Below, in pieces: positions 1 to 64,000 of a stretch of DNA of 64,000 bases. The DNA is from Corynebacterium sp. CNCTC7651 (lineage in GTDB: Bacteria; Actinomycetota; Actinomycetes; Mycobacteriales; Mycobacteriaceae). The notes under the pieces were generated by a model. It was not told the DNA's origin. It worked only from the letters and a program-made list of their open reading frames with translations, and made no database searches. A program made the translations under genes and the position numbers. The stretch lies in the NCBI RefSeq assembly GCF_021496665.1, contig NZ_CP071246.1, positions 1 through 64,000 of the forward strand, given 5' to 3'. Every line of letters starts with the position of its first letter. Within the stretch, counting starts at the first letter, position 1.

Positions 1-174
1 GTGCTGCAGCGTTTGGTTGCGAACGGGATGGTTGCTACGGAGGCGTCGGCAAGCACCCTGCTCCAAGACATGGGTGTGTTTGAGATGGGCGGCGCGGTGA
101 CCGTGGGGCTCGCGCCGTTCAACACCCAGGCGGACATTGTGCAGCTGACGCGCACGGTGGCCAGCCTGGCGTAG
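1..174 (+). CDS. Class V aminotransferase / cysteine desulfurase-like protein (C-terminal fragment)
   Basis: The reading frame is open from the first base of the window and ends with TAG at 172-174, giving the last 57 residues of a protein that starts outside. The tail reads ...GVFEMGGAVTVGLAPFNTQ and ends ...RTVASLA. This fits the small C-terminal domain of PLP-dependent class V aminotransferases annotated as cysteine desulfurase-like. The assignment rests on this short tail and on the neighbouring quinone oxidoreductase, a pairing I recall from Corynebacterium. The PLP lysine lies outside the window. The gene converges on the next one, with a GC-rich hairpin between them. Confidence 0.55.
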   Translation: MLQRLVANGMVATEASASTLLQDMGVFEMGGAVTVGLAPFNTQADIVQLTRTVASLA

Positions 175-176
175 GC

Positions 177-196
177 GGGGCCAGGCCGATGGCCCC
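177..196. terminator. Possible bidirectional hairpin between convergent genes
   Basis: GGGGCCA and TGGCCCC can pair around a 6-nt loop in the short gap between two converging stop codons. There is no clear T-run, so termination is an inference from position and stem. Confidence 0.35.
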
Positions 197-205
197 GGCC
201 CGGGA

Positions 206-1189
206 CTAAACCTCCGCGACCTCGAGGACGAGCTTGCCGGTGTTGTCGCCGGAATCCATGCGCTCGTGGGCTTTTGCGGCGTCGGCAAGCGGGAACGTGC
301 CCGTGATGGTGGGCTTGACCTGGCCAGATTCAATGAGCGGCCAGACGTGCTCCACGGTGGAGGCGACGATGTCCGCCTTCATCGGGCGCGGGCGGGCGCG
401 CAGCGTGGTGGCGTGGAGGGACTGGCGGCGCGGCATCATGCGGCCCAGGCTAATTTCGCCCTTCGGGCCGCCCTGCAGCGCGATGACCACGATCTGCCCG
501 TCCAGCGCGAGCGCCTTCACGTTTGGCTCCAGGTACGGCCCGCCGACCACGTCCAGGATCACGTCCGCCCAGCCCTTGAGCTCCTCGGCGAACTCCTGCT
601 CCTTGTAGTTGATGGTGATGTCCGCGCCAAGTTCCTTGCAGTACTCCAGCTTCTCCGCGCTTCCGGCGGTGGTGGCAACCTCGCAGCCCAGCGCCTTACA
701 CAGCTGGATGGCGAAGGAGCCGATGCCACCGGAGCCGCCGTGGATGAGCACCTTCTTCGGGCTGCCGTCCGCGTGCGGCTCGTGCACGCCGGCCAGCATG
801 CCCAGGTTGGACCACACGGTGCAGGCCACCTCGACTACGCCGGCGAGTTCCGTGAGGGTGAGGTTTGCTGGCCTGGGCATGAGCTGGCCCTCCGGGACCG
901 CGACGTACTCTGCGTAACCGCCGCCTGCCAGCAGGCAGCCCACTTCCTCGCCCTTCTCGCGGCCCGTGGTGCCGGGGTCTTCGATCACGCCGGCGCACTC
1001 GAGGCCGATAATCTCGGATTCGCCCTTCGGCGGCGGGTACTTGCCCTCCGCCTGGACAAGGTCTGCGCGGTTCACGCCGGCAGCGACAATCTTGACCAGT
1101 ACCTCCCCGTCCTGCAGCTCTGGGGTGGGTACGTCCTGCAGTTCGAGGGAGCGGGGGTTTTCAGCGTCAGTGATTTGGATAGCCTTCAT
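206..1189 (-). CDS. NADPH:quinone oxidoreductase, zinc-independent MDR family
   Basis: This 327-residue protein belongs to the quinone oxidoreductase branch of the medium-chain dehydrogenase/reductase family. It probably reduces quinones or related carbonyls with NADPH in the cytoplasm. The N-terminal catalytic domain carries GVNRADLVQAEGKYPPP and the motif GLECAGVI. The Rossmann domain has the nucleotide-binding stretch VLIHGGSGGIGSFAIQL. The clustered cysteines of a structural zinc site are absent, as expected for this branch. The frame is open further upstream, but MKAIQITDAEN is the family's usual start, and TACCCT (-10-like) ends 7 nt before this ATG, so the message is probably leaderless. 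The substrate is unknown. Confidence 0.85.
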   Translation of the reverse strand: MKAIQITDAENPRSLELQDVPTPELQDGEVLVKIVAAGVNRADLVQAEGKYPPPKGESEIIGLECAGVIEDPGTTGREKGEEVGCLLAGGGYAEYVAVPEGQLMPRPANLTLTELAGVVEVACTVWSNLGMLAGVHEPHADGSPKKVLIHGGSGGIGSFAIQLCKALGCEVATTAGSAEKLEYCKELGADITINYKEQEFAEELKGWADVILDVVGGPYLEPNVKALALDGQIVVIALQGGPKGEISLGRMMPRRQSLHATTLRARPRPMKADIVASTVEHVWPLIESGQVKPTITGTFPLADAAKAHERMDSGDNTGKLVLEVAEV

Positions 1190-1196
1190 GCGCCCC

Positions 1197-1202
1197 AGGG
1201 TA
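1197..1202 (-). promoter_or_regulatory. -10 element (TACCCT) for the quinone oxidoreductase gene
   Basis: On the minus strand TACCCT is followed by 7 nt and then the ATG. No ribosome-binding site is visible, consistent with a leaderless transcript. Confidence 0.5.
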
Positions 1203-1236
1203 GTGGAGCAAATGGGGTGCGCGTGGGGCTGTACTG

Positions 1237-1242
1237 TAGACT
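1237..1242 (+). promoter_or_regulatory. -10 element (TAGACT) of the tRNA-Ser(TGA) promoter
   Basis: TAGACT lies 10 bp before the first base of the mature tRNA. The same hexamer precedes the tRNA-Ser(GCT) gene at 1993-1998. Confidence 0.5.
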
Positions 1243-1252
1243 TTTCCGAGTT

Positions 1253-1340
<88 letters not shown>

Positions 1341-1386
1341 ATTAACTTTGCGGTGCAGGGCGTGGGCACCCTGCCTGCGGGCGCAG

Positions 1387-1902
1387 CTACGCCAGCTCTT
1401 CCGGGAACAGCTCCGGCATGGTGTGGAACTGGCGCTCACCGTCAAAGTCGCTGGCCACGCCGCGCAGGATCTCAATCGCGCGTTTGGTCGCCGGGCGGTT
1501 CTGGCCGGCGACAACCTGGATCTTCTCAATCGGGAACTGGCCACGCACCTGCACCACTGCGGAGCTGTCGGTGCGCTGCGCAAATTTCTCACCCAGCAGG
1601 CCCGGAACTTCGTCGAGGGTTTCCACGGACTGCACGTCGGTGCCCGCGCCGGAGCGGTCGCTCAGGCGCCAGTTTCCCTCAATCTCGCCCAGCGGCACGC
1701 CCAGCAGCACAATGTTGTCGCCCGCCTGGCCCAACGCGTAGGACTTCGGGGTGAGGTAAAACGGCACGGATCCGCTGTCGCCCGCGAGGGGGCCGGCGGT
1801 GAGGGAGTCTAGGTCCGCGGGGAACCAGACGAGCCAGTTAGCAGTGTCGGAGTGGTCTCCGCGTGCGGAGAAACCGGAGTTCAGCCAGGTGTTGAGTTTC
1901 AT
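1387..1902 (-). CDS. Conserved hypothetical protein, 171 aa
   Basis: A soluble 171-residue protein beginning MKLNTWLNSGF, with no signal peptide, membrane segment or motif I recognise. The composition is ordinary and acidic with few cysteines. TATACT ends 7 nt before the ATG and there is no Shine-Dalgarno sequence, which argues for a leaderless message and supports this start. It lies between two serine tRNA genes. It is probably a genuine lineage-specific gene because the frame is clean and the promoter well placed; its function is unknown. Confidence 0.7.
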   Translation of the reverse strand: MKLNTWLNSGFSARGDHSDTANWLVWFPADLDSLTAGPLAGDSGSVPFYLTPKSYALGQAGDNIVLLGVPLGEIEGNWRLSDRSGAGTDVQSVETLDEVPGLLGEKFAQRTDSSAVVQVRGQFPIEKIQVVAGQNRPATKRAIEILRGVASDFDGERQFHTMPELFPEELA

Positions 1903-1909
1903 GTGCCCG

Positions 1910-1915
1910 AGTATA
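1910..1915 (-). promoter_or_regulatory. -10 element (TATACT), leaderless start
   Basis: TATACT on the minus strand is 7 nt from the ATG of the 171-residue hypothetical gene. Confidence 0.5.
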
Positions 1916-1992
1916 CGGACGATTGTTGTGCCGGTGCCGGGCCAAATTCGCTGCTCGCCCGCTCGCGGTTTGGTTGCTAAACGGGGGTGCTC

Positions 1993-1998
1993 TAGACT
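1993..1998 (+). promoter_or_regulatory. -10 element (TAGACT) of the tRNA-Ser(GCT) promoter
   Basis: TAGACT lies 12 bp upstream of the mature tRNA 5' end. The tRNA-Arg begins one base after this tRNA ends and is probably co-transcribed. Confidence 0.45.
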
Positions 1999-2010
1999 TA
2001 ATCGAGGTCT

Positions 2011-2101
2011 GGAGACGTGCCAGAGTGGCCGAATGGGGCTCCCTGCTAAGGAGTTGCCCTCTTGACGAGGGCCGCAGGTTCAAATCCTGTCGTCTCCGCC
2101 A
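2011..2101 (+). tRNA. tRNA-Ser (anticodon GCT)
   Basis: A class II tRNA with acceptor arms GGAGACG and CGTCTCC, a long variable arm, T-arm CAGGTTCAAATCCTG and encoded CCA. The anticodon GCT is at 2045-2047 and reads AGC/AGU serine codons. Confidence 0.95.
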
Positions 2102-2102
2102 C

Positions 2103-2178
2103 GCGCCCGTAGCTCAACGGATAGAGCATCTGACTACGGATCAGAAGGTTGGGGGTTCGAATCCCTCCGGGCGCACCA
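2103..2178 (+). tRNA. tRNA-Arg (anticodon ACG), copy 1
   Basis: A 76-nt tRNA with acceptor GCGCCCG/CGGGCGC, T-arm GGGGGTTCGAATCCCTC and encoded CCA. The anticodon ACG at 2136-2138 is normally deaminated to ICG by TadA, whose gene is in this window. The sequence is identical to the copy at 4742-4817. Confidence 0.97.
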
Positions 2179-2181
2179 GTT

Positions 2182-2207
2182 AAAAGTCCTGCTCAGCGGG
2201 GCTTTTC
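2182..2207 (+). terminator. Rho-independent terminator after tRNA-Arg copy 1
   Basis: An imperfect A-tract/hairpin/T-tract around CTGCTCAGCGGGG follows the tRNA. The 11-mer GCTTTTCGACG lies just downstream at 2210-2220. Both the hairpin and the 11-mer are duplicated after the second tRNA-Arg. Confidence 0.7.
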
Positions 2208-2329
2208 TTGCTTTTCGACGCTCGCTTGTCGCGCCCCGTTGGCTCCGATCTCTCGCTCTGCCGGGGCACACATCGGTAGGCGGACGGCAAAACGTGCCCG
2301 CCGAAGCAGGGGCGCGAATCAGTCGTTTC

Positions 2330-3721
2330 TTAAGCGGTCGGCTCGCCGAGTCGCGTTGTGGTGATGACCGGGACCTCGACCGGAGCAACCTTGGGGCTGC
2401 AGGTCATGGCCACCGCGAAAATGGTGGCTGCGAGGGCAACGCCCACAATCCCGCCCCCGACTGCGGTGATTTGCTCCGGGGCAATGCCGAATTGGCCAAC
2501 GATGTCGTTGAAAGCGCCCGCGGCGATGGCCGCGGAGTTATCCAGCGCCGGCAGGTTCAGCGTCTGTGCGAGAGCGACCGGGATCATCAATGCCAGCGGA
2601 ATGCCCAGGGCAGCAAGGGAGGCGATGCAGCGCGGGTCCGAAAGACCGCCGGTTGCCGCGTTCACGCCGTCTCCATCCTTGCCCTGGCTCCTGCTCCGGC
2701 CCGGGAACACGCTGCCCGAAGCTTGCACAGCGCCGGGCTGGACAACACCGTTGCCGGAGACTGCGCCGGGCTGGACAACACCGTTGCCGGAGACCGCGCC
2801 CGGATAAACAACGCCGTTGCCAGCGACGTGGTTGCCGGACCCGTTGTTGCTGGCGTTGCCAGTTGCGACGACGGCACTCGGGTGGATCACGCCATTGCCA
2901 GTGACAATGGGGTTAGCGTTGCCCGTGACAACCGCGGAGTTGTTGGATGCGTTATTGCTGCCGTTGCCAGTGGCAATAACTGCACTCGGCTGCACCACGC
3001 CGTTGCCGGTGACATTGGCGCTGTTGTTGGAACCATTGTTGTTCGCGTTTCCGGTCACCACCGGGTTCACGTTGCCGGTAACCACAACGGCGCTCGGTTG
3101 CACCACGCCGTTGCCGCTGACAGTCGCACTGTTGTTGGAGCCGTTGTCGCGGATGTCTACCTGCACGGTCGGGTTGGCGTTGCCCGTCACCTGGACGGTG
3201 TTGTTGGAGCCGTTGTCGCGGATGTCCACCTGCACGGTCGGGTTCGCGTTATTGGTGATCGCCACGCTCGGGTTGGCGTTGTTGGTGATAATCACATTCG
3301 GGTTGCCGTTGTTGGAACCGTTGCCGGTGATGTTGACGGCACTCGGGTGCACTTCAACGCGCACCAGTCCGCCGCCACCGCCGGTCAGTCCACCAAGGAG
3401 GCCGCCGATAACGTTGCCTGCGGTCCCCGCGATGTCCTTGCCGTCCGTCTTCGGGTTCAGCGCCTTGATCGGCAGAGTGCGGTTGTAGGTCTCCGCGCCC
3501 TTGGAGAACGTGACGGGGATGTCTTTCTCGTCACCGCTGGAGAAGGTGGCGGGAGCCTTGATCACGATCGTGCCGTTCTCCACGGCTACATCCCACCCGA
3601 CGGTGCCGATGTTGTCGAAGCCTTGGCGCTTCACCACGGTCACGCCCGCCGGCACGGTCCAGTCGTCCACAGCCTTGGACTGGCCCTTCTCAAAGTCGAC
3701 TGTCTTGCGTCCTTCGCCCAA
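2330..3721 (-). CDS. Repeat-rich surface protein, C-terminal part (separated from its N-terminus by a frameshift)
   Basis: This frame encodes about 463 residues without a convincing start of its own; the first possible codon is a TTG with no Shine-Dalgarno sequence. It begins with a roughly 90-residue beta-rich module (WTVPAGVTVVKRQGFDN...) related to the two modules in the upstream frame. About 200 residues of low-complexity Asn/Gly repeats follow, with units such as GNGVVQPSAVVVTGN and NPTVQVDIRDNGSNN, probably a beta-solenoid stalk. The C-terminus has two hydrophobic segments (around IPLALMIPVALA and GGGIVGVALAATIFAVAM) bracketed by single cysteines, and no LPXTG motif. I read it as the second half of one secreted surface protein of about 715 residues. 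The whole locus lies between two tRNA-Arg copies. Confidence 0.7.
   Translation of the reverse strand: MGEGRKTVDFEKGQSKAVDDWTVPAGVTVVKRQGFDNIGTVGWDVAVENGTIVIKAPATFSSGDEKDIPVTFSKGAETYNRTLPIKALNPKTDGKDIAGTAGNVIGGLLGGLTGGGGGLVRVEVHPSAVNITGNGSNNGNPNVIITNNANPSVAITNNANPTVQVDIRDNGSNNTVQVTGNANPTVQVDIRDNGSNNSATVSGNGVVQPSAVVVTGNVNPVVTGNANNNGSNNSANVTGNGVVQPSAVIATGNGSNNASNNSAVVTGNANPIVTGNGVIHPSAVVATGNASNNGSGNHVAGNGVVYPGAVSGNGVVQPGAVSGNGVVQPGAVQASGSVFPGRSRSQGKDGDGVNAATGGLSDPRCIASLAALGIPLALMIPVALAQTLNLPALDNSAAIAAGAFNDIVGQFGIAPEQITAVGGGIVGVALAATIFAVAMTCSPKVAPVEVPVITTTRLGEPTA
2731..2815. repeat. 33-bp tandem repeats encoding an 11-residue unit
   Basis: Near-identical 33-bp units starting at 2731 and 2764, followed by a more diverged third, encode GNGVVQPGAVS-type units in the surface protein. 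Slippage here would change stalk length without breaking the frame. Confidence 0.75.
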
Positions 3722-4475
3722 ACCAAGGCATATCCTTAGCCCACTCTGGCGGAATTTCCTCGTCCACGACGTTCACGCGCAGCGTGGTGGTGTACGCGGA
3801 ACGGCCTGGTTCCGTCACGCGCACTGCGATGTCAACCGGGCCGGTCTTGAACGCGGTGCCGGATTGCGGGCGGCGAAGCACCAGCGTGCCGCCATCGTTG
3901 CGGAAACCCCAGTTGAAAATGGTGTTCGTCGTCGGTTCCACCCTGGTGTTCGGGTCCAGGGAAAGCTGCTGGATCTTCGCCTCGTTGGCGTTCCAGAAGT
4001 TTTCGGTGGTGTAGCGCTGGTTGAACTTTTCGCGGTCCACAGGCGCCGGCGCGCTGGACGGCGCCGGGTCGGTGTTCACATCGACCACGTTCACCCGCAG
4101 GGAGGTGTTGAACGCCGCCCCGTTCGCTGGGGTAACTCGCACCGGAATATCCACGTTGCCGGTCTTGAACGCGGTGGATGACCTTGGGCGGATAAGGTAC
4201 AGCGTGCCGTTATCGTTGCGGAAGGTCCAGTTGAAGATCGTGTTCGTGGTGGGCTGCACGATGTCGCCCGGCTCTAGGGCGAGCCCCTGCACCGCAGCCT
4301 CGTTCTTCCGCCAGAAATTGTCGGTGTTGTACCGCGCACCGAAATCACCGGCCGTCACAGCCGCGGCAACCGGCAGGAACCCAGCCTCCGGCACGGTCAC
4401 TAGCGGGGCGACGAGGGCGAGGGACAGCGCACTCGCCGCAACAACGATGCGGCGCGGGCGGACGGCTTTAGCCAT
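3690..4475 (-). CDS. Surface protein, N-terminal part with signal peptide (frameshifted)
   Basis: Translation begins MAKAVRPRRIVVAASALS with a strong AAGGAG site just upstream. The frame is open further upstream, but this ATG has the signal sequence and the site. After the signal peptide come two related modules of about 85-90 residues, each with xFNWxFRNDxGTLxLxRPxSxTAFKTG and ending LRVNVVD, probably Rib/YPDG-like immunoglobulin-type folds. The frame then ends prematurely after MPWFGRRTQDSRL. The adjacent frame continues with a third module (GEGRKTVDFEKG...), so one extra base in the TTTGGG run near 3711-3722 explains the break. Reading through would give one protein ending at 2330. Confidence 0.75.
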   Translation of the reverse strand: MAKAVRPRRIVVAASALSLALVAPLVTVPEAGFLPVAAAVTAGDFGARYNTDNFWRKNEAAVQGLALEPGDIVQPTTNTIFNWTFRNDNGTLYLIRPRSSTAFKTGNVDIPVRVTPANGAAFNTSLRVNVVDVNTDPAPSSAPAPVDREKFNQRYTTENFWNANEAKIQQLSLDPNTRVEPTTNTIFNWGFRNDGGTLVLRRPQSGTAFKTGPVDIAVRVTEPGRSAYTTTLRVNVVDEEIPPEWAKDMPWFGRRTQDSRL

Positions 4476-4741
4476 GGAGAGCTCCTTGCGTAGATGGGGC
4501 GCCCCAGCCGGCACGTGGCCCGCAGATGCGCAGTAAACATTCGGTCTCATTGAGGTAACGGGACCAAGTCTTGCACCGCCAACGCCCCGCTCCCCGTCGC
4601 GACACGTTTCAAACCTCAAGCATGTCCCACATCCCACACCCGACGAACGCCCACCTAACCTGCGATTTTGTCCCTCCCCGCACTAAGGTGTAAGGTTCTA
4701 CCTCGTTGTTAACGCAAGGTTTACCAAGCGTGGCACGGAAT

Positions 4742-4817
4742 GCGCCCGTAGCTCAACGGATAGAGCATCTGACTACGGATCAGAAGGTTGGGGGTTCGAA
4801 TCCCTCCGGGCGCACCA
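4742..4817 (+). tRNA. tRNA-Arg (anticodon ACG), copy 2
   Basis: Identical over 76 nt to the tRNA at 2103-2178, including the encoded CCA; anticodon at 4775-4777. The similarity extends about 40 nt downstream through the terminator and an 11-mer motif, but not upstream. Confidence 0.97.
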
Positions 4818-4820
4818 ACC

Positions 4821-4847
4821 AAAAGCCCTGCTCAGCGGGGCTTTTTT
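4821..4847 (+). terminator. Rho-independent terminator after tRNA-Arg copy 2
   Basis: AAAAGCCCTGCTCAGCGGGGC followed by a T-run, almost the same as the element after copy 1. The 11-mer GCTTTTCGACG follows at 4848-4858. Confidence 0.75.
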
Positions 4848-4899
4848 GCTTTTCGACGTCCACCACAGCCGCCACACCGTCACCAGAAAAGAGGCCCAG

Positions 4900-6261
4900 A
4901 TGTCCACCATGCAACAGCGTGATGCCCTGCGCGAGCTAGAGAAAGTCGTCGAGACGTGGATGCGCGGGGATGACGCGGAGCAGATCTCCGGGCTGCTCGC
5001 GGAGGCGGAGATTAACGACATCATCCGCCTCATCGAGCGTTCCCCAGTCAAACGCGGCGCCGTCCTCTTCCGCCTGCTCCCGCCGGCCCGTGCCGGGGTG
5101 GTCTTCGACGCACTGGATCCGCGCCACCAGGCGGATATGGTCAACGCGCTGGGCAGCGACACCGTCGGCGCGTTCTTCGAGGAGATGGGCGCGGAAGACC
5201 GCGTCATGCTGCTGGATGAGCTTCCGGGCTCCGTCGCGGAGCAGCTGCTCAAAGACCTCAGTGAGAAAGACAAGGAAAACACTGACGCGGTCCTGGGGTA
5301 CGAGAAGGGGACCGTCGGCCGTGTGATGAGCCCGGAGATCCCGGAGATCTTCCCGGAGATGACGGCGCACGAGGTGCGGGAGCTGCTGCGTCAAGAGGAA
5401 GAGCACCTGGAGACGCTGTATACCCTGCCGGTGATCAACGAGGAGCGCCAGCTCCTCGGCATTGTGAAGCTCCGCCGCTTGTTTTTGGCCGACGGCGGCA
5501 CGGCGGTGGGCGATTTGGTGGAAGAGTCGCCGTCGGTAAGCGCGGTAGCGAATGCGGAGGAGACCGCGCGTTGGTTCCTGCCGCTGGGACTGCTGGCGCT
5601 GCCCGTGGTGGATTCCGGGAACTGCCTGGTGGGCATTTTCACGTTCGATGAGGCGCAGCACGTGGTGGAGAGCGAGGACACCGAGGACAGCGCCCGCCAA
5701 GGCGGTTCGGAGTCCCTGAAGCAGCCGTACCTGTCCACGCCGTTGACCAAGCTCGTTCGCTCGCGCATTGTGTGGCTTCTCGTCCTCGCCGTCTCCGCGA
5801 TCCTCACCGTCCAGGTGCTCGACATCTTCGAGGAGAAGATGGAGCAGGCCGTCGTGCTGTCGCTTTTCATCCCGCTGCTCACGGGCACGGGCGGCAACAC
5901 CGGCAACCAGGCCGCGACCACCGTCACCAGGGCTCTTGCGCTTGGCGACGTAAAGAAATCAGACATCCTCAAAGTCATGTGGCGCGAAGTTCGCGTGGGC
6001 CTGATGCTGGGTGCCGTGCTCGGCGGGCTGGGATTCGCACTTGCGTCCCTGGTGTACGGCCTGGATATGGGCATGGTGATCGGCCTGACGCTGCTTTCAA
6101 TCTGCACCATGTCCGCGACCGTGGGTGGGGCGATGCCGATTGTGGCCAAGACTGTCGGCGCGGACCCGGCGGTGTTCTCCAACCCCTTCATTTCCACGTT
6201 CTGTGACGCCACGGGCCTGGTGATTTACTTCCTCATCGCCACATCCATCCTCGGGCTCTAG
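4900..6261 (+). CDS. mgtE: Magnesium transporter MgtE
   Basis: A 453-residue MgtE-type Mg2+ channel/transporter. The N-terminal superhelical domain (about residues 1-125) contains FRLLPPARAGVVFDAL. Two CBS domains follow (about 125-250), then five transmembrane helices. The conserved pore sequence PLLTGTGGNTGNQAATTVTRAL, containing the GNxGNQ-type motif, is present, as is NPFISTFCDATGLVIYF near the end. The first ATG preceded by a purine-rich site (AAAAGAGG) is MSTMQQRD; upstream codons in the same frame overlap the tRNA terminator. In this family the cytoplasmic domains close the pore when Mg2+ is plentiful. No Mg2+ riboswitch fits in the 50-bp gap upstream. Confidence 0.93.
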   Translation: MSTMQQRDALRELEKVVETWMRGDDAEQISGLLAEAEINDIIRLIERSPVKRGAVLFRLLPPARAGVVFDALDPRHQADMVNALGSDTVGAFFEEMGAEDRVMLLDELPGSVAEQLLKDLSEKDKENTDAVLGYEKGTVGRVMSPEIPEIFPEMTAHEVRELLRQEEEHLETLYTLPVINEERQLLGIVKLRRLFLADGGTAVGDLVEESPSVSAVANAEETARWFLPLGLLALPVVDSGNCLVGIFTFDEAQHVVESEDTEDSARQGGSESLKQPYLSTPLTKLVRSRIVWLLVLAVSAILTVQVLDIFEEKMEQAVVLSLFIPLLTGTGGNTGNQAATTVTRALALGDVKKSDILKVMWREVRVGLMLGAVLGGLGFALASLVYGLDMGMVIGLTLLSICTMSATVGGAMPIVAKTVGADPAVFSNPFISTFCDATGLVIYFLIATSILGL

Positions 6262-6354
6262 AGCGATTGAGAAACACCTCTTCGCCCAGTACATTAAGAC
6301 ACGGCTATCTGGGCCCGCGGTTTCCGTGCGCCCAAAATGTATTGAGAGGTAACT

Positions 6355-8771
6355 ATGAGGATCACCCCGAAGACTCGCACCGTCGCTGGGCTGTCGCTGG
6401 CAGCCGCGGTTGCTGGCACCGTCGCTATTGCACCTGTGCAGGCGCAGGAGCCGACTGAGACCACCCCGGCGCCCGCCTCGACCCAGGAGAAGGTTGACAC
6501 CGGTGCCGTTGTCCGGGGGATCAACGGGATTCAGCAGAACTTGGAGAAGCGAACACCAAGGTCGTGCGCCCGGGCAGCGGTACCGCCCACGCGCGCTACT
6601 CCGTCAGTGGCTGGACCTACACCGCGGCGGCGTACAACCCCGTCAACAACCGCATCTACGCCATTTCCACGGGCGAGAACGGCAAGCCGGCTGGCCACCT
6701 GCTGCGCATGTTCACGGACCGCGAGGGCGTGTCTGACCTCGGCGCCCTGAGCCTGGGCGCCGATTTCCCCACGAACACGATCGCATCCGCCGCGTTTACC
6801 TCCCGCGGCGAGCTGGTCCTGTTCTCCGGCCCGAACTTCCGCGTCTTCGACCTGTCCAAGGACAAGGTGGAGGGCGAGGTCACCAACATTGCCGCCGTCC
6901 GCGCGCGCACTGGGGAGCTTTTGCTTGACGACGGTGTGGGCAACGTCGGCGTCCCCAGCGCCTGGGCCTCTGTTGTCGCCGACGGCAAGGCGAAGGAGCT
7001 GTACGCCGTCTCCCGCGACCCGCAGGGCGCTCCGTACCTGTGGACGCTGAACATTGATTCCGGCCGCGTCCAGATCGCGCCGCTGCAGGTTGCGACGGGC
7101 GTTGACCTGGAGCCGATCGGGGAGCTGAACTACGCGTTCACCAAGGACGCGAAGGATGCCAAGAGTGCCGCCACCCTGGTTTTCGCGGACGATCAGGCCC
7201 GCACGATCGAGGTGCGCGACGGCGCTGTCGTGGCCACCTACCTGGGCCGCGAGATTGTGGATAACTTCCGCGAGATCGCGTACCTGCCCAAGGGTGCCGG
7301 CTACAAGGCCATGACCCAGTTTGCCAAGCCCGCGCCGGAGGCGGCCGAGGCCGCTGCTGCACCGGCGGGCGAGGGCGTGCAGGCATACGACACTGCTGTG
7401 CCGTCCATCCCGACCGTGATCGCCCCGCAGTTCGAGCCGACCGCGTCTCCGGTCCAGACCGCGCAGGTTGAGGCCGGCGCACCGGCCCCGGCAGAGGTTG
7501 CGGACCGCCCGGTGGTCTTCACCGTGGTGGATGAGAAGGGCCACTCCCAGCAGGGCGTAGACATTGAGATCGAGGGCACCGACATCTCCGGCGTGACCGA
7601 CAAGAACGGCCAGGCCAAGCTGGACGTGCCGGGTGTGGATGTTGTTGCCAACGTGGACGGCGCCGTGTCCGTGGTCCGCGCGGATGCGCAGTCCCACCGC
7701 GTGACCCTGCTGGCGGACAAGACCGTCTCCGTCACCCCGAACGCGGAGGGTGTGTATGAGGCCCACAAGCTTGCCGTCACCGTCAAGGACGTCAACGGTC
7801 TCGCCGTGGAAGGTGCGACGGTGACTGGCCTGGTGGGCACCACCGAGGTGTCGGTGCAGACCAATAAGGCCGGCCTGGCGGAGATTGACATCCCGGAGCT
7901 GAAGACCAAGGAGGCGTACAGCTTCAAGGTGTCCAAGGACGGCACCGTCCAGGACTTCACCGCCACTAGCGATGACCAGGCGAAGTCCGTCACCATGGCG
8001 AACCTGATCATCGCCACCGCTCCGGTGACCACCACTACCTCGACCACCTCCACCACCCGCCGCAGCACCCAGACCACGGGTGCCCGCTTCCACGACGCGA
8101 CCATCCGCGTCCGCGTGGTCACCGAGGGCGGCGACCCGGTGCAGGATGCCGAGGTCTACAGCGTGGACGGCCTGAACATCCAGACCCGCGGCGTGAACTA
8201 CACCTCCGGCCTGACTAACCGTTACGGCGAGGTGGACGTCTTCATCCCGGGCAACACCGGCAACGGCCAGAAAGTTCGCCTGGGCATCCGCACCGCCCCC
8301 AGCGGCTACAGGACCGTGACGCAGCAGGTGGACCGCGACGAGGACGGCGTGACCATGACGCTGCCTAAGGCGCCGACCACGACGTCGTCAAGCAAGTCCC
8401 GCCCCCAGGAGATCCTGGAAGTGATCAACGAGGTGCAGCCGCTCATCGCTGCCCTGGGCGGTTCCGCGGCGATCGGCGCTGGCCTGCGCGGCCAGCCGGT
8501 CACCACCACCCGCTCCGTCCCCGCCGGCACCTCCGTTGTGCTGACCGGCACCAACCTGGCCGGTATGTCCACCGGTCGCACCACTAGCGTCCCGCAGGCC
8601 ACCGGCAGCGTGGTGGTGGAGAACACCCGCACGACCACCAGCGTGTCCGTGGAGGTCTACGAGGAGCTGGCCAACACCGGTACCCCGATGCAGGCTGTGA
8701 TCACCCTTGGCCTGCTGTCCGTGTTGGTCGGTGGTGCCTATGTGGCTATGGGGCGCCGTCGAGAAGCGTAG
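6355..8771 (+). pseudogene. Sortase-anchored (LANTG) surface protein, disrupted by a 1-nt deletion
   Basis: The gene starts with a signal peptide, MRITPKTRTVAGLSLAAAVAG...APVQAQE, after an AGAGGTAA-like site. Near 6547-6550 it shifts frame: the first frame runs into low-quality sequence and stops at 6750. The next frame (open from about 6543 to 8771, 735 aa from a GTG at 6564) continues ANTKVVRPGSGTAHARYSV. One missing G in GAGAAGGCGAAC would account for this. The body has a propeller-like region (SGWTYTAAAYNPVNNRIYAIS), then carboxypeptidase-regulatory/CnaB-like repeats (VVFTVVDEKGHSQQGVDIEI; VTVKDVNGLAVEGATV), a Thr/Ser linker and a third repeat. The C-terminus has LANTG, a hydrophobic helix and the positive tail GRRREA, a class E-type sorting signal. 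If the shift is real, the anchored product is not exported. Confidence 0.75.
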
Positions 8772-8774
8772 AGC

Positions 8775-9794
8775 TTAGAACACCTCGACGCGGCCGCCCA
8801 CGGCCTCGATCTGCTGCAGCTGCTTCAGCCACCCCGGTCCGCCGGGGTGGACGCGCATCACGGGGCGCGAGGAAATCCGCACCGGCGACACGGACTCGCG
8901 GCGCGCGCCGGAACGCGCGGCCATGCGGGTGTGCGCGCGGTTGCCGGCCTCCGCGAGGTACTGCATGTCCGGGCGCTCGGCGCTCAGGCCTTCGCGCGCG
9001 CCCTCCAGCAGCCCGATGAACTCGTCGAGCACCTTGACCAGCTGCTCCGCGTTCGTCTCGCACATGTTGCGCACTAGCGAAGGCTGCGTCGCTGCCACGC
9101 GCGTCGCGCCCTTGAAGGAGCCTGCAGCGAGCGACTGCGCGAGCGTGTTCCCGCGGTCGCCCACAATGGACAGCGCCTCCGCGATCACGTGCGGCAGGTG
9201 GGACACGCGCGCCACGGCCTCGTCGTGCTTCGCGGCGGACACGGGCACGGCCTCCGCCCCCACCAGCGACGCCATGCGGCACACCTGCGTGAACAGCGCC
9301 GCCCACCCCTCGGGTACGCGGTCCGAGGCCGCCGCGAAGTCGTACGTGACCACCCACGCCGCGCCCGCGAACAGCCCCTCGTGCGACGCACCCCAGCCGG
9401 AGGACTCGGTCCCCGCCATCGGGTGCCCGCCCACGTAGCGCTCGAGCATTCCATGCTTTTCGACGATCCCTTCAACCGGCCCCTTCACCGAGACCACATC
9501 GGTGATTCCGCAGCTCGGCGCGTGCTCCGCGATGGCCACGACGATGTCCTCCACCACGTCGAACGGCACCGCGATGACGATCAAGGCGCCGTCTGCCTCC
9601 GCGCGCGCGAGCACCGCGGGCAGGTCCGTGGACACCTCGAAGCCATCCGCGGCGGCCTGGCGCGCGCCCGCGTTGGAGTGGGTGTAGCCGTAGACGCGCT
9701 CGCCGGCCTTGGCCAGGTCGCGCATCAGCGAACCGCCGATCAGGCCGTTGCCGATGATGCAGACGGGGGGCAAAACGTGTGCGCTGGCGTTCAT
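8775..9794 (-). CDS. tyrA: Prephenate dehydrogenase
   Basis: A 339-residue TyrA-family enzyme that oxidatively decarboxylates prephenate (or arogenate) in tyrosine synthesis. The N-terminal Rossmann domain opens with CIIGNGLIGGSLMRDL. The catalytic region has GGHPMAGTESSGWGA, with the conserved histidine and the HPxxG-type motif. The helical dimerisation domain contains VSHLPHVIAEAL. TAGACT ends 7 nt before the ATG and no Shine-Dalgarno sequence is present, so a leaderless message is likely. It converges on the preceding surface-protein gene with only 3 bp between stop codons. There is no fused chorismate mutase or ACT domain. Confidence 0.92.
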   Translation of the reverse strand: MNASAHVLPPVCIIGNGLIGGSLMRDLAKAGERVYGYTHSNAGARQAAADGFEVSTDLPAVLARAEADGALIVIAVPFDVVEDIVVAIAEHAPSCGITDVVSVKGPVEGIVEKHGMLERYVGGHPMAGTESSGWGASHEGLFAGAAWVVTYDFAAASDRVPEGWAALFTQVCRMASLVGAEAVPVSAAKHDEAVARVSHLPHVIAEALSIVGDRGNTLAQSLAAGSFKGATRVAATQPSLVRNMCETNAEQLVKVLDEFIGLLEGAREGLSAERPDMQYLAEAGNRAHTRMAARSGARRESVSPVRISSRPVMRVHPGGPGWLKQLQQIEAVGGRVEVF

Positions 9795-9801
9795 TCGCTT
9801 G

Positions 9802-9807
9802 AGTCTA
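9802..9807 (-). promoter_or_regulatory. -10 element (TAGACT) for tyrA, leaderless start
   Basis: TAGACT on the minus strand is separated by 7 nt from the tyrA ATG. A second -10-like box (TACCCT at 9832-9837) faces the opposite direction toward the next gene. Confidence 0.5.
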
Positions 9808-9846
9808 TCCCCGCGCGCCGAGTTCCGGGACTACCCTGTTGGAACC

Positions 9847-10329
9847 ATGAGCCAGGATTATCAGGACGGGTTTGCCGTGACCGTTGCGCGCCGCGACGGC
9901 GGCTGGGTGGTCCGCGAGTTCAAGGACGATTTCACCAGCTTGGACACTTCCGTCGCCGCCGTGCGTGCCCTGCGCAGCGAGGGTGCGGCGTTTGCCATCC
10001 TCAACGTTGAGGAGGATTACCTGGTGGTGGTGCGCCCGGGCCCGAGCAGCATCCGCGTGCTCATCTCGGACGCGACGATGGCGGTGGACGACGATTTCGC
10101 GGCAGACGTCCTCGCCGAGGCCGGCATCGAGGTCCCGGACATCGACCCGGACGAGCTCGACGACGTGGACGCGTGGGCCGAGGGCGATTTCGCGATCTTC
10201 GCGGACCTCGGGCTTTCGGAGGAGCGCTTGAGCATTTTGCTTGACGACGATGCAGATCCCGACGACCTCGCCGACACCATCGCCGCCGAGCTTGGCTTCG
10301 CCGACGAGCTTGCCGACGCCCTTGACTAG
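9847..10329 (+). CDS. Putative tRNA adenosine deaminase-associated protein
   Basis: A 160-residue acidic protein (MSQDYQDGFAVTVARRDGGW...) with Asp/Glu-rich C-terminal segments. It belongs to the actinobacterial family annotated as tRNA adenosine deaminase-associated because it regularly lies directly upstream of tadA. Here the stop codon overlaps or abuts the next gene's start, so the two are almost certainly co-transcribed. The internal LDDDADPDDLADTIAAELG run is rich in acidic residues. Its molecular role is not established; an accessory role with TadA is inferred from linkage only. The start was chosen at the ATG following a -10-like TACCCT by 9 nt. Confidence 0.75.
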   Translation: MSQDYQDGFAVTVARRDGGWVVREFKDDFTSLDTSVAAVRALRSEGAAFAILNVEEDYLVVVRPGPSSIRVLISDATMAVDDDFAADVLAEAGIEVPDIDPDELDDVDAWAEGDFAIFADLGLSEERLSILLDDDADPDDLADTIAAELGFADELADALD

Positions 10330-10828
10330 CCCGCGCCAGCCCCGCGAGGCGCGCGAGCCGCGCCAGAGCGCCGGGGAGCGCGAAGCCGCCCGCCGGATGC
10401 GCGAGGCCATCGCGCTGGCCAACACAACCCCGCCGGGCGACGTGCCCGTTGGCGCGATTGTCTATTCGGCCGCTGGGGAGGTGGTGGGGCGGGGGGTGAA
10501 CCGTCGAGAAGCGGATGGGGACCCCACGGCCCACGCGGAAGTTGCCGCGATACGCCAGGCAGCGCGGACCCTGGGCTCCTGGCGCCTGGACGGGTGCGAG
10601 CTGGTGGTGACGCTGGAGCCGTGCACGATGTGCGCCGGCGCGATCCTAGGCGCGCGGGTGAAGTCCGTGGTGTTCGGGGCGTATGAGCCGAAGACGGGGG
10701 CGTGCGGGTCGCTCTTGGACGCGCTGCGGGACCCGCACCACCTGCACACGGTGGAGGTGCGCGGGGGCGTGCTGGAGGCCGAAACGGCCCAGCTCATGAG
10801 CGACTTTTTCGGCGGTCTGCGCGCGTGA
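10322..10828 (+). CDS. tadA: tRNA-specific adenosine deaminase
   Basis: TadA deaminates A34 to inosine in tRNA-Arg(ACG), two copies of which are encoded in this window. The zinc site is seen in HAEVAAIRQA (His ligand and catalytic Glu) and PCTMCAGAIL (the two Cys ligands). The core starts with MREAIALANTTPPGDVPVGAIVY. The start is uncertain. The TTG at 10322 overlaps the upstream stop (TTGACTAG) and gives about 168 residues. The ATG at 10397 gives 143 residues and matches the usual N-terminus. The longer frame back to 10241 overlaps the upstream gene and seems unlikely. Confidence 0.9.
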   Translation: MTSPRQPREAREPRQSAGEREAARRMREAIALANTTPPGDVPVGAIVYSAAGEVVGRGVNRREADGDPTAHAEVAAIRQAARTLGSWRLDGCELVVTLEPCTMCAGAILGARVKSVVFGAYEPKTGACGSLLDALRDPHHLHTVEVRGGVLEAETAQLMSDFFGGLRA

Positions 10829-10862
10829 CTGAATTGTTATGGCGGGTGGGGCGTGACGGGGG

Positions 10863-10868
10863 CTACAC
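10863..10868 (+). promoter_or_regulatory. -10 element (TACACT) for the CsbD-like gene
   Basis: TACACT lies about 40 bp before the ATG in the short intergenic gap. CsbD proteins are often stress induced, but I cannot assign the sigma factor from the upstream sequence. Confidence 0.35.
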
Positions 10869-10909
10869 TCGAGTTTGTTAGTTATTAACTGAAATTTAAG
10901 GAGGCCACC

Positions 10910-11170
10910 ATGGCACTTGAGGGCAAGGGCGACCAGCTGAAGGGCGACATCAAGGAAGCTGCCGGCGACCTGACTGGCAACGACCAGCTTAAGAACGAGG
11001 GCAAGGCCGACCAGCTCGGCGGCGAGATCAAGGAGAAGCTGTCCGAGGCGGGCGATGCCGTCAAGGACAAGTTCAACGAGGTCGCTGCCAAGGTTGAGGA
11101 CAAGCGCGAAGAGCACGAGGCCAAGAAGGACATCGAGGACGCAGCAGACCGCGCTGCTGACCAGATCTAA
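10910..11170 (+). CDS. CsbD-family stress protein
   Basis: An 86-residue highly charged, probably helical protein. It starts MALEGKGDQLKGDIKEAAGDLTGNDQLKNEGKAD, the CsbD signature of two K-G-x-x-x-x-K/D-like repeats. It has no cysteines and no membrane segment. A strong Shine-Dalgarno sequence (AAGGAGG) 6 nt upstream fixes the start. CsbD proteins are abundant general-stress proteins of unknown biochemical role. The C-terminal 30 residues (KVEDKREEHEAKKDIEDAADRAADQI) look like a coiled coil. Confidence 0.88.
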   Translation: MALEGKGDQLKGDIKEAAGDLTGNDQLKNEGKADQLGGEIKEKLSEAGDAVKDKFNEVAAKVEDKREEHEAKKDIEDAADRAADQI

Positions 11171-11208
11171 TTTGGTTCGCGCGACGCGCAGCCGTTACTG
11201 TAACTAGC

Positions 11209-11296
11209 GGTAGCGTGTCCGAGCGGCCGAAGGTACTCGCCTCGAAAGCGAGTGTGGGTAAAACCACCGCGGGTTCAAATCCCGCCGCTACCGCCA
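11209..11296 (+). tRNA. tRNA-Ser (anticodon CGA)
   Basis: A class II tRNA with acceptor GGTAGCG/CGCTACC, a long variable arm, T-arm GCGGGTTCAAATCCCGC and encoded CCA. The anticodon CGA is at 11243-11245 and reads UCG. Confidence 0.95.
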
Positions 11297-11303
11297 GTAC
11301 CTG

Positions 11304-11342
11304 CACCCCGTGGGACGTGACACCGTCTCGCGGGGTGTTTTG
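11304..11342 (+). terminator. Rho-independent terminator after tRNA-Ser(CGA)
   Basis: CACCCCGTGGGA and the downstream CGCGGGGTG form a stem with a long loop, followed by TTTTGCTGT. It separates the tRNA from the MMPL gene. Confidence 0.55.
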
Positions 11343-11369
11343 CTGTCAACGTCAAGAAAGGATCCACCC

Positions 11370-13778
11370 GTGGCGAAGCTGTTGTTTAAGCTGGGGCGCT
11401 GGTCCTACCTAAACCCGTGGCGCGTGATTGTCGCCTGGCTGCTCATTTTGGCGGCGTCTGCGGGTGTGGCTTTTTCGCTGATGCGCCCCTTCACGTCGGA
11501 GTTCGCCATCACGGGCACCCCGGCGATTGAGGCGCTGGACACGCTGGACAGGAACTTCCCCGGCCAGGGGGACGTGGCCACCTCGCCGTCGGTGAACTTG
11601 GTGTTCGCCGCCCCGGAGGGCCGCCAGCTCACGGAGCCCGAGTTCATGGCGGCGATGGATGCCACCGTGCGCCACCTCGAGGACAACTTGCAGATGGAGG
11701 GCACGGAGCGCTTCGGCAACCCGGTGCGCGTGAACGCGGAGCTCCAACGCACCCTTATCGGCGAGATGACCGCCATGGGCCTGCCGGAGGAGAGCGCGCG
11801 GGCGGACGCCTACAACATTCGCATGGTGTCGGACTCCGGGAGCATTGGCTTTACGACGTTCGAATTCGCAGCCGAGTCCCAATTCCAAGTCACGGATGCG
11901 GACCGGCAAGCGGTCGCGGACGCGATGCAGATCGGCCGCGATGCCGGCCTGCAGGTGGAGGCCGGCGGCCCCGGCTACGGCGACCCGATCGAGATCAACA
12001 CCACCTCCGAGATGATCGGCATCGGCATCGCGTTTCTGGTGCTGCTGGTCACCTTCGGGTCCTTGGTGGCGTCGACGATGCCGATCGTGACCGCGGTTGT
12101 GGGCGTGGGCATCGGCGCGCTGGCCGTGCTCACCGCCACCCACTGGGTGGAGCTGAACGACGTCACCCCGGTGTTGGCCGTGATGATCGGCCTGGCCGTA
12201 GGCATTGACTACGCCCTGTTCATCCTGTCGCGCTACCGCCAGGAGCGCCGCACACTGCCCGGCCCGGACGCGGCCGGCATGGCGGTGGGTACCGCCGGCT
12301 CCTCCGTCGTCTTCGCCGGCACCACCGTGTTCGTGGCGCTAGTGGCGCTGGTACTAGCGGACATTGAGTTCCTGTCCTGGATGGGCATCTCCGCCGCGTT
12401 CACTGTGCTCGTGTCCGTGTTCGTCGCGCTGACCATGCTGCCGGCGCTGCTGGGCGCGTGGGGCGACCGCGCGTTCGGCGGCCGCATCCCCGGCATCGCC
12501 GGCCATGCTGGTCCGGGATCGCGCCCGGCGAAGGACTTGGATAAGCGGTCGGTTGGTAGGTCTTGGGTGAACGTCGTCAAGCGAATGCCCGCGGTAGTGA
12601 TGGCGGCGGTGGTGCTGGGGCTGGGTGCGATGAGTGCCCCGGTGCTGGGGCTGGAGATGGCGCTGCCGTCGGACACCACCTCCAACAAGGACACCACGCA
12701 GCGCAAGGCCGCGGACCTGATGGCGGAGGGTTTCGGCCCGGGTGTGAACGCGCCGCTTTTGATTGTGGTGGACGCGCACGGCGTGAACCCGGACGCGGAG
12801 ATCCTGCAGCCGTACATGGCCGCGGTGCCGGATGAGGCGGGCGGGCGCGCGGAGAAGGCCGCGCTGGCGTCGTTTCTTTACGCCGTGAGCGAGGCGAATT
12901 CCGTCACCGGCGTGGTGCACGCGCAGCTGGTGGGTGTGAACGAGGACCTGACCGCCGCGCAGATCCTGGCCACGCCGGACGGTGGCCCGGAGGAGGAGCG
13001 CACGCTTGCCGTCGCGCACGGCCTGCGCGAAAACAACCGCCAAGTGGAGGACGCCACCGGCGTGACTATCGGCCTGACCGGCCTGACCGCGGTGCAGATG
13101 GACATCACCGAGGAACTCGCCAGCGCGATGCCGCTCTACCTGGGCATTGTGGTGGGGTTGGCAATCATCCTGCTGATGCTGGTGTTCCGCTCCATCATGG
13201 TGCCGTTGGTCGCGGGCCTGGGCTTTTTGCTCTCCGTCGGCGCCGCGTTTGGCCTCACCGTCCTGGTGTGGCAAGACGGCCTGTGGGGGCTGGTGAACAC
13301 GCCGGGGCCGATCTTGTCCTTCCTGCCCATTTTCATGATCGGCGTGACGTTCGGCCTGGCCATGGATTACCAGGTGTTCCTGGTCACCCGCATCCGCGAG
13401 CACTACCTGAAGCTGCGCCGCGCCGGCGACCCGGACGCGGAGCTGCACGCCGTGGAGGAGGCCACGGTGGAAGGCTTCACGCAGGGCGCACGCGTGGTCA
13501 CGGCGGCGGCGATCATCATGATCGCGGTGTTCATCGCGTTCATCAACCAGCCGCTACCGTTTATCCAAATCTTCGGCTTCGCGCTCGGCGTGGCCGTGTT
13601 CTTCGACGCGTTCTTCGTCCGCATGGCGCTGGTCCCCGCCACGATGTTCCTCCTCGGCCGCAGCACGTGGTGGATGCCGCGCTGGCTGGACCGCATCCTG
13701 CCGGAGGTGGACGTCGAGGGCACCGGCATCGAGCACATCCTCGACGACAAGCGCGCACCCCAGGAGGCTCACGCATGA
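11370..13778 (+). CDS. MMPL-family RND transporter
   Basis: An 802-residue inner-membrane protein of the MmpL branch of the RND superfamily. It has the duplicated 6-helix layout: the first helix VIVAWLLILAASAGVAFSL, a large extracytoplasmic loop to about residue 200, a helix bundle including VMIGLAVGIDYALFILSRYRQERR, a second large loop, and a second bundle including FGLAMDYQVFLVTRIREHY. The paired GxxxDY motifs in the helices correspond to the proton-relay Asp-Tyr pairs of MmpL3-type proteins. The family exports lipids such as trehalose mycolates; the substrate here is unknown. The GTG start is chosen for AGAAAGGA 8 nt upstream. It overlaps tgt by 4 nt (ATGA), so the two are translationally coupled. 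Confidence 0.88.
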   Translation: MAKLLFKLGRWSYLNPWRVIVAWLLILAASAGVAFSLMRPFTSEFAITGTPAIEALDTLDRNFPGQGDVATSPSVNLVFAAPEGRQLTEPEFMAAMDATVRHLEDNLQMEGTERFGNPVRVNAELQRTLIGEMTAMGLPEESARADAYNIRMVSDSGSIGFTTFEFAAESQFQVTDADRQAVADAMQIGRDAGLQVEAGGPGYGDPIEINTTSEMIGIGIAFLVLLVTFGSLVASTMPIVTAVVGVGIGALAVLTATHWVELNDVTPVLAVMIGLAVGIDYALFILSRYRQERRTLPGPDAAGMAVGTAGSSVVFAGTTVFVALVALVLADIEFLSWMGISAAFTVLVSVFVALTMLPALLGAWGDRAFGGRIPGIAGHAGPGSRPAKDLDKRSVGRSWVNVVKRMPAVVMAAVVLGLGAMSAPVLGLEMALPSDTTSNKDTTQRKAADLMAEGFGPGVNAPLLIVVDAHGVNPDAEILQPYMAAVPDEAGGRAEKAALASFLYAVSEANSVTGVVHAQLVGVNEDLTAAQILATPDGGPEEERTLAVAHGLRENNRQVEDATGVTIGLTGLTAVQMDITEELASAMPLYLGIVVGLAIILLMLVFRSIMVPLVAGLGFLLSVGAAFGLTVLVWQDGLWGLVNTPGPILSFLPIFMIGVTFGLAMDYQVFLVTRIREHYLKLRRAGDPDAELHAVEEATVEGFTQGARVVTAAAIIMIAVFIAFINQPLPFIQIFGFALGVAVFFDAFFVRMALVPATMFLLGRSTWWMPRWLDRILPEVDVEGTGIEHILDDKRAPQEAHA

Positions 13779-15028
13779 CATTCACTCCGCGCACCTTGCT
13801 TTACGACGGTCCCTTCCAACCCGGCAAGCACGGCCGCACCGGCACGATTCACACGCCGCACGGGGATATTCAGACGCCCGCGTTCATCCCGGTGGCCACA
13901 AAGGCGACGGTGAAAACGCTCACGCCGGAGCAGGTGCGCGAGACCGGCGCGCAGGCGATCTTGTCCAACGCGTACCACCTGTACCTGCAGCCCGGCCCGG
14001 ACATTGTGGATGAGGCCGGGGGCGTGGCCGCGTTCGAGCACTGGGACGGGCCGACGTACACCGACTCCGGCGGGTTCCAGGTGATGAGCTTGGGCGTTGG
14101 TTTCCGCAAAGTGCTGGCGATGGACACCGCGGGGCTTTCGGAGGGCGACATCCGCGCCGCCAACAAGGACCGCATGGCCCGCGTGGATGATGACGGCGTG
14201 GATTTTAGAAGCGTCATCGACGGCTCCAACCACCGCTTCACGCCCGAGGTGTCCATGCAGATCCAGCACCAGCTGGGCGCCGACATCATTTTCGCGTTCG
14301 ACGAGCTGACCACGCTGGTGGATACCCGCGATTACCAGGAGCATTCCGTCGAGCGCACGCGCCGCTGGGCCAAGCGCTGCCTGGATGAGCACGACCGCCT
14401 CACCCGCGAACGCGCCGCCACCCACCCCGACAGGCCCGAACAATCCTTGTGGGGCGTGGTGCAGGGGGCGCAGTATGAAGACCTTCGTCGAAAAGCAACC
14501 CGCGGCTTGTTGGAGCTGGACCGCGAGGCGCGCGAGGAGGGCAAGCGCGGCTTCGGCGGCTTCGGCATCGGCGGTGCCCTGGAGAAGGAGAACCTGGGCA
14601 CGATTGTGGGCTGGGTGACGGATGAATTGCCCGTGGATAAGCCAAGGCACCTGCTAGGCATCTCCGAGCCGGACGATATTTTCACCGCGGTGGAGGCGGG
14701 CGCGGACACGTTTGATTGCGTCGCGCCCACGCGCCTCGGCCGCCGCGGCGGTGTGTACACGCTGGATGGGCGCATGAACCTGACGGCCGCGCGCTTCAAG
14801 CGGGATTTCGCGGGCGTGGACGAGGAGTTCGGCGGTTACGTGTCGCGCAATTACTCCCGCGCGTACATCCACCACCTGCTCAAGGCCAAGGAATACCTGG
14901 CCGGGACCCTGTGCACCATGCACAACCTGGAGTTCATGGTGCGGCTGGTGGACAACATCCGCGCAGCCATCGACGGCGGGTATTACGAGGCCTACCGCGA
15001 CGAATTCCTGGGCCGCTACTATGCCTAG
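13775..15028 (+). CDS. tgt: tRNA-guanine transglycosylase lacking the zinc-site cysteines
   Basis: A 418-residue TIM-barrel enzyme that exchanges G34 for queuine or preQ1 in GUN-anticodon tRNAs. The active-site motif [11 protein letters not shown] and the second catalytic region [13 protein letters not shown], with its Asp nucleophile, are intact. In the C-terminal zinc subdomain the CxCxxC normally preceding RNYSRAY is replaced by FGGYVS (codons around 14827-14844), leaving only the later histidine in TMHNLEF. The start ATG overlaps the MMPL stop, and the end overlaps gluQRS by 8 nt. No queuosine biosynthesis genes are visible, so salvage of queuine is the more likely source. Confidence 0.9.
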
Positions 15029-16007
15029 CGCCGGCCGTTACGCGCCCAGCCCCAGCGGCGACCTGCACTTTGGCAACCTGCGCACCGCGCTGCTCGCGTG
15101 GCTGTTCGCGCGCCAGACCGGCCGCGCGTTTTACATGCGTGTGGAGGACATTGATTCGGAGCGCTCCTCCCGCGCCTCCGCCGACCGCCAGCTCGCGGAC
15201 CTGGCCGCGCTGGGTATTGAGTGGGATCCGCCGGTGATCTACCAGTCCGACCGCCACGCCGCCTACGAGGCCGCGCTTGCCCAGCTGCCCACCTACGAGT
15301 GCTACTGCACCCGCCGCGATATCCGCGAGGCCGCCTCCGCGCCCCACGCGCGCCCCGGCATCTACCCCGGCACCTGCCGCGACTTGTCCCCCGGGGCCCG
15401 TGCTTTACGACGCTCCCAGCTTTCCTCCCAAGGCCGCCTCCCCGCCATCCGCTTGCGTGCCGACGAAACCGAGTGGACCGTGCGCGATTTCTACCATGGC
15501 GAGGTGACCGGGCCTGTTGACGACGTGATTTTGCGCCGCGGCGGCCGCGTCGACCAAGCCCAAGCCGGCGACTGGGCCTACAACTTGGCCGTGGTTGTGG
15601 ACGACGGCTTCCAAGGCGTCGACCAAATCGTCCGCGGCGACGACTTGCTGGATGCCGCCCCCGCCCAGGCGTACCTCGCTAACCTGCTGGGGTATGCGCA
15701 GCCGGAGTACGTGCACGTGCCGTTGGTGGTCAACGCGGAGGGCCGGCGCCTGGCCAAGCGCGACGGTGCCGTGACCCTCCGCGAACTCATCACCGCGCCC
15801 GGCTCCGCCACCACTGCCGGCCCAGACCGCGGCGCGGCCCTCGCCCCCGCGTCCGGCTCAGGCGCCGGCTCGAACACCGCGGGCATAGCTTCGGTGTTTG
15901 CACAGCTGGCGGCCTCGATCGGCTGCCCATCGGCCGCGACCCCCGCCGAGCTGCTCGCACAGTTCGACCCGTCGCAGCTGCCGCGCGACCCCTTCGTTTG
16001 GACCTGA
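15021..16007 (+). CDS. gluQ: Glutamyl-Q tRNA(Asp) synthetase
   Basis: A 328-residue truncated glutamyl-tRNA synthetase paralogue without the anticodon-binding domain. It attaches glutamate to the queuosine of tRNA-Asp. The ATP-binding signature is [17 protein letters not shown] (HIGH-like). The zinc site CYC...YPGTC is visible, and [12 protein letters not shown] stands in for KMSKS. It starts inside the end of tgt, so both steps of Q34 metabolism are encoded in one overlapping operon. A Gly/Ala/Thr-rich insertion near residues 258-285 ([18 protein letters not shown]) is probably a disordered loop. Confidence 0.9.
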
Positions 16008-16060
16008 ATCGGGCCCGCCCCGCGCCGACCCGAGCCGGCACGTCTGGCGCCGCCCCGCCG

Positions 16061-17770
16061 CTAGCCCATGAAGCCGGCGCCCTTGCGCCATGTCAGCGAC
16101 ACCGCGGGCCGGACGGGGGAGAGGGGTTCCAGGATGTTGTCCACGCGCAGCCACTCGGCGACTACTTCGTCGGGCGTGATTGTCACCAAGGAATACCCGT
16201 GCGTGTCCAGCGCGCAGTGGCGCAGGCTCGGATTAGCGGCGTACATGTAGCTCACGGCGGTGCCCATGAGTGGCCCGCCGTTACGCAGGCCCAAACTGTC
16301 GGTCACGTTCGGGGCGGTGATGGAGGCGCAGACGATTTCGCAGCCGATCTCGGAACCGTCGTGAAGCACGGTGTGCCCCCACTCGGTGTGGATGTCCCCG
16401 GTGAGGAAGATCGGGGACTTGCCCAGCCGCCCCAGGGTGTTCAGCAGGCGGCGGCGCTCGAAATCGTAGCCGTCCCACTGGTCGCCGTTGAGCGGCAGCT
16501 CGTCGATTGCGGGGACCTGCGCGTGGGAGCTGAGGATGTTGGAGGACAGCGCTTTCGCGATCGGTCGCGTCTTGGGGTTCTGCATCACGGCGCCCAGGCG
16601 CATGGGGGAGAACATCACCGAGTTGCCCAGCGCGTTCCACTTCGCGCGCGAGCGCTCGAGCGTGTCAATGAGCCAGTTGTACTGTTCCGAGCCGAGCATG
16701 GTGCGCGCGTCGCCGGGTTGGCGCGACCCGCCGCGCCAGAATTCGACGTCGCGGAACGTGCGCAGATCCATGATGGTCAACTCCACCAGGTCGCCGAAGG
16801 TGAAGGAGCGGTAGATGCGCCCCTCGCTGGACGGGTTGGCTACGCGCACCGGCATCCACTCGTAGTAGGCGCGCACGGCGGCGTCGCGGCGGGTGAGATA
16901 TTCGCCTTCGTGCTGGTGGTGGTTTTCGGCGCCTTCGCGCCAGGTGTTGTTGGCAATCTCGTGGTCGTCCCACACCACAATCCACGGCATGGCCGCGTGC
17001 GCGTTCTTCAGCGCGGGGTCGGTGCGGTAGCGGCCGTAGCGGGTGCGGTAATCCTCCAGCGACACGATCTCGTGCGCGGGTGCGTGCAGCCGCACGGGGC
17101 CGAAGCCGGAGTACTGGTACTGCGCGTACTCGTAGATGTAGTCCCCCAGGAACACGGTCAGGTCCACGTCCCCGGCCCAGCCGCGTTCCGCCAGGTCAGC
17201 GTACGCGGAGAAGAAGCCGGACTCCCAGTTCGCGCAGCTCGCCACTGCCCATTTTTGCTTCTCGACGTTCGCCCCAACCGGCGCCGTCTTCGTCCTCCCC
17301 GTCGGCGACACCGCACCCAGGTGGGGCCCTTGCGTGACGACGAAACGGTAGAAATACACCGTCCCCGGATTCAGTCCCCGCACGTCGACGTGGATGGTGT
17401 GGTCACGCTCCGGCGTCGAGGTGGTGTCGCCGGTTTGGACGATGCGGGCGAAGTCCGGGTCGGCCGCAATTTCCCAGCGCACGGGGGTCGGTGCGCCGAG
17501 GGTGCTGCCGGGCCACGCGGTGTCGTCCGGGGTGATGCGCGTCCAGATGATCACCGCGTCCGGCAGCGGGTCGCCGGAGGCCACGCCGTGCACGAACGGC
17601 AGCGGCGGCAGCTCCATCTCCGCGAGCGGGGCGCGCGACGGCGCCGGCAGCGAGCTTTGCGCCCACGCCTGCGTGACGACGCCCGTTCCAACCGCCCCCG
17701 TCGCCACAGCAGTCGTGCGCAAGAAGCCGCGGCGGGTAAAGGAGCGAGTCACGCCCATATATTCAGCCAC
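16061..17770 (-). CDS. phoD: PhoD-type alkaline phosphatase/phosphodiesterase (Tat exported)
   Basis: A roughly 569-residue metallophosphoesterase that releases phosphate from mono- and diesters outside the membrane. The N-terminus carries a Tat signal, SFTRRGFLRTTAVATGAVGTG, with the twin arginines. An Ig-like PhoD_N domain follows (VHGVASGDPLPDAVIIWTRI). The catalytic domain has FLGDYIYEYAQYQ, WDDHEIANN and FLTGDIHTEW, the metal-ligand motifs of the family. The start is either the GTG used here or the ATG 12 bp downstream; neither has a strong ribosome site. A second, PhoA-type phosphatase lies at the end of the window. Calcium/iron dependence is inferred from the family. Confidence 0.88.
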   Translation of the reverse strand: MAEYMGVTRSFTRRGFLRTTAVATGAVGTGVVTQAWAQSSLPAPSRAPLAEMELPPLPFVHGVASGDPLPDAVIIWTRITPDDTAWPGSTLGAPTPVRWEIAADPDFARIVQTGDTTSTPERDHTIHVDVRGLNPGTVYFYRFVVTQGPHLGAVSPTGRTKTAPVGANVEKQKWAVASCANWESGFFSAYADLAERGWAGDVDLTVFLGDYIYEYAQYQYSGFGPVRLHAPAHEIVSLEDYRTRYGRYRTDPALKNAHAAMPWIVVWDDHEIANNTWREGAENHHQHEGEYLTRRDAAVRAYYEWMPVRVANPSSEGRIYRSFTFGDLVELTIMDLRTFRDVEFWRGGSRQPGDARTMLGSEQYNWLIDTLERSRAKWNALGNSVMFSPMRLGAVMQNPKTRPIAKALSSNILSSHAQVPAIDELPLNGDQWDGYDFERRRLLNTLGRLGKSPIFLTGDIHTEWGHTVLHDGSEIGCEIVCASITAPNVTDSLGLRNGGPLMGTAVSYMYAANPSLRHCALDTHGYSLVTITPDEVVAEWLRVDNILEPLSPVRPAVSLTWRKGAGFMG

Positions 17771-17863
17771 CGGCCCGCAATTCGCAGTGCCAGTGGCGCA
17801 AGTTTGGGCAGGTTTCGCCCGGTGTTTAGGTGGAGTTCACCCAGGTTGTGAAAACCCGAGTTG

Positions 17864-18361
17864 CTAGTCCAGGGCCTCGCGGGTTGCCAAGGTAGCGTCG
17901 ATACGCAAAAGCCCCGAACCGTCGGCGCCGACGAGCTCGAGCTGGTCCACGATGGTGCCCACGGTTGCCTCCTCCTCGATCTGCTCGGTGAGGAACCAGT
18001 TGAGCAGGCCGCGGGACTCGAGATCGCCGACCTCGTCCGCCACGCGCGTGATGTTGCGGATCTGCTCGGAGACCTTCTGCTCGTGCGCCAGCGCCGCGCG
18101 GAACGCGTCAAGCGGGTTGTGCACCTCCGGCACATCCACCTCAATGTTCAGCGGGTGCACGTGCTCACCGCGGTCCAGCAGGTGCTGCGCGAACTTCTGC
18201 GCGTGCTCCAGTTCCTCCTGCGCCTGCGCGACGAACCAGGTGCACAGGCCCGGGAAAGAGTGCGCGTCCATCTCATTGGCCAGGTGGCGGTAGATGTAGG
18301 CGGCGGCGTACTCATTGGTGACCTGCTGGTTGATCAGGTCTCTCAGCTGTTCGTTGATCAC
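17864..18361 (-). CDS. ftn: Ferritin (non-haem, FTN type)
   Basis: A 165-residue four-helix ferritin that oxidises and stores iron. Ferroxidase ligands are visible in VTNEYAAAYIYRHLANEMD (Glu17-region and Tyr24-region), QEELEHAQKFAQHL (ExxH) and FLTEQIEEEATVG. No haem-ligand methionine of bacterioferritin is seen in the usual place. The GTG start follows AAAGGAGAT at a good distance; the open frame upstream has no such site. The gene is upstream of phoD on the same strand with a 93-bp gap. I see no clear DtxR operator but did not search exhaustively. Confidence 0.88.
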   Translation of the reverse strand: MINEQLRDLINQQVTNEYAAAYIYRHLANEMDAHSFPGLCTWFVAQAQEELEHAQKFAQHLLDRGEHVHPLNIEVDVPEVHNPLDAFRAALAHEQKVSEQIRNITRVADEVGDLESRGLLNWFLTEQIEEEATVGTIVDQLELVGADGSGLLRIDATLATREALD

Positions 18362-18511
18362 TGCTATCTCCTTTGGATGTGTGGGGTGGATGCGTGGGCG
18401 CATCTGACGGGACGCCCGAAATTTCGTGGAATCGCGTGCTGCTTATTCTACGGGCCCGCTCGCAGTCGCTTCCGCTATCGGCTGTAGAGCCCCGAGAACT
18501 TTGCAAGAACG

Positions 18512-18550
18512 CCGAAACCGGCACTCTCCCGAGGGGAATGCCGGTTTCGG
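18512..18550 (-). terminator. Perfect 12-bp hairpin, the original terminator of tRNA-Ser(GGA)
   Basis: CCGAAACCGGCA and TGCCGGTTTCGG pair perfectly. On the minus strand it immediately follows the 16-bp copy of the tRNA-Ser 3' end at 18553-18568. I infer that it terminated the tRNA gene before the IS insertion separated them by 3 kb. Confidence 0.7.
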
Positions 18551-18552
18551 AT

Positions 18553-18568
18553 TTTGCGGAGGATGTGG
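18553..18568. repeat. 16-bp direct repeat, left copy (tRNA-Ser 3' end)
   Basis: TTTGCGGAGGATGTGG is identical to 21550-21565 inside the intact tRNA-Ser(GGA). The two copies abut the TGTC/GACA ends of the IS481-type element, so this is best read as its target-site duplication. Confidence 0.85.
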
Positions 18569-18597
18569 TGTCTGGGTTCACGACATATTTGACACGG

Positions 18598-18605
18598 TGT
18601 GCCTG
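18598..18605. repeat. 8-bp target duplication TGTGCCTG, right side of the IS256-type element
   Basis: Identical to 20047-20054 on the other side of the element. IS256-family elements typically duplicate 8-9 bp. Confidence 0.8.
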
Positions 18606-20046
18606 GAGAGTGTCCGATTGTTTGTGTGCGGGGGCTTGGTTTACACGTAGTCCGCGAACCGGTCGGGGTATGCCACGGCTAGTTGGTTGATGGCTTGTTT
18701 CCACCCGGTGGCTTTCGCCCCTTCAGTATAGCCGTTGCACTCAGTTGCCCGTTTCGCCTTCTTCGCACGCTGGGCGGCACGCTTGCCTTCGATGTTGCAG
18801 ATCATCAACCACAGCGTCTTCAGCGCCGCAGTGTCGTTCGGGAACTGGCCCCGGTTGCGGGTGGCTTTCCGCAATTCCGCGTTGAGCGACTCGATGGAGT
18901 TCGTGGTGTAGAGCACCCGGCGGGCTGCCGGCGGGAACTGCAGAAACGGCACGAACCGATCCCACGCGTCGCGCCATACCTTCACCGACTGGGGGTAGCG
19001 CCGCCCAAGTTCAGATGCTTCGAACGCGTCTAGGGCGGCGCGCGCGGTGTCTTCGTTGGGTGCGGTGTAGACCTCCCGCAGTGCGCTGGAGACGGGTTTG
19101 CGGTCCTGGTAGGACACCCACCTGTTCGCCGCCCGAATCAGGTGCACGATACAGGTCTGCACCATGGAACTCGGCCAGGTTGCCTCCACCGCCTCGGGCA
19201 GGCCCTTGAGCCCGTCGCAGCAGACGATGAACACGTCCTGCACCCCACGGTTTGCAAGGTCAGCGCACACGGACGCCCAGAATGCGGCACCTTCGGTATC
19301 GGCGATCCACAAGCCCAGGATGTGTTTGATGCCGTCCATGTCCACACCGACGGCCATGTAGCAGGACTTGTTGACCACGCGGTGGCCGTCGCGGATCTTG
19401 ACCCGCAACGCGTCGAGGAAGATCACCGGGTAGAACTCATCTAACTGGCGGTTCTGCCAGATCATCACCTCATCGAGCACCGCGTCGGTGATCGTGCTGA
19501 TGGTATCCGGGCTCATATCCACACCCAGGGTGGTTGCAAGGTGATGCTGGATATCGCGCACGGTTATCCCACCCGCGTACAGGGAGATGATCATGTCATC
19601 GAGCTCGGTGAGCCGGCGAGCGCCCTTGGGCACCATCTGCGGCCGGAACGTGCCCGCCCGATCCCTGGGCACGGTCACTTCCAGCGGACCGTAGCCGGAA
19701 TCCACGGTCTTGGTGTACGACCCATTGCGGTGGTTACCACCACCCCGGGCATCGACCTGGGCTTTGGCTTTGCGGTCGGAGTGCTCGTAGCCCAAATGAG
19801 CATCCATCTCCGCCTGCAGGCCAGCGTTGATCGATGCTTGTAGAAGACCCTTCACCAGCTCGCTGGCGTCATCGGTGGAGGTGGAGAGCTCCCCGATGAG
19901 CTTAGCGAGCTCGGGGTTATTCATCAGCTTCTCGCTGATCGCGTTGACCCTCGACGGGTCATAGCCTTTCTTTGGTGACACCGTAGTCATTATCGGTGAA
20001 ACTCCATTCAGATCAGAGCCTCACACACAAAACTCCTGACACCCTC
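18606..20046 (-). mobile_element. IS256-family insertion sequence (1441 bp)
   Basis: The ends GAGAGTGTCCG... (18606 inward) and GAGGGTGTCAG... (20046 inward on the other strand) form an imperfect inverted repeat of about 28 bp with the shared core TTTGTGTG. The 8-bp duplication TGTGCCTG flanks the element exactly. It contains a single intact transposase and is therefore probably recent. Confidence 0.85.
18641..19990 (-). CDS. IS256-family (mutator-type) transposase
   Basis: A 449-residue DDE transposase. The N-terminus carries the family's LVKGLLQASINAGLQAEMDAHLGYE segment. Catalytic residues are seen in VIFLDALRVKIRDG (first Asp), IVCCDGLKGLPEAV (second Asp) and TNSIESLNAELRKATR (Glu). The conserved MVQTCIVHLIRAANRWV region is present. 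It is full length with no frameshift. It is oriented opposite to the IS481-type transposase and has a higher A/T content at its ends than its neighbours. Confidence 0.93.
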   Translation of the reverse strand: MTTVSPKKGYDPSRVNAISEKLMNNPELAKLIGELSTSTDDASELVKGLLQASINAGLQAEMDAHLGYEHSDRKAKAQVDARGGGNHRNGSYTKTVDSGYGPLEVTVPRDRAGTFRPQMVPKGARRLTELDDMIISLYAGGITVRDIQHHLATTLGVDMSPDTISTITDAVLDEVMIWQNRQLDEFYPVIFLDALRVKIRDGHRVVNKSCYMAVGVDMDGIKHILGLWIADTEGAAFWASVCADLANRGVQDVFIVCCDGLKGLPEAVEATWPSSMVQTCIVHLIRAANRWVSYQDRKPVSSALREVYTAPNEDTARAALDAFEASELGRRYPQSVKVWRDAWDRFVPFLQFPPAARRVLYTTNSIESLNAELRKATRNRGQFPNDTAALKTLWLMICNIEGKRAAQRAKKAKRATECNGYTEGAKATGWKQAINQLAVAYPDRFADYV

Positions 20047-20054
20047 TGTGCCTG
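20047..20054. repeat. 8-bp target duplication TGTGCCTG, left side of the IS256-type element
   Basis: Partner of 18598-18605, immediately outside the GAGGGTGTC end. Confidence 0.8.
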
Positions 20055-20067
20055 CGGCGATGGTTGT

Positions 20068-20163
20068 GATGCTTGACAGGTGAGCCGGGACATCCTTGAC
20101 ACTTAGGCCTGCCTCGCTTCGACGGGTGATGGTTGACAGGTGAGTCGGGACATACTTGACACT
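20068..20163. repeat. Two subterminal transposase-site repeats of the IS481-type element
   Basis: Two 36-bp copies (20068-20103 and 20128-20163) share TTGACAGGTGAGYCGGGACA followed by TMCTTGACACT, 24 bp apart. They match inverted copies at the right end. Multiple end repeats suggest several transposase-binding sites or older, shorter element ends. Confidence 0.7.
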
Positions 20164-20264
20164 GCCGTCCGCATTTGGGCCCCGCACACAAACACCCAGA
20201 CACCCTCTGGCCCGGGTGGGCGTGGCGCGGCAGGAAGACAGATCCGCCGCGCCATCGTTGGCCA

Positions 20265-21452
20265 ATGAACAGCCCCAACCGCAACCTCGCCATCGTCAAA
20301 GCCGTGCGCGACCAAGGCGAACCCGTCGCTAAAGTCGCCGCACGATTCGGCATCTCCCGCCAGCGCGTCTACCAAATCCTGTACAAGTACGACGCTGGCG
20401 GGCCCGAGGCGATTGCGCCTAAAACCCGCGCCCCGCACACCCACCCACAAGCAGTGCCGAAAACGCTGCGCAACCACATCATCGACATGCGCAAAGAGCT
20501 GGTGAAATCCGGCCTAGACGCAGGCCCCGACACCATCGCCTTTCACCTCGAGCAGCAAGGAATGCGAGTGCCGTCCACATCCACGATCCGCCGCATCCTC
20601 ACCGACGCCGGCCTCGTCACACCGCAACCGAAGAAGAAACCGCGCAGCGCCTACATCAGATTCGAAGCCGCCATGCCCAACGAATGCTGGCAAGCAGACA
20701 TCACCCACCTCTACCTCATCGACGGCACCCGCATCGAAGTCCTCGACTTCCTCGACGACCACTCCCGCTACCTGCTATCCATCACCGCCAAACACGCCTT
20801 CACGGGCACCGCCGTCGCCGCCGAACTCGAGCGCCTCATCACCATCTACGGTCCACCAGCATCCACCCTCACCGACAACGGCCTCGTCTTCACCGCCCGC
20901 CTAGCCGGAGCCAAAGGAGGGCGCAACGCCTTCGAAAAAACCCTCAACCACCACCGCATACAGCAGAAAAACGGCCGCCCAGGACACCCCCAAACCCAAG
21001 GCAAAATCGAACGCTTCCACCAAACCCTCAAAAAATGGATAGCCGCCAAACCCCCAGCTGAAACCCTGCCCCAACTCCAGCGCTACCTCGATGAATTCGC
21101 CGACTACTACAACACCACCCGCCCCCACCGAGCACTCGGCAGAAAAACCCCCGAACAGGCCTACACCACCGGCCCGAAAGCCGAACCCAACGACAACCCC
21201 AAAGAAGAATGGCGAATCAGAAACGACATCGTCACCCCAGGCGGCAAAGTCACCGTCCGCTACGCCGGCAAACTCTACCAACTCGGCATCAGCCGCAAAT
21301 ACGCCGGCGAACCCGTCCTCATGGTCATCACCGACAACCACATCACCACATCACTGAAAGAAACCGGCGAGATCATCACCGAGCACTACATCGACACATC
21401 CCGCAACTACCAAAAACCATATTGGAAACACGGCCAACCACCCCTGACCTAA
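20265..21452 (+). CDS. IS481-family transposase
   Basis: A 395-residue integrase-core (DDE) transposase. An N-terminal helix-turn-helix reads VAKVAARFGISRQRVYQILYK. The rve-type core has NECWQADITHLYLIDG (Asp), STLTDNGLVFTARLAG (Asp) and GHPQTQGKIERFHQTLKKW (Glu). A C-terminal domain with KVTVRYAGKLYQLGISRKYAG follows. Codon usage favours A/C-ending codons and long runs of C and A unlike the host genes around it, a sign of foreign origin. The ATG is chosen over upstream codons because it begins the conserved domain. Confidence 0.92.
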   Translation: MNSPNRNLAIVKAVRDQGEPVAKVAARFGISRQRVYQILYKYDAGGPEAIAPKTRAPHTHPQAVPKTLRNHIIDMRKELVKSGLDAGPDTIAFHLEQQGMRVPSTSTIRRILTDAGLVTPQPKKKPRSAYIRFEAAMPNECWQADITHLYLIDGTRIEVLDFLDDHSRYLLSITAKHAFTGTAVAAELERLITIYGPPASTLTDNGLVFTARLAGAKGGRNAFEKTLNHHRIQQKNGRPGHPQTQGKIERFHQTLKKWIAAKPPAETLPQLQRYLDEFADYYNTTRPHRALGRKTPEQAYTTGPKAEPNDNPKEEWRIRNDIVTPGGKVTVRYAGKLYQLGISRKYAGEPVLMVITDNHITTSLKETGEIITEHYIDTSRNYQKPYWKHGQPPLT

Positions 21453-21549
21453 AAACAACAAAACCGGCACCCTGGAAAACCAAAAACCAGAGCGCCGGTT
21501 TGTCCACCATGTCGCGACTCACATGTCAAGCATGTCGCGACTGATGACA

Positions 21550-21565
21550 TTTGCGGAGGATGTGG
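21550..21565. repeat. 16-bp direct repeat, right copy (within tRNA-Ser)
   Basis: TTTGCGGAGGATGTGG forms the 3' end of the functional tRNA-Ser(GGA) and matches 18553-18568. Confidence 0.85.
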
Positions 21566-21639
21566 GATTTGAACCCACGAGGGTATTGCTACCCGCACGC
21601 GTTCCAGGCGTGTGACATAGGCCGCTAGTCGAATCCTCC
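21554..21639 (-). tRNA. tRNA-Ser (anticodon GGA)
   Basis: A class II tRNA on the minus strand with acceptor GGAGGAT/ATCCTCC, a long variable arm and T-arm TGGGTTCAAATCCCA. The anticodon GGA lies at 21603-21605 (complement). The terminal CCA is not fully encoded (GCA follows the acceptor stem). Its 3' end is contributed by the duplicated bases of the adjacent IS, yet the fold is intact. Confidence 0.93.
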
Positions 21640-21777
21640 AGTCAAACACTCCCGACACCGCCGAAGCGGCACCGTTTGTATCGGAGGGATACTTTAGCCC
21701 ACCACCCCGCGCAGAAACAAAACGCGTGCCCAGCAGTGGCGCGCGGGCGGGTTTTGGCCCGGCGACAAACCACGGGC

Positions 21778-21783
21778 TACAGT
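21778..21783 (+). promoter_or_regulatory. -10 element (TACAGT) of the SRP RNA gene
   Basis: TACAGT is placed so that transcription would begin about 21790, at the base of the SRP RNA stem. Confidence 0.45.
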
Positions 21784-21787
21784 GTGG

Positions 21788-21880
21788 GGCAGGATCCCAC
21801 GCGGTGCTTATCTTGTGAACTCCCCCAGGGCGGGAACGCAGCAAGGGTCAGCGAGCTCTGGCAGGTGCGTGGGGTCCCTT
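21788..21880 (+). ncRNA. ffs: Signal recognition particle 4.5S-type RNA
   Basis: The universally conserved SRP domain IV is visible: CCCCCAGGGCGGGAACGCAGC followed by AAGGGTCAGCGAGCTCTGG. A terminal stem pairs GGATCCCACGC with GCGTGGGGTCC. A T-rich tract (CCCTTTATTTTT) follows and should terminate transcription. The RNA works with Ffh in co-translational targeting. The end points are approximate to a few bases. Confidence 0.9.
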
Positions 21881-21948
21881 TATTTTTGACCGCGCCCGTG
21901 CGGCTGGTGCGCGCGGAGGCCGCGTTGCCGCGGGTAACATCGGCAACC

Positions 21949-23277
21949 ATGGCCACCCTGAATGAACTCAACCAGCAGGACTTTGATGCCCTCGCGCAGG
22001 ATGTGCGCAATCGTTATGAGGAGCTCAAGGCGAAGAACCTCAACCTGGACCTCACCCGCGGTAAGCCGTCGAGTGAGCAGCTTGATTTCTCGGACGACCT
22101 CCTCGCGCTGCCGGGCAAGGACAACTACCGCACCAAGGCGGGCGTTGACGTGCGCAATTACGGCGGGCTGGACGGTATCGCGGATATCCGCGAGATCTGG
22201 GCCGAGGTGCTTGGCGTGCCGGTGGACAACCTGATCGCTGGTGATTCCTCCTCGCTGAACATCATGTTTGACCTCATCTCGTTCGCGTTCGCCTTCGGCA
22301 CGAATGATTCGCCGCGGCCGTGGCGCGAGGAGGACACCGTCAAGTGGCTGTGCCCGGTGCCGGGCTATGACCGCCACTTCGCCATCACGGAGCAGTTCGG
22401 TTTCGAAATGATTCCGGTGCCGATGATGGATGAGGGGCCGGATCTGGCTGTCGTCGAAAAGCATGCCCAAGATCCGCAGGTCAAGGGTATGTGGTGTGTG
22501 CCAATCTTCGGCAACCCCACGGGCGTGGTGTACTCGGACGCCACCATCGAGCGCCTCGCCGCGCTCCCCGCCGCTGCCCCGGACTTCCGCATTATCTGGG
22601 ACAACGCGTACGCGGTGCACACGCTTGACGACGATTTCCCGAACAACCCCAACGTCATCAAACTCGCCGCCGAGCAGGGCAACCCGAACCGCTTCTGGTA
22701 CATGAGCTCCACGTCCAAGATCACCCACGCGGGTTCCGGCGTGAGCTTCTTCGCGTCCAGCGAGGAGAACCTGGAGTGGTACCGCTCCATCGCGAACATT
22801 CGCGGCATCGGCCCGAACAAGGAGAACCAGCTGGCGCACGCGATGCTGCTGCACGACGCGGAAGGTGTGCGCGCGCTGATGCGCAAGCACGCGGCGTCGC
22901 TCGCGCCGAAGTTCGCGGCGGTGATTGAGATCCTGCGCAACCGCCTGGGTGAGTACGGCGTCGCGGAGTGGACGGAGCCGAAGGGCGGCTACTTCATTTC
23001 GCTGAACGTGGTGCCGGGCACGGCCACGCGCGTGTGGGAGCTGGCGAAGGAGGCCGGCATCAACCTCACCAAGGCGGGCAGCGCGTTCCCGCACGGCGTG
23101 GATCCGGACAACACGAACATCCGCCTCGCGCCGTCGCTGCCGCCGTTGGATGAGGTCGCGGAGGCCATGGACGGCGTAGCTACCTGCGTGCTGCTCGCCG
23201 CGGTGGAGCGGCGCGAGGGCTCGGCCGACGCCGGCGCGCAGGGCGTGGAGCACGCCGAGGAAGGAGCTGAGCGCTAG
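21949..23277 (+). CDS. aspT: Aspartate aminotransferase (AspT, subgroup Ic)
   Basis: A 442-residue PLP enzyme that converts oxaloacetate and glutamate to aspartate and 2-oxoglutarate, feeding lysC and asd farther on. The N-terminus LNLDLTRGKPSSEQLDFSD is typical of the corynebacterial AspT group. The PLP lysine lies in YMSSTSKITHAGSG, preceded by IIWDNAYAVH and IFGNPTGVVY. A C-terminal extension after residue 415 is acidic and alanine-rich. The ATG start follows the SRP RNA terminator; no strong Shine-Dalgarno sequence is seen. In C. glutamicum the orthologue is the main aspartate aminotransferase and lies in the same position upstream of dnaX. Confidence 0.92.
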   Translation: MATLNELNQQDFDALAQDVRNRYEELKAKNLNLDLTRGKPSSEQLDFSDDLLALPGKDNYRTKAGVDVRNYGGLDGIADIREIWAEVLGVPVDNLIAGDSSSLNIMFDLISFAFAFGTNDSPRPWREEDTVKWLCPVPGYDRHFAITEQFGFEMIPVPMMDEGPDLAVVEKHAQDPQVKGMWCVPIFGNPTGVVYSDATIERLAALPAAAPDFRIIWDNAYAVHTLDDDFPNNPNVIKLAAEQGNPNRFWYMSSTSKITHAGSGVSFFASSEENLEWYRSIANIRGIGPNKENQLAHAMLLHDAEGVRALMRKHAASLAPKFAAVIEILRNRLGEYGVAEWTEPKGGYFISLNVVPGTATRVWELAKEAGINLTKAGSAFPHGVDPDNTNIRLAPSLPPLDEVAEAMDGVATCVLLAAVERREGSADAGAQGVEHAEEGAER

Positions 23278-23278
23278 C

Positions 23279-23800
23279 GTGACCGGCGACGACATTGTTG
23301 CTTGGATCGATTCCCTCTTCCCGGGCGTGCGGCTCACGCTTTTCGACGGCCTCCCAGTCGCCACCTCGAAGCACAACGGCGTGCCGGTGGCGGTGACGGC
23401 GGGTTTTTCAAACGTCGATAGTGGCCTGCGCCTGGACGGGGACGAGGCGACGCACGTGCGCTGCGAGCTTGCCGTGCGCGGCAACGTGGATCCGTTCACG
23501 CTGAGCTCCACGGTGGTGCGGGCGGCGCGCGAAATCGCCGCGCTGGGCATCCCCGCACAGCCCGGGGTTTTGCTGGAGGGGCTCGCCGCGGGCAAGGTCC
23601 GGCACGGGTGGCTGCGGGAGCCCTTGCTTTTCGACGCCGGCACACCCCACCTCAAAGAACCCGGCCAAATCACCCTCCTTCTGGAGCTTGTCCTGCTTAC
23701 CGACGATGAATTTTCCATCGCCTCAGAGCAGGGCCCCGACGTGCTGCAGCGCCGCCTGCGCCGCCGTGGAGTCGATGTGACGGACTGGTACCGCGACTAA
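23279..23800 (+). CDS. SUFU-domain-like protein of unknown role
   Basis: A 173-residue soluble protein starting with GTG directly after the aspT stop, so probably the second gene of an operon. The C-terminal stretch PGQITLLLELVLLTDDEFSIASEQG followed by VLQRRLRRRGVDVTDWYRD resembles the end of suppressor-of-fused (SUFU) domain proteins. In bacteria these are often linked to toxin immunity or unknown functions. No catalytic motif is visible. The family assignment is from pattern memory and moderately uncertain. No toxin gene lies nearby, so an immunity role is not supported here. Confidence 0.6.
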   Translation: MTGDDIVAWIDSLFPGVRLTLFDGLPVATSKHNGVPVAVTAGFSNVDSGLRLDGDEATHVRCELAVRGNVDPFTLSSTVVRAAREIAALGIPAQPGVLLEGLAAGKVRHGWLREPLLFDAGTPHLKEPGQITLLLELVLLTDDEFSIASEQGPDVLQRRLRRRGVDVTDWYRD

Positions 23801-23811
23801 GCTCTGACGGC

Positions 23812-26409
23812 GTGGCTCTCTACAGGAAGTATCGCCCGGCAAGCTTTGGGGAGGTCGTCGGCCAGGAGCAGGTGACCAGGCCGTTGTCCACCGCGCTGGA
23901 TAACGGGCGGATTGCGCACGCGTACCTGTTTTCGGGACCGAGGGGGTGCGGCAAGACGTCGTCGGCACGCATCTTGGCGCGGTCCTTGAACTGTGTGGAG
24001 GGGCCGACGTCGACCCCGTGCGGCGTGTGCCCCTCGTGTGTGTCGCTGGCGCCGGGCGGGCCGGGGAACCTGGATGTGATGGAGCTGGACGCGGCGTCGC
24101 ACGGCGGTGTGGACGACATGCGTGAGCTGCGCGAACGCGCCCTGTTCGCGCCCGCCGAGTCGCGCTACCGCGTGTTCATCATCGATGAGGCGCACATGAT
24201 CTCCGCCGCCGGCAACAACGCGCTGCTGAAGATTGTGGAGGAGCCGCCGGAGCACCTGATCTTCATCTTCGCCACCACTGAGCCGGAGCGGATTCTGGGC
24301 ACGATTCGCTCGCGCACGCACAACTACCCGTTCCGGCTTCTGGCGCCCGCCGCGATGCGCGAGCTTTTGGAGCGCGTGGTGGCCGAAGAGGGCGTGTTTG
24401 TGGACGAGAACGTCTATCCGCTGGTCATCCGCGCCGGCGGCGGCTCCCCGCGCGATACGCTGTCCATTCTGGACCAGCTTCTGGCCGGAGCCGGGCCCGA
24501 CGGGCTCACGTACCAGCTCGCGTTGCCGCTTTTGGGGGTGACGGACCTTTCGCTTCTCGACGCCGCCGTCGACGCCCTCGCCACCGGCGACACCTCCTCG
24601 ATGTTCCACACCATCGACGCCGTGATGGAGTCCGGCCACGAGCCGCGCCGCTTCGCCACCGATCTCCTCGATCGCCTGCGCGATTTGATGCTGATCCGCA
24701 CGGTGCCGGACGCGTTTGGGCAAGGGCTTGTCGACGCCCCCGTCGACCGCGCAGAGATCCTCCGCACCGAAGCCGAGCAGTTCAGCGGTGCCCAACTCGC
24801 CGCCCTGGCCACCGAGGTCAACGACCGCATCTCCGACCTCCGCGGCGCCACCTCCCCGCGCCTGCTGCTCGAGGTCATGATGGCGCACCTGCTCACCATG
24901 CCCGCCGCCGCGGGAGCCGCAGGAGCAGCCGCTGGAGCCGGATCCGTCGCGGGCGCCGGCCAAGCCCCCGCCCCGGCCGCGGGCAGCGCGGGCACCGCGG
25001 GCACCGCGGGCAGCGCGGGCAGCGCGGGCACCGCGGGCACCGCGGGCAGCGCGGGCAGCGCGGGCACCGCGGGATCCGCATCCGCCGGGGCGGCAGCCGC
25101 CGCGGCCGGGACGCCCGCCCCGAACCCGAGCCCCACAGCCGCTGCGGCTGGGACGCCCGCCCCGGCGCGCGCGGTGCCGCAGGGAGGTGCGGCGGCTGCC
25201 GCAGCTGCTGCTGCCGCTGCCGCGGCGGGGGGACGCAACCCACGCAGTGCATCCACCCCGGCCCCGCAGCCCGCACCCGCGCCGGCACCGGCGAAACCCC
25301 AGCCGGGACCCGAGCCCGAGCACGCGCCCGAAATAGCGCAGCCAGCACCCGGGCACGCGCCCGATACAGAGCAGCCAGCACCCGGGCACGCGCCCGAGCC
25401 GACCCGGGAGCCGAGCTTCGAACCGGAGCAACAACCCGCGCCGGAGCCTCCGCGCTCCGAACCGGAGCCGCCGCCGACCGCCCCCGCCGAGGGCACTGCG
25501 CCCGCACAGTCGGACGCGCATGACACCGCGGGCACCTCGGACGCCCCGAACACCCAGGACACCGCGGACGGCGCCCCGAACACCCAGGCCACCGCGGGCG
25601 CGCGGGGCACCCAGGACACCGCGGACGGCGCCCCGAACACCCAGGCCACCGCGGAGGCAGGCGGCACGGCGGACACGGATTACGACGCCCTCTACACCCG
25701 CATTGAGCGGGACTGGACGTCGCTGCGGCAGTCCGTCGGTACGCGGAACAAGGTCGCGGAAATTATGCTCACCGAGGCGCGTCCGCTTGGCTTCGACGGG
25801 GACACCCTAGTGGTTGGCCACAACACCGGCGCGCTCGCGGACCGCATCAACGCGGCGAACAACAACGCCGACATCGTGGCCGTGTTCGAGGAGAAGCTGG
25901 GCACCCGCATCGGCGTGCGGTGCGTGGTGGGCACCGACCCGGCCGCGGCGAACGTCCGCCCCGCGCCGCGCAAGGAGGTGTGGGCCCCGCAGCCCGCGCG
26001 CGAAGAAACGCCAAAGCGCCCGGAACCAGCGCGACAGGCTGAGCTAGAGCACTCTGAACCAGCGGAGGCGCCCGCGCGCGAGAGAACGCCGCAGCAGGCA
26101 GCGGAACGCGCAAAGGCGCCGGAACCGCCGAACGCGCCGCAGCAACCTGAGCGCCAGGACGTGCAGGCGCCGTCCCGGCCGGCGGCCCCCGCACAGCCAC
26201 AGCCACGGCAGCAGGACGAGGAGCGAGCGTCGGAAAGCATTCCGCCCCCGCCGGAACCGTTCGACGACGCGCCGCCTGAATACTCCCGCGAGGACGAGGA
26301 GCGCGACATGGCGTCGCAGGCGCGGGAGGAGGGTTCGAGAGATCGTCGTGACGCGGCGCAGGTGGCGTTCGACCTCCTCGCGGCGGAGCTCGGCGCGCGT
26401 CCGCTGTAG
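23812..26409 (+). CDS. dnaX: DNA polymerase III subunit gamma/tau
   Basis: An 865-residue clamp-loader ATPase. Residues 1-240 hold the AAA+ module: VGQEQVTRPLSTAL, Walker A GPRGCGKTSSARI, a zinc module LNCVEG...CGVCPSCVS, Walker B VFIIDEAHMIS, sensor 1 IFATTEPERILGTI, and the SRC-type region. The collar domain ends near residue 360. A disordered Ala/Gly/Thr/Pro segment of more than 250 residues follows, including tandem GTAGTAGSAGSAG units. A conserved region near residues 625-700 (DWTSLRQSVGTRNKVAEIML) is probably the polymerase-binding tau domain. A second charged Pro/Glu/Arg tail completes it. The protein is longer than usual because of the linkers. No frameshift-prone A-run for a gamma product is evident. 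Confidence 0.93.
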   Translation: MALYRKYRPASFGEVVGQEQVTRPLSTALDNGRIAHAYLFSGPRGCGKTSSARILARSLNCVEGPTSTPCGVCPSCVSLAPGGPGNLDVMELDAASHGGVDDMRELRERALFAPAESRYRVFIIDEAHMISAAGNNALLKIVEEPPEHLIFIFATTEPERILGTIRSRTHNYPFRLLAPAAMRELLERVVAEEGVFVDENVYPLVIRAGGGSPRDTLSILDQLLAGAGPDGLTYQLALPLLGVTDLSLLDAAVDALATGDTSSMFHTIDAVMESGHEPRRFATDLLDRLRDLMLIRTVPDAFGQGLVDAPVDRAEILRTEAEQFSGAQLAALATEVNDRISDLRGATSPRLLLEVMMAHLLTMPAAAGAAGAAAGAGSVAGAGQAPAPAAGSAGTAGTAGSAGSAGTAGTAGSAGSAGTAGSASAGAAAAAAGTPAPNPSPTAAAAGTPAPARAVPQGGAAAAAAAAAAAAAGGRNPRSASTPAPQPAPAPAPAKPQPGPEPEHAPEIAQPAPGHAPDTEQPAPGHAPEPTREPSFEPEQQPAPEPPRSEPEPPPTAPAEGTAPAQSDAHDTAGTSDAPNTQDTADGAPNTQATAGARGTQDTADGAPNTQATAEAGGTADTDYDALYTRIERDWTSLRQSVGTRNKVAEIMLTEARPLGFDGDTLVVGHNTGALADRINAANNNADIVAVFEEKLGTRIGVRCVVGTDPAAANVRPAPRKEVWAPQPAREETPKRPEPARQAELEHSEPAEAPARERTPQQAAERAKAPEPPNAPQQPERQDVQAPSRPAAPAQPQPRQQDEERASESIPPPPEPFDDAPPEYSREDEERDMASQAREEGSRDRRDAAQVAFDLLAAELGARPL
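24985..25080 (+). repeat. GC-rich minisatellite in dnaX
   Basis: Nine-base units GCGGGCACC / GCGGGCAGC repeat in tandem and encode AGT/AGS units in the linker of gamma/tau. Copy-number change would keep the frame. Confidence 0.8.
25520..25660 (+). repeat. Second dnaX repeat region (DTADGAPNTQATA units)
   Basis: Imperfect units encoding NTQDTADGAPNTQATAGARG recur two to three times. Part of the unstructured linker of the clamp-loader subunit. Confidence 0.65.
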
Positions 26410-26448
26410 ACTCGGGGGCACTTCACGCTTTACGACGAAAGGTTGAAA

Positions 26449-26835
26449 ATGACCCAGCCCAACATGCCAGCCGACATGCAGGAACTGATCCGCCAGGCCG
26501 CAGAGGTGCAGGCCGCGCTGCAGCGCGCGCAGGAAGAGCTGCTGAACACCACCGTGGTGGGCACCGCAGGCGGCGAGCTCGTTTCCATCACCATGACCGG
26601 TGGCGCCGAGATCACCGACCTGCAGATCAAGCCGGAGGCCGTGGACCCGGAGGACGTGGAGACGCTGCAGGACCTGATCCTGGCTGCGTACCGCGACGCG
26701 CACAACAAGGCCGGCCAGCTCGCGCAGGACAAGATCGGCCCGCTGACCGGCGGCGCGCTGCCGCAGGACGGCCAGTCCCCGTTCGGCGGCCAGCCGGCCG
26801 GCCCGGGCGAGGTGCCGTTCGGCGGCATTATTTAA
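26449..26835 (+). CDS. YbaB/EbfC-family nucleoid-associated protein
   Basis: A 128-residue DNA-binding protein of the YbaB family, regularly found between dnaX and recR. The core is [52 protein letters not shown] Gly/Pro-rich tail ends [15 protein letters not shown] at 26438-26442 sits 6 nt before the ATG and fixes the start over the in-frame TTG upstream. Family members bind DNA with low specificity and compact it. It follows dnaX by 39 bp and is separated from recR by one base. Confidence 0.9.
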
Positions 26836-26836
26836 G

Positions 26837-27463
26837 TTGTTCGAAGGACCGCTGCAGGACCTCATCGACGAGTTCTCGCGCCTGCCCGGCGTGGGCCCGA
26901 AGTCGGCGCAGCGCATCGCGTTTTACCTGCTGCAGACGGAGCCGGAGGATATTGACCGGCTCCGCGCGGCGCTCGCGGCTGTGCGCGACGGGGTGACGTT
27001 CTGCCGCATTTGCAACAACGTGTCGCGCGACGAGGTGTGTCGCGTGTGCGCGGATTCCGGCCGCGACAAGACCACGATCTGCGTGGTGGAGGACGCGAAG
27101 GACATCCAGGTCATCGAGCGCACCGGCGAGTACCGGGGCCGCTACCACGTCCTCGGCGGGGCGCTGGACCCGCTGGCGAACATCGGGCCGAAGGACTTGG
27201 CTATCGCGCCTTTGCTGCAGCGCATCGGCGGGGTGCAGCCGGACCTTGAGGGCCAGGAAATTCCGGAGATCGCAGAGGTTATCCTTGCCACGGACCCGGA
27301 CACGGAGGGTGAGGCGACGGCGAGTTACATTGCCCGCCTACTCAAGGACTTCCCGGGGCTGACGGTGTCCCGCCTCGCGTCCGGTATGCCGCTGGGCGGG
27401 GATTTGGAGTTCGTGGACGAGCTCACCCTCTCCCGCGCACTCACCGGCAGGCTTACGCTTTGA
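26837..27463 (+). CDS. recR: Recombination protein RecR
   Basis: A 208-residue RecFOR-pathway protein that clamps onto gapped DNA. The N-terminal HhH motif is [14 protein letters not shown]. The zinc finger is [16 protein letters not shown], and the Toprim domain contains [13 protein letters not shown] and [18 protein letters not shown]. The start is a TTG ([13 protein letters not shown]), because the stop of the upstream gene leaves one base and the MFEGxxxxLI start is conserved. It ends convergently with gatD, overlapping it by 11 bp. Confidence 0.93.
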
Positions 27464-28253
27464 GGCGTTCGAGCCTCAGCTTATCGACGATCGGGACCTC
27501 CAACGCCCCCAACTCCTCCAGAGTGATCCCGAGACCCCTCGCAATGAGGAGATCGGCGAGTTGGGGGTTTCGGGCGAGCGCGGGGCCGTGCATGTAGGTG
27601 GCGATGACGCTGCCCTGCACCACGCCCTCCACCCGCTCCGCGCCGCTTGAACTGGTGCCGCTGCCTGCAGCGCCGCTACCTGCAGTGCCGTTGCCTTGGC
27701 GCGCGGTTTGGGCACCGCCGCCATTGCCGATGCCGCGGGTCACCTTGCCCAGCGGCCGCGCATCCGGGCCGAGGGTGGTCTGGCCCATGTGGTTTTCAAA
27801 GCCGGTGAGCGGCTCGGTCAGCTCGGCGGTGATGCCGGCGCGCGTGGGGGTTGCCGCGACTTCGCCGATGGCTCGGGTGTCTAGGGGTTGGGTGGAAACG
27901 TCGATAAGCGAAATGCCCTGCGCCTCCGTGCCGTGCGCGTAGAAGGTGCGGCCGAGCACCTGCATGCCGGCGCAGACGGCGAAGATGGGGCGCTCCGCGG
28001 CGGCGGCGGCCTGGAGCCCGGGGGAGGCGGCGAGGCGCGCGGCCGCGATGAGCTGGGCTGCGTCTTCGCCGCCGCCGAGGGTGTAGATGTCGCAGTCGGC
28101 GGGGATGTCGTCGGTGAGTAGGACGCGGCGGATCTGCGCGTCGATGCCGCGGTGGCGGGCGCGTTGGCGCAGGACGAGCGCGTTGCCGTCGTCGCCGTAC
28201 GTGCCCAGCACGTCCGGCAGAATCAGGCCGATGGTCAAGGTGCGTTTAGCCAC
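27453..28253 (-). CDS. gatD: Lipid II isoglutaminyl synthase, glutaminase subunit GatD
   Basis: A 266-residue class I glutamine amidotransferase-like protein. With MurT it amidates the D-Glu of lipid II, delivering ammonia from glutamine. The nucleophile is in [14 protein letters not shown], the oxyanion region is [14 protein letters not shown], and the catalytic His is in [13 protein letters not shown]. Between residues about 180 and 215 is a Gly/Ser/Ala-rich insertion ([17 protein letters not shown]) before the C-terminal catalytic His, unusual for the family. It starts within the last 8 bp of murT, giving tight coupling. Confidence 0.9.
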
Positions 28254-29502
28254 GGTAATCCTCCTGCTTGGAAAGGGCCTTGCGCAGGTTGAGCAGGGCG
28301 GTGTAATTGGCCAGGACCTCCACGCGGCCCGGCGGGCAGGCGCGGATGGCGGCGAGCGGATCGTGCACCAGCGTGTGGTCCAGGCCGGAGTAGAAGAGGC
28401 GCACGGCGAGGTCAGTGCCGCGCTCGCCCGCGGCGACGACGGTGCCGGCGCGCAGGTTCTCGAAGTCGATGTCCCACAGCCAGGAGACGTCCTCGCCGTC
28501 GCCTTGCTGCGCGTTCACGGCGATGACCACGCCCGCGGCCTCCGCGTCCAGCATGGTCAGCGCCTCCTGCCAGCCGGCGGGGTTCTTGGCCAGCAGCAGG
28601 TGCACGTCGTGGTCGCCCAAGCCCACGGTGGTGTAGCGCCCGGCCACGTTATCCACGGCCTCCGCGGCGGCGACGGCCTGCTCCAGCGGCACGCCGAACA
28701 CCTCCACCGCGCAGGCAATCGCCTGCGCCGCGTTGCCGCGGTTCGCCCGCCCCGGCAGCTGGAGCTCAAGCTTCACGACGTCACCCCCAGGCACGTGGAG
28801 ACCCTCCTCGTCCACGCTGTAGTGGGGGGTGGGGCGGCGGAATGAGGAACCGTCGTCAAGCGATTGCACCGCGTACCAGTCGTCCTCCGTGCGCACGACG
28901 TGCCCGCCGGAGCGGGGATTGGTCACGGAATCGCCCAGCCAGCCGGTGCCGGCGGCGACCCACACCACGTTGGGGTGGTCCCAGGCGATAGAGGTGATCA
29001 GGACATCGTCGCAGTTCGCGACCACCGTCGCCTCCGGGTGCTCCATCACGGCGGCGCGCAGGGCGCGCTCGATGGCGTTGATCTCGCCGACGCGGTCCAG
29101 CTGGTCGCGCGACAGGTTCAGCAGCACGATCGCCTCCGGCGCGAGGCGCTGTGCCACGTGCGGCACGTGCAACTCATCCACCTCGAGCACGACGTGCGAC
29201 GCCCCCTCACCCGCCATCAGCGCCGAAATGATGCCGGCATCCATGTTGTCGCCGCCGTCGTTAGTAGCCACGGTGTGGGTGGAGCGCAGCGCGCCGGCCA
29301 GCATGCGGGTGGTGGTGGACTTGCCGTTCGTGCCCGTGACCAGCGCCGTCGGCCGCCCGCCGCCGAGCTGCTCCATGATGTTCGGGTCGATCGCGCCGGC
29401 AACCAGCCCGCCGATCATGCCGCCGGCGCCGCGTCCGGTGGCGCGGGAGGCGGCGGTGGCCAGGCGGGCGGCCGTCAGCGCCACGTGTGAGCGGAATTTC
29501 AT
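28246..29502 (-). CDS. murT: Lipid II isoglutaminyl synthase, ligase subunit MurT
   Basis: A 418-residue Mur-ligase-like protein that activates the alpha-carboxylate of lipid II glutamate with ATP. The P-loop is LVTGTNGKSTTTRML, with VVLEVDELHVPHVAQRL (catalytic Glu) and LNLSRDQLDRVGEI following. The C-terminal DUF1727 region is present. In the segment that forms a Cys4 zinc ribbon in Staphylococcus MurT, this protein reads SVTNPRSGGHVVRTEDDWYA and has no CxxC pair. TAGCCT ends 7 nt before the ATG, suggesting a leaderless operon promoter for murT-gatD. Confidence 0.9.
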   Translation of the reverse strand: MKFRSHVALTAARLATAASRATGRGAGGMIGGLVAGAIDPNIMEQLGGGRPTALVTGTNGKSTTTRMLAGALRSTHTVATNDGGDNMDAGIISALMAGEGASHVVLEVDELHVPHVAQRLAPEAIVLLNLSRDQLDRVGEINAIERALRAAVMEHPEATVVANCDDVLITSIAWDHPNVVWVAAGTGWLGDSVTNPRSGGHVVRTEDDWYAVQSLDDGSSFRRPTPHYSVDEEGLHVPGGDVVKLELQLPGRANRGNAAQAIACAVEVFGVPLEQAVAAAEAVDNVAGRYTTVGLGDHDVHLLLAKNPAGWQEALTMLDAEAAGVVIAVNAQQGDGEDVSWLWDIDFENLRAGTVVAAGERGTDLAVRLFYSGLDHTLVHDPLAAIRACPPGRVEVLANYTALLNLRKALSKQEDYRG

Positions 29503-29509
29503 GGGCCCA

Positions 29510-29515
29510 AGGCTA
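29510..29515 (-). promoter_or_regulatory. -10 element (TAGCCT) for murT-gatD, leaderless start
   Basis: TAGCCT on the minus strand is followed by 7 nt and the murT ATG. Confidence 0.45.
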
Positions 29516-29523
29516 CTCCCCGC

Positions 29524-30501
29524 CTAGGCCTCCATCGCCTCCACGGCGCGCGCGAATTCGTCTGCGGAAAGGATGGGAATGTCCTTGCGGTGGCCGTGCA
29601 TGGCTTTGCCACGCAGCTCGATGCCCTTCGCCGCGGCATCGGACACCACCAGCGACGTCTCCCGCGACAGTTTCTCGCTGTACGTCAGCCCGGCGCGCAC
29701 GCCGAGGTCGATCAGCTCGTCCGGGCAGCACGCGACATCGTCGGTCACTACAACTTCCATGCCGCGCTCGAGCCGCCCGCCGTACACGCCGGGGTTCTCG
29801 GCGGCCGCGGCGGCCTTCTCCGCGTCGACGCGCAGCGCGCTCCGCTGCAGCCCGAAGCGGTCGGCGGCGAGCTCGGCGGGGTCCACGCGCGCCACGTCGC
29901 CGCGTTCGCGCAGCTCAAGGTACATCGCGACCGTGGTCAGGGTTCGCTCCCGCGAGAGCTCGCTTTCGCTTATCGACGCTCGCTCCACACTCGCCTCAGC
30001 CCCCGGCGCCTCCACCCCGATCAGCTTTGCGACGGCCCCAATCCGCTCATCCGTCGGCACATAGCCCTGCAACCTGGCGCTGGCCAGCACGTCCACGATC
30101 GCCTCCGGCTTGGGCACGTGCCCAACACGCTGGCGCCGCCGCCCGCCGCGCCGACCCCGCGACCGGTTCGCCCTGGCAGCCGCGTTCATGGCGCGCCGCG
30201 CCTCGGAGACCAAAAAGCCCCATTCGGTGGGGGAATCGTGGAGGATGAGCAAGCGATCGTCGATAAGCTTGTCCAGCGTGCGCAGGAAGCGGGAGAAGCG
30301 GGGAGCCTGCGCGAAGTCCCCCGGCTCGAGCCCGTGCGTGTGGCGCGGCCCCGGGTCGCAGCCGGGGTTGAAGACCTGGTGGAACTCCTCGCCGATGCGG
30401 CCGGCATCATCGAACGTGACGGCGTCAAGCGTGAGCAGGCGGCCCGTCGACGGATGGATGCCCGCCGACTGCATGTGCAACGCCACGAAGGGGTAGGTCA
30501 T
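29524..30501 (-). CDS. DnaQ/epsilon-like protein with a degenerate exonuclease site and a BRCT domain
   Basis: A 325-residue protein in the position of corynebacterial dnaQ. The N-terminus YPFVALHMQSAGIHPSTGRLLTLDAV aligns with the exonuclease I motif, normally D-x-E-T-T-G, but reads H-M-Q-S-A-G. The second motif, normally HNxxFD, reads HDSPTEW. The third (H-x4-D) is not recognisable. A basic linker RSRGRRGGRRRQR lies between, and a C-terminal BRCT domain follows (GMEVVVTDDVACCPDELIDLGVRAGL). It is therefore probably not an active 3'-5' exonuclease but a structural or DNA-nick-binding protein. TAGAAT ends 7 nt before the ATG. Confidence 0.75.
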   Translation of the reverse strand: MTYPFVALHMQSAGIHPSTGRLLTLDAVTFDDAGRIGEEFHQVFNPGCDPGPRHTHGLEPGDFAQAPRFSRFLRTLDKLIDDRLLILHDSPTEWGFLVSEARRAMNAAARANRSRGRRGGRRRQRVGHVPKPEAIVDVLASARLQGYVPTDERIGAVAKLIGVEAPGAEASVERASISESELSRERTLTTVAMYLELRERGDVARVDPAELAADRFGLQRSALRVDAEKAAAAAENPGVYGGRLERGMEVVVTDDVACCPDELIDLGVRAGLTYSEKLSRETSLVVSDAAAKGIELRGKAMHGHRKDIPILSADEFARAVEAMEA

Positions 30502-30508
30502 TGCTCCG

Positions 30509-30514
30509 ATTCTA
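30509..30514 (-). promoter_or_regulatory. -10 element (TAGAAT) for the DnaQ-like gene, leaderless start
   Basis: TAGAAT on the minus strand, 7 nt before the ATG. It lies across the stop region of the preceding gene, so the two are separate transcripts or overlap. Confidence 0.5.
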
Positions 30515-31456
30515 GCGGCCCAGAAAAGCGGCGACCCACTGGTAGCGCAGCGCCGCCGACCCGCCCGCCACCAGCGCGACGCTCGCCACCGCGCTGAGGA
30601 CGCCCACCTTGCGCCGGCGGTCCGGGACGGTGTCCGGCGCGGGCACGGGCGCGTGCGGCATCGGCGGCAAGAGCGGGATGGGGTAGTTCGCGGGGTACTT
30701 GTGCGCGGGCAGCGGGCCGATGTCCAGCGTGAGGCGCGGCGTGCCGTCCACCACCTGGTGGTGCGCGCGGGCGACGACGGTCTTCCCCTCCCGCTCGAAG
30801 TGGCGCAAGGTCTGCGCCATGCGTGCCGACGCCCTCAAGGACCCAACCCGCTCACCATCCACCGCCACAGCGATCGTGCCCTGTTGCTCCGCGCGCAGCG
30901 TGCACAGGATCTGGCGGCGGGTGGGGTAGTCGGAGCCGGGCGCGCCGTCGAGGTACGTCATCGTGCGGGCGGTGCCGCGGCGCAGCAGCACCCACTCCTC
31001 AGTGGGCGGGTGGTTGGCGGGGATGACCATGCCTGGGTCCGGCAGCAGCAGCTTGAGTGTGACCTTGCCCCCGGACGGCGCGGTCGCGAGCGCGGTGACC
31101 TGCGGCGTGTACCCGCACTCCTGGATCCAGTACAACTCCGGGTACTTCCGTGCGCTCTCGGCCCCCACCGAACCCAGCACCGCCCCGTTGTAGTAGACCA
31201 CCAGCGCGCCGGCGTTGGTGCTTTCTTGCGCGCCGCCCGCAGTGTTGTTGCGGGCCGAGAGGTCCATGCCACCTGCAGTGTCGGCGCCGCCCGCAGCGCC
31301 CGCGATCTCGTGCGCGTTGACCAGCAAGACCGCCAGCTTCGCCGAGGACCGCTTGCTCACCAGGAAGCGCACCGCCAAGGTGTCGACATCGTCAACCACG
31401 ATGGTGCGCACCGGCCCGAGACCGTGATCCGGTACCAAGTAACTAGCGCCAAGCAT
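30512..31456 (-). CDS. Conserved hypothetical protein with a C-terminal membrane segment
   Basis: A 314-residue protein of unknown function. Residues 1-260 look like a mixed soluble region (LVPDHGLGPVRTIVVDDVDTLAVRFLV; LLVNAHEIAG; GTIAVAVDGERVGSL). A Pro-rich stretch (LPPMPHAPVPAPDTVPDRRRK) precedes a single hydrophobic helix GVLSAVASVALVAGGSAAL near the C-terminus. It may be a tail-anchored protein. The start MLGASYLVPDHG has no clear Shine-Dalgarno sequence. No catalytic motif is recognised. Confidence 0.6.
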   Translation of the reverse strand: MLGASYLVPDHGLGPVRTIVVDDVDTLAVRFLVSKRSSAKLAVLLVNAHEIAGAAGGADTAGGMDLSARNNTAGGAQESTNAGALVVYYNGAVLGSVGAESARKYPELYWIQECGYTPQVTALATAPSGGKVTLKLLLPDPGMVIPANHPPTEEWVLLRRGTARTMTYLDGAPGSDYPTRRQILCTLRAEQQGTIAVAVDGERVGSLRASARMAQTLRHFEREGKTVVARAHHQVVDGTPRLTLDIGPLPAHKYPANYPIPLLPPMPHAPVPAPDTVPDRRRKVGVLSAVASVALVAGGSAALRYQWVAAFLGR

Positions 31457-31572
31457 GGGAACTCACAACGATCGAGGGATAGTGTCGCGGAGCACCCTAC
31501 AACTGTCGTGGAGTATGCGCCTGCCGAATCGTGAGCGGGGGTGCTTTCGCAGACCCCCGCGCCGGCCCGCGC

Positions 31573-31644
31573 AAGGCCCGCGCCGGCTTGCGATGCGCAG
31601 GCTCGCGTAAGGCCCGCGCCGGCCCTCGATGCGCAGGTCCGCGC
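31573..31644. repeat. Two 36-bp GC-rich tandem repeats downstream of leuA
   Basis: Copies at 31573-31608 and 31609-31644 share AAGGCCCGCGCCGG and CGATGCGCAGG. A partial copy precedes them. The roughly 215-bp gap between leuA and the upstream hypothetical gene holds nothing else I recognise. Confidence 0.75.
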
Positions 31645-31672
31645 ACTAGCCGAGCGCGCGGCGGCGGTTGGG

Positions 31673-33547
<1,875 letters not shown>

Positions 33548-33553
33548 TTAAGC

Positions 33554-33595
33554 CACGGCCGGCAAGCCAAACTCCGCGACGGGGCGCCGGCCGTG
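33554..33595 (-). promoter_or_regulatory. leuA attenuator hairpin
   Basis: CACGGCCGGC and GCCGGCCGTG form a perfect 10-bp stem between the leader peptide and leuA. Its loop contains CCCGTCGCGG, which can pair instead with CCGCGGCGGG at the end of the leader peptide, providing an alternative structure. There is no T-run after the stem, so it may act on Rho, on pausing or on leuA translation rather than as a classic intrinsic terminator. Confidence 0.65.
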
Positions 33596-33605
33596 TGATC
33601 AGGGC

Positions 33606-33650
33606 CTAATTCCCGCCGCGGCATAGAAGGAGGAGCTGCCGCTTCGACAT
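33606..33650 (-). CDS. leuL: leuA leader peptide (14 aa)
   Basis: The tiny frame encodes MSKRQLLLLCRGGN with four consecutive leucine codons (CTC CTC CTT CTA). It sits about 100 nt upstream of leuA, before the attenuator hairpin. There is no ribosome-binding site, but TAAGCT ends 7 nt upstream, so it is probably the first codon of a leaderless transcript. Ribosome-mediated attenuation of leuA in Corynebacterium is known; this sequence fits that model closely. Confidence 0.8.
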   Translation of the reverse strand: MSKRQLLLLCRGGN

Positions 33651-33657
33651 GTGAGGA

Positions 33658-33663
33658 AGCTTA
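33658..33663 (-). promoter_or_regulatory. -10 element (TAAGCT) for leuL-leuA
   Basis: TAAGCT on the minus strand is 7 nt from the leader-peptide ATG, so transcription should start at or next to that codon. Confidence 0.45.
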
Positions 33664-33726
33664 CATCGGTTTCCGTATTCTTGGGGCATTTTTTGCTTTA
33701 CGACGCTCATTTCAAGCGCCACCCGC

Positions 33727-34923
33727 CTATTCCCGCCGCTCAGGCTGATCCGGCGGGTCGGGTGGATCAGGCGGGTCGGGGAAGAGCGTCTCCATCACGC
33801 CGTACCGGTGGTAGGTGTTCACTGCTTGGCGTCCGTAGGGGGAGATCCAGATGGAGTGACCGTCGATAAGCTCGATGCGCCCCCACTTGCTGCGCGCAGT
33901 GTCGTCGTCGTTGACGGCGTTGTGGAAGGGGCAGAGGATGACCAGGTTGTCGATGTTGGTCTCCCCGCCGTCGCGCCACGCGCGGACGTGGTGGACCTGC
34001 GAGAAGTCCGCCGCGCGCTTGCAGCCGGGCCACGCGCACACGAGGTTGCGCAGGGAGGCGAGGAGGCGCTGCTCGTCGCCGGCGAAGCGGCGCAGGCGGT
34101 AGGACTTCACCGGCCCGGCGGTGGGATGCACTAGCGCGAGCTCCACGTCCTTGCCGTTGTCCAGGCCGAGACCGGCGGCGAGGTATTCGGTGCCGGTGAT
34201 GGTGGTGCCGTCCGAAAGCCCGAGCAGGACGTCGTCCGCGGTGTGGCCCTCGATGGCGATGATGTCCGGAAGCGGCACCGCGATGATGGGGCGCGGTGCG
34301 GCGGGCGCGATGCCCGCGGTTGCGGTGCTGCCCGTGCCGGTTGCGGCGGTGCCCGCGCCGGTTGCGGCGGTGCGGCCGCGGAGGAGGGACATGAAGGCGT
34401 GGTAGAGCTGGGGGCCTTCGGGCTGGGACGGGTCGATGTGGGCGCGGAGGTTGGCCTCGATGTCGGCGAGGTCGCGCTCCGGGCCGTTCACGTACATGCC
34501 GCGGAAGCGGGACCGGGATCGGCCGAATCGCAGGCCGGGCTGGGGTGCGCGCTCCTCCACGGGCACGAATTCCTTCACCAGCTGCGCAAACGCCTCGTAG
34601 GTGCGCGGCGCCGCCTCCACCAAACGCTCCAGCAGTTCCATGCGCGCCCGCATGGTGCGCTGTGCCTTAGCCAGCTGTCCCAGGCGCTTCTCCACCGCCA
34701 GAAGCTGGTCCACAGAAAACCCGCCCTGGCGCGCGAGCTGCCCGCACCGCGCCTGCTGCTTGGGTGCCGCGCTCGACCCGAAGTACGCCTCGTGCAGCCG
34801 ACCCCACTCGTTGATGCGCGCGGGGTTGAAGCAGGCGGCCGAAAACGCCGCGCGGTCAAAGGACGCCAGGAAGTCGAGGGCATCGGTTGACATCGCGTGG
34901 GCGACGGTCGCTGTAGTGGTCAT
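33727..34923 (-). CDS. DUF222/HNH endonuclease domain protein
   Basis: A 398-residue protein of the actinobacterial DUF222-HNH family (the 13E12-repeat group of mycobacteria). The N-terminal DUF222 region runs to about residue 260 (MELLERLVEAAPRTYEAF). A Thr/Ala/Gly spacer (TAATGAGTAATGTGS) interrupts it. The HNH motif is CAWPGCKRAADFSQVHH, then RDGGETNIDNLVILCPFHN. The tail is Pro/Asp repeats (PDPPDPPDPPD). The frame is open far upstream, but the ATG with TACCCT 8 nt before it is the credible leaderless start. The gene is flanked by inverted copies of GCTTTACGACG at 33695 and 34952. Its role is unknown. Confidence 0.82.
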   Translation of the reverse strand: MTTTATVAHAMSTDALDFLASFDRAAFSAACFNPARINEWGRLHEAYFGSSAAPKQQARCGQLARQGGFSVDQLLAVEKRLGQLAKAQRTMRARMELLERLVEAAPRTYEAFAQLVKEFVPVEERAPQPGLRFGRSRSRFRGMYVNGPERDLADIEANLRAHIDPSQPEGPQLYHAFMSLLRGRTAATGAGTAATGTGSTATAGIAPAAPRPIIAVPLPDIIAIEGHTADDVLLGLSDGTTITGTEYLAAGLGLDNGKDVELALVHPTAGPVKSYRLRRFAGDEQRLLASLRNLVCAWPGCKRAADFSQVHHVRAWRDGGETNIDNLVILCPFHNAVNDDDTARSKWGRIELIDGHSIWISPYGRQAVNTYHRYGVMETLFPDPPDPPDPPDQPERRE

Positions 34924-34931
34924 GGTTTTGG

Positions 34932-34937
34932 AGGGTA
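34932..34937 (-). promoter_or_regulatory. -10 element (TACCCT) for the HNH gene, leaderless start
   Basis: TACCCT on the minus strand, 8 nt before the ATG. Confidence 0.45.
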
Positions 34938-35024
34938 GGGCTGGGAAGAAACGTCGTAAAGCATGAGCCCCGGAAGCCTGTGGATAGCTGATCAGAATTC
35001 CACAGCTTATTGAAAAAGTGCAGC

Positions 35025-35864
35025 TCAGCGCACCGCAGCGCGCGTCAGTTGCAGTGCGGCGACCAGCATGACGGCCACGGGCACGAGCATGAGGGCGGGG
35101 CGGACGGCGAACTCCTCGCCAAGCAGGGCGTACCCCAGCGCGAGCGCCACAACCGGCTCCCCGACCTTGCTCGCGGGCAGCGACGTGGCTAGATCGCCCG
35201 CGCCGAACGCGTACTGCTGCACCACCACGCCCGCCAAGGCGCTCACCACCACCGCCCAGAACTGCCAGCACGTGAGCAGGGCGACGACGCCGCCGCGGGC
35301 CAGCGCGTCCATCGCCACCTTGGCAAACACCGCCAGCAGCCCATAGATCGCGCCGCACGCGAGGCCGTAGGTGAGGGCTTTGGTTTGCGGGGAGCGTCGT
35401 GAAGCAAAGGCGAAAGCTCCCGCTGTGCCCAGTGCCGCCGCGGCGCACACCGCGACCCACTCCCACGCCGCGACCGCGCGCGTGCCGGGCACAGGCTTGC
35501 CGACGATCACCACACACCCAACCGCAACCGTCAGCACCACGGCCCAGAACGCCTCCGCGCGAGACATGGGCGTGCGCGCCACGTGGGCGGACAGCAGCAG
35601 CGTGAGCATGAGGGACAGCACCAGGATCGGCTGCACCACCAAAAGCGAACCGAACGCCAGCGCCGCGGCCTGAAAGGCGTAGGCCAGCAGCGCCACCCCC
35701 ACGGAAAGCCACCACGCAGGCTTGCGCAGGGAGGTCAGGGGAGCGTCGTTCGCCTCGGTGCGGGCCTGGCCGGCGCGCAGGATTCGGTGGCGCCACACGG
35801 TGCCCACGGCAATGAGCAGCGCCGAGATCAGCGCGAGGATTGCCGCCAAGCCGTTGCTGTGCAC
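35025..35864 (-). CDS. DMT-superfamily membrane transporter
   Basis: A 279-residue protein with about nine or ten hydrophobic helices and no long loops. It has the layout of drug/metabolite transporters: [37 protein letters not shown], and [23 protein letters not shown] near the end. The start is a GTG ([10 protein letters not shown]) with TAATAT 8 nt upstream, indicating a leaderless message. An in-frame extension overlapping lysC is not credible. It is divergent from lysC. The substrate is unknown; an amino-acid exporter role is only a guess from location. Confidence 0.75.
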
Positions 35865-35872
35865 GGCGCATG

Positions 35873-35878
35873 ATATTA
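35873..35878 (-). promoter_or_regulatory. -10 element (TAATAT) for the DMT transporter gene
   Basis: TAATAT on the minus strand lies 8 nt before the GTG, in the divergent gap shared with lysC. Confidence 0.5.
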
Positions 35879-35965
35879 GCCCTCCGCTGCATGCCGGGCA
35901 GGGCGGGGCGCTATTCTTTATGGCGTTATTTATACGGACGAGACCCCAGGAAGGGTGCATCGACC

Positions 35966-38274
<2,309 letters not shown>

Positions 38275-38312
38275 GGCCTCGCGGGGGCGCCAAGATTCGG
38301 GCGTCGTAAAGC

Positions 38313-38336
38313 AAAAAGCCCCTGACGGGGCTTTTT
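38313..38336. terminator. Bidirectional terminator between asd and the YkvI-like gene
   Basis: AAAAAGCCCCTGACGGGGCTTTTT is a compact hairpin with A- and T-tracts on each side. The 11-mer motif (as CGTCGTAAAGC, 38302-38312) directly abuts it. Confidence 0.85.
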
Positions 38337-39743
38337 CTATCGCTCGTCCGCGGCTTCCTCGGCCTCGTCGGCTGCGATGAGCTCGTCGATGGTGGTGTCG
38401 TTCCACGGCTCGTCCGGTTCGTACTCGTCCTGGGTGACGGGCTCGGTATAGCTGACGTAAACCACGTCGCGGCCGACGTCCTCGGGGTCGAACTCCACCT
38501 CCTCGTCCGCCATGAGCTCCTGCGTGACGGATTCCTCCAGGGCCTCGGACAGCGTCTCATCGTCCACGACGGACATGGAGGTGACGTGCTCCAGCTCGCG
38601 CTCGTCGTTCTTGGTGAAGCGCTCGCGCGGGTCCATCTTCATGCGGGTGAGCTCCATCGCGCGCTTGCGGCGCTGCTCCTCCTTGCGCAGCTTGGGCAGG
38701 CCGCCCAGCCAGCCGAAGGTGACCACCACAATCAGGATCAAGCCCATGTAGCCCAGGATCGGATACACCACGGACACCAGCGTCTGGAAGCCCACGAAAG
38801 ACAGCGCGAAGCCGACCAGGCAGGCGATGATGTAGATGCGCTTGAAGCTGCCTTCGCGGCCGCGGGACAGGCGCTTGCCCAGCGCGTAGAACATGCCCAG
38901 CGAGGTGGCGAAGATCATGCCGAAGATGATCAGCGCCATGATGGTGCCCAGCGTCGGGTTCAAGTGCGTGATCAGGGTGAGCAGGGGCATGTCCTGGCCC
39001 TGCACAACGTCGATCTTGACCAGCAGGGACACGGCCAGCAGCATGAGCATGACCAGGTAGCCGATGCCGCCGAACAAGCCGCCGAGGCCCGCCGCGCGCG
39101 TGTTCAGCTCATTACCGCCGATCACCAGCGCCATGGACGCCACGCAGATGACGTTCAGGCCGGTGTAGTTCAGCGCGGAGATCCACCAGTTAGGCAGCGT
39201 GGTGTCCACGTGGGTGGCGGCGTAGTCATTGAGCGCGTTCCAATCCGGGTGCGCGTTAATCAGCGTCCAGCCGCAGCCGATGATGATGAACAGCAGCAGG
39301 AACGGGGTCAGCGCGCCGATCGCGCCCGTGACTTTGTCAACGTCCAGCATGCCGAAGCCCAGCGTGGCCGCCAGCATGGCCACTGCACCCACCCACACCG
39401 GGAGGCCGAACTGCTGGTTCAAGTTCGCGCCGGCGCCGGCAAACATGACGAAACCGATGGAGAACAGCGTGGTAATCGTGGCGATGTCCAGGATCCACGC
39501 CGTGATCTTCGTGCGCGAGATCGGCTCCAGCACCTCCATGTGCTCCTGCGCGCGGAAGTAGGATCCGAGCTGCAGCAGCGTCACGCCGGCGATGAGCATC
39601 AGTGCCGAGGAGAGCACCGCGCCCCAGATGCCCTGGGTACCGAAAGCCGAGAAGTAGAGCATCGCTTCCTGGCCGGATGCGAAGCCGGCGCCCACAAGGG
39701 TGCCGATGAATGCGAATGAAATTAGTGTTGCGGTTCTGAGCAT
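38337..39743 (-). CDS. YkvI-family membrane protein with an acidic C-terminal tail
   Basis: A 468-residue protein with about ten transmembrane helices, starting LISFAFIGTLVGAGFASGQEAMLYFSAFG, the hallmark of the YkvI/APC-like family. The membrane part ends near residue 345. A tail of over 110 residues is cytoplasmic and strongly acidic (EALEESVTQELMADEEVEFDPEDVG; DELIAADEAEEAADER), longer than I expect for the family. AAGGAGAATCG upstream supports the start. Substrate unknown; family members are distantly related to amino-acid and Na+ symporters. Confidence 0.8.
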   Translation of the reverse strand: MLRTATLISFAFIGTLVGAGFASGQEAMLYFSAFGTQGIWGAVLSSALMLIAGVTLLQLGSYFRAQEHMEVLEPISRTKITAWILDIATITTLFSIGFVMFAGAGANLNQQFGLPVWVGAVAMLAATLGFGMLDVDKVTGAIGALTPFLLLFIIIGCGWTLINAHPDWNALNDYAATHVDTTLPNWWISALNYTGLNVICVASMALVIGGNELNTRAAGLGGLFGGIGYLVMLMLLAVSLLVKIDVVQGQDMPLLTLITHLNPTLGTIMALIIFGMIFATSLGMFYALGKRLSRGREGSFKRIYIIACLVGFALSFVGFQTLVSVVYPILGYMGLILIVVVTFGWLGGLPKLRKEEQRRKRAMELTRMKMDPRERFTKNDERELEHVTSMSVVDDETLSEALEESVTQELMADEEVEFDPEDVGRDVVYVSYTEPVTQDEYEPDEPWNDTTIDELIAADEAEEAADER

Positions 39744-39827
39744 GAGCGCTCGATTCTCCTTGCGCGCACATGCCGGCGCGCTATAAGGGGCAAAAGTGGT
39801 CGGATCAAGTGTAGCGAAGCCTCCCGG

Positions 39828-40364
39828 CTACTCGCCCGCCACCAAATCCCGCCGCGCCCGCGCGACGCGGGAGCGGATGGTGCCCACGCGCACGCCGGCG
39901 ATCTTCGCCGCCTCCTCGTACGTGTACCCCAGCACCTGTGTGAGCACGAGTGCTTCCCGACGCTCGGGCGCCAGCGCCTCCAGCATCGCACGCGCGTCCA
40001 TCACCTCGAGCCACACGTTCGGGTTGTCTGGGCTGGGCTGTGCGGAGGCCACATCGTCGTACTCCGCCTGGGATTTCCGCGGCCGCGCCATGTCGTGGCG
40101 CACGGAATCCACCCACGTCCGCCGCGCCAGGGACAAGAGCCAGGTGCGTGCCGACGATCGCCCAGCGAACCTCGGCAGCGACTTCAACACGCGGAGGTAG
40201 GTCTCCTGCGTCAGGTCGTCGGCGTATTCGCGGCCGGCGAGGTGGGCGAGCAGGCGCCACACGTCGTCCTGCGTGTGCGCGATGAACTCGGTGAGCGCGG
40301 CCTTGTCGCCCCGGCCGGCCCGCAGGGCCAGGTCGGTGACGTAGGCGTCGTCGGTCCTGCTCAC
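39828..40364 (-). CDS. sigC: ECF RNA polymerase sigma factor SigC
   Basis: A 178-residue ECF sigma factor. Region 2 holds DDLTQETYLRVLKSLPRFAGRSSARTWLLSLARR and region 4 holds TQVLGYTYEEAAKIAGVRVGTIRSRVARARRDL. The GTG start (VSRTDDAYVTD) is preceded by TAGTCT at 8 nt without a Shine-Dalgarno sequence. It is divergent from katA, as in C. glutamicum where the sigC-katA pair occurs. No anti-sigma gene is adjacent. In C. glutamicum SigC governs respiratory-chain genes; that role here is by homology of context. Confidence 0.88.
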   Translation of the reverse strand: MSRTDDAYVTDLALRAGRGDKAALTEFIAHTQDDVWRLLAHLAGREYADDLTQETYLRVLKSLPRFAGRSSARTWLLSLARRTWVDSVRHDMARPRKSQAEYDDVASAQPSPDNPNVWLEVMDARAMLEALAPERREALVLTQVLGYTYEEAAKIAGVRVGTIRSRVARARRDLVAGE

Positions 40365-40372
40365 GTTGCGAA

Positions 40373-40378
40373 AGACTA
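40373..40378 (-). promoter_or_regulatory. -10 element (TAGTCT) for sigC, leaderless start
   Basis: TAGTCT on the minus strand, 8 nt before the GTG. Confidence 0.5.
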
Positions 40379-40395
40379 CCAAACGAAAACGCGCC

Positions 40396-40401
40396 TAAGA
40401 T
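40396..40401 (+). promoter_or_regulatory. -10 element (TAAGAT) for katA
   Basis: TAAGAT lies 44 bp before the katA ATG, leaving a short untranslated leader that contains the GGAGGA ribosome site. Confidence 0.4.
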
Positions 40402-40445
40402 TGAATGCGACCGTACTTATTTATTGACCAATGGAGGACAGCACT

Positions 40446-42074
40446 ATGGCTGACCAGCAGAAGCCCGGCCAGGAGCAGTCGCAGGCAGAGCCGATCGTCG
40501 CACGCGGCGAGCGCCCGGCCGGCGACGGCCGCACCACCACCCTCGGCGGCGTGCCCGTCGCCAGCGAGAACATCTCCGTGACGCAGGGCCGCCAGGGCGC
40601 GAACGCGATGACGGACATTCACCTGATTGAGAAGCTCGCGCACTTCAACCGCGAGAACGTGCCGGAGCGCATCCCGCACGCGAAGGGCCACGGCGCGTTC
40701 GGTGAGCTGCACATCACCGAGGACGTGTCCAAGTACACCAAGGCCAAGCTGTTCCAGAAGGGCACCGTCACCCCGATGGCCGCCCGCTTCTCCGCAGTTG
40801 CCGGCGAGTCCGGCGCGCCCGACACCTGGCGCGACGTGCACGGCTTCGCCCTGCGTTTCTACACCGAGGACGGCAATTACGACATCGTGGGCAACAACAC
40901 CCCGGTGTTCTTCCTGCGCGACGCGATGAAGTTCCCGGACTTCATCCACTCCCAGAAGCGCGACCCGGCATCCGGCCTGCGTTCGGATGAGATGCAGTGG
41001 GATTTCTGGTCCCGCACCCCGGAGACCCTGCACCAGGTGACCTACCTGCTGGGCGACCGCGGCACCCCGAAGACCAGCCGCCACCAGGACGGCTTCGGCT
41101 CCCACACCTTCCAGTGGATCAACGAGGAAGGTGACGCGGTGTGGGTCAAGTACCACTTCAAGACTCGCCAGGGCTGGGAGTGCTTCACCGACGCCGAGGC
41201 CACCGAGAAGGCCGGCACCGACCCGGACTTCCACCGCGAGGATCTGTTCAAGTCCATCGAGCGCGGCGATTACCCGATCTGGGACGTCAAGGTGCAGATC
41301 ATGCCGTTCGAGGACGCCGCCACCTACAAGTACAACCCGTTCGACTTGACCAAGGTGTGGAGCCAGAAGGACTACCCGCTGCAGGACGTGGGCTACTTCG
41401 TGCTCAACCGCAACCCGAAGAACTTCCACGCGCAGATCGAGCAGATCGCGATGGATCCGTCCAACCTGGTGCCGGGCGTGGGCCTGTCCCCGGACCGCAT
41501 GCTGCAGGCGCGCATCTTCGCCTACGCGGACCAGCACCGCTACCGCATCGGCACGAACTACAACGACTTGCCGGTGAACCAGCCGCTGACGGACGTGAAC
41601 ACCTACGCCGAGCGCGGCTCCATGGCCTACTTCTTCAACAACGAGGGCGAGCCGAACTACTCCCCGAACCGCACCGACAAGGGCATGGGCTACCTGGACA
41701 ACGGCGAGGATTCCTCCTCCATGCAGGATTACGGCCAGGCCTCGAACCTGTACGTGAACCCGGACCCGCACGGCACCGATCTGGTGCGCGCGGCGTACGT
41801 GAAGCACGAGCTTGACGACGATTCCTCCCAGGCCCGCAACCTCTACGAGAACGTGTTCGACGATGCGGCCAAGAAGCGCTTCGTGGACAACATCACCAAC
41901 AAGATGCTGGCCATCGAGAACAAGGACGTGGAGGAGCGCACCTTCAAGTACTGGGGCATGATCGGCGACGAGCTGGAGCAGCAGCTGCGCTCCGAGCTGG
42001 GCCGCAAACGGGCCGCGGCGGAGCGCGGCGACAGGGACAAGGCGGACAAGCAGGCTTCCACCGCCAACCCCTAA
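40446..42074 (+). CDS. katA: Catalase (haem, small-subunit clade)
   Basis: A 542-residue monofunctional haem catalase. The distal His is in ERIPHAKGHGAFGELHIT, the distal Asn in DIVGNNTPVFFLRDA, and the proximal Tyr ligand in RIFAYADQHRYRIGTNY. The ATG (MADQQKPG) is preceded by GGAGGA at a suitable distance; an in-frame ATG 15 bp upstream overlaps the ribosome site. The hydrophilic ends (about 30 residues each, Gln/Ala/Lys-rich) flank the conserved core. A terminator lies at 42110. Regulation by an OxyR-like factor is plausible, but no site was identified. Confidence 0.95.
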   Translation: MADQQKPGQEQSQAEPIVARGERPAGDGRTTTLGGVPVASENISVTQGRQGANAMTDIHLIEKLAHFNRENVPERIPHAKGHGAFGELHITEDVSKYTKAKLFQKGTVTPMAARFSAVAGESGAPDTWRDVHGFALRFYTEDGNYDIVGNNTPVFFLRDAMKFPDFIHSQKRDPASGLRSDEMQWDFWSRTPETLHQVTYLLGDRGTPKTSRHQDGFGSHTFQWINEEGDAVWVKYHFKTRQGWECFTDAEATEKAGTDPDFHREDLFKSIERGDYPIWDVKVQIMPFEDAATYKYNPFDLTKVWSQKDYPLQDVGYFVLNRNPKNFHAQIEQIAMDPSNLVPGVGLSPDRMLQARIFAYADQHRYRIGTNYNDLPVNQPLTDVNTYAERGSMAYFFNNEGEPNYSPNRTDKGMGYLDNGEDSSSMQDYGQASNLYVNPDPHGTDLVRAAYVKHELDDDSSQARNLYENVFDDAAKKRFVDNITNKMLAIENKDVEERTFKYWGMIGDELEQQLRSELGRKRAAAERGDRDKADKQASTANP

Positions 42075-42109
42075 GCCCTTATTGCTCGCCTGAGGGCGAT
42101 TAGAGAAGA

Positions 42110-42141
42110 AACCCAGCCAGCTTCGTGTTGGCTGGGTTTTT
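42110..42141 (+). terminator. Rho-independent terminator of katA
   Basis: AACCCAGCCA and TGGCTGGGTT pair, followed by TTTCC. The loop is GCTTCGTGT. Confidence 0.85.
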
Positions 42142-42259
42142 CCTGTTTAAGTTCTCCGAACGTTCACCTCCGGGCCACCGAATCATCATCTCTTTCCCGT
42201 AATGTCTCGCGTACCTGTGCCTGGCACGCGGGCGCACGATCAGATGAGGTTGGGTGAGC

Positions 42260-43528
42260 ATGAGTAAAGATACTGGCGGGTCGACCGCCGTTCGTTTGGA
42301 AGACAACGTGGAGCAGCAAAGCTCCGACTCGGACTTTGAGAAGCAGTTCGAGGAAGAAAAGAAGGATCCATTGGGCTTCCTGCCGTTCACCGGCACCGCG
42401 AAGTCCGTCGCTGAGTGGGTAGCGGTCGCCCTCGCAGTGTGGCTGCTTCTTAACGGTGTGGGCATGATCGGCGACGGCTTCAAGATGGCCGCCGGCGACC
42501 AGGCCAAGCAGCTGTTCGCGTTCGCCGAGAACCCGTTCGTGGGTCTGGCGATCGGTATTATCACCACCGCAATTATCCAGTCCTCTTCGACCACCACGTC
42601 GATTGTGGTGGGCATGCTCGCCGGCGGCCTCCCGCTGGAGATCGCGGTGCCGATGCTCTTCGGCGCCAACATCGGTACCTCGGTGACGTCCACGCTGGTT
42701 GCGGTGGGTCTGGCCGGCAACAAGCGCCAGTTCCGCAACGCGTTCTCCATGGCGACGGTGCACGACTTCTTCAACCTCCTCGCGCTACTGATCTTCTTCC
42801 CGCTGGAGCTGTTCTTCGGCGTGCTGTCCAAGTCGGCGCAGGCAATCGCGCCGTCCTTGTCCGGCCAGGGCGACAACCCGGTGGCCAGCGTGTTCAACGT
42901 GGTGGGCGACTTCATTGACACCATCACCGAGCCGCTGGTGAGCTTGGCGACGGGCCTCGTCGAGCCGCTTGGCAACGTGTGGGGCGGCGTCATCCTCGCT
43001 GTGCTGGGTATCGTGCTCATCCTGGTGTCCATCAGCTTCATCGGTAACCTGCTCAACGCCCTGCTGGTGGGCCGCGCGCAGGAGATCCTTCACGCAGCGC
43101 TGGGCCGCGGCGTGTTCACCGGTGTGCTCTCCGGTGCGCTGATCACCGCGATTGTGCAGTCCTCTTCCACCACCACCGCGCTTGCTGTGCCGCTGGCCGG
43201 CTCCGGCAAGTTCAAGGTGCGCGAGCTGTTCCCGTTCGTGGTCGGCGCAAACATCGGTACCACCATCACCGGCCTGATCGCGGCGTTCTCCGCGTCCGGT
43301 GTGGAGGCAGAGGCCGCTATGACCGGTGCGCTGGTGCACACCATGTTCAACCTCTTCTCCGCGATTGTCATCCTGGGTATCCCGTTCCTGCGTGAACTGC
43401 CGCCCACCGGCTCGGACTGGCTGGCCAAGATGGCGGACCGCAACAAGATCTACGTCTTCGTCTGGGTCGCCGGCGTGTTCTTCGTCATCCCGATCCTGGC
43501 CGTGATCATCTCCAACGCCCTGTCCTAA
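42260..43528 (+). CDS. Na+/phosphate cotransporter family protein (PNaS)
   Basis: A 422-residue membrane protein with the duplicated Na_Pi_cotrans layout. Both repeats show the QSSS signature: GIITTAIIQSSSTTTSIVVGM and ALITAIVQSSSTTTALAVPL. Each is followed by the GANIGT motif (MLFGANIGTSVTSTL; VVGANIGTTITGLI). The ATG is preceded by GAGGTTGGGTGA; an in-frame GTG 6 bp earlier is an alternative. It imports phosphate with sodium in the family. It is the first gene of a three-gene operon with a small hypothetical protein and a PstS-like lipoprotein. Confidence 0.88.
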   Translation: MSKDTGGSTAVRLEDNVEQQSSDSDFEKQFEEEKKDPLGFLPFTGTAKSVAEWVAVALAVWLLLNGVGMIGDGFKMAAGDQAKQLFAFAENPFVGLAIGIITTAIIQSSSTTTSIVVGMLAGGLPLEIAVPMLFGANIGTSVTSTLVAVGLAGNKRQFRNAFSMATVHDFFNLLALLIFFPLELFFGVLSKSAQAIAPSLSGQGDNPVASVFNVVGDFIDTITEPLVSLATGLVEPLGNVWGGVILAVLGIVLILVSISFIGNLLNALLVGRAQEILHAALGRGVFTGVLSGALITAIVQSSSTTTALAVPLAGSGKFKVRELFPFVVGANIGTTITGLIAAFSASGVEAEAAMTGALVHTMFNLFSAIVILGIPFLRELPPTGSDWLAKMADRNKIYVFVWVAGVFFVIPILAVIISNALS

Positions 43529-43546
43529 AGAAAGCGAGTACAAGCC

Positions 43547-43873
43547 ATGACTAATCCGAACATGCACCTCGACCCGACGGACCCGGACTTCGACCTCGGT
43601 CCGCTCGCGGCAGAGCTGATCAACAATGAGGCCCCGGATGCGGCGCTGGAGGCGCTGCTCAACGAGCTGGAGGAAACCGCCGCTGAGCTGCGCACCGAGC
43701 TGGAGGCCCGCCAGGGTGCCCGCACTGAGGCGAAGCGGTCCCACCTCACCCCGGAGCAGGAGGCGGAGCTTCAGAACGTGCCGCACTACATGGCCACCAA
43801 CAAGGGCAGCTGGATGAACCTGTTCAAGCTGCTGCGCGAGTTCCGTACCGAGATGCGGGAGGGCGGCAAGTAA
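43547..43873 (+). CDS. Small conserved hypothetical protein in the Na/Pi operon
   Basis: A 108-residue soluble, acidic, predominantly helical protein (ALEALLNELEETAAELRTELEARQG is a probable coiled coil). It has no signal peptide. It starts 18 bp after the cotransporter stop, with AAAGAAAGCGAG upstream. The stop overlaps the ATG of the next gene (TAATG), so all three are co-translated. The function is unknown; a cytoplasmic regulator or scaffold for the transporter is a guess. Confidence 0.7.
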   Translation: MTNPNMHLDPTDPDFDLGPLAAELINNEAPDAALEALLNELEETAAELRTELEARQGARTEAKRSHLTPEQEAELQNVPHYMATNKGSWMNLFKLLREFRTEMREGGK

Positions 43874-44796
43874 TGAAGCGCATTTACGCCGCCCTGCCGC
43901 TCGCGGCAGCCATGCTGCTCACCGGTTGCTCCACTGAATCCAAACCGGCTGGAGACGGTGTTATTGACATCACCGGTTCCGCCACCGTGGAGCCGATCAC
44001 CCGCTTCATCGCGGAGCGCACCGACACCCCGGTCAACCTCACCTCCGAGGGCTCCACCGACGGTTTCCAGGTGTTCTGCAAGGGCGAATCCGACATCAAC
44101 GATTCCTCCGTGGCCATCCCGGCCGAGGACCAGAAGCTCTGCGCGGATAACAAGGTGGAGTTCATCGAGCTGCCGATCGCACTCGACGCGATCACGCTGG
44201 TGAAGAACGACCAGAACACCTGGGCGCAGGACCTCACCATCGACCAGCTGCGCGAGATCTGGTCCGCCGAGTCCTCCGTGTCCAAGTGGTCCGACCTGGA
44301 CCCGAGCTGGCCGGATGAGGAAATTGTGCTCTACGGTCGCCCGGAGGGTTCCGGTACCCTCGGCGTGTTCACGGCCACCGTGCTGGACGGCGAGAAGATC
44401 CGCGAGGACTACAAGGCTACGGATGACATCGACGAGCTCTCCGGCTGGATCGCCGACGACGTCAACGGCCTGGGCTTCATGGGCGTGGGCAACTACCTGG
44501 CCACCGAGGGCTCCATCCGCGACCGCATCGGCAACGTGTCCGTCGACGGTGTTGCCCCGGGCCGCGAGGAGACCCAGTCCGGCGAGTACCCGCTGTCCCG
44601 CCCGCTGTTCATCTACGTGAGCAAGAAGTCGGCTGAGGCGGAGACCGTGGAGACGTTCGTCACCGAGTACCTCAACCGCGTCGAGGCCGCGCTGCCGCGC
44701 GTGTTCTTCTACCAGCTGCCGGAGGAGGATTACACCGCTGCCAAGGAGCGTTTTGAGAAGCGCACCGTGGGCGCGGATGATCGCTGGCAGGGTTAG
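43873..44796 (+). CDS. PstS-like phosphate-binding lipoprotein
   Basis: A 307-residue lipoprotein with signal peptide MKRIYAALPLAAAMLLTGCS, whose lipobox cysteine follows LTG. The mature part is a periplasmic-binding-protein fold of the PBP_like_2/PstS group. VIDITGSATVEPITRFIAE is the usual SGS-type phosphate loop start, and LYGRPEGSGTLGVFTATVL is the second phosphate loop. It lacks adjacent pstCAB. Its ATG overlaps the upstream gene's stop, linking it to the Na/Pi cotransporter rather than to an ABC importer. Confidence 0.85.
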   Translation: MKRIYAALPLAAAMLLTGCSTESKPAGDGVIDITGSATVEPITRFIAERTDTPVNLTSEGSTDGFQVFCKGESDINDSSVAIPAEDQKLCADNKVEFIELPIALDAITLVKNDQNTWAQDLTIDQLREIWSAESSVSKWSDLDPSWPDEEIVLYGRPEGSGTLGVFTATVLDGEKIREDYKATDDIDELSGWIADDVNGLGFMGVGNYLATEGSIRDRIGNVSVDGVAPGREETQSGEYPLSRPLFIYVSKKSAEAETVETFVTEYLNRVEAALPRVFFYQLPEEDYTAAKERFEKRTVGADDRWQG

Positions 44797-44817
44797 TTCG
44801 AGCGGACGTCGATAAGC

Positions 44818-44840
44818 AAAAAGCCCCTTCGGGGGCTTTT
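44818..44840 (+). terminator. Terminator of the Na/Pi operon
   Basis: AAAAAGCCCCTTCGGGGGCTTTT is a tight hairpin with a TTCG-like loop. The 11-mer CGTCGATAAGC directly abuts it at 44807-44817. Confidence 0.88.
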
Positions 44841-44865
44841 CTTCTGCGGTGGGTAGGGTGGAGGT

Positions 44866-45234
44866 ATGACAACTTTCAAGAAAACCTCTGCCCTGACCGC
44901 AACTGTGCTCGTTTCCGGCGCGCTACTCGCCGGCTGCGGTTCCAGCGAGTGGGACGGTACGTGGACCGGCGACATCACCGCCACCAACGCTGAGACCGGG
45001 GGCGGCACGGCAACCGTGACCGTCAAGGGCGGCGATTGCTCCTGGACCATGACGGAGACCACCGGCGAAACCAACGACGCCAAGTGCAAGCAGTCCGGCG
45101 AAGACTTCAAGCTCGCCGACCCGCTGACGGGCCAGGACCTGAAGTACACCGGCCAGGTGACCAACGACACGCTGACACTGACCCCGCAGAACGACGCCGC
45201 GGAGAAGGTCGGCGTGATGGTGCTGCAGCGCTAG
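44866..45234 (+). CDS. Small lipoprotein of unknown function
   Basis: A 122-residue protein with a lipoprotein signal (TATVLVSGALLAGCGSSEWDG; lipobox LAGC). The mature part is a compact beta-rich domain with WDGTWTGDITATNAETGGG and repeated Thr-rich strands, including two cysteines (GDCSWTM; DAKCKQS) likely disulphide-bonded. It follows a terminator so it has its own promoter. Its stop codon overlaps the convergent mrpG stop by 4 bp. Confidence 0.75.
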   Translation: MTTFKKTSALTATVLVSGALLAGCGSSEWDGTWTGDITATNAETGGGTATVTVKGGDCSWTMTETTGETNDAKCKQSGEDFKLADPLTGQDLKYTGQVTNDTLTLTPQNDAAEKVGVMVLQR

Positions 45235-45560
45235 TGGTTGGCGTTAGTGTCCAGCTTGTCGGTGACGGTGACGCCGTAGATGGAGCGGCCCATGACGAAG
45301 CTGCCGACGGAGCCGATGATCCACACGCCGGCGACAGCGATCACCGCCATGAGGAACTCGCCCAGCCGGAACCCGTAGGTGCCCCAGGAGTAGATGAGCT
45401 TGGCTAGAACGAGCGTGGGGAATGCGAGGCACACGAGTGGGCCGAGCAGGTTCGCGCGGGTCAGCGCGTCCGGCGCGCGCAGCTGCAACAGCACGGTGGC
45501 CACAACGTAGACGGTGGAGATGACCACCAGCGCGACGACGATGATTTCCAGGACAGTCAT
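45231..45560 (-). CDS. mrpG: Na+/H+ antiporter subunit MrpG
   Basis: A 109-residue membrane protein with three helices, starting MTVLEIIVVALVVISTVYVVATVLLQLRAPDALTRAN. The RAPDxxTRxN motif is typical of MrpG/PhaG. It is the last gene of the mrp operon and overlaps mrpF by one base. Confidence 0.88.
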   Translation of the reverse strand: MTVLEIIVVALVVISTVYVVATVLLQLRAPDALTRANLLGPLVCLAFPTLVLAKLIYSWGTYGFRLGEFLMAVIAVAGVWIIGSVGSFVMGRSIYGVTVTDKLDTNANH

Positions 45561-45838
45561 TAGCGGCGCCCCCTCGAGATAATGCGGGCCATGGAGATGG
45601 TGGGAATGACGCCGCAGACCAGGGCGGCGAGGATGGCGACGTCGTAGCCGATCATGGTCTCGCGCACCAGCGTCCAGACCAGGAAGATGGCGATCATGGC
45701 GTAGAACACGAAGTCCGCCATCACGGCGCGCGAGAGTTCGTCGCGCGTCAGAATCACTGCGCCGAGGCCAATCAACAGCGCGGCGGCCATGATGATCATG
45801 CAGACGGCCATCACGGTTTCAAATGGGGTGGCAAACAT
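45560..45838 (-). CDS. mrpF: Na+/H+ antiporter subunit MrpF
   Basis: A 92-residue protein with three helices, LIGLGAVILTRDELSRAVMADFVFYAMIAIFLVW, matching the MrpF family with a conserved Asp in the second helix (the position linked to ion translocation in this family). It abuts mrpE by sharing the junction ATTTAGTCC. Confidence 0.86.
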   Translation of the reverse strand: MFATPFETVMAVCMIIMAAALLIGLGAVILTRDELSRAVMADFVFYAMIAIFLVWTLVRETMIGYDVAILAALVCGVIPTISMARIISRGRR

Positions 45839-46264
45839 TTAGTCCATCCTCTCTGCCGGCGGGACGTGGGCCGCAGTCGGCGCGCCGTGGTCCTTGTACG
45901 GCTCCCAGGCGACGCTAGCAGCGTCGAACGGAATTGCCTTGACCTTGGGGTTGACGTGCTCCTCCATGTCGGCCAGACCCTCGATCACGTCGACTGGGTC
46001 CGCGCCGAACGCGGCCTGCACAATCAGCACCTCGGCGGCATCGTCCGCCGTGCGGTGGCGCAGACCCACGGACAGGGTGCCGGGGGTGACGGTGATGGAG
46101 GTGGAGAACCAGAAGATCTCCCAGTCCGTCTTCAGGCGCAGCGGGTAGTAGATGATCACGGGTTCAAGCCCCGTCCTTGGCTTGAACGCGGCGACCACGG
46201 CCGCCCAACCCGCTACGAAGATCTCTTTGATGATCCACAGCGTGTACTTCATCGCGTGCAGCAT
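45839..46264 (-). CDS. mrpE: Na+/H+ antiporter subunit MrpE
   Basis: A 141-residue subunit with an N-terminal membrane region (MKYTLWIIKEIFVAGWAAVVAAF) and a cytoplasmic domain with TVTPGTLSVGLRHRTADDAAEVLIVQ, the MrpE signature region. It is a structural rather than transporting subunit in this complex. It starts directly at the end of mrpD. Confidence 0.86.
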   Translation of the reverse strand: MLHAMKYTLWIIKEIFVAGWAAVVAAFKPRTGLEPVIIYYPLRLKTDWEIFWFSTSITVTPGTLSVGLRHRTADDAAEVLIVQAAFGADPVDVIEGLADMEEHVNPKVKAIPFDAASVAWEPYKDHGAPTAAHVPPAERMD

Positions 46265-47788
46265 TTAACGTCCTCCCTGGTACACGCCCACGGCGTCGGT
46301 GCCCAGCACGGCCGTGGTGTACTGGTCCACGTTCAGCAACGCGTCGGCGCCGCTGGTGGTGATGCCCCACATCTGCCCGGCAAAGATGAACATTGCCAGG
46401 GACAGGAGCATCATGCTTAACGACGGCAGCAAATACGGCCACCGCACATTCAACGCAGCCGGGTAGTGCTGCATCGGGCGGCCCCAGAAGACCTTGCGCC
46501 AGACGCGCATCATGGACAGCAACGCGCCGAAGGACGCGACGATGATGGTGCCGATGACTACCCACGACGTGACGTCGCTAGGCTTCGCCGCGGCGAGCAT
46601 GATGGTCACCTTGCCGAAGAGGCCGGAGAACGGCGGGAAGCCCACGATGGAGAACGCGCCGGCCACGAACACGGCCGAAGTGATCGGGTCGCGCCGGGCG
46701 AGGCCGGAAAGCTTGCTCATGGTGCCGGTGCCGTAGGTTTCCTCGATCGCGCCGGAGTTCAGCGTGAGCGCGCCGACGGTGATCATGTGGTGCAGCGTGT
46801 ACAACAGGCCCGCGGCGAGCGCGTAACGGGCTTGCTCGCCGCCCCCGCCGGTGAAGGCGAGCATGACCAGGATGAACGGCATGCCGTTGACCATCTGGTA
46901 CGCCAGCACGCGGCGGATGGTGCTTTCCGCCAGACCGGCGAAGCCGCCGATGAGCATGGAGATGACCATGATGACGATGATCAGGGTGTTCCACCGCTCA
47001 TCCATGTCGAAGACGACCACCCAGATGCGGTAGAGCATGTACACCGCCACCTTGGTGTGCAGGCCCGAGAAGAGCCCCATGACGGCCGCGGAGGTGGAGG
47101 GGTAGGTGCGCGGCAGCCAGGTGTGCACCGGGAAGACACCGGCCTTCGCCGCGATGGCGATGACCACAATGCCCATCGCCACCGTCACCGGGCCGTTGCC
47201 GGCGGCGGCGCCGCGCAGGGCCGCGATGTTCACGGCCCCGGCCACGCCGTAGACGTAGCCGACGCCGAGCACCAGAAGCGTAGAGGCCGCCAGGTTCACC
47301 AGCACGAAGGCGCGGGCGGACAGGAGGCGGTGGCGGGTACCCGTCATGGCGATCAGGCCGTAGGAGGGCAGGAGCATGACCTCGATCATGACGAAGAAGT
47401 TGAACAGGTCCGCGGTGAGCAGCGCGCCGGAGACACCGGTGATAAGCACCAGCGTCAGGGGCGTGAAGTAGCGGGCCTGCGTCTCGCCGGCCACGATGGC
47501 AAACCAGTTGGATGTGAGCGCCACGATCATGGTGGTGACCAGCATGATGGCGGAGAATTGGTCGCCGGCAAAGGAGATGCCCACGCCGGCTTGGTAGCCG
47601 CCGACGGTGTGGCTGATCGTGCCGTGCTCGCCGGTGTAGAGGTACAGCCAAACACCGCCGGCGAGGTTGATGGCCGGGATGATGATTGAAAGTGCGTCGT
47701 TGAGCGCCTTGCTCGGGGAAAGCGCCGTGACGGCGGAGATGATCAGCGGGAGCGCGACGAAGATGGGCAGGATTGCGTCTGCGGTCAT
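46265..47788 (-). CDS. mrpD: Na+/H+ antiporter subunit MrpD
   Basis: A 507-residue, roughly 14-helix protein homologous to complex I subunits. The key sequence MTGTRHRLLSARAFVLVNLAASTLLVLG and the lysine/His-rich channel region KAGVFPVHTWLPRTYPSTSAAVMGLFSGLHTKVAVYML are present. It forms part of the proton/sodium path. It overlaps mrpC by 4 bp. Confidence 0.92.
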   Translation of the reverse strand: MTADAILPIFVALPLIISAVTALSPSKALNDALSIIIPAINLAGGVWLYLYTGEHGTISHTVGGYQAGVGISFAGDQFSAIMLVTTMIVALTSNWFAIVAGETQARYFTPLTLVLITGVSGALLTADLFNFFVMIEVMLLPSYGLIAMTGTRHRLLSARAFVLVNLAASTLLVLGVGYVYGVAGAVNIAALRGAAAGNGPVTVAMGIVVIAIAAKAGVFPVHTWLPRTYPSTSAAVMGLFSGLHTKVAVYMLYRIWVVVFDMDERWNTLIIVIMVISMLIGGFAGLAESTIRRVLAYQMVNGMPFILVMLAFTGGGGEQARYALAAGLLYTLHHMITVGALTLNSGAIEETYGTGTMSKLSGLARRDPITSAVFVAGAFSIVGFPPFSGLFGKVTIMLAAAKPSDVTSWVVIGTIIVASFGALLSMMRVWRKVFWGRPMQHYPAALNVRWPYLLPSLSMMLLSLAMFIFAGQMWGITTSGADALLNVDQYTTAVLGTDAVGVYQGGR

Positions 47789-48249
47789 CGTTCGGTCACC
47801 TCCAGGGAGCGGTCAACGGTCTCAAGGACTTCCATGTCGTGGATGGCGCGCAGCTTGCGCGGGTTGAGGCGGGCGGTGCGCCCGGCGGTGGACAGGGCGG
47901 ACGGGGAGAGCTCCATGTGGCTGTAGCCGGAGTCGGTGCCGGTGGGCTGATCCTTCGTGTCGTCGTCCTTGCCCAAGGATGCGAGCATGAGCAGGATGGT
48001 CGTGGTTGCCATCGCAATCACGATGGCGGTGAGCACGAACGCCTGCGGCAGCGGGTCGGACATGTCTTCCAGCGCGGTGCGGGAGGGGAACGCCTCGCCG
48101 CGCCACGCGCCTACTCCCGCGGCGAGCAGGGTGAGGTTGGCGGCGTGGCCGAACAGGGACATGCCGAACACCACGCGCACCATGCCGCGTTGCATGACCA
48201 GGTACACGGAGCCGGCGGTTAGGACTGCGATTGTCAGTGCCATCACCAT
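47785..48249 (-). CDS. mrpC: Na+/H+ antiporter subunit MrpC
   Basis: A 154-residue NuoK-like subunit with three helices (LTIAVLTAGSVYLVMQRGMVRVVFGMSLFGHAANL; PLPQAFVLTAIVIAMATTTILLML). A hydrophilic C-terminal extension of about 55 residues (DDTKDQPTGTDSGYS onward) is longer than the minimal family. It follows mrpA by 2 bp. Confidence 0.9.
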   Translation of the reverse strand: MVMALTIAVLTAGSVYLVMQRGMVRVVFGMSLFGHAANLTLLAAGVGAWRGEAFPSRTALEDMSDPLPQAFVLTAIVIAMATTTILLMLASLGKDDDTKDQPTGTDSGYSHMELSPSALSTAGRTARLNPRKLRAIHDMEVLETVDRSLEVTER

Positions 48250-48251
48250 GG

Positions 48252-51164
48252 TTAATCAAGCTCCTTCGACAGGACGGATCGGGGGGCCTCGGCCGGGTTG
48301 AGCGGTGACGGGTGGGCATCCACGGCATTTTCGGGGTGCTCCGGCTCGGGGACGTTGGGCAGCGGGTTTTCTGCCTCGCTGCGGGTGTACACCAGCTCCG
48401 AGACCTCCGCGCCGGGGCGCAGGTAGCCGCCGAGGGAGTTGATGGCCTGGGTGACCATGCCAACCACGCACATGTAAATGCCGGCGTCGAAGATCATGGC
48501 CGTGGTGAAGTGCTGGCCCAGGATTTCTCCGTAGATGGAGTACATGAAGCCGCCCTCGATCAGGCCCAGGAAGCCGGACGAGATGGCGACGATGATGCCC
48601 CAGCCGATCAGGCGCACCGGGGTCTTCTCGTTGACCACGGTGGTGTCCGCGCCGCGGGAGAGGTAGTTCAGCGCGAAGCCGGTGGCAAGCACAAGTGCTG
48701 CGACGAAGCCGCCGCCGGGGGCGTTGTGGGCGCGGAAGAAGATGACCACGGAGAGCACTACCAGGACCGGCAGCACCATCGCGGCGGCCTTGCGCAGGGG
48801 CAGGGTGTTGAACTGGGATTGGCCGAACGGGCGCGGGCGGGTGCCGGCCTCGAACTTGTGGCGCGGCATGGAGGACGTCACCGCCATGATCACCACCGCG
48901 GCCATGCCCAGCACGGACAGCTCGCCCAGGGTGTCAAAGCCACGGAACTCCACGATAATCACGGCCACGATGTTGTCCGCGTGCGTTTCCAACCCGCCCT
49001 CGGTGAGGAACCACAACGCCAGCTCGGAGCGCTCGCGGCGGCCCAGCAGGCTCCACACGCCTAGGAAAGCGGTGATGCCGGCCAGGGCGGCGAACACCGT
49101 CGCGGTGACCTGCCTGCGCTTCGGAGTCTCCGGGAACATGCGCGGCTGGAAGCGCAGCACCATGAGCATGACCACGACGGTGAGCGCCTCCACCAAGAAC
49201 TGGGTCAGCGCCACGTCCGGCGCGCCCAGCATGAACATCTGCAGCGTCATGCCCACGCCCACGGTGCCCAACAGCACGGTGGTGGCCAGGCGGGAGCGCG
49301 TGCGGCACATGCCCACCACCGAGGCGGCGATGATGGCGAACGGGATGAGGTCCCACCACACGTCGATGCCTTCCGCGCGCGGGGCGAGCGGCACGCCGTC
49401 CACGCCGTCTGTCAGCAGCGCCGTGGACAGGCCAAGCGCGACTACCAGGAAGAACAGCGGGAACAGGTGGCGCGACGGGTTGAAACCGTCCGCGATGGAG
49501 CCCAAGTGCTTGCCGACGCTCGTAGCAGTACGGTTCACCTCACTCAGGATCTCGTTGCCGTTGGTGGGCAGAAGCTCCTTGTTCTCCACGCGAGCGAAGA
49601 AGGGCTTGCGGGCGAAGAGCACGAAGAGGATGCCGGCGGCCAGCACGATCATGGAGACGATGAACGGGGCGTTCACGCCGTGGAAGATGTGCAGCTCGGC
49701 TTCGTACGCCTCCCCGGTGATGGCGGTGACGCCGTTGGACACCAGGTTGCCTACCCGCGGGAGCATGAACGGCACGACGGCGGACATCAAGCCCGGCAGC
49801 GCCGCCGGCAGCCAGAGGCTCACCGGGGCCTCGTGCACGTGCGACATGTCCTTCGGGCCGTCCACGAACGCGCCGAAAACAATCTTGGCGGAGTAGAGGA
49901 AGGTGAGAAACGCCGCGATACCGGCAACCACCAACAGGATCATGCCCTGCGGGTTGTCTTGCAGCGCGGCAAGGATGGATTCCTTGGACACGAAGCCGAA
50001 CAGCGGAGGCACCGCGGCCATGGATGCCGCGGCGACGACGGTGGAGGCGAAGGTGAACGGCATCTTGTTGTACAGCGGGCCCAGGCGGCGGATGTCGCGG
50101 GAGCCGGCCTCGTGGTCCACCACGCCGATGAGCATGAACAGCGAGGACTTGAACAGGGCGTGCGCAAGCGTGTGCGTCAACGCCGCGGCCAGGGCAACGG
50201 GGGTTCCCACGCCTATGGCGGCGACGATCCAGCCCAGGTGGGACACGGTGGAGTACGCCGTGAGGTGCTTCAGGTCCGTCTTGGTAATGGCGAAGGTGGC
50301 GGACATCAGTGCCGTGAACAGGCCGGTGATAATCAGCAGCCAGTTCCACTCGGGGGTCGCAGCAAAGACCGTCGAAAAGCGGAGCAGCAGGTACACGCCC
50401 GCCTTGACCACGGCGGCGGCGTGGAGGAACGCGGAGACCGGGGTGGCCGCGGCCATTGCCTCGGGCAGCCAGAAGTGGAAGGGGAACTGCGCGGCCTTGG
50501 TGAAGGCGGACAGCGCGATGAGCACAGCCAAGCCGGTGACCAGCTTGGAATCCTGCGCCCAGAAATCGGCCGCCAGGATGCCGGACAGCGAGGTGGTGCC
50601 TGCCTGCACCGCCGCGATGGCCAGTGCGGTGAGCAGCGTCAGCCCGCCGAAGAAGGTGAGGATCAGCGTGCGGTAGGAGCCGGCCTCGCCCGAGGAGCCG
50701 GAGCGCGCGATGAGCATGAAGGACGCGATGGAGACGAGCTCCCAGCCAATGAAGAGCAGCACCACGTCGTTGGCCAGCACCAGTAGCAGCACTGACAGGG
50801 TGAACGCCGTCATGATGGTGTAGAAGCTCGTGTTGCCTTCGCGCTTTGGCAGGTAAGCGGCGGAATACAGCATCACTACACCGCCGATGGTCAGCGCCAG
50901 CAGCGCGAAGAAGATGCTCAGCCCGTCCGCGCGCAGCGCAACGTTGACAGCCGCGCCGGTGCCCAGCACATCCCGGGCCCATTCGAAGCCCCATTCCAGC
51001 ACACCCCCTTGCCTAATGGTGGGGTACTTGGACGCAAGCACTCCCGCGGCGGCGAAGAACACCAGCGCGATGGGGTAGCCTGCGGCGCGGTCCATGACGC
51101 GCACGAGCGGAGGCGAAAGCACCACTGTTAACGCCACAAGCCCGACGGCGAGGGGAAGTGTCAT
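48252..51164 (-). CDS. mrpA: Na+/H+ antiporter subunit MrpA (fused MrpA-MrpB)
   Basis: A 970-residue protein. The first 640 residues match the NuoL-like MrpA, with VVLLFIGWELVSIASFMLIA and AQFPFHFWLPEAMAAATPVSAFLHAAAVVKAGVYLLLRF. The C-terminal region (PGGGFVAALVLATGFALNYL, GGFMYSIYGEILGQHFTTAMIFDAGIYMCVVGM) contains the MrpB domain, so the operon is mrpA(B)CDEFG. A hydrophilic tail ends ...LSKELD. The ATG has AGAGGA upstream. The Mrp complex expels Na+ in exchange for H+ and supports alkaline and salt tolerance. The operon is divergent from the YhgE-like gene. Confidence 0.92.
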   Translation of the reverse strand: MTLPLAVGLVALTVVLSPPLVRVMDRAAGYPIALVFFAAAGVLASKYPTIRQGGVLEWGFEWARDVLGTGAAVNVALRADGLSIFFALLALTIGGVVMLYSAAYLPKREGNTSFYTIMTAFTLSVLLLVLANDVVLLFIGWELVSIASFMLIARSGSSGEAGSYRTLILTFFGGLTLLTALAIAAVQAGTTSLSGILAADFWAQDSKLVTGLAVLIALSAFTKAAQFPFHFWLPEAMAAATPVSAFLHAAAVVKAGVYLLLRFSTVFAATPEWNWLLIITGLFTALMSATFAITKTDLKHLTAYSTVSHLGWIVAAIGVGTPVALAAALTHTLAHALFKSSLFMLIGVVDHEAGSRDIRRLGPLYNKMPFTFASTVVAAASMAAVPPLFGFVSKESILAALQDNPQGMILLVVAGIAAFLTFLYSAKIVFGAFVDGPKDMSHVHEAPVSLWLPAALPGLMSAVVPFMLPRVGNLVSNGVTAITGEAYEAELHIFHGVNAPFIVSMIVLAAGILFVLFARKPFFARVENKELLPTNGNEILSEVNRTATSVGKHLGSIADGFNPSRHLFPLFFLVVALGLSTALLTDGVDGVPLAPRAEGIDVWWDLIPFAIIAASVVGMCRTRSRLATTVLLGTVGVGMTLQMFMLGAPDVALTQFLVEALTVVVMLMVLRFQPRMFPETPKRRQVTATVFAALAGITAFLGVWSLLGRRERSELALWFLTEGGLETHADNIVAVIIVEFRGFDTLGELSVLGMAAVVIMAVTSSMPRHKFEAGTRPRPFGQSQFNTLPLRKAAAMVLPVLVVLSVVIFFRAHNAPGGGFVAALVLATGFALNYLSRGADTTVVNEKTPVRLIGWGIIVAISSGFLGLIEGGFMYSIYGEILGQHFTTAMIFDAGIYMCVVGMVTQAINSLGGYLRPGAEVSELVYTRSEAENPLPNVPEPEHPENAVDAHPSPLNPAEAPRSVLSKELD

Positions 51165-51321
51165 GGGAATCCTCTTTAGGTCGCTTCGTCTCTACAGCAG
51201 CGTTTTCGACACTAGCAGGTCAAATGGCGGGCAGTACTCACGTGAAATCCAGCTCGCCCCAATGCAATCCGCACAATTCGGGCAGGCGGTGCGTCCTACC
51301 AGGAAAATGTGGTGACGGGTG

Positions 51322-51327
51322 TTAAAT
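51322..51327 (+). promoter_or_regulatory. -10-like element (TTAAAT) for the YhgE/Pip-like gene
   Basis: TTAAAT lies 8 nt before the ATG. It matches the consensus only moderately, but no ribosome site is visible, so a leaderless start is plausible. Confidence 0.35.
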
Positions 51328-51335
51328 GCTGTGGC

Positions 51336-52730
51336 ATGGCATCGGGCAACAGTCTGCGGGTAGTGTGCGCCGTTTTGGCGTTGGTTGTCGGCGCACTTTT
51401 ACCGATGTCCCCGGCGAGCACGTGGGCCAACCTTGCGGCCGACGCAGAGGTCTCGGGCGCCCCCCAGTTAGGCGCGGAGAACCTGGGCGAGGCCCGCCGC
51501 GCCGCCGGCGACGCAGGCCAGCAGGCGGCGCTGCTCAAGGTGGGCGCAGGCCAGCTCGCCTCAGGCGTGGGGGAGGCGGAGGCGCAGGTGCAGCAGCTTA
51601 TCTCCGCCATCTCCGCCGCCCAAGCCGGCGCCCAGCAGCTGTCTGCCGGCATGGTGGAACTGCAGGCCGGCACCGGCCAACTTGGCAGCGGCGCAACCGA
51701 GTTGGCGGACGCGATTGGGCAAGTGGTTGAGCAGGTCACCAGTTTTGAGGCGGTGCGCGGGCAGATCCTCGCGGCAATTGACCGCACACTTACCGGCTTA
51801 GAGGACGCGCAGGACCCGGACGCGCTCGCTGCCCGAGACTCCCTCCACGCTTTGCGGGAGCAGGTTGTCACCGCCCAGCTCCCGCCCGATGTTGCGGATC
51901 GCCTGCACCAGCTTCGGGACGGTTCCCGCCAGCTGGCGAACCAGCTCGCCGTGCCGGGGTACGCGTACCACGACGGTATATATACAGCCACTAACGGCGC
52001 CGCCGACCTTGCCGCCGGGTTGAGTGAGCTGTATGCGCAAACCAGCCAGGCCACCGAGGGCGTGGGCGAACTTGTTGCCGGCGTGCAGCAAATCGACCGG
52101 ATGTCTCAGCTGAACAACGACAAAGTCGCGGCTGTTCGCGCGGCGCTGCCCGTGCCCGTGGCCGCCCCGAGCGCCGCGGACAGCACCGACGGTGCGGCCG
52201 CGACGCGCTCAACCCTCGCGCCCGTTGCTGCGATGTTGCTTGCGGCGATGACGGTGTTCAGCGGCACGGCGCTCGCATCTGTCCTCACCTTTGGCGCCCG
52301 CCGGTGGATCTTGCCCCTTGGGGCGCTCACCGTCGCCGCCGCCGGCACGGTCTTGGCTGGGGTGATAGGGACGGGGCTAGGTGCGCAGCAGTACGCCGTC
52401 GCGTTCGCAGCACTGCTCCTCGGCACCCTTGCTTCGGCGGGACTCGCGGGTGTGCTCACGCGGTGGCTCGGTACTGGTGCTGGCTTCGGCCTCGCCGGGG
52501 TTTTCGCCCTTGCGCAGACCGGCCTTGTGGGGTGGGTGTGGCGCACTGCCACGACCGCGCAGGTGGACACGCTGTGGGTGAGCCTGTCGCAGGCGGCGCC
52601 GATGCACTGGGCGACGACGGCGGTTTCTGCTGCGTGCAACGGTGGCGACTACCAGGGCATTGTCTCCGCCCTGCTGCTGAGTGCGCTGCTCGCCGCCGCG
52701 GGGCTGGCGGGTGCGCGCGGGCGCGGTTAA
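51336..52730 (+). CDS. YhgE/Pip-like membrane protein
   Basis: A 464-residue protein with an N-terminal signal-like helix (LRVVCAVLALVVGALLPMSPAS). A long extracytoplasmic helical region follows with repeated Gln/Gly/Ala heptads (KVGAGQLASGVGEAEAQVQQL; LSAGMVELQAGTGQLGSGATELADAIG). The C-terminal part has about five or six membrane helices (MLLAAMTVFSGTALASVL onward). This is the layout of YhgE/Pip (phage-infection-protein) domains. The upstream frame contains an MVTGVKCC extension that I reject. The gene is divergent from mrpA. The cellular role is unknown. Confidence 0.65.
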   Translation: MASGNSLRVVCAVLALVVGALLPMSPASTWANLAADAEVSGAPQLGAENLGEARRAAGDAGQQAALLKVGAGQLASGVGEAEAQVQQLISAISAAQAGAQQLSAGMVELQAGTGQLGSGATELADAIGQVVEQVTSFEAVRGQILAAIDRTLTGLEDAQDPDALAARDSLHALREQVVTAQLPPDVADRLHQLRDGSRQLANQLAVPGYAYHDGIYTATNGAADLAAGLSELYAQTSQATEGVGELVAGVQQIDRMSQLNNDKVAAVRAALPVPVAAPSAADSTDGAAATRSTLAPVAAMLLAAMTVFSGTALASVLTFGARRWILPLGALTVAAAGTVLAGVIGTGLGAQQYAVAFAALLLGTLASAGLAGVLTRWLGTGAGFGLAGVFALAQTGLVGWVWRTATTAQVDTLWVSLSQAAPMHWATTAVSAACNGGDYQGIVSALLLSALLAAAGLAGARGRG

Positions 52731-53099
52731 ACAGCGCTTCTGGAGTATTGCGGGGAGTGTTGGTGCGCCCCGTCCCACCGGTGTGTCTGAGTCCACATTC
52801 CTTCTGATTGTGACCGGCATCATAGTGTCGGTTCACGCTTCCTCGACCTCTATTTGTGCTGGTGTGCTCTAGCTGGGCTTATGTCCGTGCGCGGCAAGGC
52901 GGGGCGGGAGGTGGTGGCCAAAAGGGGTCCGTGCTGGCCTTTGCGGGCCTCTGCCGGGCGAGGAAAAGAAATATGATCTTTTAATCGATGTGAATAAACG
53001 GTAGACTAATGCCGTTTAACAATGAGATTAATGCGCTCAAAATGTGCGGAGTGCCCAAATGGTTGAGGGCGGCTCTGCGAAAATTCCTAAGGAGTATCA
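52731..53099. other. Gene-poor gap upstream of the adhesin; promoter region
   Basis: About 370 bp without a convincing gene. The last 120 bp are markedly AT-rich compared with the rest of the window (around AAATATGATCTTTTAATCGA). TAGACT at 53002-53007 is a good -10 candidate, giving an mRNA leader of about 85 nt, ending with AAGGAG before the adhesin ATG. A 32-codon frame (53009-53107) overlaps the adhesin start but begins upstream of the expected transcript start. Confidence 0.5.
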
Positions 53100-53930
53100 A
53101 TGACTAATTCTACCCAGCGAGGGCGCAAGCCCCGCCGTTCGGGCGTTGCTGCGGCATCCGCTGTTTCTTTGGCGCTCGGCGCTTTCAGTGTTGTGGGCCC
53201 GGGGCCCCTCGCCTCTGCACAAGAGTCCCTGACCGGCGGTATCCGAGGCGCCGACGGCTCCAAGGTGATCAACACAGGCAAACAACTCGAGTCTGACCTG
53301 GATGCGGGGTCGTGTCTGGTCATGTCAGAGACGGGGTCGCGAAAGGGAAGCCAGGCGGGTTTCAGCTGGGACAGGCTTGAGCCGTCCAACGCTACCACCA
53401 ACACACGCACCTGGGGCGTGTCCGTCGCCTTCGATAACTCGCAGGACCGCACGTTTGCTTACTGGGAGTGGAGTAGCGCCAGTCTAAATACGGCTCCCGT
53501 CACGCTTGGATCCGTGCCGGCAGCGCCTGCCGGGGAACCCCTGGGGACGGACGTCGCAGCATCCGACCGGGCCAACGAAAAACTTGAGATTACCGATGGC
53601 CCCCAAATTACCTACGGGTTGAAGTCGGCTCTCTCAGAGGCGGAGGTAGAGAAATTCGCCCAGGCTGGGGCGGACTCTCGCGTGCGTTACGTGTGGAAAG
53701 ACCAGTACACCAGAGACAAAAATTTTAACAGCAGGCTCCAAGCCACGACCAATTCATTTTTCATTGCCCTGGTCAACCCGTGGCCGAACGAGAACAACGA
53801 ATGCAACCCCATCAAAGTGGATTGGGATAGCATCCAGCAACACGTGATTGTGCCGGGTGAGGAGACCAAGGTCGGCCACATTGACGTCCCTGAACTCTCG
53901 GACGGCAGCTACCAAGGTCGGCCACATTGA
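53100..53930 (+). CDS. Giant G5-domain adhesin, N-terminal fragment (signal peptide)
   Basis: Begins MTNSTQRGRKPRRSGVAAAS with a clear signal peptide (SAVSLALGAFSVVGPGPLASAQ) after AAGGAG. About 255 residues of a secreted, presumably ligand-binding head follow (GFSWDRLEPSNATTNTRTWGV; YGLKSALSEAEVEKFAQAGADSRVRYVWK). The frame stops at 53930 because a 46-bp segment is duplicated in tandem at 53865-53956. With one copy removed, the frame joins SFDKASLSRMVVEAYDGNGEY, which runs to the second break near 54160. The complete protein would be about 2,700 residues. Confidence 0.8.
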   Translation: MTNSTQRGRKPRRSGVAAASAVSLALGAFSVVGPGPLASAQESLTGGIRGADGSKVINTGKQLESDLDAGSCLVMSETGSRKGSQAGFSWDRLEPSNATTNTRTWGVSVAFDNSQDRTFAYWEWSSASLNTAPVTLGSVPAAPAGEPLGTDVAASDRANEKLEITDGPQITYGLKSALSEAEVEKFAQAGADSRVRYVWKDQYTRDKNFNSRLQATTNSFFIALVNPWPNENNECNPIKVDWDSIQQHVIVPGEETKVGHIDVPELSDGSYQGRPH

Positions 53931-53956
53931 CGTCCCTGAACTCTCGGACGGCAGCT
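53865..53956 (+). repeat. Perfect 46-bp tandem duplication in the adhesin gene
   Basis: Units 53865-53910 and 53911-53956 are identical, starting ACCAAGGTCGGCCACATTGA. Since 46 is not a multiple of 3, the duplication throws the gene out of frame. Deleting one copy restores it. The arrangement can revert by slippage or recombination. Confidence 0.95.
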
Positions 53957-54203
53957 TCGACAAGGCCTCGCTGTCCCGCATGGTTGTGGAGGCCTATGAC
54001 GGCAACGGCGAGTACATCGCTTCCAGCGACACCTCCGCTTCGGGCGGTGACAAGCAGCTGCTGCGTGTCGACGACAACGGTGACATCTACTACACCTGGC
54101 CCGAATACCGCGGAACTGGACTGGCGGCCGATAAAAACGTGCAGTTCTCCGTCGTGGCGCGTTTATTGGCCCTTATGCCAAAGCTTTCGACAGCTCAAAT
54201 TCG

Positions 54204-57200
54204 TTGCCGCGCTACAGCACGGCGAATGAGATCAGCAGAAACACCATCTCGCTCGACGACACGGAGTACCACGACCCGCAGTACGACAAGCGCGAGAAAA
54301 CATTCACTTCCGGCATCGAGGCTGACGGCAGTCTGACGGATCAGCCGCAGCAGGTCGTGTTCAAGCAGGTCCCGGACTTGATCGCGGACCTGGTGAAAGA
54401 TAAAGGCGCCGGTGGCTTCAATGCCAAGGTTCAACTGGACGAGCGATACGTTTTCGCGGGCTGGACCGCCGAGATGGATCCGGCGACCTACGATGTCACC
54501 GTCACCGCTCCCGCGAATGCTGAGCCCGGTACCTTCGCGCAGCCGAGGGTCGTCGTGGAGTACTCGAACGGCTCGAAGGATGAGCTGAGCCTCCTCGTGA
54601 TCGTTGATCCGAACAACACCCAGGTCACTGATTTGGTGCGCCCGGGCCTCTCCAAGGGCAAGGTGACTGATCCCATCACCGCCCAGATCGCTCTGAAGCC
54701 CATTATGAAGGGCTACAAGGCGGTCCACCCGGCGAAGTATGAGGTTGACCCGGCCACTGTTCCGGCCGGCTGGACCGTGACCGTCGACAACACGGGCAAG
54801 GTCACCGCAGTTGCTGACGAATCCGTTGCGCCGGGTTCCGTCATCACGCCGAAGATAACGGCGACCTACCCGGACGGCACCGACGACGTGGTCGAGCCCC
54901 AGTTCCAGGCAATCGTGGACGTCAAGATTCCCGATTACGACACGGTGACCAACAAGCCGAACTCCGACGTCACGTTGACACCTGCGATCCCTGAGCGCGG
55001 TCTCAGCGGTAACACCACCGACGAGGCTCCGCAGCGCTACACCTTCGAAGACGGCACGACTACGCTCACCCATACGGATGACAGCGGCACGTGGACGCTC
55101 AAGATCAACGAGAGCACGGGTGTTATCACCACGACGATTCCGAAGACAGCGCCCGAAGGCTACGTCCTGAACGTTCCGGTTCTCGCGCACTATGAGCAGG
55201 AGAAGCCGCAGAAGGTGAAGGGCACCATCGTCGTCATTAAGGGCGACCTTGCTCCCGTCTACTCTGTGGAGACCACCGGTCCGGGCAAGGCAGTCAACCA
55301 TCAGATCGCGGATGCGCCGGAAGGTTCGACGTTCTCCTTCGGCAAGAACCCTGACGGCTCGCCGATCACCGAGATGACAACCGAAGACGGCTGGATGTAC
55401 ACGATCGACCCGACAACCGGTGTCGTCTCATCCACCCCGCCGGCTGACGCCAAGCCGGGCGACAAGAACACCGCAACCGTCAGAGTTGAAACCGTGGAAG
55501 GTTCGGTCGCCCAGGTTCCCGTCACCACCGTGGTGAAGCTGACCAACAGCTGGGAGGCTGAACCCGCCTACCCGGTCGAAACGGTCTACCCCGGTGACAC
55601 GGCAACGCTGCCAGTCACCCTGAATAAGCCGGACAGCGTGAAGGTTGCAGCAGACAACCCCTACGAGTTGGGTGCTGTTCCCGATGGTTGGACTGTCAGC
55701 ATCGACAACGACGGCAAGATCACTGCAACCGCACCGGCGGATGCCGAGCCGGGCAGCACGGTTGAGATTCCCGTCACGGTGACCTACGAAGATGGCTCGA
55801 AGGACACCGTTAAGGCCGTCGTGAATGTCGTCGATGTTCCGACACGCCCGGTGCCGTTCGGAGTGGAGTACGTCTACGACGACACAATTCCTGCCGGCGA
55901 GTACAAGACTGTCACCAAGGGTGTGGCAGGTGAAGAGAAGCAGAAGCGTGACGGCACGTGGGAGCAAACCACCGCGCCGACCAACGAAGTCGTGCACGTC
56001 GGCACCAAGCCGGCCACTGCCGCCAAGGATGTGACCTGGACAGCACCGATTCCGTACAGCACCACCACCCGCCCGAACCCGGCGCTCGCTCCGGGTGAGA
56101 CGAAGGTCGTCCAGCAGGGCGTGAACGGTGAGCGCACCTACACCGCAAAGTTCACTGCCACCGGCGACCAAGCGTCGGTCGTCGAGTCCGAGGACACCAA
56201 GCAACCGGTCGAGGAGATCATCGAGTACGGGCCGCGCCTCGACGACCAGGAACTGGTCACCGAGACGACTCGCAAGATTCCGTTCGAGACCACCATCGTC
56301 TACGACAACACGCTCGAGGCGGGTACTCAGGTCGTCGATACGCAGGGCGTTGTCGGCGAGGAGAAGGTCACGAGCACGCAGAAGCTTGTCGACGGCAAGC
56401 CCTCCGGCGAACCGGTGGTCACGACCACCACGGTGACGCCGAAGCAGGATGCTGTGATCCGCGTGGGCACTAAAACCGAGGGTGCGAACACCGTCGAGCA
56501 CACTGAGCCGGTGCCGTATGAGACGAAGGTTGAGTACGACCCGAACCTGCCGGCTGGCACCTACGAGGTTGTGACGCCGGGTAAGGCTGGCGAGAAGACC
56601 GTCACGGTCACCCAGACCATCGTCAACAGCCAGGTCACTGACACGAAGCGTGAAGAGAACGTCACCACGCAGCCGGTGACTGAGGTGATCAAGGTCGGCA
56701 CGAAGCAGGCCACCGCGACCGACAAGGTGGAGTGGACTGAGCCGATTCCGTTCTCGACGGTCGTGCGCCCGAACTCGGACCTGAAGCCGGGTGAGGTCAA
56801 GACTGTCCAGAAGGGTAAGAACGGCGAGGCGAAGTACACCGCGACGTTTGAGGGAACCAATGGCCAGGCGACGGTGACCGAGTCGAAGGATCGCACCGAG
56901 CCGACCGATCGAATCATTGAGTACGGTCCGACGATTGCGGATCAGACCCTGACGTCGACGACGACGAACCCGGTGCCGTTCAATACGACGTTCGTGGCGG
57001 ATCCGAACTTGCCGGCGGGTCAGCAGGTCGTCGACAAGCAGGGCGAGAACGGTGTGGACACCGTGACTGCGACGCAGGAGATCAAGGACGGCAAGCCGGT
57101 CGGTGAGCCGAAGATCACCACGCAGCGCACGAAGGAGCCTGTCGACGCTGTCGTGCGCGTGGGCACGAAGACCGAGGGCCAGACCGTCAACACGTACGAA

Positions 57201-60200
57201 GCGGCGATTCCGTTCCCGGTTCGTGTGGTCTACGACCCGAACCTTGCTCCGGGCGAGTCCAAGGTGACCCAGGAGGGTAAGCCGGGCACGAAGAAGGTCA
57301 CGATCACCCAGCCTGTGGTCAACTCTGCGCCGAACGGCGAGGCGACTGTTGCCGAGGAGACGGTGACGGAGCCGACTGAGCAGATTGTGACCGTCGGTAC
57401 GAAGCCGGATGAGGCGACCAACACGGTCACGTGGACGGCGCAGGTTCCGTACGGCACTGTCGTGCGCCCGAACCCGGATCTGAAGCCGGGCGAGGTGAAG
57501 ACTGTCCAGGAGGGCGAGTACGGCGAGAAGAAGTTCACCGCCGACTTCTCTTCTGTGGGATCCGGTTCCAAGGTGGACACCAAGGAGGAGCAGACCAAGG
57601 CGCCGAAGGACCAGATCATTGAGTACGGTCCGACGATCGATGATCAGACGCTGAAGTCTGAGACCACGCGTCCGATCGAGTTTGAGACCGAGTATGTCCT
57701 CGACGACACGCTGCCGGCCGGTGAGCAAGTAGTGAAGCAGCAGGGTGAGAACGGCGAGGAGAAGATCACCTCCACCCAGGAGATCAAGGACGGCAAGCCG
57801 GTTGGCGAGCCGAAGATCACCACCGAGGTGACCAAGCCGGCCAAGAAGGCGATCATCCGCGTCGGTACGAAGCCGGCTACCACGACGTCGACGGCGACGA
57901 CGACTGCAACCACGACGGAGAAGTCGACGGCGATCGAGACGACCCGCGTTGAGGTCCCAACGACGATCACGACGGCGGTGCCGACGACAGTCACGTCTGT
58001 GACGACCGCCCAGGGCACCCCGACTACGGTTACGGAAAAGACTTCGGTTCCCACAACGATCACCACCACTGTGCCGACCACGGTGAAGGAGACGTCGACT
58101 GCGACCGCCACCACGACGGAGAAGTCGACGACCACCGAGACGACTCGGGTCGATGTTCCGACGACGATCACGACGACGTTGACGTCGACGGAGAAGTCGA
58201 CGACCACGGTGGAGGGTACGCCGACGACGTTGACGACCACGAAGGAAGTCCCGACGACGATCACCACAACGGTTCCAACTACGGTGCCGACCACGGTTCC
58301 GACGACCGTGACTCCGCCGCTGACTACCGTTAGGGAGACAACTACTGCTGTCGCCACGACAACGGTCAAGGAAATTCCGGACACCGGTTCTGAGACAGTA
58401 AGGCTGCCTTTCACCACCAAGATCATCTTCGATCCGACTCTGGAACCGGGTCAGGAGGTCGAGGATGTCAAGGGCGTCGATGGCGAGGTAACCGTATCCT
58501 TCACCAACGGGGAGGTCTCGGCTCAGACAACCAAGGAGCCGGTCCAGCGCGTTATTCGCGTCGGCAGCAAGCCGGCAGACGACGTCGAGTGGACCGAGGA
58601 AACTCCGTATGCCGTGAAGGTTGAAGAGGACCCGAACCTCGAGGCCGGCAAGTACGTAGTTGCTCAGCAGGGCAGGCCCGGCCAGGTCATCCACAAGACT
58701 GATGGCACCACCGAGGAGATCAAGCCGGTGGAGCACATCATCAAGGTGGGCACCAAGGGCGTTGCCCCGATCAAGAAGTCCACTGAAGTTGAGACCCCGT
58801 TCCCGGTCCGAATTGTCTACGACCCGAACCTGGCACCTGGCCAGTCTAAGGTGACTCAGGAAGGTAAGCCGGGCAAGAAGCGGGTGACCGTTTCCCAGAA
58901 CGTGGTCGATGGCAACCCTGTGGGTGAAGCGACCGTGACTGAGGAGGTCATTGAGGCGCCGGAGGAGCAGATCGTCACGGTCGGCATCAAGCCGGCAGAG
59001 GCTTCCTACAAGACGGAATGGGTTGCGCCGCTGCCGTACGACACGATCGTGCGTCCGAACACTGATCTGAAGCCTGGTGAGATCAAGACTGTCCAAAAGG
59101 GCGAGTTCGGTGAGAAGAAGTTCACCGCCGACTTCTCCGTAGCTGACGGCAACTCCACGGAGTCCACGAAGGAGGAGGTAACCAAGGAACCGGTCCAGCA
59201 GATCATCGAGTACGGCCCGACGATCGCTGACCAGACCCTGAAGACCGTTGAGTCTCACCTGCTGCCGTACGAAACAGAGTTTGTTCTCGATGACACTCTG
59301 CCTGCTGGAACCCAGAAGGTTGAGCAGCAGGGTCAGAACGGTCTGGAGACCATCACGTCCACCCAGGAGTTCAAGGACGGTAAGCCAGTCGGTGAGCCGA
59401 AGATGACCCGGGACACCCAGGAGCCGAAGAAGGCCATCATCCGCGTGGGCACCAAGCCGGTGACCACCACGGCCACCACCACGGCAACTGAGCCTGCTCC
59501 GACCACGGTCAAGGAGACCGAAAAGGTCACTGAGACGGCTACCACAACGGAGACGGTCACAGTCACGAGCGTTGTTCCGCAGTCGACGACCACTGTCACG
59601 GAGCCGACCACTGTGGTTAAGCCGACGACGGTTGTATCCACGGAAACAAAGGAAGTTCCGACAACGGTCACTGTGCCGACCACTGTTTTTGTGCCTACCA
59701 CGGTCGAGGGTGTGGCGACGACGATCACCGAGACCAAGGATGTCCCGGTGACGTCCCTGGTTCCGACTACGGTGACAAATACCACTACGGTCACGAATGC
59801 CGTTCCGACGACGGTGACCAACAACGTCACCACCACCGCGACCCAGACCGTCGTAAGCGAGAAGGATCCTGAGGTCCACGTCAACGGCTCCACGATCGAG
59901 TACTGGCAGACCAAGGGCAAGTCGATCGCCATCGAGATCCGCGACGAGAAGGTGAAGGGTGACTCTCTGAAGTTCCGTCTACCGGACGGTATCGCTGATG
60001 CCAAGCTGGATGACGGTGGCCGCAAGCTGACCCTGCCGGGAAAGGGCTTCTACACCGTGGACAATGAGGGCACGGTGACCTTCACGCCGGAGCCGGACTT
60101 TACGGGCGACGTCCCGGTGGTGCAGATCGACTACACCCGCACGGATCGCGCCAATGTCGTCACGCCGATTACGGTGATCGGTCACTACAACGACTGCGGC

Positions 60201-61238
60201 TGCAAGACTCCGAAGCCGTCTACTCCGGAGAGCAGCACGCCGGAGTCCAGCACGCCGGAATCTTCCACGCCGCAGACGTCGGTTGCGCAGTCGAGTGAGC
60301 CGAGCCCGACGACCAACCCCGCGGAGCCTTCCTCTCCGCAGAGCCCGTCCAACCCGGAGCCGAACCAGCCGTCGAACCCGAACCCGGTTGACCCGTCGGT
60401 TGATCCGGAGCCGTCCGCCCCGTCTTCGGTGGAGTCCTCCAATCCGGAGCCGAGCCAGCCGTCCAACCCGAGCCACCCGGGTGAGCCGTCGACGCCGAAG
60501 TCGCCGACCTCGTCCGCACCTACGTCGGAGTCGAAGCCGTCCGCGACGGTGACCACGACGGTTGACGGCAAGGTGACCACGACGGTTGTGCCGGCTACAC
60601 CGGTTGTGACCACCATCAACGGCACGCCGACGACGGTCACCACTCCGGTGGCTCCGACGGCAACCACGACGAGTGGGAAGCCGACGGGTGGTCTGTCCAC
60701 CGTCGCTACGCCGACGGCGATTCCGACGGACACCCCGGACGCAGCCGAGGTTGTGGAGCGCTGTGTGCAGAACGCGGTCCAGTCGCCGCTGCTGTACCTG
60801 ATCCCGCTCAGCTTGCTGGGCTACGGCCTCAACGAGGTTGCGGGTCCGGTGATTCAGCAGGCAGCGGCTCCGTACCAGGATGCGCTGAACCGGATCAACG
60901 GCCAGCTCAACGCGCGTGCGAACGAGATCGCCCGCCAGTACCTGCCGGAGGATCCGTTCGGTCTGGGCCGCGTGGGCAACGAGTTCAACCGTCGCCTGTG
61001 GGAGAACCAGGACTTCGCCCGCATTGCGAACCAGGTGAACGACATCAACGCGCAGGCCGCTCGCCTGGCCGCCCAGTACCAGCCGCAGCTGGAGATGGCG
61101 GGTAAGGCCGCCGGTGCGATCTTGGCCGTCACCGCAGCTGGCGCCGTGATGTATGACTGGTGCTCCAACGAGCCGGGTCAGGCTTGGACCGCGATCGGTA
61201 CCGATCAGTGGGCCAACCTGGCTAACCGCAACAAGTAG
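54204..61238 (+). CDS. Giant G5-domain adhesin, main fragment (repeats and C-terminus)
   Basis: An open frame of about 2,344 codons that continues the adhesin after a 1-nt shift near 54160-54170. Around 54350-55840 are four or five Rib/YPDG-like modules (ATYPDGTDDVVEPQF; VTYEDGSKDTVKAVV). From about 55850 to 57880 are nine G5-type domains. A Thr-rich linker (TTTATTTEKST...) leads to five more G5 domains (58390-59460) and a second Thr-rich linker. A beta domain (EVHVNGSTIEYWQTKGKS) then precedes CGCKTPKPSTPESSTPESS and a Pro/Ser/Glu-rich wall-spanning region. The C-terminus has no LPXTG but two hydrophobic segments bounded by cysteines. G5 domains in staphylococcal Aap/SasG mediate zinc-dependent biofilm adhesion. 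Confidence 0.85.
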   Translation: MPRYSTANEISRNTISLDDTEYHDPQYDKREKTFTSGIEADGSLTDQPQQVVFKQVPDLIADLVKDKGAGGFNAKVQLDERYVFAGWTAEMDPATYDVTVTAPANAEPGTFAQPRVVVEYSNGSKDELSLLVIVDPNNTQVTDLVRPGLSKGKVTDPITAQIALKPIMKGYKAVHPAKYEVDPATVPAGWTVTVDNTGKVTAVADESVAPGSVITPKITATYPDGTDDVVEPQFQAIVDVKIPDYDTVTNKPNSDVTLTPAIPERGLSGNTTDEAPQRYTFEDGTTTLTHTDDSGTWTLKINESTGVITTTIPKTAPEGYVLNVPVLAHYEQEKPQKVKGTIVVIKGDLAPVYSVETTGPGKAVNHQIADAPEGSTFSFGKNPDGSPITEMTTEDGWMYTIDPTTGVVSSTPPADAKPGDKNTATVRVETVEGSVAQVPVTTVVKLTNSWEAEPAYPVETVYPGDTATLPVTLNKPDSVKVAADNPYELGAVPDGWTVSIDNDGKITATAPADAEPGSTVEIPVTVTYEDGSKDTVKAVVNVVDVPTRPVPFGVEYVYDDTIPAGEYKTVTKGVAGEEKQKRDGTWEQTTAPTNEVVHVGTKPATAAKDVTWTAPIPYSTTTRPNPALAPGETKVVQQGVNGERTYTAKFTATGDQASVVESEDTKQPVEEIIEYGPRLDDQELVTETTRKIPFETTIVYDNTLEAGTQVVDTQGVVGEEKVTSTQKLVDGKPSGEPVVTTTTVTPKQDAVIRVGTKTEGANTVEHTEPVPYETKVEYDPNLPAGTYEVVTPGKAGEKTVTVTQTIVNSQVTDTKREENVTTQPVTEVIKVGTKQATATDKVEWTEPIPFSTVVRPNSDLKPGEVKTVQKGKNGEAKYTATFEGTNGQATVTESKDRTEPTDRIIEYGPTIADQTLTSTTTNPVPFNTTFVADPNLPAGQQVVDKQGENGVDTVTATQEIKDGKPVGEPKITTQRTKEPVDAVVRVGTKTEGQTVNTYEAAIPFPVRVVYDPNLAPGESKVTQEGKPGTKKVTITQPVVNSAPNGEATVAEETVTEPTEQIVTVGTKPDEATNTVTWTAQVPYGTVVRPNPDLKPGEVKTVQEGEYGEKKFTADFSSVGSGSKVDTKEEQTKAPKDQIIEYGPTIDDQTLKSETTRPIEFETEYVLDDTLPAGEQVVKQQGENGEEKITSTQEIKDGKPVGEPKITTEVTKPAKKAIIRVGTKPATTTSTATTTATTTEKSTAIETTRVEVPTTITTAVPTTVTSVTTAQGTPTTVTEKTSVPTTITTTVPTTVKETSTATATTTEKSTTTETTRVDVPTTITTTLTSTEKSTTTVEGTPTTLTTTKEVPTTITTTVPTTVPTTVPTTVTPPLTTVRETTTAVATTTVKEIPDTGSETVRLPFTTKIIFDPTLEPGQEVEDVKGVDGEVTVSFTNGEVSAQTTKEPVQRVIRVGSKPADDVEWTEETPYAVKVEEDPNLEAGKYVVAQQGRPGQVIHKTDGTTEEIKPVEHIIKVGTKGVAPIKKSTEVETPFPVRIVYDPNLAPGQSKVTQEGKPGKKRVTVSQNVVDGNPVGEATVTEEVIEAPEEQIVTVGIKPAEASYKTEWVAPLPYDTIVRPNTDLKPGEIKTVQKGEFGEKKFTADFSVADGNSTESTKEEVTKEPVQQIIEYGPTIADQTLKTVESHLLPYETEFVLDDTLPAGTQKVEQQGQNGLETITSTQEFKDGKPVGEPKMTRDTQEPKKAIIRVGTKPVTTTATTTATEPAPTTVKETEKVTETATTTETVTVTSVVPQSTTTVTEPTTVVKPTTVVSTETKEVPTTVTVPTTVFVPTTVEGVATTITETKDVPVTSLVPTTVTNTTTVTNAVPTTVTNNVTTTATQTVVSEKDPEVHVNGSTIEYWQTKGKSIAIEIRDEKVKGDSLKFRLPDGIADAKLDDGGRKLTLPGKGFYTVDNEGTVTFTPEPDFTGDVPVVQIDYTRTDRANVVTPITVIGHYNDCGCKTPKPSTPESSTPESSTPESSTPQTSVAQSSEPSPTTNPAEPSSPQSPSNPEPNQPSNPNPVDPSVDPEPSAPSSVESSNPEPSQPSNPSHPGEPSTPKSPTSSAPTSESKPSATVTTTVDGKVTTTVVPATPVVTTINGTPTTVTTPVAPTATTTSGKPTGGLSTVATPTAIPTDTPDAAEVVERCVQNAVQSPLLYLIPLSLLGYGLNEVAGPVIQQAAAPYQDALNRINGQLNARANEIARQYLPEDPFGLGRVGNEFNRRLWENQDFARIANQVNDINAQAARLAAQYQPQLEMAGKAAGAILAVTAAGAVMYDWCSNEPGQAWTAIGTDQWANLANRNK
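55840..57880 (+). repeat. First array of nine G5-type repeats
   Basis: Each unit of about 75 residues begins with P-[FY]-x-T/V and ends VGTK or EYGP. Units follow a period-three order: two VGTK-ending types, then one EYGP-ending type beginning PIPFSTVVRPNSDLKPGE. Higher-order DNA repeats of about 690 bp result. Confidence 0.8.
57880..58385 (+). repeat. Thr-rich linker repeat 1
   Basis: Low-complexity ACG/ACC-rich DNA encoding units such as VPTTITTTVPTTV and EKSTTTETTRVDVPTT. Likely an extended, possibly glycosylated stalk. Confidence 0.75.
58390..59460 (+). repeat. Second array of five G5-type repeats
   Basis: It opens with LPFTTKIIFDPTLEPGQEV and ends KKAIIRVGTKPVTTT, mirroring the end of the first array (KKAIIRVGTKPATTT). 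This suggests duplication of a whole array-plus-linker block. Confidence 0.78.
59460..59860 (+). repeat. Thr-rich linker repeat 2
   Basis: Encodes TTTVTEPTTVVKPTTVV-type units, similar to linker 1. Confidence 0.75.
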
Positions 61239-61251
61239 GCGGTAGCGCGGC

Positions 61252-61296
61252 AAAAGCCGCCACTCACCTGTGAAATACGGGAGGGTGGCGGCTTTT
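61252..61296. terminator. Bidirectional terminator after the adhesin gene
   Basis: AAAAGCCGCCAC and GTGGCGGCTTTT form a perfect 12-bp stem with A- and T-tracts for both directions. The 11-mer CGTCGTAAAGC starts immediately after it at 61297. Confidence 0.88.
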
Positions 61297-61316
61297 CGTC
61301 GTAAAGCAAGAAAGCC

Positions 61317-62060
61317 CTAGAACGGGAGCTTGATGCCCAGCTTCGGAAGCGCGGTGAACACGCCGAACAGGGCAACCAGCACGCCGATTACGGCGCTGGC
61401 CACCTTGTCGAAGTTGCTCGGCGCGGAGCTGAGCTTGGAGGAAAGGTCGAGGGTGCTTGCGGTGGCGGCCTCGGGGTAGGCGACCGCGGTGCTGGTCTTC
61501 AGCCGGCACGCCTCCTTGGCCTGGCGCTCCGCCTTGTCGAATGCCGCTTGGCGCTTGGCCACGTCGCCGGAAGGGGTGGCAAGCCACGCGGCGGTGAGCT
61601 TGGTCAGGGTGTCGGCATCGGCGGTGGAGTCCTTGGCGAGCTGGAAGGTGGCGTCGGGCACCGCGGAGGTCTCGGTCTTGGGATCCGCCTCGACGCGGTA
61701 GTTGTGGGTGTAGTCCCGGCCCTCGAGGGTGATCTTGTCCGTGGGCGAGGTGGCGGCAAAGGTGGCGCGGGCCTGCTCGTAGGTGGCCTTCACACCCTCG
61801 GGGAGCGCGGCGGGGTCCTTCGCGGCGTTGGGGTAGACCGTCTCGACGGCTCTGATGATGTCGCGGGCGTGTTCGTGGTCGCCGAGTTTCTTGGAATCGT
61901 CGAAAAGCGTGTAGCCGAAGGCCTGCTCCGCCTTGCTCAGCGTGACCTTGCACGTGTTGTCCGCGGCGCGCGGGCCGATGGTCGCGGCGTGCGCGGGGGC
62001 GAGGGCGGTCGCGGCGATGGTTGCGGTGGCGGCAGTGGCGATGATGCGACGGGTGGACAT
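61317..62060 (-). CDS. Secreted/membrane-anchored hypothetical protein
   Basis: A 247-residue protein with a signal peptide (MSTRRIIATAATATIAATALAPAHA). The mature helical region contains LSKAEQAFGYTLFDDSKKLGDHEHARDIIRAVE and two cysteines (NTCKVTL; KEACRLK). It ends with a single hydrophobic helix KVASAVIGVLVALFGVFTALPKLGIKLPF. It lies just beyond the adhesin and converges on it through the shared terminator, so it might be a partner in surface display. No family is recognised. Confidence 0.7.
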   Translation of the reverse strand: MSTRRIIATAATATIAATALAPAHAATIGPRAADNTCKVTLSKAEQAFGYTLFDDSKKLGDHEHARDIIRAVETVYPNAAKDPAALPEGVKATYEQARATFAATSPTDKITLEGRDYTHNYRVEADPKTETSAVPDATFQLAKDSTADADTLTKLTAAWLATPSGDVAKRQAAFDKAERQAKEACRLKTSTAVAYPEAATASTLDLSSKLSSAPSNFDKVASAVIGVLVALFGVFTALPKLGIKLPF

Positions 62061-62172
62061 TGGGCTCCCTTCAGTAGGTGGGTGGAACGTGTCACATTGG
62101 ATGGTGCCTGGGGGCGTGTTGCGGGAGCGTTAACGCGGGGAAGGGGTGGGGAGGTGGTGGTAGAACGGGGGT

Positions 62173-62757
62173 ATGACAAAGATTCGAACCATTGCCATGG
62201 TCGCTGCGGCGGCGGCCGCGTCCGTTATTGGTATTGCTGGGTGTGCGTCGGAAAGCGCGGAGCCGTCCACCCCGGTGACCGGCACCAGCGTCCCGGGCGG
62301 GGAGGGCCACGGCGGGCACGGCGGGCACGACCACCCCGAGGACGGCGGCCCAGCTCCGGAGGGTATCGAGGAGGCGGCGGACCCGAAGTTCCCGGTGGGC
62401 ACCGAGGTGATCCTGACCGCGGACCACATGCCGGGCATGGAAGGTGCGCCCGCGACCATCAGCGGCGCGTTCAAGACCTACACCTACGCCGTCACCTACA
62501 CGCCAACCGATGGCGGCGAGCCGGTGGTCAACCACAAGTGGGTGGTGCAGGAGGAGCTGGAGGGCGCGGGCACGCAGCGGCTTGCCGACGGCGCAACCGC
62601 AGTCATCCTGGCCGAGCACATGAGCGGGATGAAGGGTGCAGAGGCGACTATCGAGTCCTCCACGGACGAGACGGTGTACATGGTGGACATCGACACCCCG
62701 GACATGACCATGAAGCGCCACAAGTGGGTCGTGGAGAGCGAGATCCAGCCGAAGTAG
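62173..62757 (+). CDS. YdhK/DUF1541-family lipoprotein with a His-rich segment
   Basis: A 194-residue lipoprotein (lipobox around VIGIAGCASES). A His/Gly cluster GGEGHGGHGGHDHPEDGG follows, likely metal binding. Two tandem DUF1541 repeats each contain a D/E-HM-x-GM motif (TADHMPGMEGAPATISGAF; LAEHMSGMKGAEATIESS) and an H-K-W-V-V ending (NHKWVVQEEL; RHKWVVESEI). The Met/His motifs suggest copper or another soft metal, by inference. It is divergent from the secreted hypothetical gene. Confidence 0.8.
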   Translation: MTKIRTIAMVAAAAAASVIGIAGCASESAEPSTPVTGTSVPGGEGHGGHGGHDHPEDGGPAPEGIEEAADPKFPVGTEVILTADHMPGMEGAPATISGAFKTYTYAVTYTPTDGGEPVVNHKWVVQEELEGAGTQRLADGATAVILAEHMSGMKGAEATIESSTDETVYMVDIDTPDMTMKRHKWVVESEIQPK

Positions 62758-62956
62758 GGGCGGTTCACAGCCATTTCTAGTCTTAATGGAAAACGTTTCA
62801 CACAAGAGTGGTGAATCTAATGGGTTCTAGCTGGGATGTTAAATTCGCCGTTTGTTGTTAACTTAACTGTAAATTGCTGGCAACACCCTGGGCTTAGCGT
62901 TCGCGTTGGTTGATAGACCACTCAACGCCTCCTCCTCATGCTCAAAGGACAGCTTC

Positions 62957-64000
62957 ATGCGCTTCTCTACTAAGGCAGCAGCTTCCATCGTCAGCGTCTC
63001 CGCGCTGGCGCTGGCCAACCTGCCGGTTGCGGCCGCACAGACCGCCACCTTCGACAACAAGGACACCTGCTACTCCATTGACGCTCAGGGCAACGTCCGC
63101 GCACCCCAGCCGGGCGACTGCACCCAGTTTGGCAAGGGCGGCCCGGGCAACTCCGCCGCCAAGGCTAAGAACGTCATCTTCATCCTGGGCGACGGCATGG
63201 GCCACCAGGAGATCACCGCAGCCCGCAACTACCTCAAGGGTGCGAACGGCCGCTTCGAGGGCCTGGACGAGCTGACCGCGGCCGGTGCGTACACCACCTT
63301 CGCCATCGGCAAGGACGGCAAGCGCCAGTACGTGACCGACTCCGCGGCATCCGCAACCGGCTGGGCTTCAGGTGTCAAGACCTACAACGGTGCGCTGGGC
63401 GTGGACATCGCGGGCAAGCCGCACGAGAACCTGATCGAGATGGCGAAGAACGCGGGCATGCGCACCGGTAACGTCACCACCTCCGAGATCCAGGACGCCA
63501 CCCCGGGTGCCTTGGGTTCCCACATCTCCCAGCGCGGCTTCTACGCGCCGTCCGGCGAGAAGAAGGTTGTTGGCAGCGAAGAGGCCCGTGAGAACGGCGG
63601 CCTCGGCTCCATCTCAGAGCAGATCATTGACACCCGCGCAGACGTCACCCTGGGCGGCGGCCGCAAGTACTTCAACACCGAGGTCAAGGGCGGCGGCGAG
63701 AACCGCAACCCGTTCCTGGTGAACAAGAACGACGGCGGCAAGGACTGGGAGGCCGGCAAGACGGTCCGCGAGAACGCCATCGCCAAGGGCTTCCAGGTCG
63801 TTGACGATAAGGCTGGCCTCGCCGCCATCACCAAGGCGGACCAGGACACCCCGGTGCTGGGCCTGTTCCACGACGGCAACATGACCCGCCGCTTCGAGCA
63901 GACCGTCCCGGGCGACGCTGCGACCCAGGAGGAGCAGCAGTGCAAGGTAGTGGATACCGGCAATGAGCCGACCGCTGCAGAGATGACCAAGAAGGCCATC
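62957..64000 (+). CDS. phoA: PhoA-type alkaline phosphatase (partial, runs off the window)
   Basis: The first 348 codons of a secreted alkaline phosphatase, open to the last base. The signal peptide is MRFSTKAAASIVSVSALALANLPVAAAQ. The metal-binding NVIFILGDGMGHQEITAARNY (catalytic Asp) and the nucleophile Ser in YVTDSAASATGWASGVKTYNG are clear. The protein has several surface loops with Gly/Lys insertions (GRKYFNTEVKGGGENRNP). AAAGGA precedes the ATG. The upstream gap (about 200 bp) has AT-rich GTTAACTTAACTGTAAATTG that may hold phosphate-responsive sites. It hydrolyses phosphomonoesters outside the cell. Confidence 0.92.
   Translation, partial: MRFSTKAAASIVSVSALALANLPVAAAQTATFDNKDTCYSIDAQGNVRAPQPGDCTQFGKGGPGNSAAKAKNVIFILGDGMGHQEITAARNYLKGANGRFEGLDELTAAGAYTTFAIGKDGKRQYVTDSAASATGWASGVKTYNGALGVDIAGKPHENLIEMAKNAGMRTGNVTTSEIQDATPGALGSHISQRGFYAPSGEKKVVGSEEARENGGLGSISEQIIDTRADVTLGGGRKYFNTEVKGGGENRNPFLVNKNDGGKDWEAGKTVRENAIAKGFQVVDDKAGLAAITKADQDTPVLGLFHDGNMTRRFEQTVPGDAATQEEQQCKVVDTGNEPTAAEMTKKAI

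Follow-up and report, generated by a model that had tools for sequence, protein, structure and literature searches.

Only two families, both proteobacterial, are described as having a strong preference in DNA uptake, as far as the excerpts of Mora et al. (2020; PMC7811141) go. In excerpts of Frye et al. (2013; PMC3630211), the DNA uptake sequence (DUS) of the Neisseriaceae is a non-palindromic word of 10-12 bp with thousands of copies, its dialects keep an invariant CTG and broadly track phylogeny, and its hosts have type IV pili with ComP. The uptake sequence (USS) of the Pasteurellaceae, again as excerpted, occurs about once per kb, evolves by point mutation, has AT-rich flanks around its core, forms the stems of terminators and is scarcer in newly acquired DNA and coding sequence, with no receptor found (PMC7811141). 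Transformation through a Flp/Tad pilus is described for an actinobacterium, Micrococcus luteus, whose genes include comEA, comEC and flp/tad but no comG cluster; the excerpts of that paper mention no uptake sequence (PMC6370729). Here we describe a word in Corynebacterium, GCTTNNCGACG, whose pattern matches that of the Neisseria DUS and the Haemophilus USS, dialects included, in an actinobacterium. Its sequence is unrelated to DUS and to USS and, unlike DUS, it is bipartite with a free 2-base centre and has an actinobacterial host, in which there are fewer copies per genome.

We analyzed the first 64,000 nt of a contig of Corynebacterium sp. CNCTC7651, a stretch we call the window. An earlier note had reported strong over-representation of this 11-bp motif, and scanning both strands we found 57 exact copies of GCTTNNCGACG. 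Dinucleotide-preserving shuffles gave a mean of 1.19 and a maximum of 5 (100 shuffles), in line with the note's estimate that composition predicts about one. The note had counted about 50 copies: 48 of its 50 first bases are exact, two (15412 and 56394) mark the final base of a copy instead, these copies starting at 15402 and 56384, and seven copies had been overlooked (5531, 5940, 39952, 42942, 46415, 49508 and 62246). Centers of TT, TA or AT, put at about half, occur in 24 of the 57, slightly fewer.

All 57 copies are exact matches. GCTTGCCGACG lies on the - strand at 44..54 and 280..290 and on the + strand at 10308..10318, 35495..35505, 49508..49518 and 62580..62590. GCTTTTCGACG is found at 2210..2220, 4848..4858, 9455..9465, 23338..23348 and 23626..23636 (+), and at 14486..14496, 22452..22462, 50370..50380 and 61898..61908 (-). 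Copies of GCTTACCGACG occupy 5531..5541 (-) and 23695..23705 (+), and those of GCTTGGCGACG 5940..5950 and 42942..42952 (both +). GCTTGACGACG occurs at 6923..6933, 10239..10249, 22623..22633 and 41810..41820 (+) and at 8383..8393, 12572..12582 and 28851..28861 (-); GCTTCTCGACG at 8757..8767 and 10502..10512 (-) and at 17257..17267 and 24552..24562 (+). On the + strand, GCTTTACGACG is present at 11848..11858, 13798..13808, 15402..15412, 26427..26437 and 33695..33705, and on the - strand at 31951..31961, 34952..34962, 38302..38312 and 61297..61307. GCTTCACGACG lies at 16357..16367 (-), 28770..28780 (+) and 35395..35405 (-), GCTTGTCGACG at 24726..24736, 37884..37894 and 56384..56394 (+) and 57029..57039 (-), and GCTTTCCGACG at 26228..26238 and 62246..62256 (both -). 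GCTTATCGACG is found at 27479..27489 and 29968..29978 (+) and at 27899..27909, 30258..30268, 33861..33871 and 44807..44817 (-). The + strand also carries GCTTTGCGACG at 30024..30034, GCTTCCCGACG at 39952..39962 and GCTTAACGACG at 46415..46425. By our own gene calls, the copies at 26427, 33695, 34952, 61297 and 62246 are intergenic.

The enrichment is not confined to the window, although the window is denser. The 2.45-Mb genome holds 1,418 copies (695 forward and 723 reverse), compared with 70 of a reversed control pattern (30 and 40). Per kb, the window has 0.89 copies, the whole genome 0.58 and a sample of 20 stretches, each of 20 kb, 0.47; the excess of the window over the rest of the genome has a Poisson p of 0.001. 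The density of the word is comparable to that of USS (PMC7811141). An unbiased scan of 8-10-mers over 464 kb placed pieces of GCTTNNCGACG at the top, with the central bases variable. Sites with a single mismatch show no excess (237 versus 276 in the null), a difference from USS as excerpted (PMC7811141).

Called coding DNA (377,661 bases) contains 184 copies, tenfold more than the mean of 18.0 (sd 3.5, largest 26) in 30 synonymous-codon shuffles, which keep codons but not codon pairs. This codon-preserving comparison, which had been proposed as a check on the genome-wide excess, indicates that codon usage does not explain the motif. One coding-strand frame, xxG CTT nnC GAC Gxx, accounts for 103 of the 184 coding copies, as might be expected if the word arose from codon usage, from codon-pair bias or from the local composition of a GC-rich genome. 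We nevertheless consider such an origin very improbable, given the excess over the shuffles, a density that is higher between genes (0.72 per kb) than within them (0.49 per kb; own gene calls), and the background level of the word both in close relatives with another dialect and in 140 genomes from outside the genus. Scarcity in coding sequence is also reported for USS (PMC7811141).

Across the genus, GCTTNNCGACG reached at least four times the control in 104 of 151 Corynebacterium genomes sampled, stayed below twice the control in 43 and fell between in 4. None of the 140 genomes from 30 other genera of the family exceeded 2.7 times the control; weak rises of up to 2.6 times in these genera (G250) were taken as composition. 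From 'negative' Corynebacterium genomes we recovered dialects de novo. GCTTNNCGATG is present in 625-1,337 copies in 9 genomes, with eight 'negative' species holding 625-1,184, and in G110 it was counted at 520/560 against 10/12 for the control. CGACGCCACC is at least four times the control in seven 'negative' species; its counts were 146/148 against 17/16 in G009 and 183/198 against 29/32 in G014. CGACGCC is probably a third dialect beside CGACG and CGATG. A de novo search in two 'negative' genomes, G013 and G106, found no dialect, and 28 of the 43 genomes lacking the main word have no recognized one. As with DUS, the dialects broadly track phylogeny; DUS dialects keep CTG, whereas those of Corynebacterium keep CGA and the G at position 11 (PMC3630211).

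We compared sister clades over one 20-kb orthologous stretch (74% identical), in which 9 of 33 site columns are common to both clades and 24 are not. At the shared columns, the A-clade rows have 38 instances of CGACG and 2 of CGATG, whereas the 36 B-clade readings include 34 of CGATG and none of CGACG, a coordinated one-base difference at shared sites. In addition, at column 19510 CGACG is present in two of the four B rows. The B-dialect tree has three changes with all rows and two without the weakly labeled L131 and L124. In most columns, rows without a site align by substitutions, and only a few through gaps. In this alignment, sites arise and vanish by point mutation, as in the excerpted account of USS (PMC7811141).

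Sites are conserved in related species, a test the earlier note had proposed: 188 of 226 are retained between species, compared with 77 of 204 permuted words (20 non-independent pairs). Five plasmids of A-dialect hosts carry 1 copy in 148 kb where about 52 would be expected at host densities, though these plasmids are lower in GC. On pTP10, five of seven copies fall within an mshC-bearing segment that is chromosomal in appearance. One phage has 1 copy in 43 kb (host dialect not counted). The two IS elements of the window, at 18641-19990 (Transposase_mut) and 20265-21452 (rve), contain none, just as had been noted; the block between the tRNA-Arg genes, also said to be free of copies, includes the one at 2210, which is just within it, so that the claim was off by one. 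USS are likewise scarcer in newly acquired DNA (PMC7811141).

The genus-limited, highly iterated occurrence of the word and its lineage-specific variants could also reflect a motif kept by a DNA methyltransferase, restriction or repair system. Upkeep of this kind has been proposed for HIP1 of cyanobacteria, a palindromic, very frequent, lineage-specific word, and HIP1 and GCTTNNCGACG are both short, genome-wide and very frequent. However, GCTTNNCGACG differs from its own reverse complement, which rules out an iterated palindrome of the HIP1 type, and is nearly absent from the examined plasmids. It is bipartite with a gap of 2 bases, whereas the gap of type I restriction sites is usually 5-8 bases, and restriction normally makes its own site rare, in contrast to the 20-fold excess here. 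We regard upkeep by such a system as quite unlikely.

Chi and KOPS are over-represented asymmetric chromosomal words that are skewed to the leading strand. GCTTNNCGACG is likewise asymmetric and over-represented, but of 246 sampled sites 134 are leading and 112 lagging (p = 0.18; strands assigned from dnaA, with the terminus assumed opposite), so there is no replication-strand bias and identity with Chi or KOPS is not supported. An earlier split by local GC skew, which is noisy in 20-kb pieces, had given 119 to 127. The likeness to uptake sequences or Chi-like sites that the earlier note proposed therefore survives in its first half only, and that half is strongly supported by the genome-wide density, the dialects that differ at shared sites, the near absence from plasmids and the com and tad genes. 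A protein of nucleoid organization, segregation or condensation that binds GCTTNNCGACG along the chromosome would also fit the chromosome-wide spread (9.45 copies per 20 kb on average in the sampled stretches, with a variance of 8.4, and more in the window), the retention of sites between species and the near absence from the five plasmids, which would then reflect that role. Such a site is unlikely in our view: it would lack the strand bias of KOPS or Chi, 184 of the 246 sampled copies lie in genes at tenfold over the codon null, and a coordinated one-base change at shared sites is hard to obtain without drive.

Five copies had been described as abutting terminators. Those at 2210 and 4848, immediately after the terminators 3' of the first and second tRNA-Arg, and those at 38302 and 44807, each likewise immediately after a terminator, can be recognized as such by sequence, but the case at 61297 is weaker. 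Across the sample the link is modest: terminator-like structures lie close to 9 of 65 intergenic sites, compared with 2.05% of intergenic positions. A short mobile or terminator-associated repeat copied around the genome could produce such a link, but we find this highly improbable: site-less rows differ by substitutions at most columns and through gaps at few, three quarters of the sampled copies are within genes, and the central bases vary. Two close opposite-strand pairs occur in the sample (L002 8612/8628 and L016 5767/5789), and the sites follow terminators singly, whereas USS form the stems (PMC7811141).

Flanks are AT-rich at -4..-1, +4/5, +12 and +16/17 around the 65 intergenic sites of the CNCTC7651 genome, and 23 sites of G009, G014 and G147 have a T-run 5' of the core. 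In pooled intergenic com-region sites of other A-dialect species (62; 37 by stricter calls), AT-rich flanks were not seen and the downstream flank is C-rich. AT-rich flanks like those around the USS core (PMC7811141) are thus clear only in the CNCTC7651 genome.

That genome encodes ComEA, ComEC and DprA, together with a Tad/Flp locus (tadZ-A-B-C-flp-tadE-tadF) where the Neisseriaceae have type IV pili with ComP (PMC3630211). The gene set resembles that of M. luteus as excerpted, with comEA, comEC and flp/tad but without a comG cluster (PMC6370729), and the machinery is likely of the same Flp/Tad type. ComEC is present in all 151 Corynebacterium genomes, and a T2SSE ATPase above the curated cut-off in 145. 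Because com and tad genes are also found in examined genomes without the main word (G013, G053, G065, G106 and G127), the presence of the machinery does not predict GCTTNNCGACG. In alignments of ComEA, Flp, TadE and TadF, no residue tracked dialect in both sister contrasts and no receptor was found, as is the case for USS (PMC7811141). A valine in the helix-hairpin-helix of ComEA (12 of 13 B rows) was rejected as dialect determinant since it also occurs in the A-dialect C. tuberculostearicum clade, as was a TadF arginine (9 of 9 B rows) also present in the A-dialect G005. Among lengths from 145 of the 151 genomes, ComEC open frames are shorter than 630 aa in most positives (86 of 101) but in a minority of negatives (11 of 40); we dropped this marker because open-frame length is not protein length (741 versus 532 in G018, 727 versus 556 in G143) and because long forms group in few clades. 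None of ten ComEC proteins examined has an extra domain above the Pfam cut-off.

We consider it likely, from these sequence patterns, that GCTTNNCGACG and its flanks serve natural transformation as a DNA uptake sequence and that uptake-biased recombination has spread the word; its pattern resembles that of a 'self' tag by which cells would pick out DNA of kin for uptake. We infer a receptor at the cell surface, belonging to the competence machinery of Corynebacterium, that would prefer DNA bearing GCTTNNCGACG; the Tad/Flp pilus may include or serve this receptor, with DNA then passing to ComEA and ComEC. DNA with good sites would more often be taken up and recombined, such that point mutations creating or restoring sites would spread by molecular drive and the word would build up, wherever it is tolerated, to about 0.6 per kb. 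Were the receptor's preference to shift, the genome would follow, giving rise to the species dialects CGACG, CGATG and probably CGACGCC. Among the literature matches listed, there is neither a Corynebacterium uptake sequence nor natural transformation of Corynebacterium.

Corynebacterium is an actinobacterium with a mycomembrane. We think it fairly probable, again judging by sequence, that specific uptake arose independently in this genus, which would add a third family, and the first that is not proteobacterial, to those with uptake sequences, with DNA probably crossing the mycomembrane by a Tad/Flp pilus. The dialects (CGACG, CGATG and likely CGACGCC) would then form a code for sexual isolation across the genus, one that has undergone at least two switches, and most members of Corynebacterium would be naturally transformable. 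If this is true, an independent actinobacterial case makes it possible to ask which parts of the design recur, and the A and B sister clades offer a ready comparison for a receptor search. Natural transformation would be predicted in a genus relevant to medicine, the microbiome and industry, and the dialects would predict partners in gene exchange among its species.

The window holds 57 exact copies of the 11-bp word GCTTNNCGACG, counting both strands, compared with a mean of 1.19 and a maximum of 5 in 100 shuffles that kept dinucleotide content. Across the whole genome of Corynebacterium sp. CNCTC7651 (G000; 2,453,109 bp) we counted 695 forward and 723 reverse copies; our control, the same pattern read backwards, gave 30 and 40. 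An unbiased scan for words of 8–10 bases under a third-order model, covering the window and 400 kb in 20 stretches of this genome, returned pieces of the same motif as its top words (for example GCTTATCGAC, 56 vs 0.6 expected). Called coding DNA contains 184 copies compared with 18.0 (sd 3.5, maximum 26) in 30 shuffles that permuted codons among synonymous positions within each gene. As a separate observation, GATAGCGCAC, CGTTGTGCGC and similar words are in excess within four stretches (L001–L004, 80 kb of G000) and are perhaps a local repeat family.

Copies are spread evenly over the 20 sampled stretches (mean 9.45 per 20 kb, variance 8.4), at a sampled density of 0.72 per kb between genes and 0.49 per kb within them, and the window is richer than the genome (0.89 vs 0.58 per kb, Poisson p 0.001). 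Of 246 sampled copies, 134 fall on the leading strand and 112 on the lagging strand, given dnaA at 2.307 Mb and an assumed terminus on the far side of the chromosome. The contig also has six weak DnaA-domain matches, each in an identical 263-aa open frame with an identical E-value (for example 70133–70420 and 1172638–1172925); the six may represent repeated copies of a gene for an IS helper ATPase.

The specificity of the word is sharp: single-mismatch versions show no excess in coding DNA (237 vs 276 in the null), the exception being T to G at position 3 (48 vs 9.8). Because coding blurs the flanks inside genes, we aligned 65 intergenic sites of GCTTTTCGACG in G000. Their consensus is G-rich at -9 to -7 and reads TTTT at -4 to -1, then GCTT-TT-CGACG, followed by T at +12, C at +13, TT at +16/+17 and a C-rich stretch beyond; the 58 sites left by stricter gene calls agree. 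In com-region loci of other species using the CGACG form, the downstream flank is C-rich (62 sites; 37 with stricter calls). AT-rich flanks, part of the picture for the Haemophilus uptake signal sequence (USS), are clear only in G000 and in the third dialect described below, where they take the form of a T-run. A terminator-like structure lies at most 15 bases from 9 of the 65 intergenic sites, a position for which 2.05% of intergenic positions qualify, and the copies at window positions 2210, 4848, 38302 and 44807 directly prolong a terminator's T-run.

The window shows the same order twice, tRNA-Arg(acg), terminator and motif copy, at 2103–2220 and 4742–4858. The 2.5-kb block between the tRNA copies carries two ORFs (2330–3721 and 3690–4475) without a Pfam family match, and has the appearance of an insertion that carries a duplicate of the tRNA end. 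Elsewhere in the window, an ORF at 53514–53930 matches the last part of a putative adhesin domain (PF20592), and a 2344-aa ORF follows shortly after at 54204–61238.

In a set of 151 genomes of the genus that includes G000, 104 have at least 4 times as many copies of the motif as of the reversed control (positive), 43 have a ratio below 2 (negative) and 4 are intermediate. A family sample of 151 genomes contained 11 genus members; the other 140, from 30 genera, all gave ratios of 2.7 or less. By comparison of LepA at 80 loci, G000 is closest to C. stercoris (98%), C. bouchesdurhonense (97%) and C. glaucum (95%). We counted the word in 50 of these 80 genomes and found it abundant (forward/reverse copies) in C. 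stercoris (791/767), C. glaucum (769/784), C. amycolatum (794/828), C. silvaticum (576/546), C. tuberculostearicum (431/444) and C. propinquum (594/602), and near or below control in C. jeikeium (20/20), C. dentalis (10/10), C. spheniscorum (21/14) and C. mendelii (20/31).

We then searched samples of negative genomes for words of their own, using a Markov model and codon shuffling and reading overlapping 9-mers jointly. The words found de novo are relatives of the main word: GCTTGCCGATG in G006 and G052, GCTTGTCGATG in G110, CTTGnCGATGC in G143, a relaxed nnTTnnCGACG in G076, and a T-run plus CGACGCCAC in G009 and likewise at intergenic sites of G014 and G147. Counted genome-wide, the CGATG form GCTTNNCGATG occurs 492/529 times in G006 (control 4/3), 517/457 in G104, 520/560 in G110, 337/343 in G052, 372/364 in G093, 299/326 in G137, 528/535 in G143, 606/578 in G150 and 672/665 in G142, which still has 187/165 copies of the CGACG form; in G000 the count is 15/6. 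A third word, CGACGCCACC, of CGACGCC type, reaches at least four times control in 7 of the 43 negatives (G009, G014, G038, G080, G132, G134 and G147) and is raised in some positives too, such as G018 (121/119 vs control 17/17). The 43 negatives divide into 8 with the CGATG dialect, 7 with the third word and 28 with no recognised dialect, two of which contain the CGATG form (213 copies in G072, 159 in G083).

Other words turned up in single genomes. CGTCGACG in G132 (samples L219–L223; 108 vs 34) and CGGCGTCC/GGACGCCG in G146 (samples L068–L071 and L198; 119 vs 45) are possibly further dialects, and the palindrome GTGCGCAC in G083 (49% GC; samples L239–L243; 18 vs 1.0 under the codon-shuffle null) is a possible separate iterated motif.

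Mapping the CGATG dialect onto a 98-row LepA tree requires three changes, or two without two weakly labelled rows. The clearest sister pair sets the C. tuberculostearicum clade (CGACG) against KPL1814, MSK130, ACRPS and an uncultured genome (CGATG). We aligned the same ~20-kb stretch from five members of the former and four of the latter, 74% identical between clades, and found 9 of 33 site columns common to both (one aligned across a gap). At these nine, rows of the C. tuberculostearicum clade read CGACG 38 times and CGATG twice, whereas rows of the sister clade read CGATG in 34 of 36 cases and never CGACG. The other 24 columns are unshared; at one of them, two of the four CGATG-clade rows read CGACG. 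Thus, sites at shared columns persisted and nearly all of them underwent a single-base change, a pattern predicted by uptake-biased recombination and difficult to account for with a passive binding site. Sites are also well preserved within dialects: across 20 non-independent pairs of CGACG-dialect loci, 188 of 226 are intact compared with 77 of 204 for base-permuted words, and in the CGATG clade 58 of 69 compared with 27 of 50.

Mobile DNA carries few copies. Five plasmids of CGACG-using species, which are lower in GC and one of which was covered to 50 of 52.6 kb, contain a single copy in 148 kb, vs ~52 predicted from host densities, and both IS elements of the window lack the word. Phage BFK20 has one copy in 43 kb and C. 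striatum plasmid pTP10 has seven in 50 of 51.4 kb, the host dialect not having been counted for either. Five of the seven lie at 8.6–13.6 kb, in a chromosomal-looking segment that includes mshC and dihydroorotate dehydrogenase genes, and the remaining two in the tetAB region. Separately, a C. glucuronolyticum plasmid (L269, 11423–17135) has no CGACG copies and three CGATG copies, all in ABC/ECF transporter genes, a possible trace of a CGATG-dialect donor.

G000 encodes DprA, adjoining holA, comEC and comEA genes (L076:7885–11058) and, at 89.7–93.9 kb of the contig, tadZ-tadA-tadB-tadC-flp-tadE-tadF, named by order and likeness rather than by Pfam search. Its ComEA has SLBB and helix-hairpin-helix domains, and its ComEC a Competence domain. 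Across the genus, ComEC is found in all 151 genomes, a T2SSE ATPase above the curated cut-off in 145 of 151, ComEA in 99 of 108 com loci, some of them incomplete, and Flp, TadE and TadF in all 31 tad loci, which come from positive as well as negative genomes. Five examined genomes among the 28 negatives with no recognised dialect retain com and tad genes, so carrying the machinery is no predictor of the word; such genomes could take up DNA unselectively or use dialects that escaped notice. No residue of ComEA, Flp, TadE or TadF tracks dialect in both sister contrasts. In G137, ComEC is a partial match and ComEA is garbled in the aligned piece (C2, ~1654107–1657000), perhaps through recent competence loss or an assembly error; this genome still has 625 CGATG-dialect copies.

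Our literature search, which lay mostly outside subscription papers and preprints, gave no Corynebacterium uptake sequence or natural transformation among the matches listed, and a report elsewhere is possible. Fourteen papers contain the letters of the main word, two of them concerning C. glutamicum, and appear unrelated judging by their titles, the letters being perhaps primers. A survey of spaced motifs gives CRISPR-related pairs for Corynebacterium (PMC5217627), and Mora et al. describe strong sequence preference as known in two families, Pasteurellaceae and Neisseriaceae, with molecular drive by uptake bias as the standing explanation for USS (PMC7811141). Dialects of the Neisseria DNA uptake sequence with a common core act as barriers (Frye et al., PMC3630211), and transformation of the actinobacterium Micrococcus luteus needs flp pili plus comEA and comEC homologues (PMC6370729).

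The word, its dialects, their evolution and the com and tad genes are the observed part of the mechanism we propose, which follows the earlier reading of the word as a DNA uptake sequence. The word would be recognised by a receptor on the cell surface, probably located at the Tad pilus or mycomembrane, ComEA and ComEC would then import one strand, and recombination would afterwards spread the sites. A shift in the preference of this receptor would lead to genome-wide rewriting of the word.
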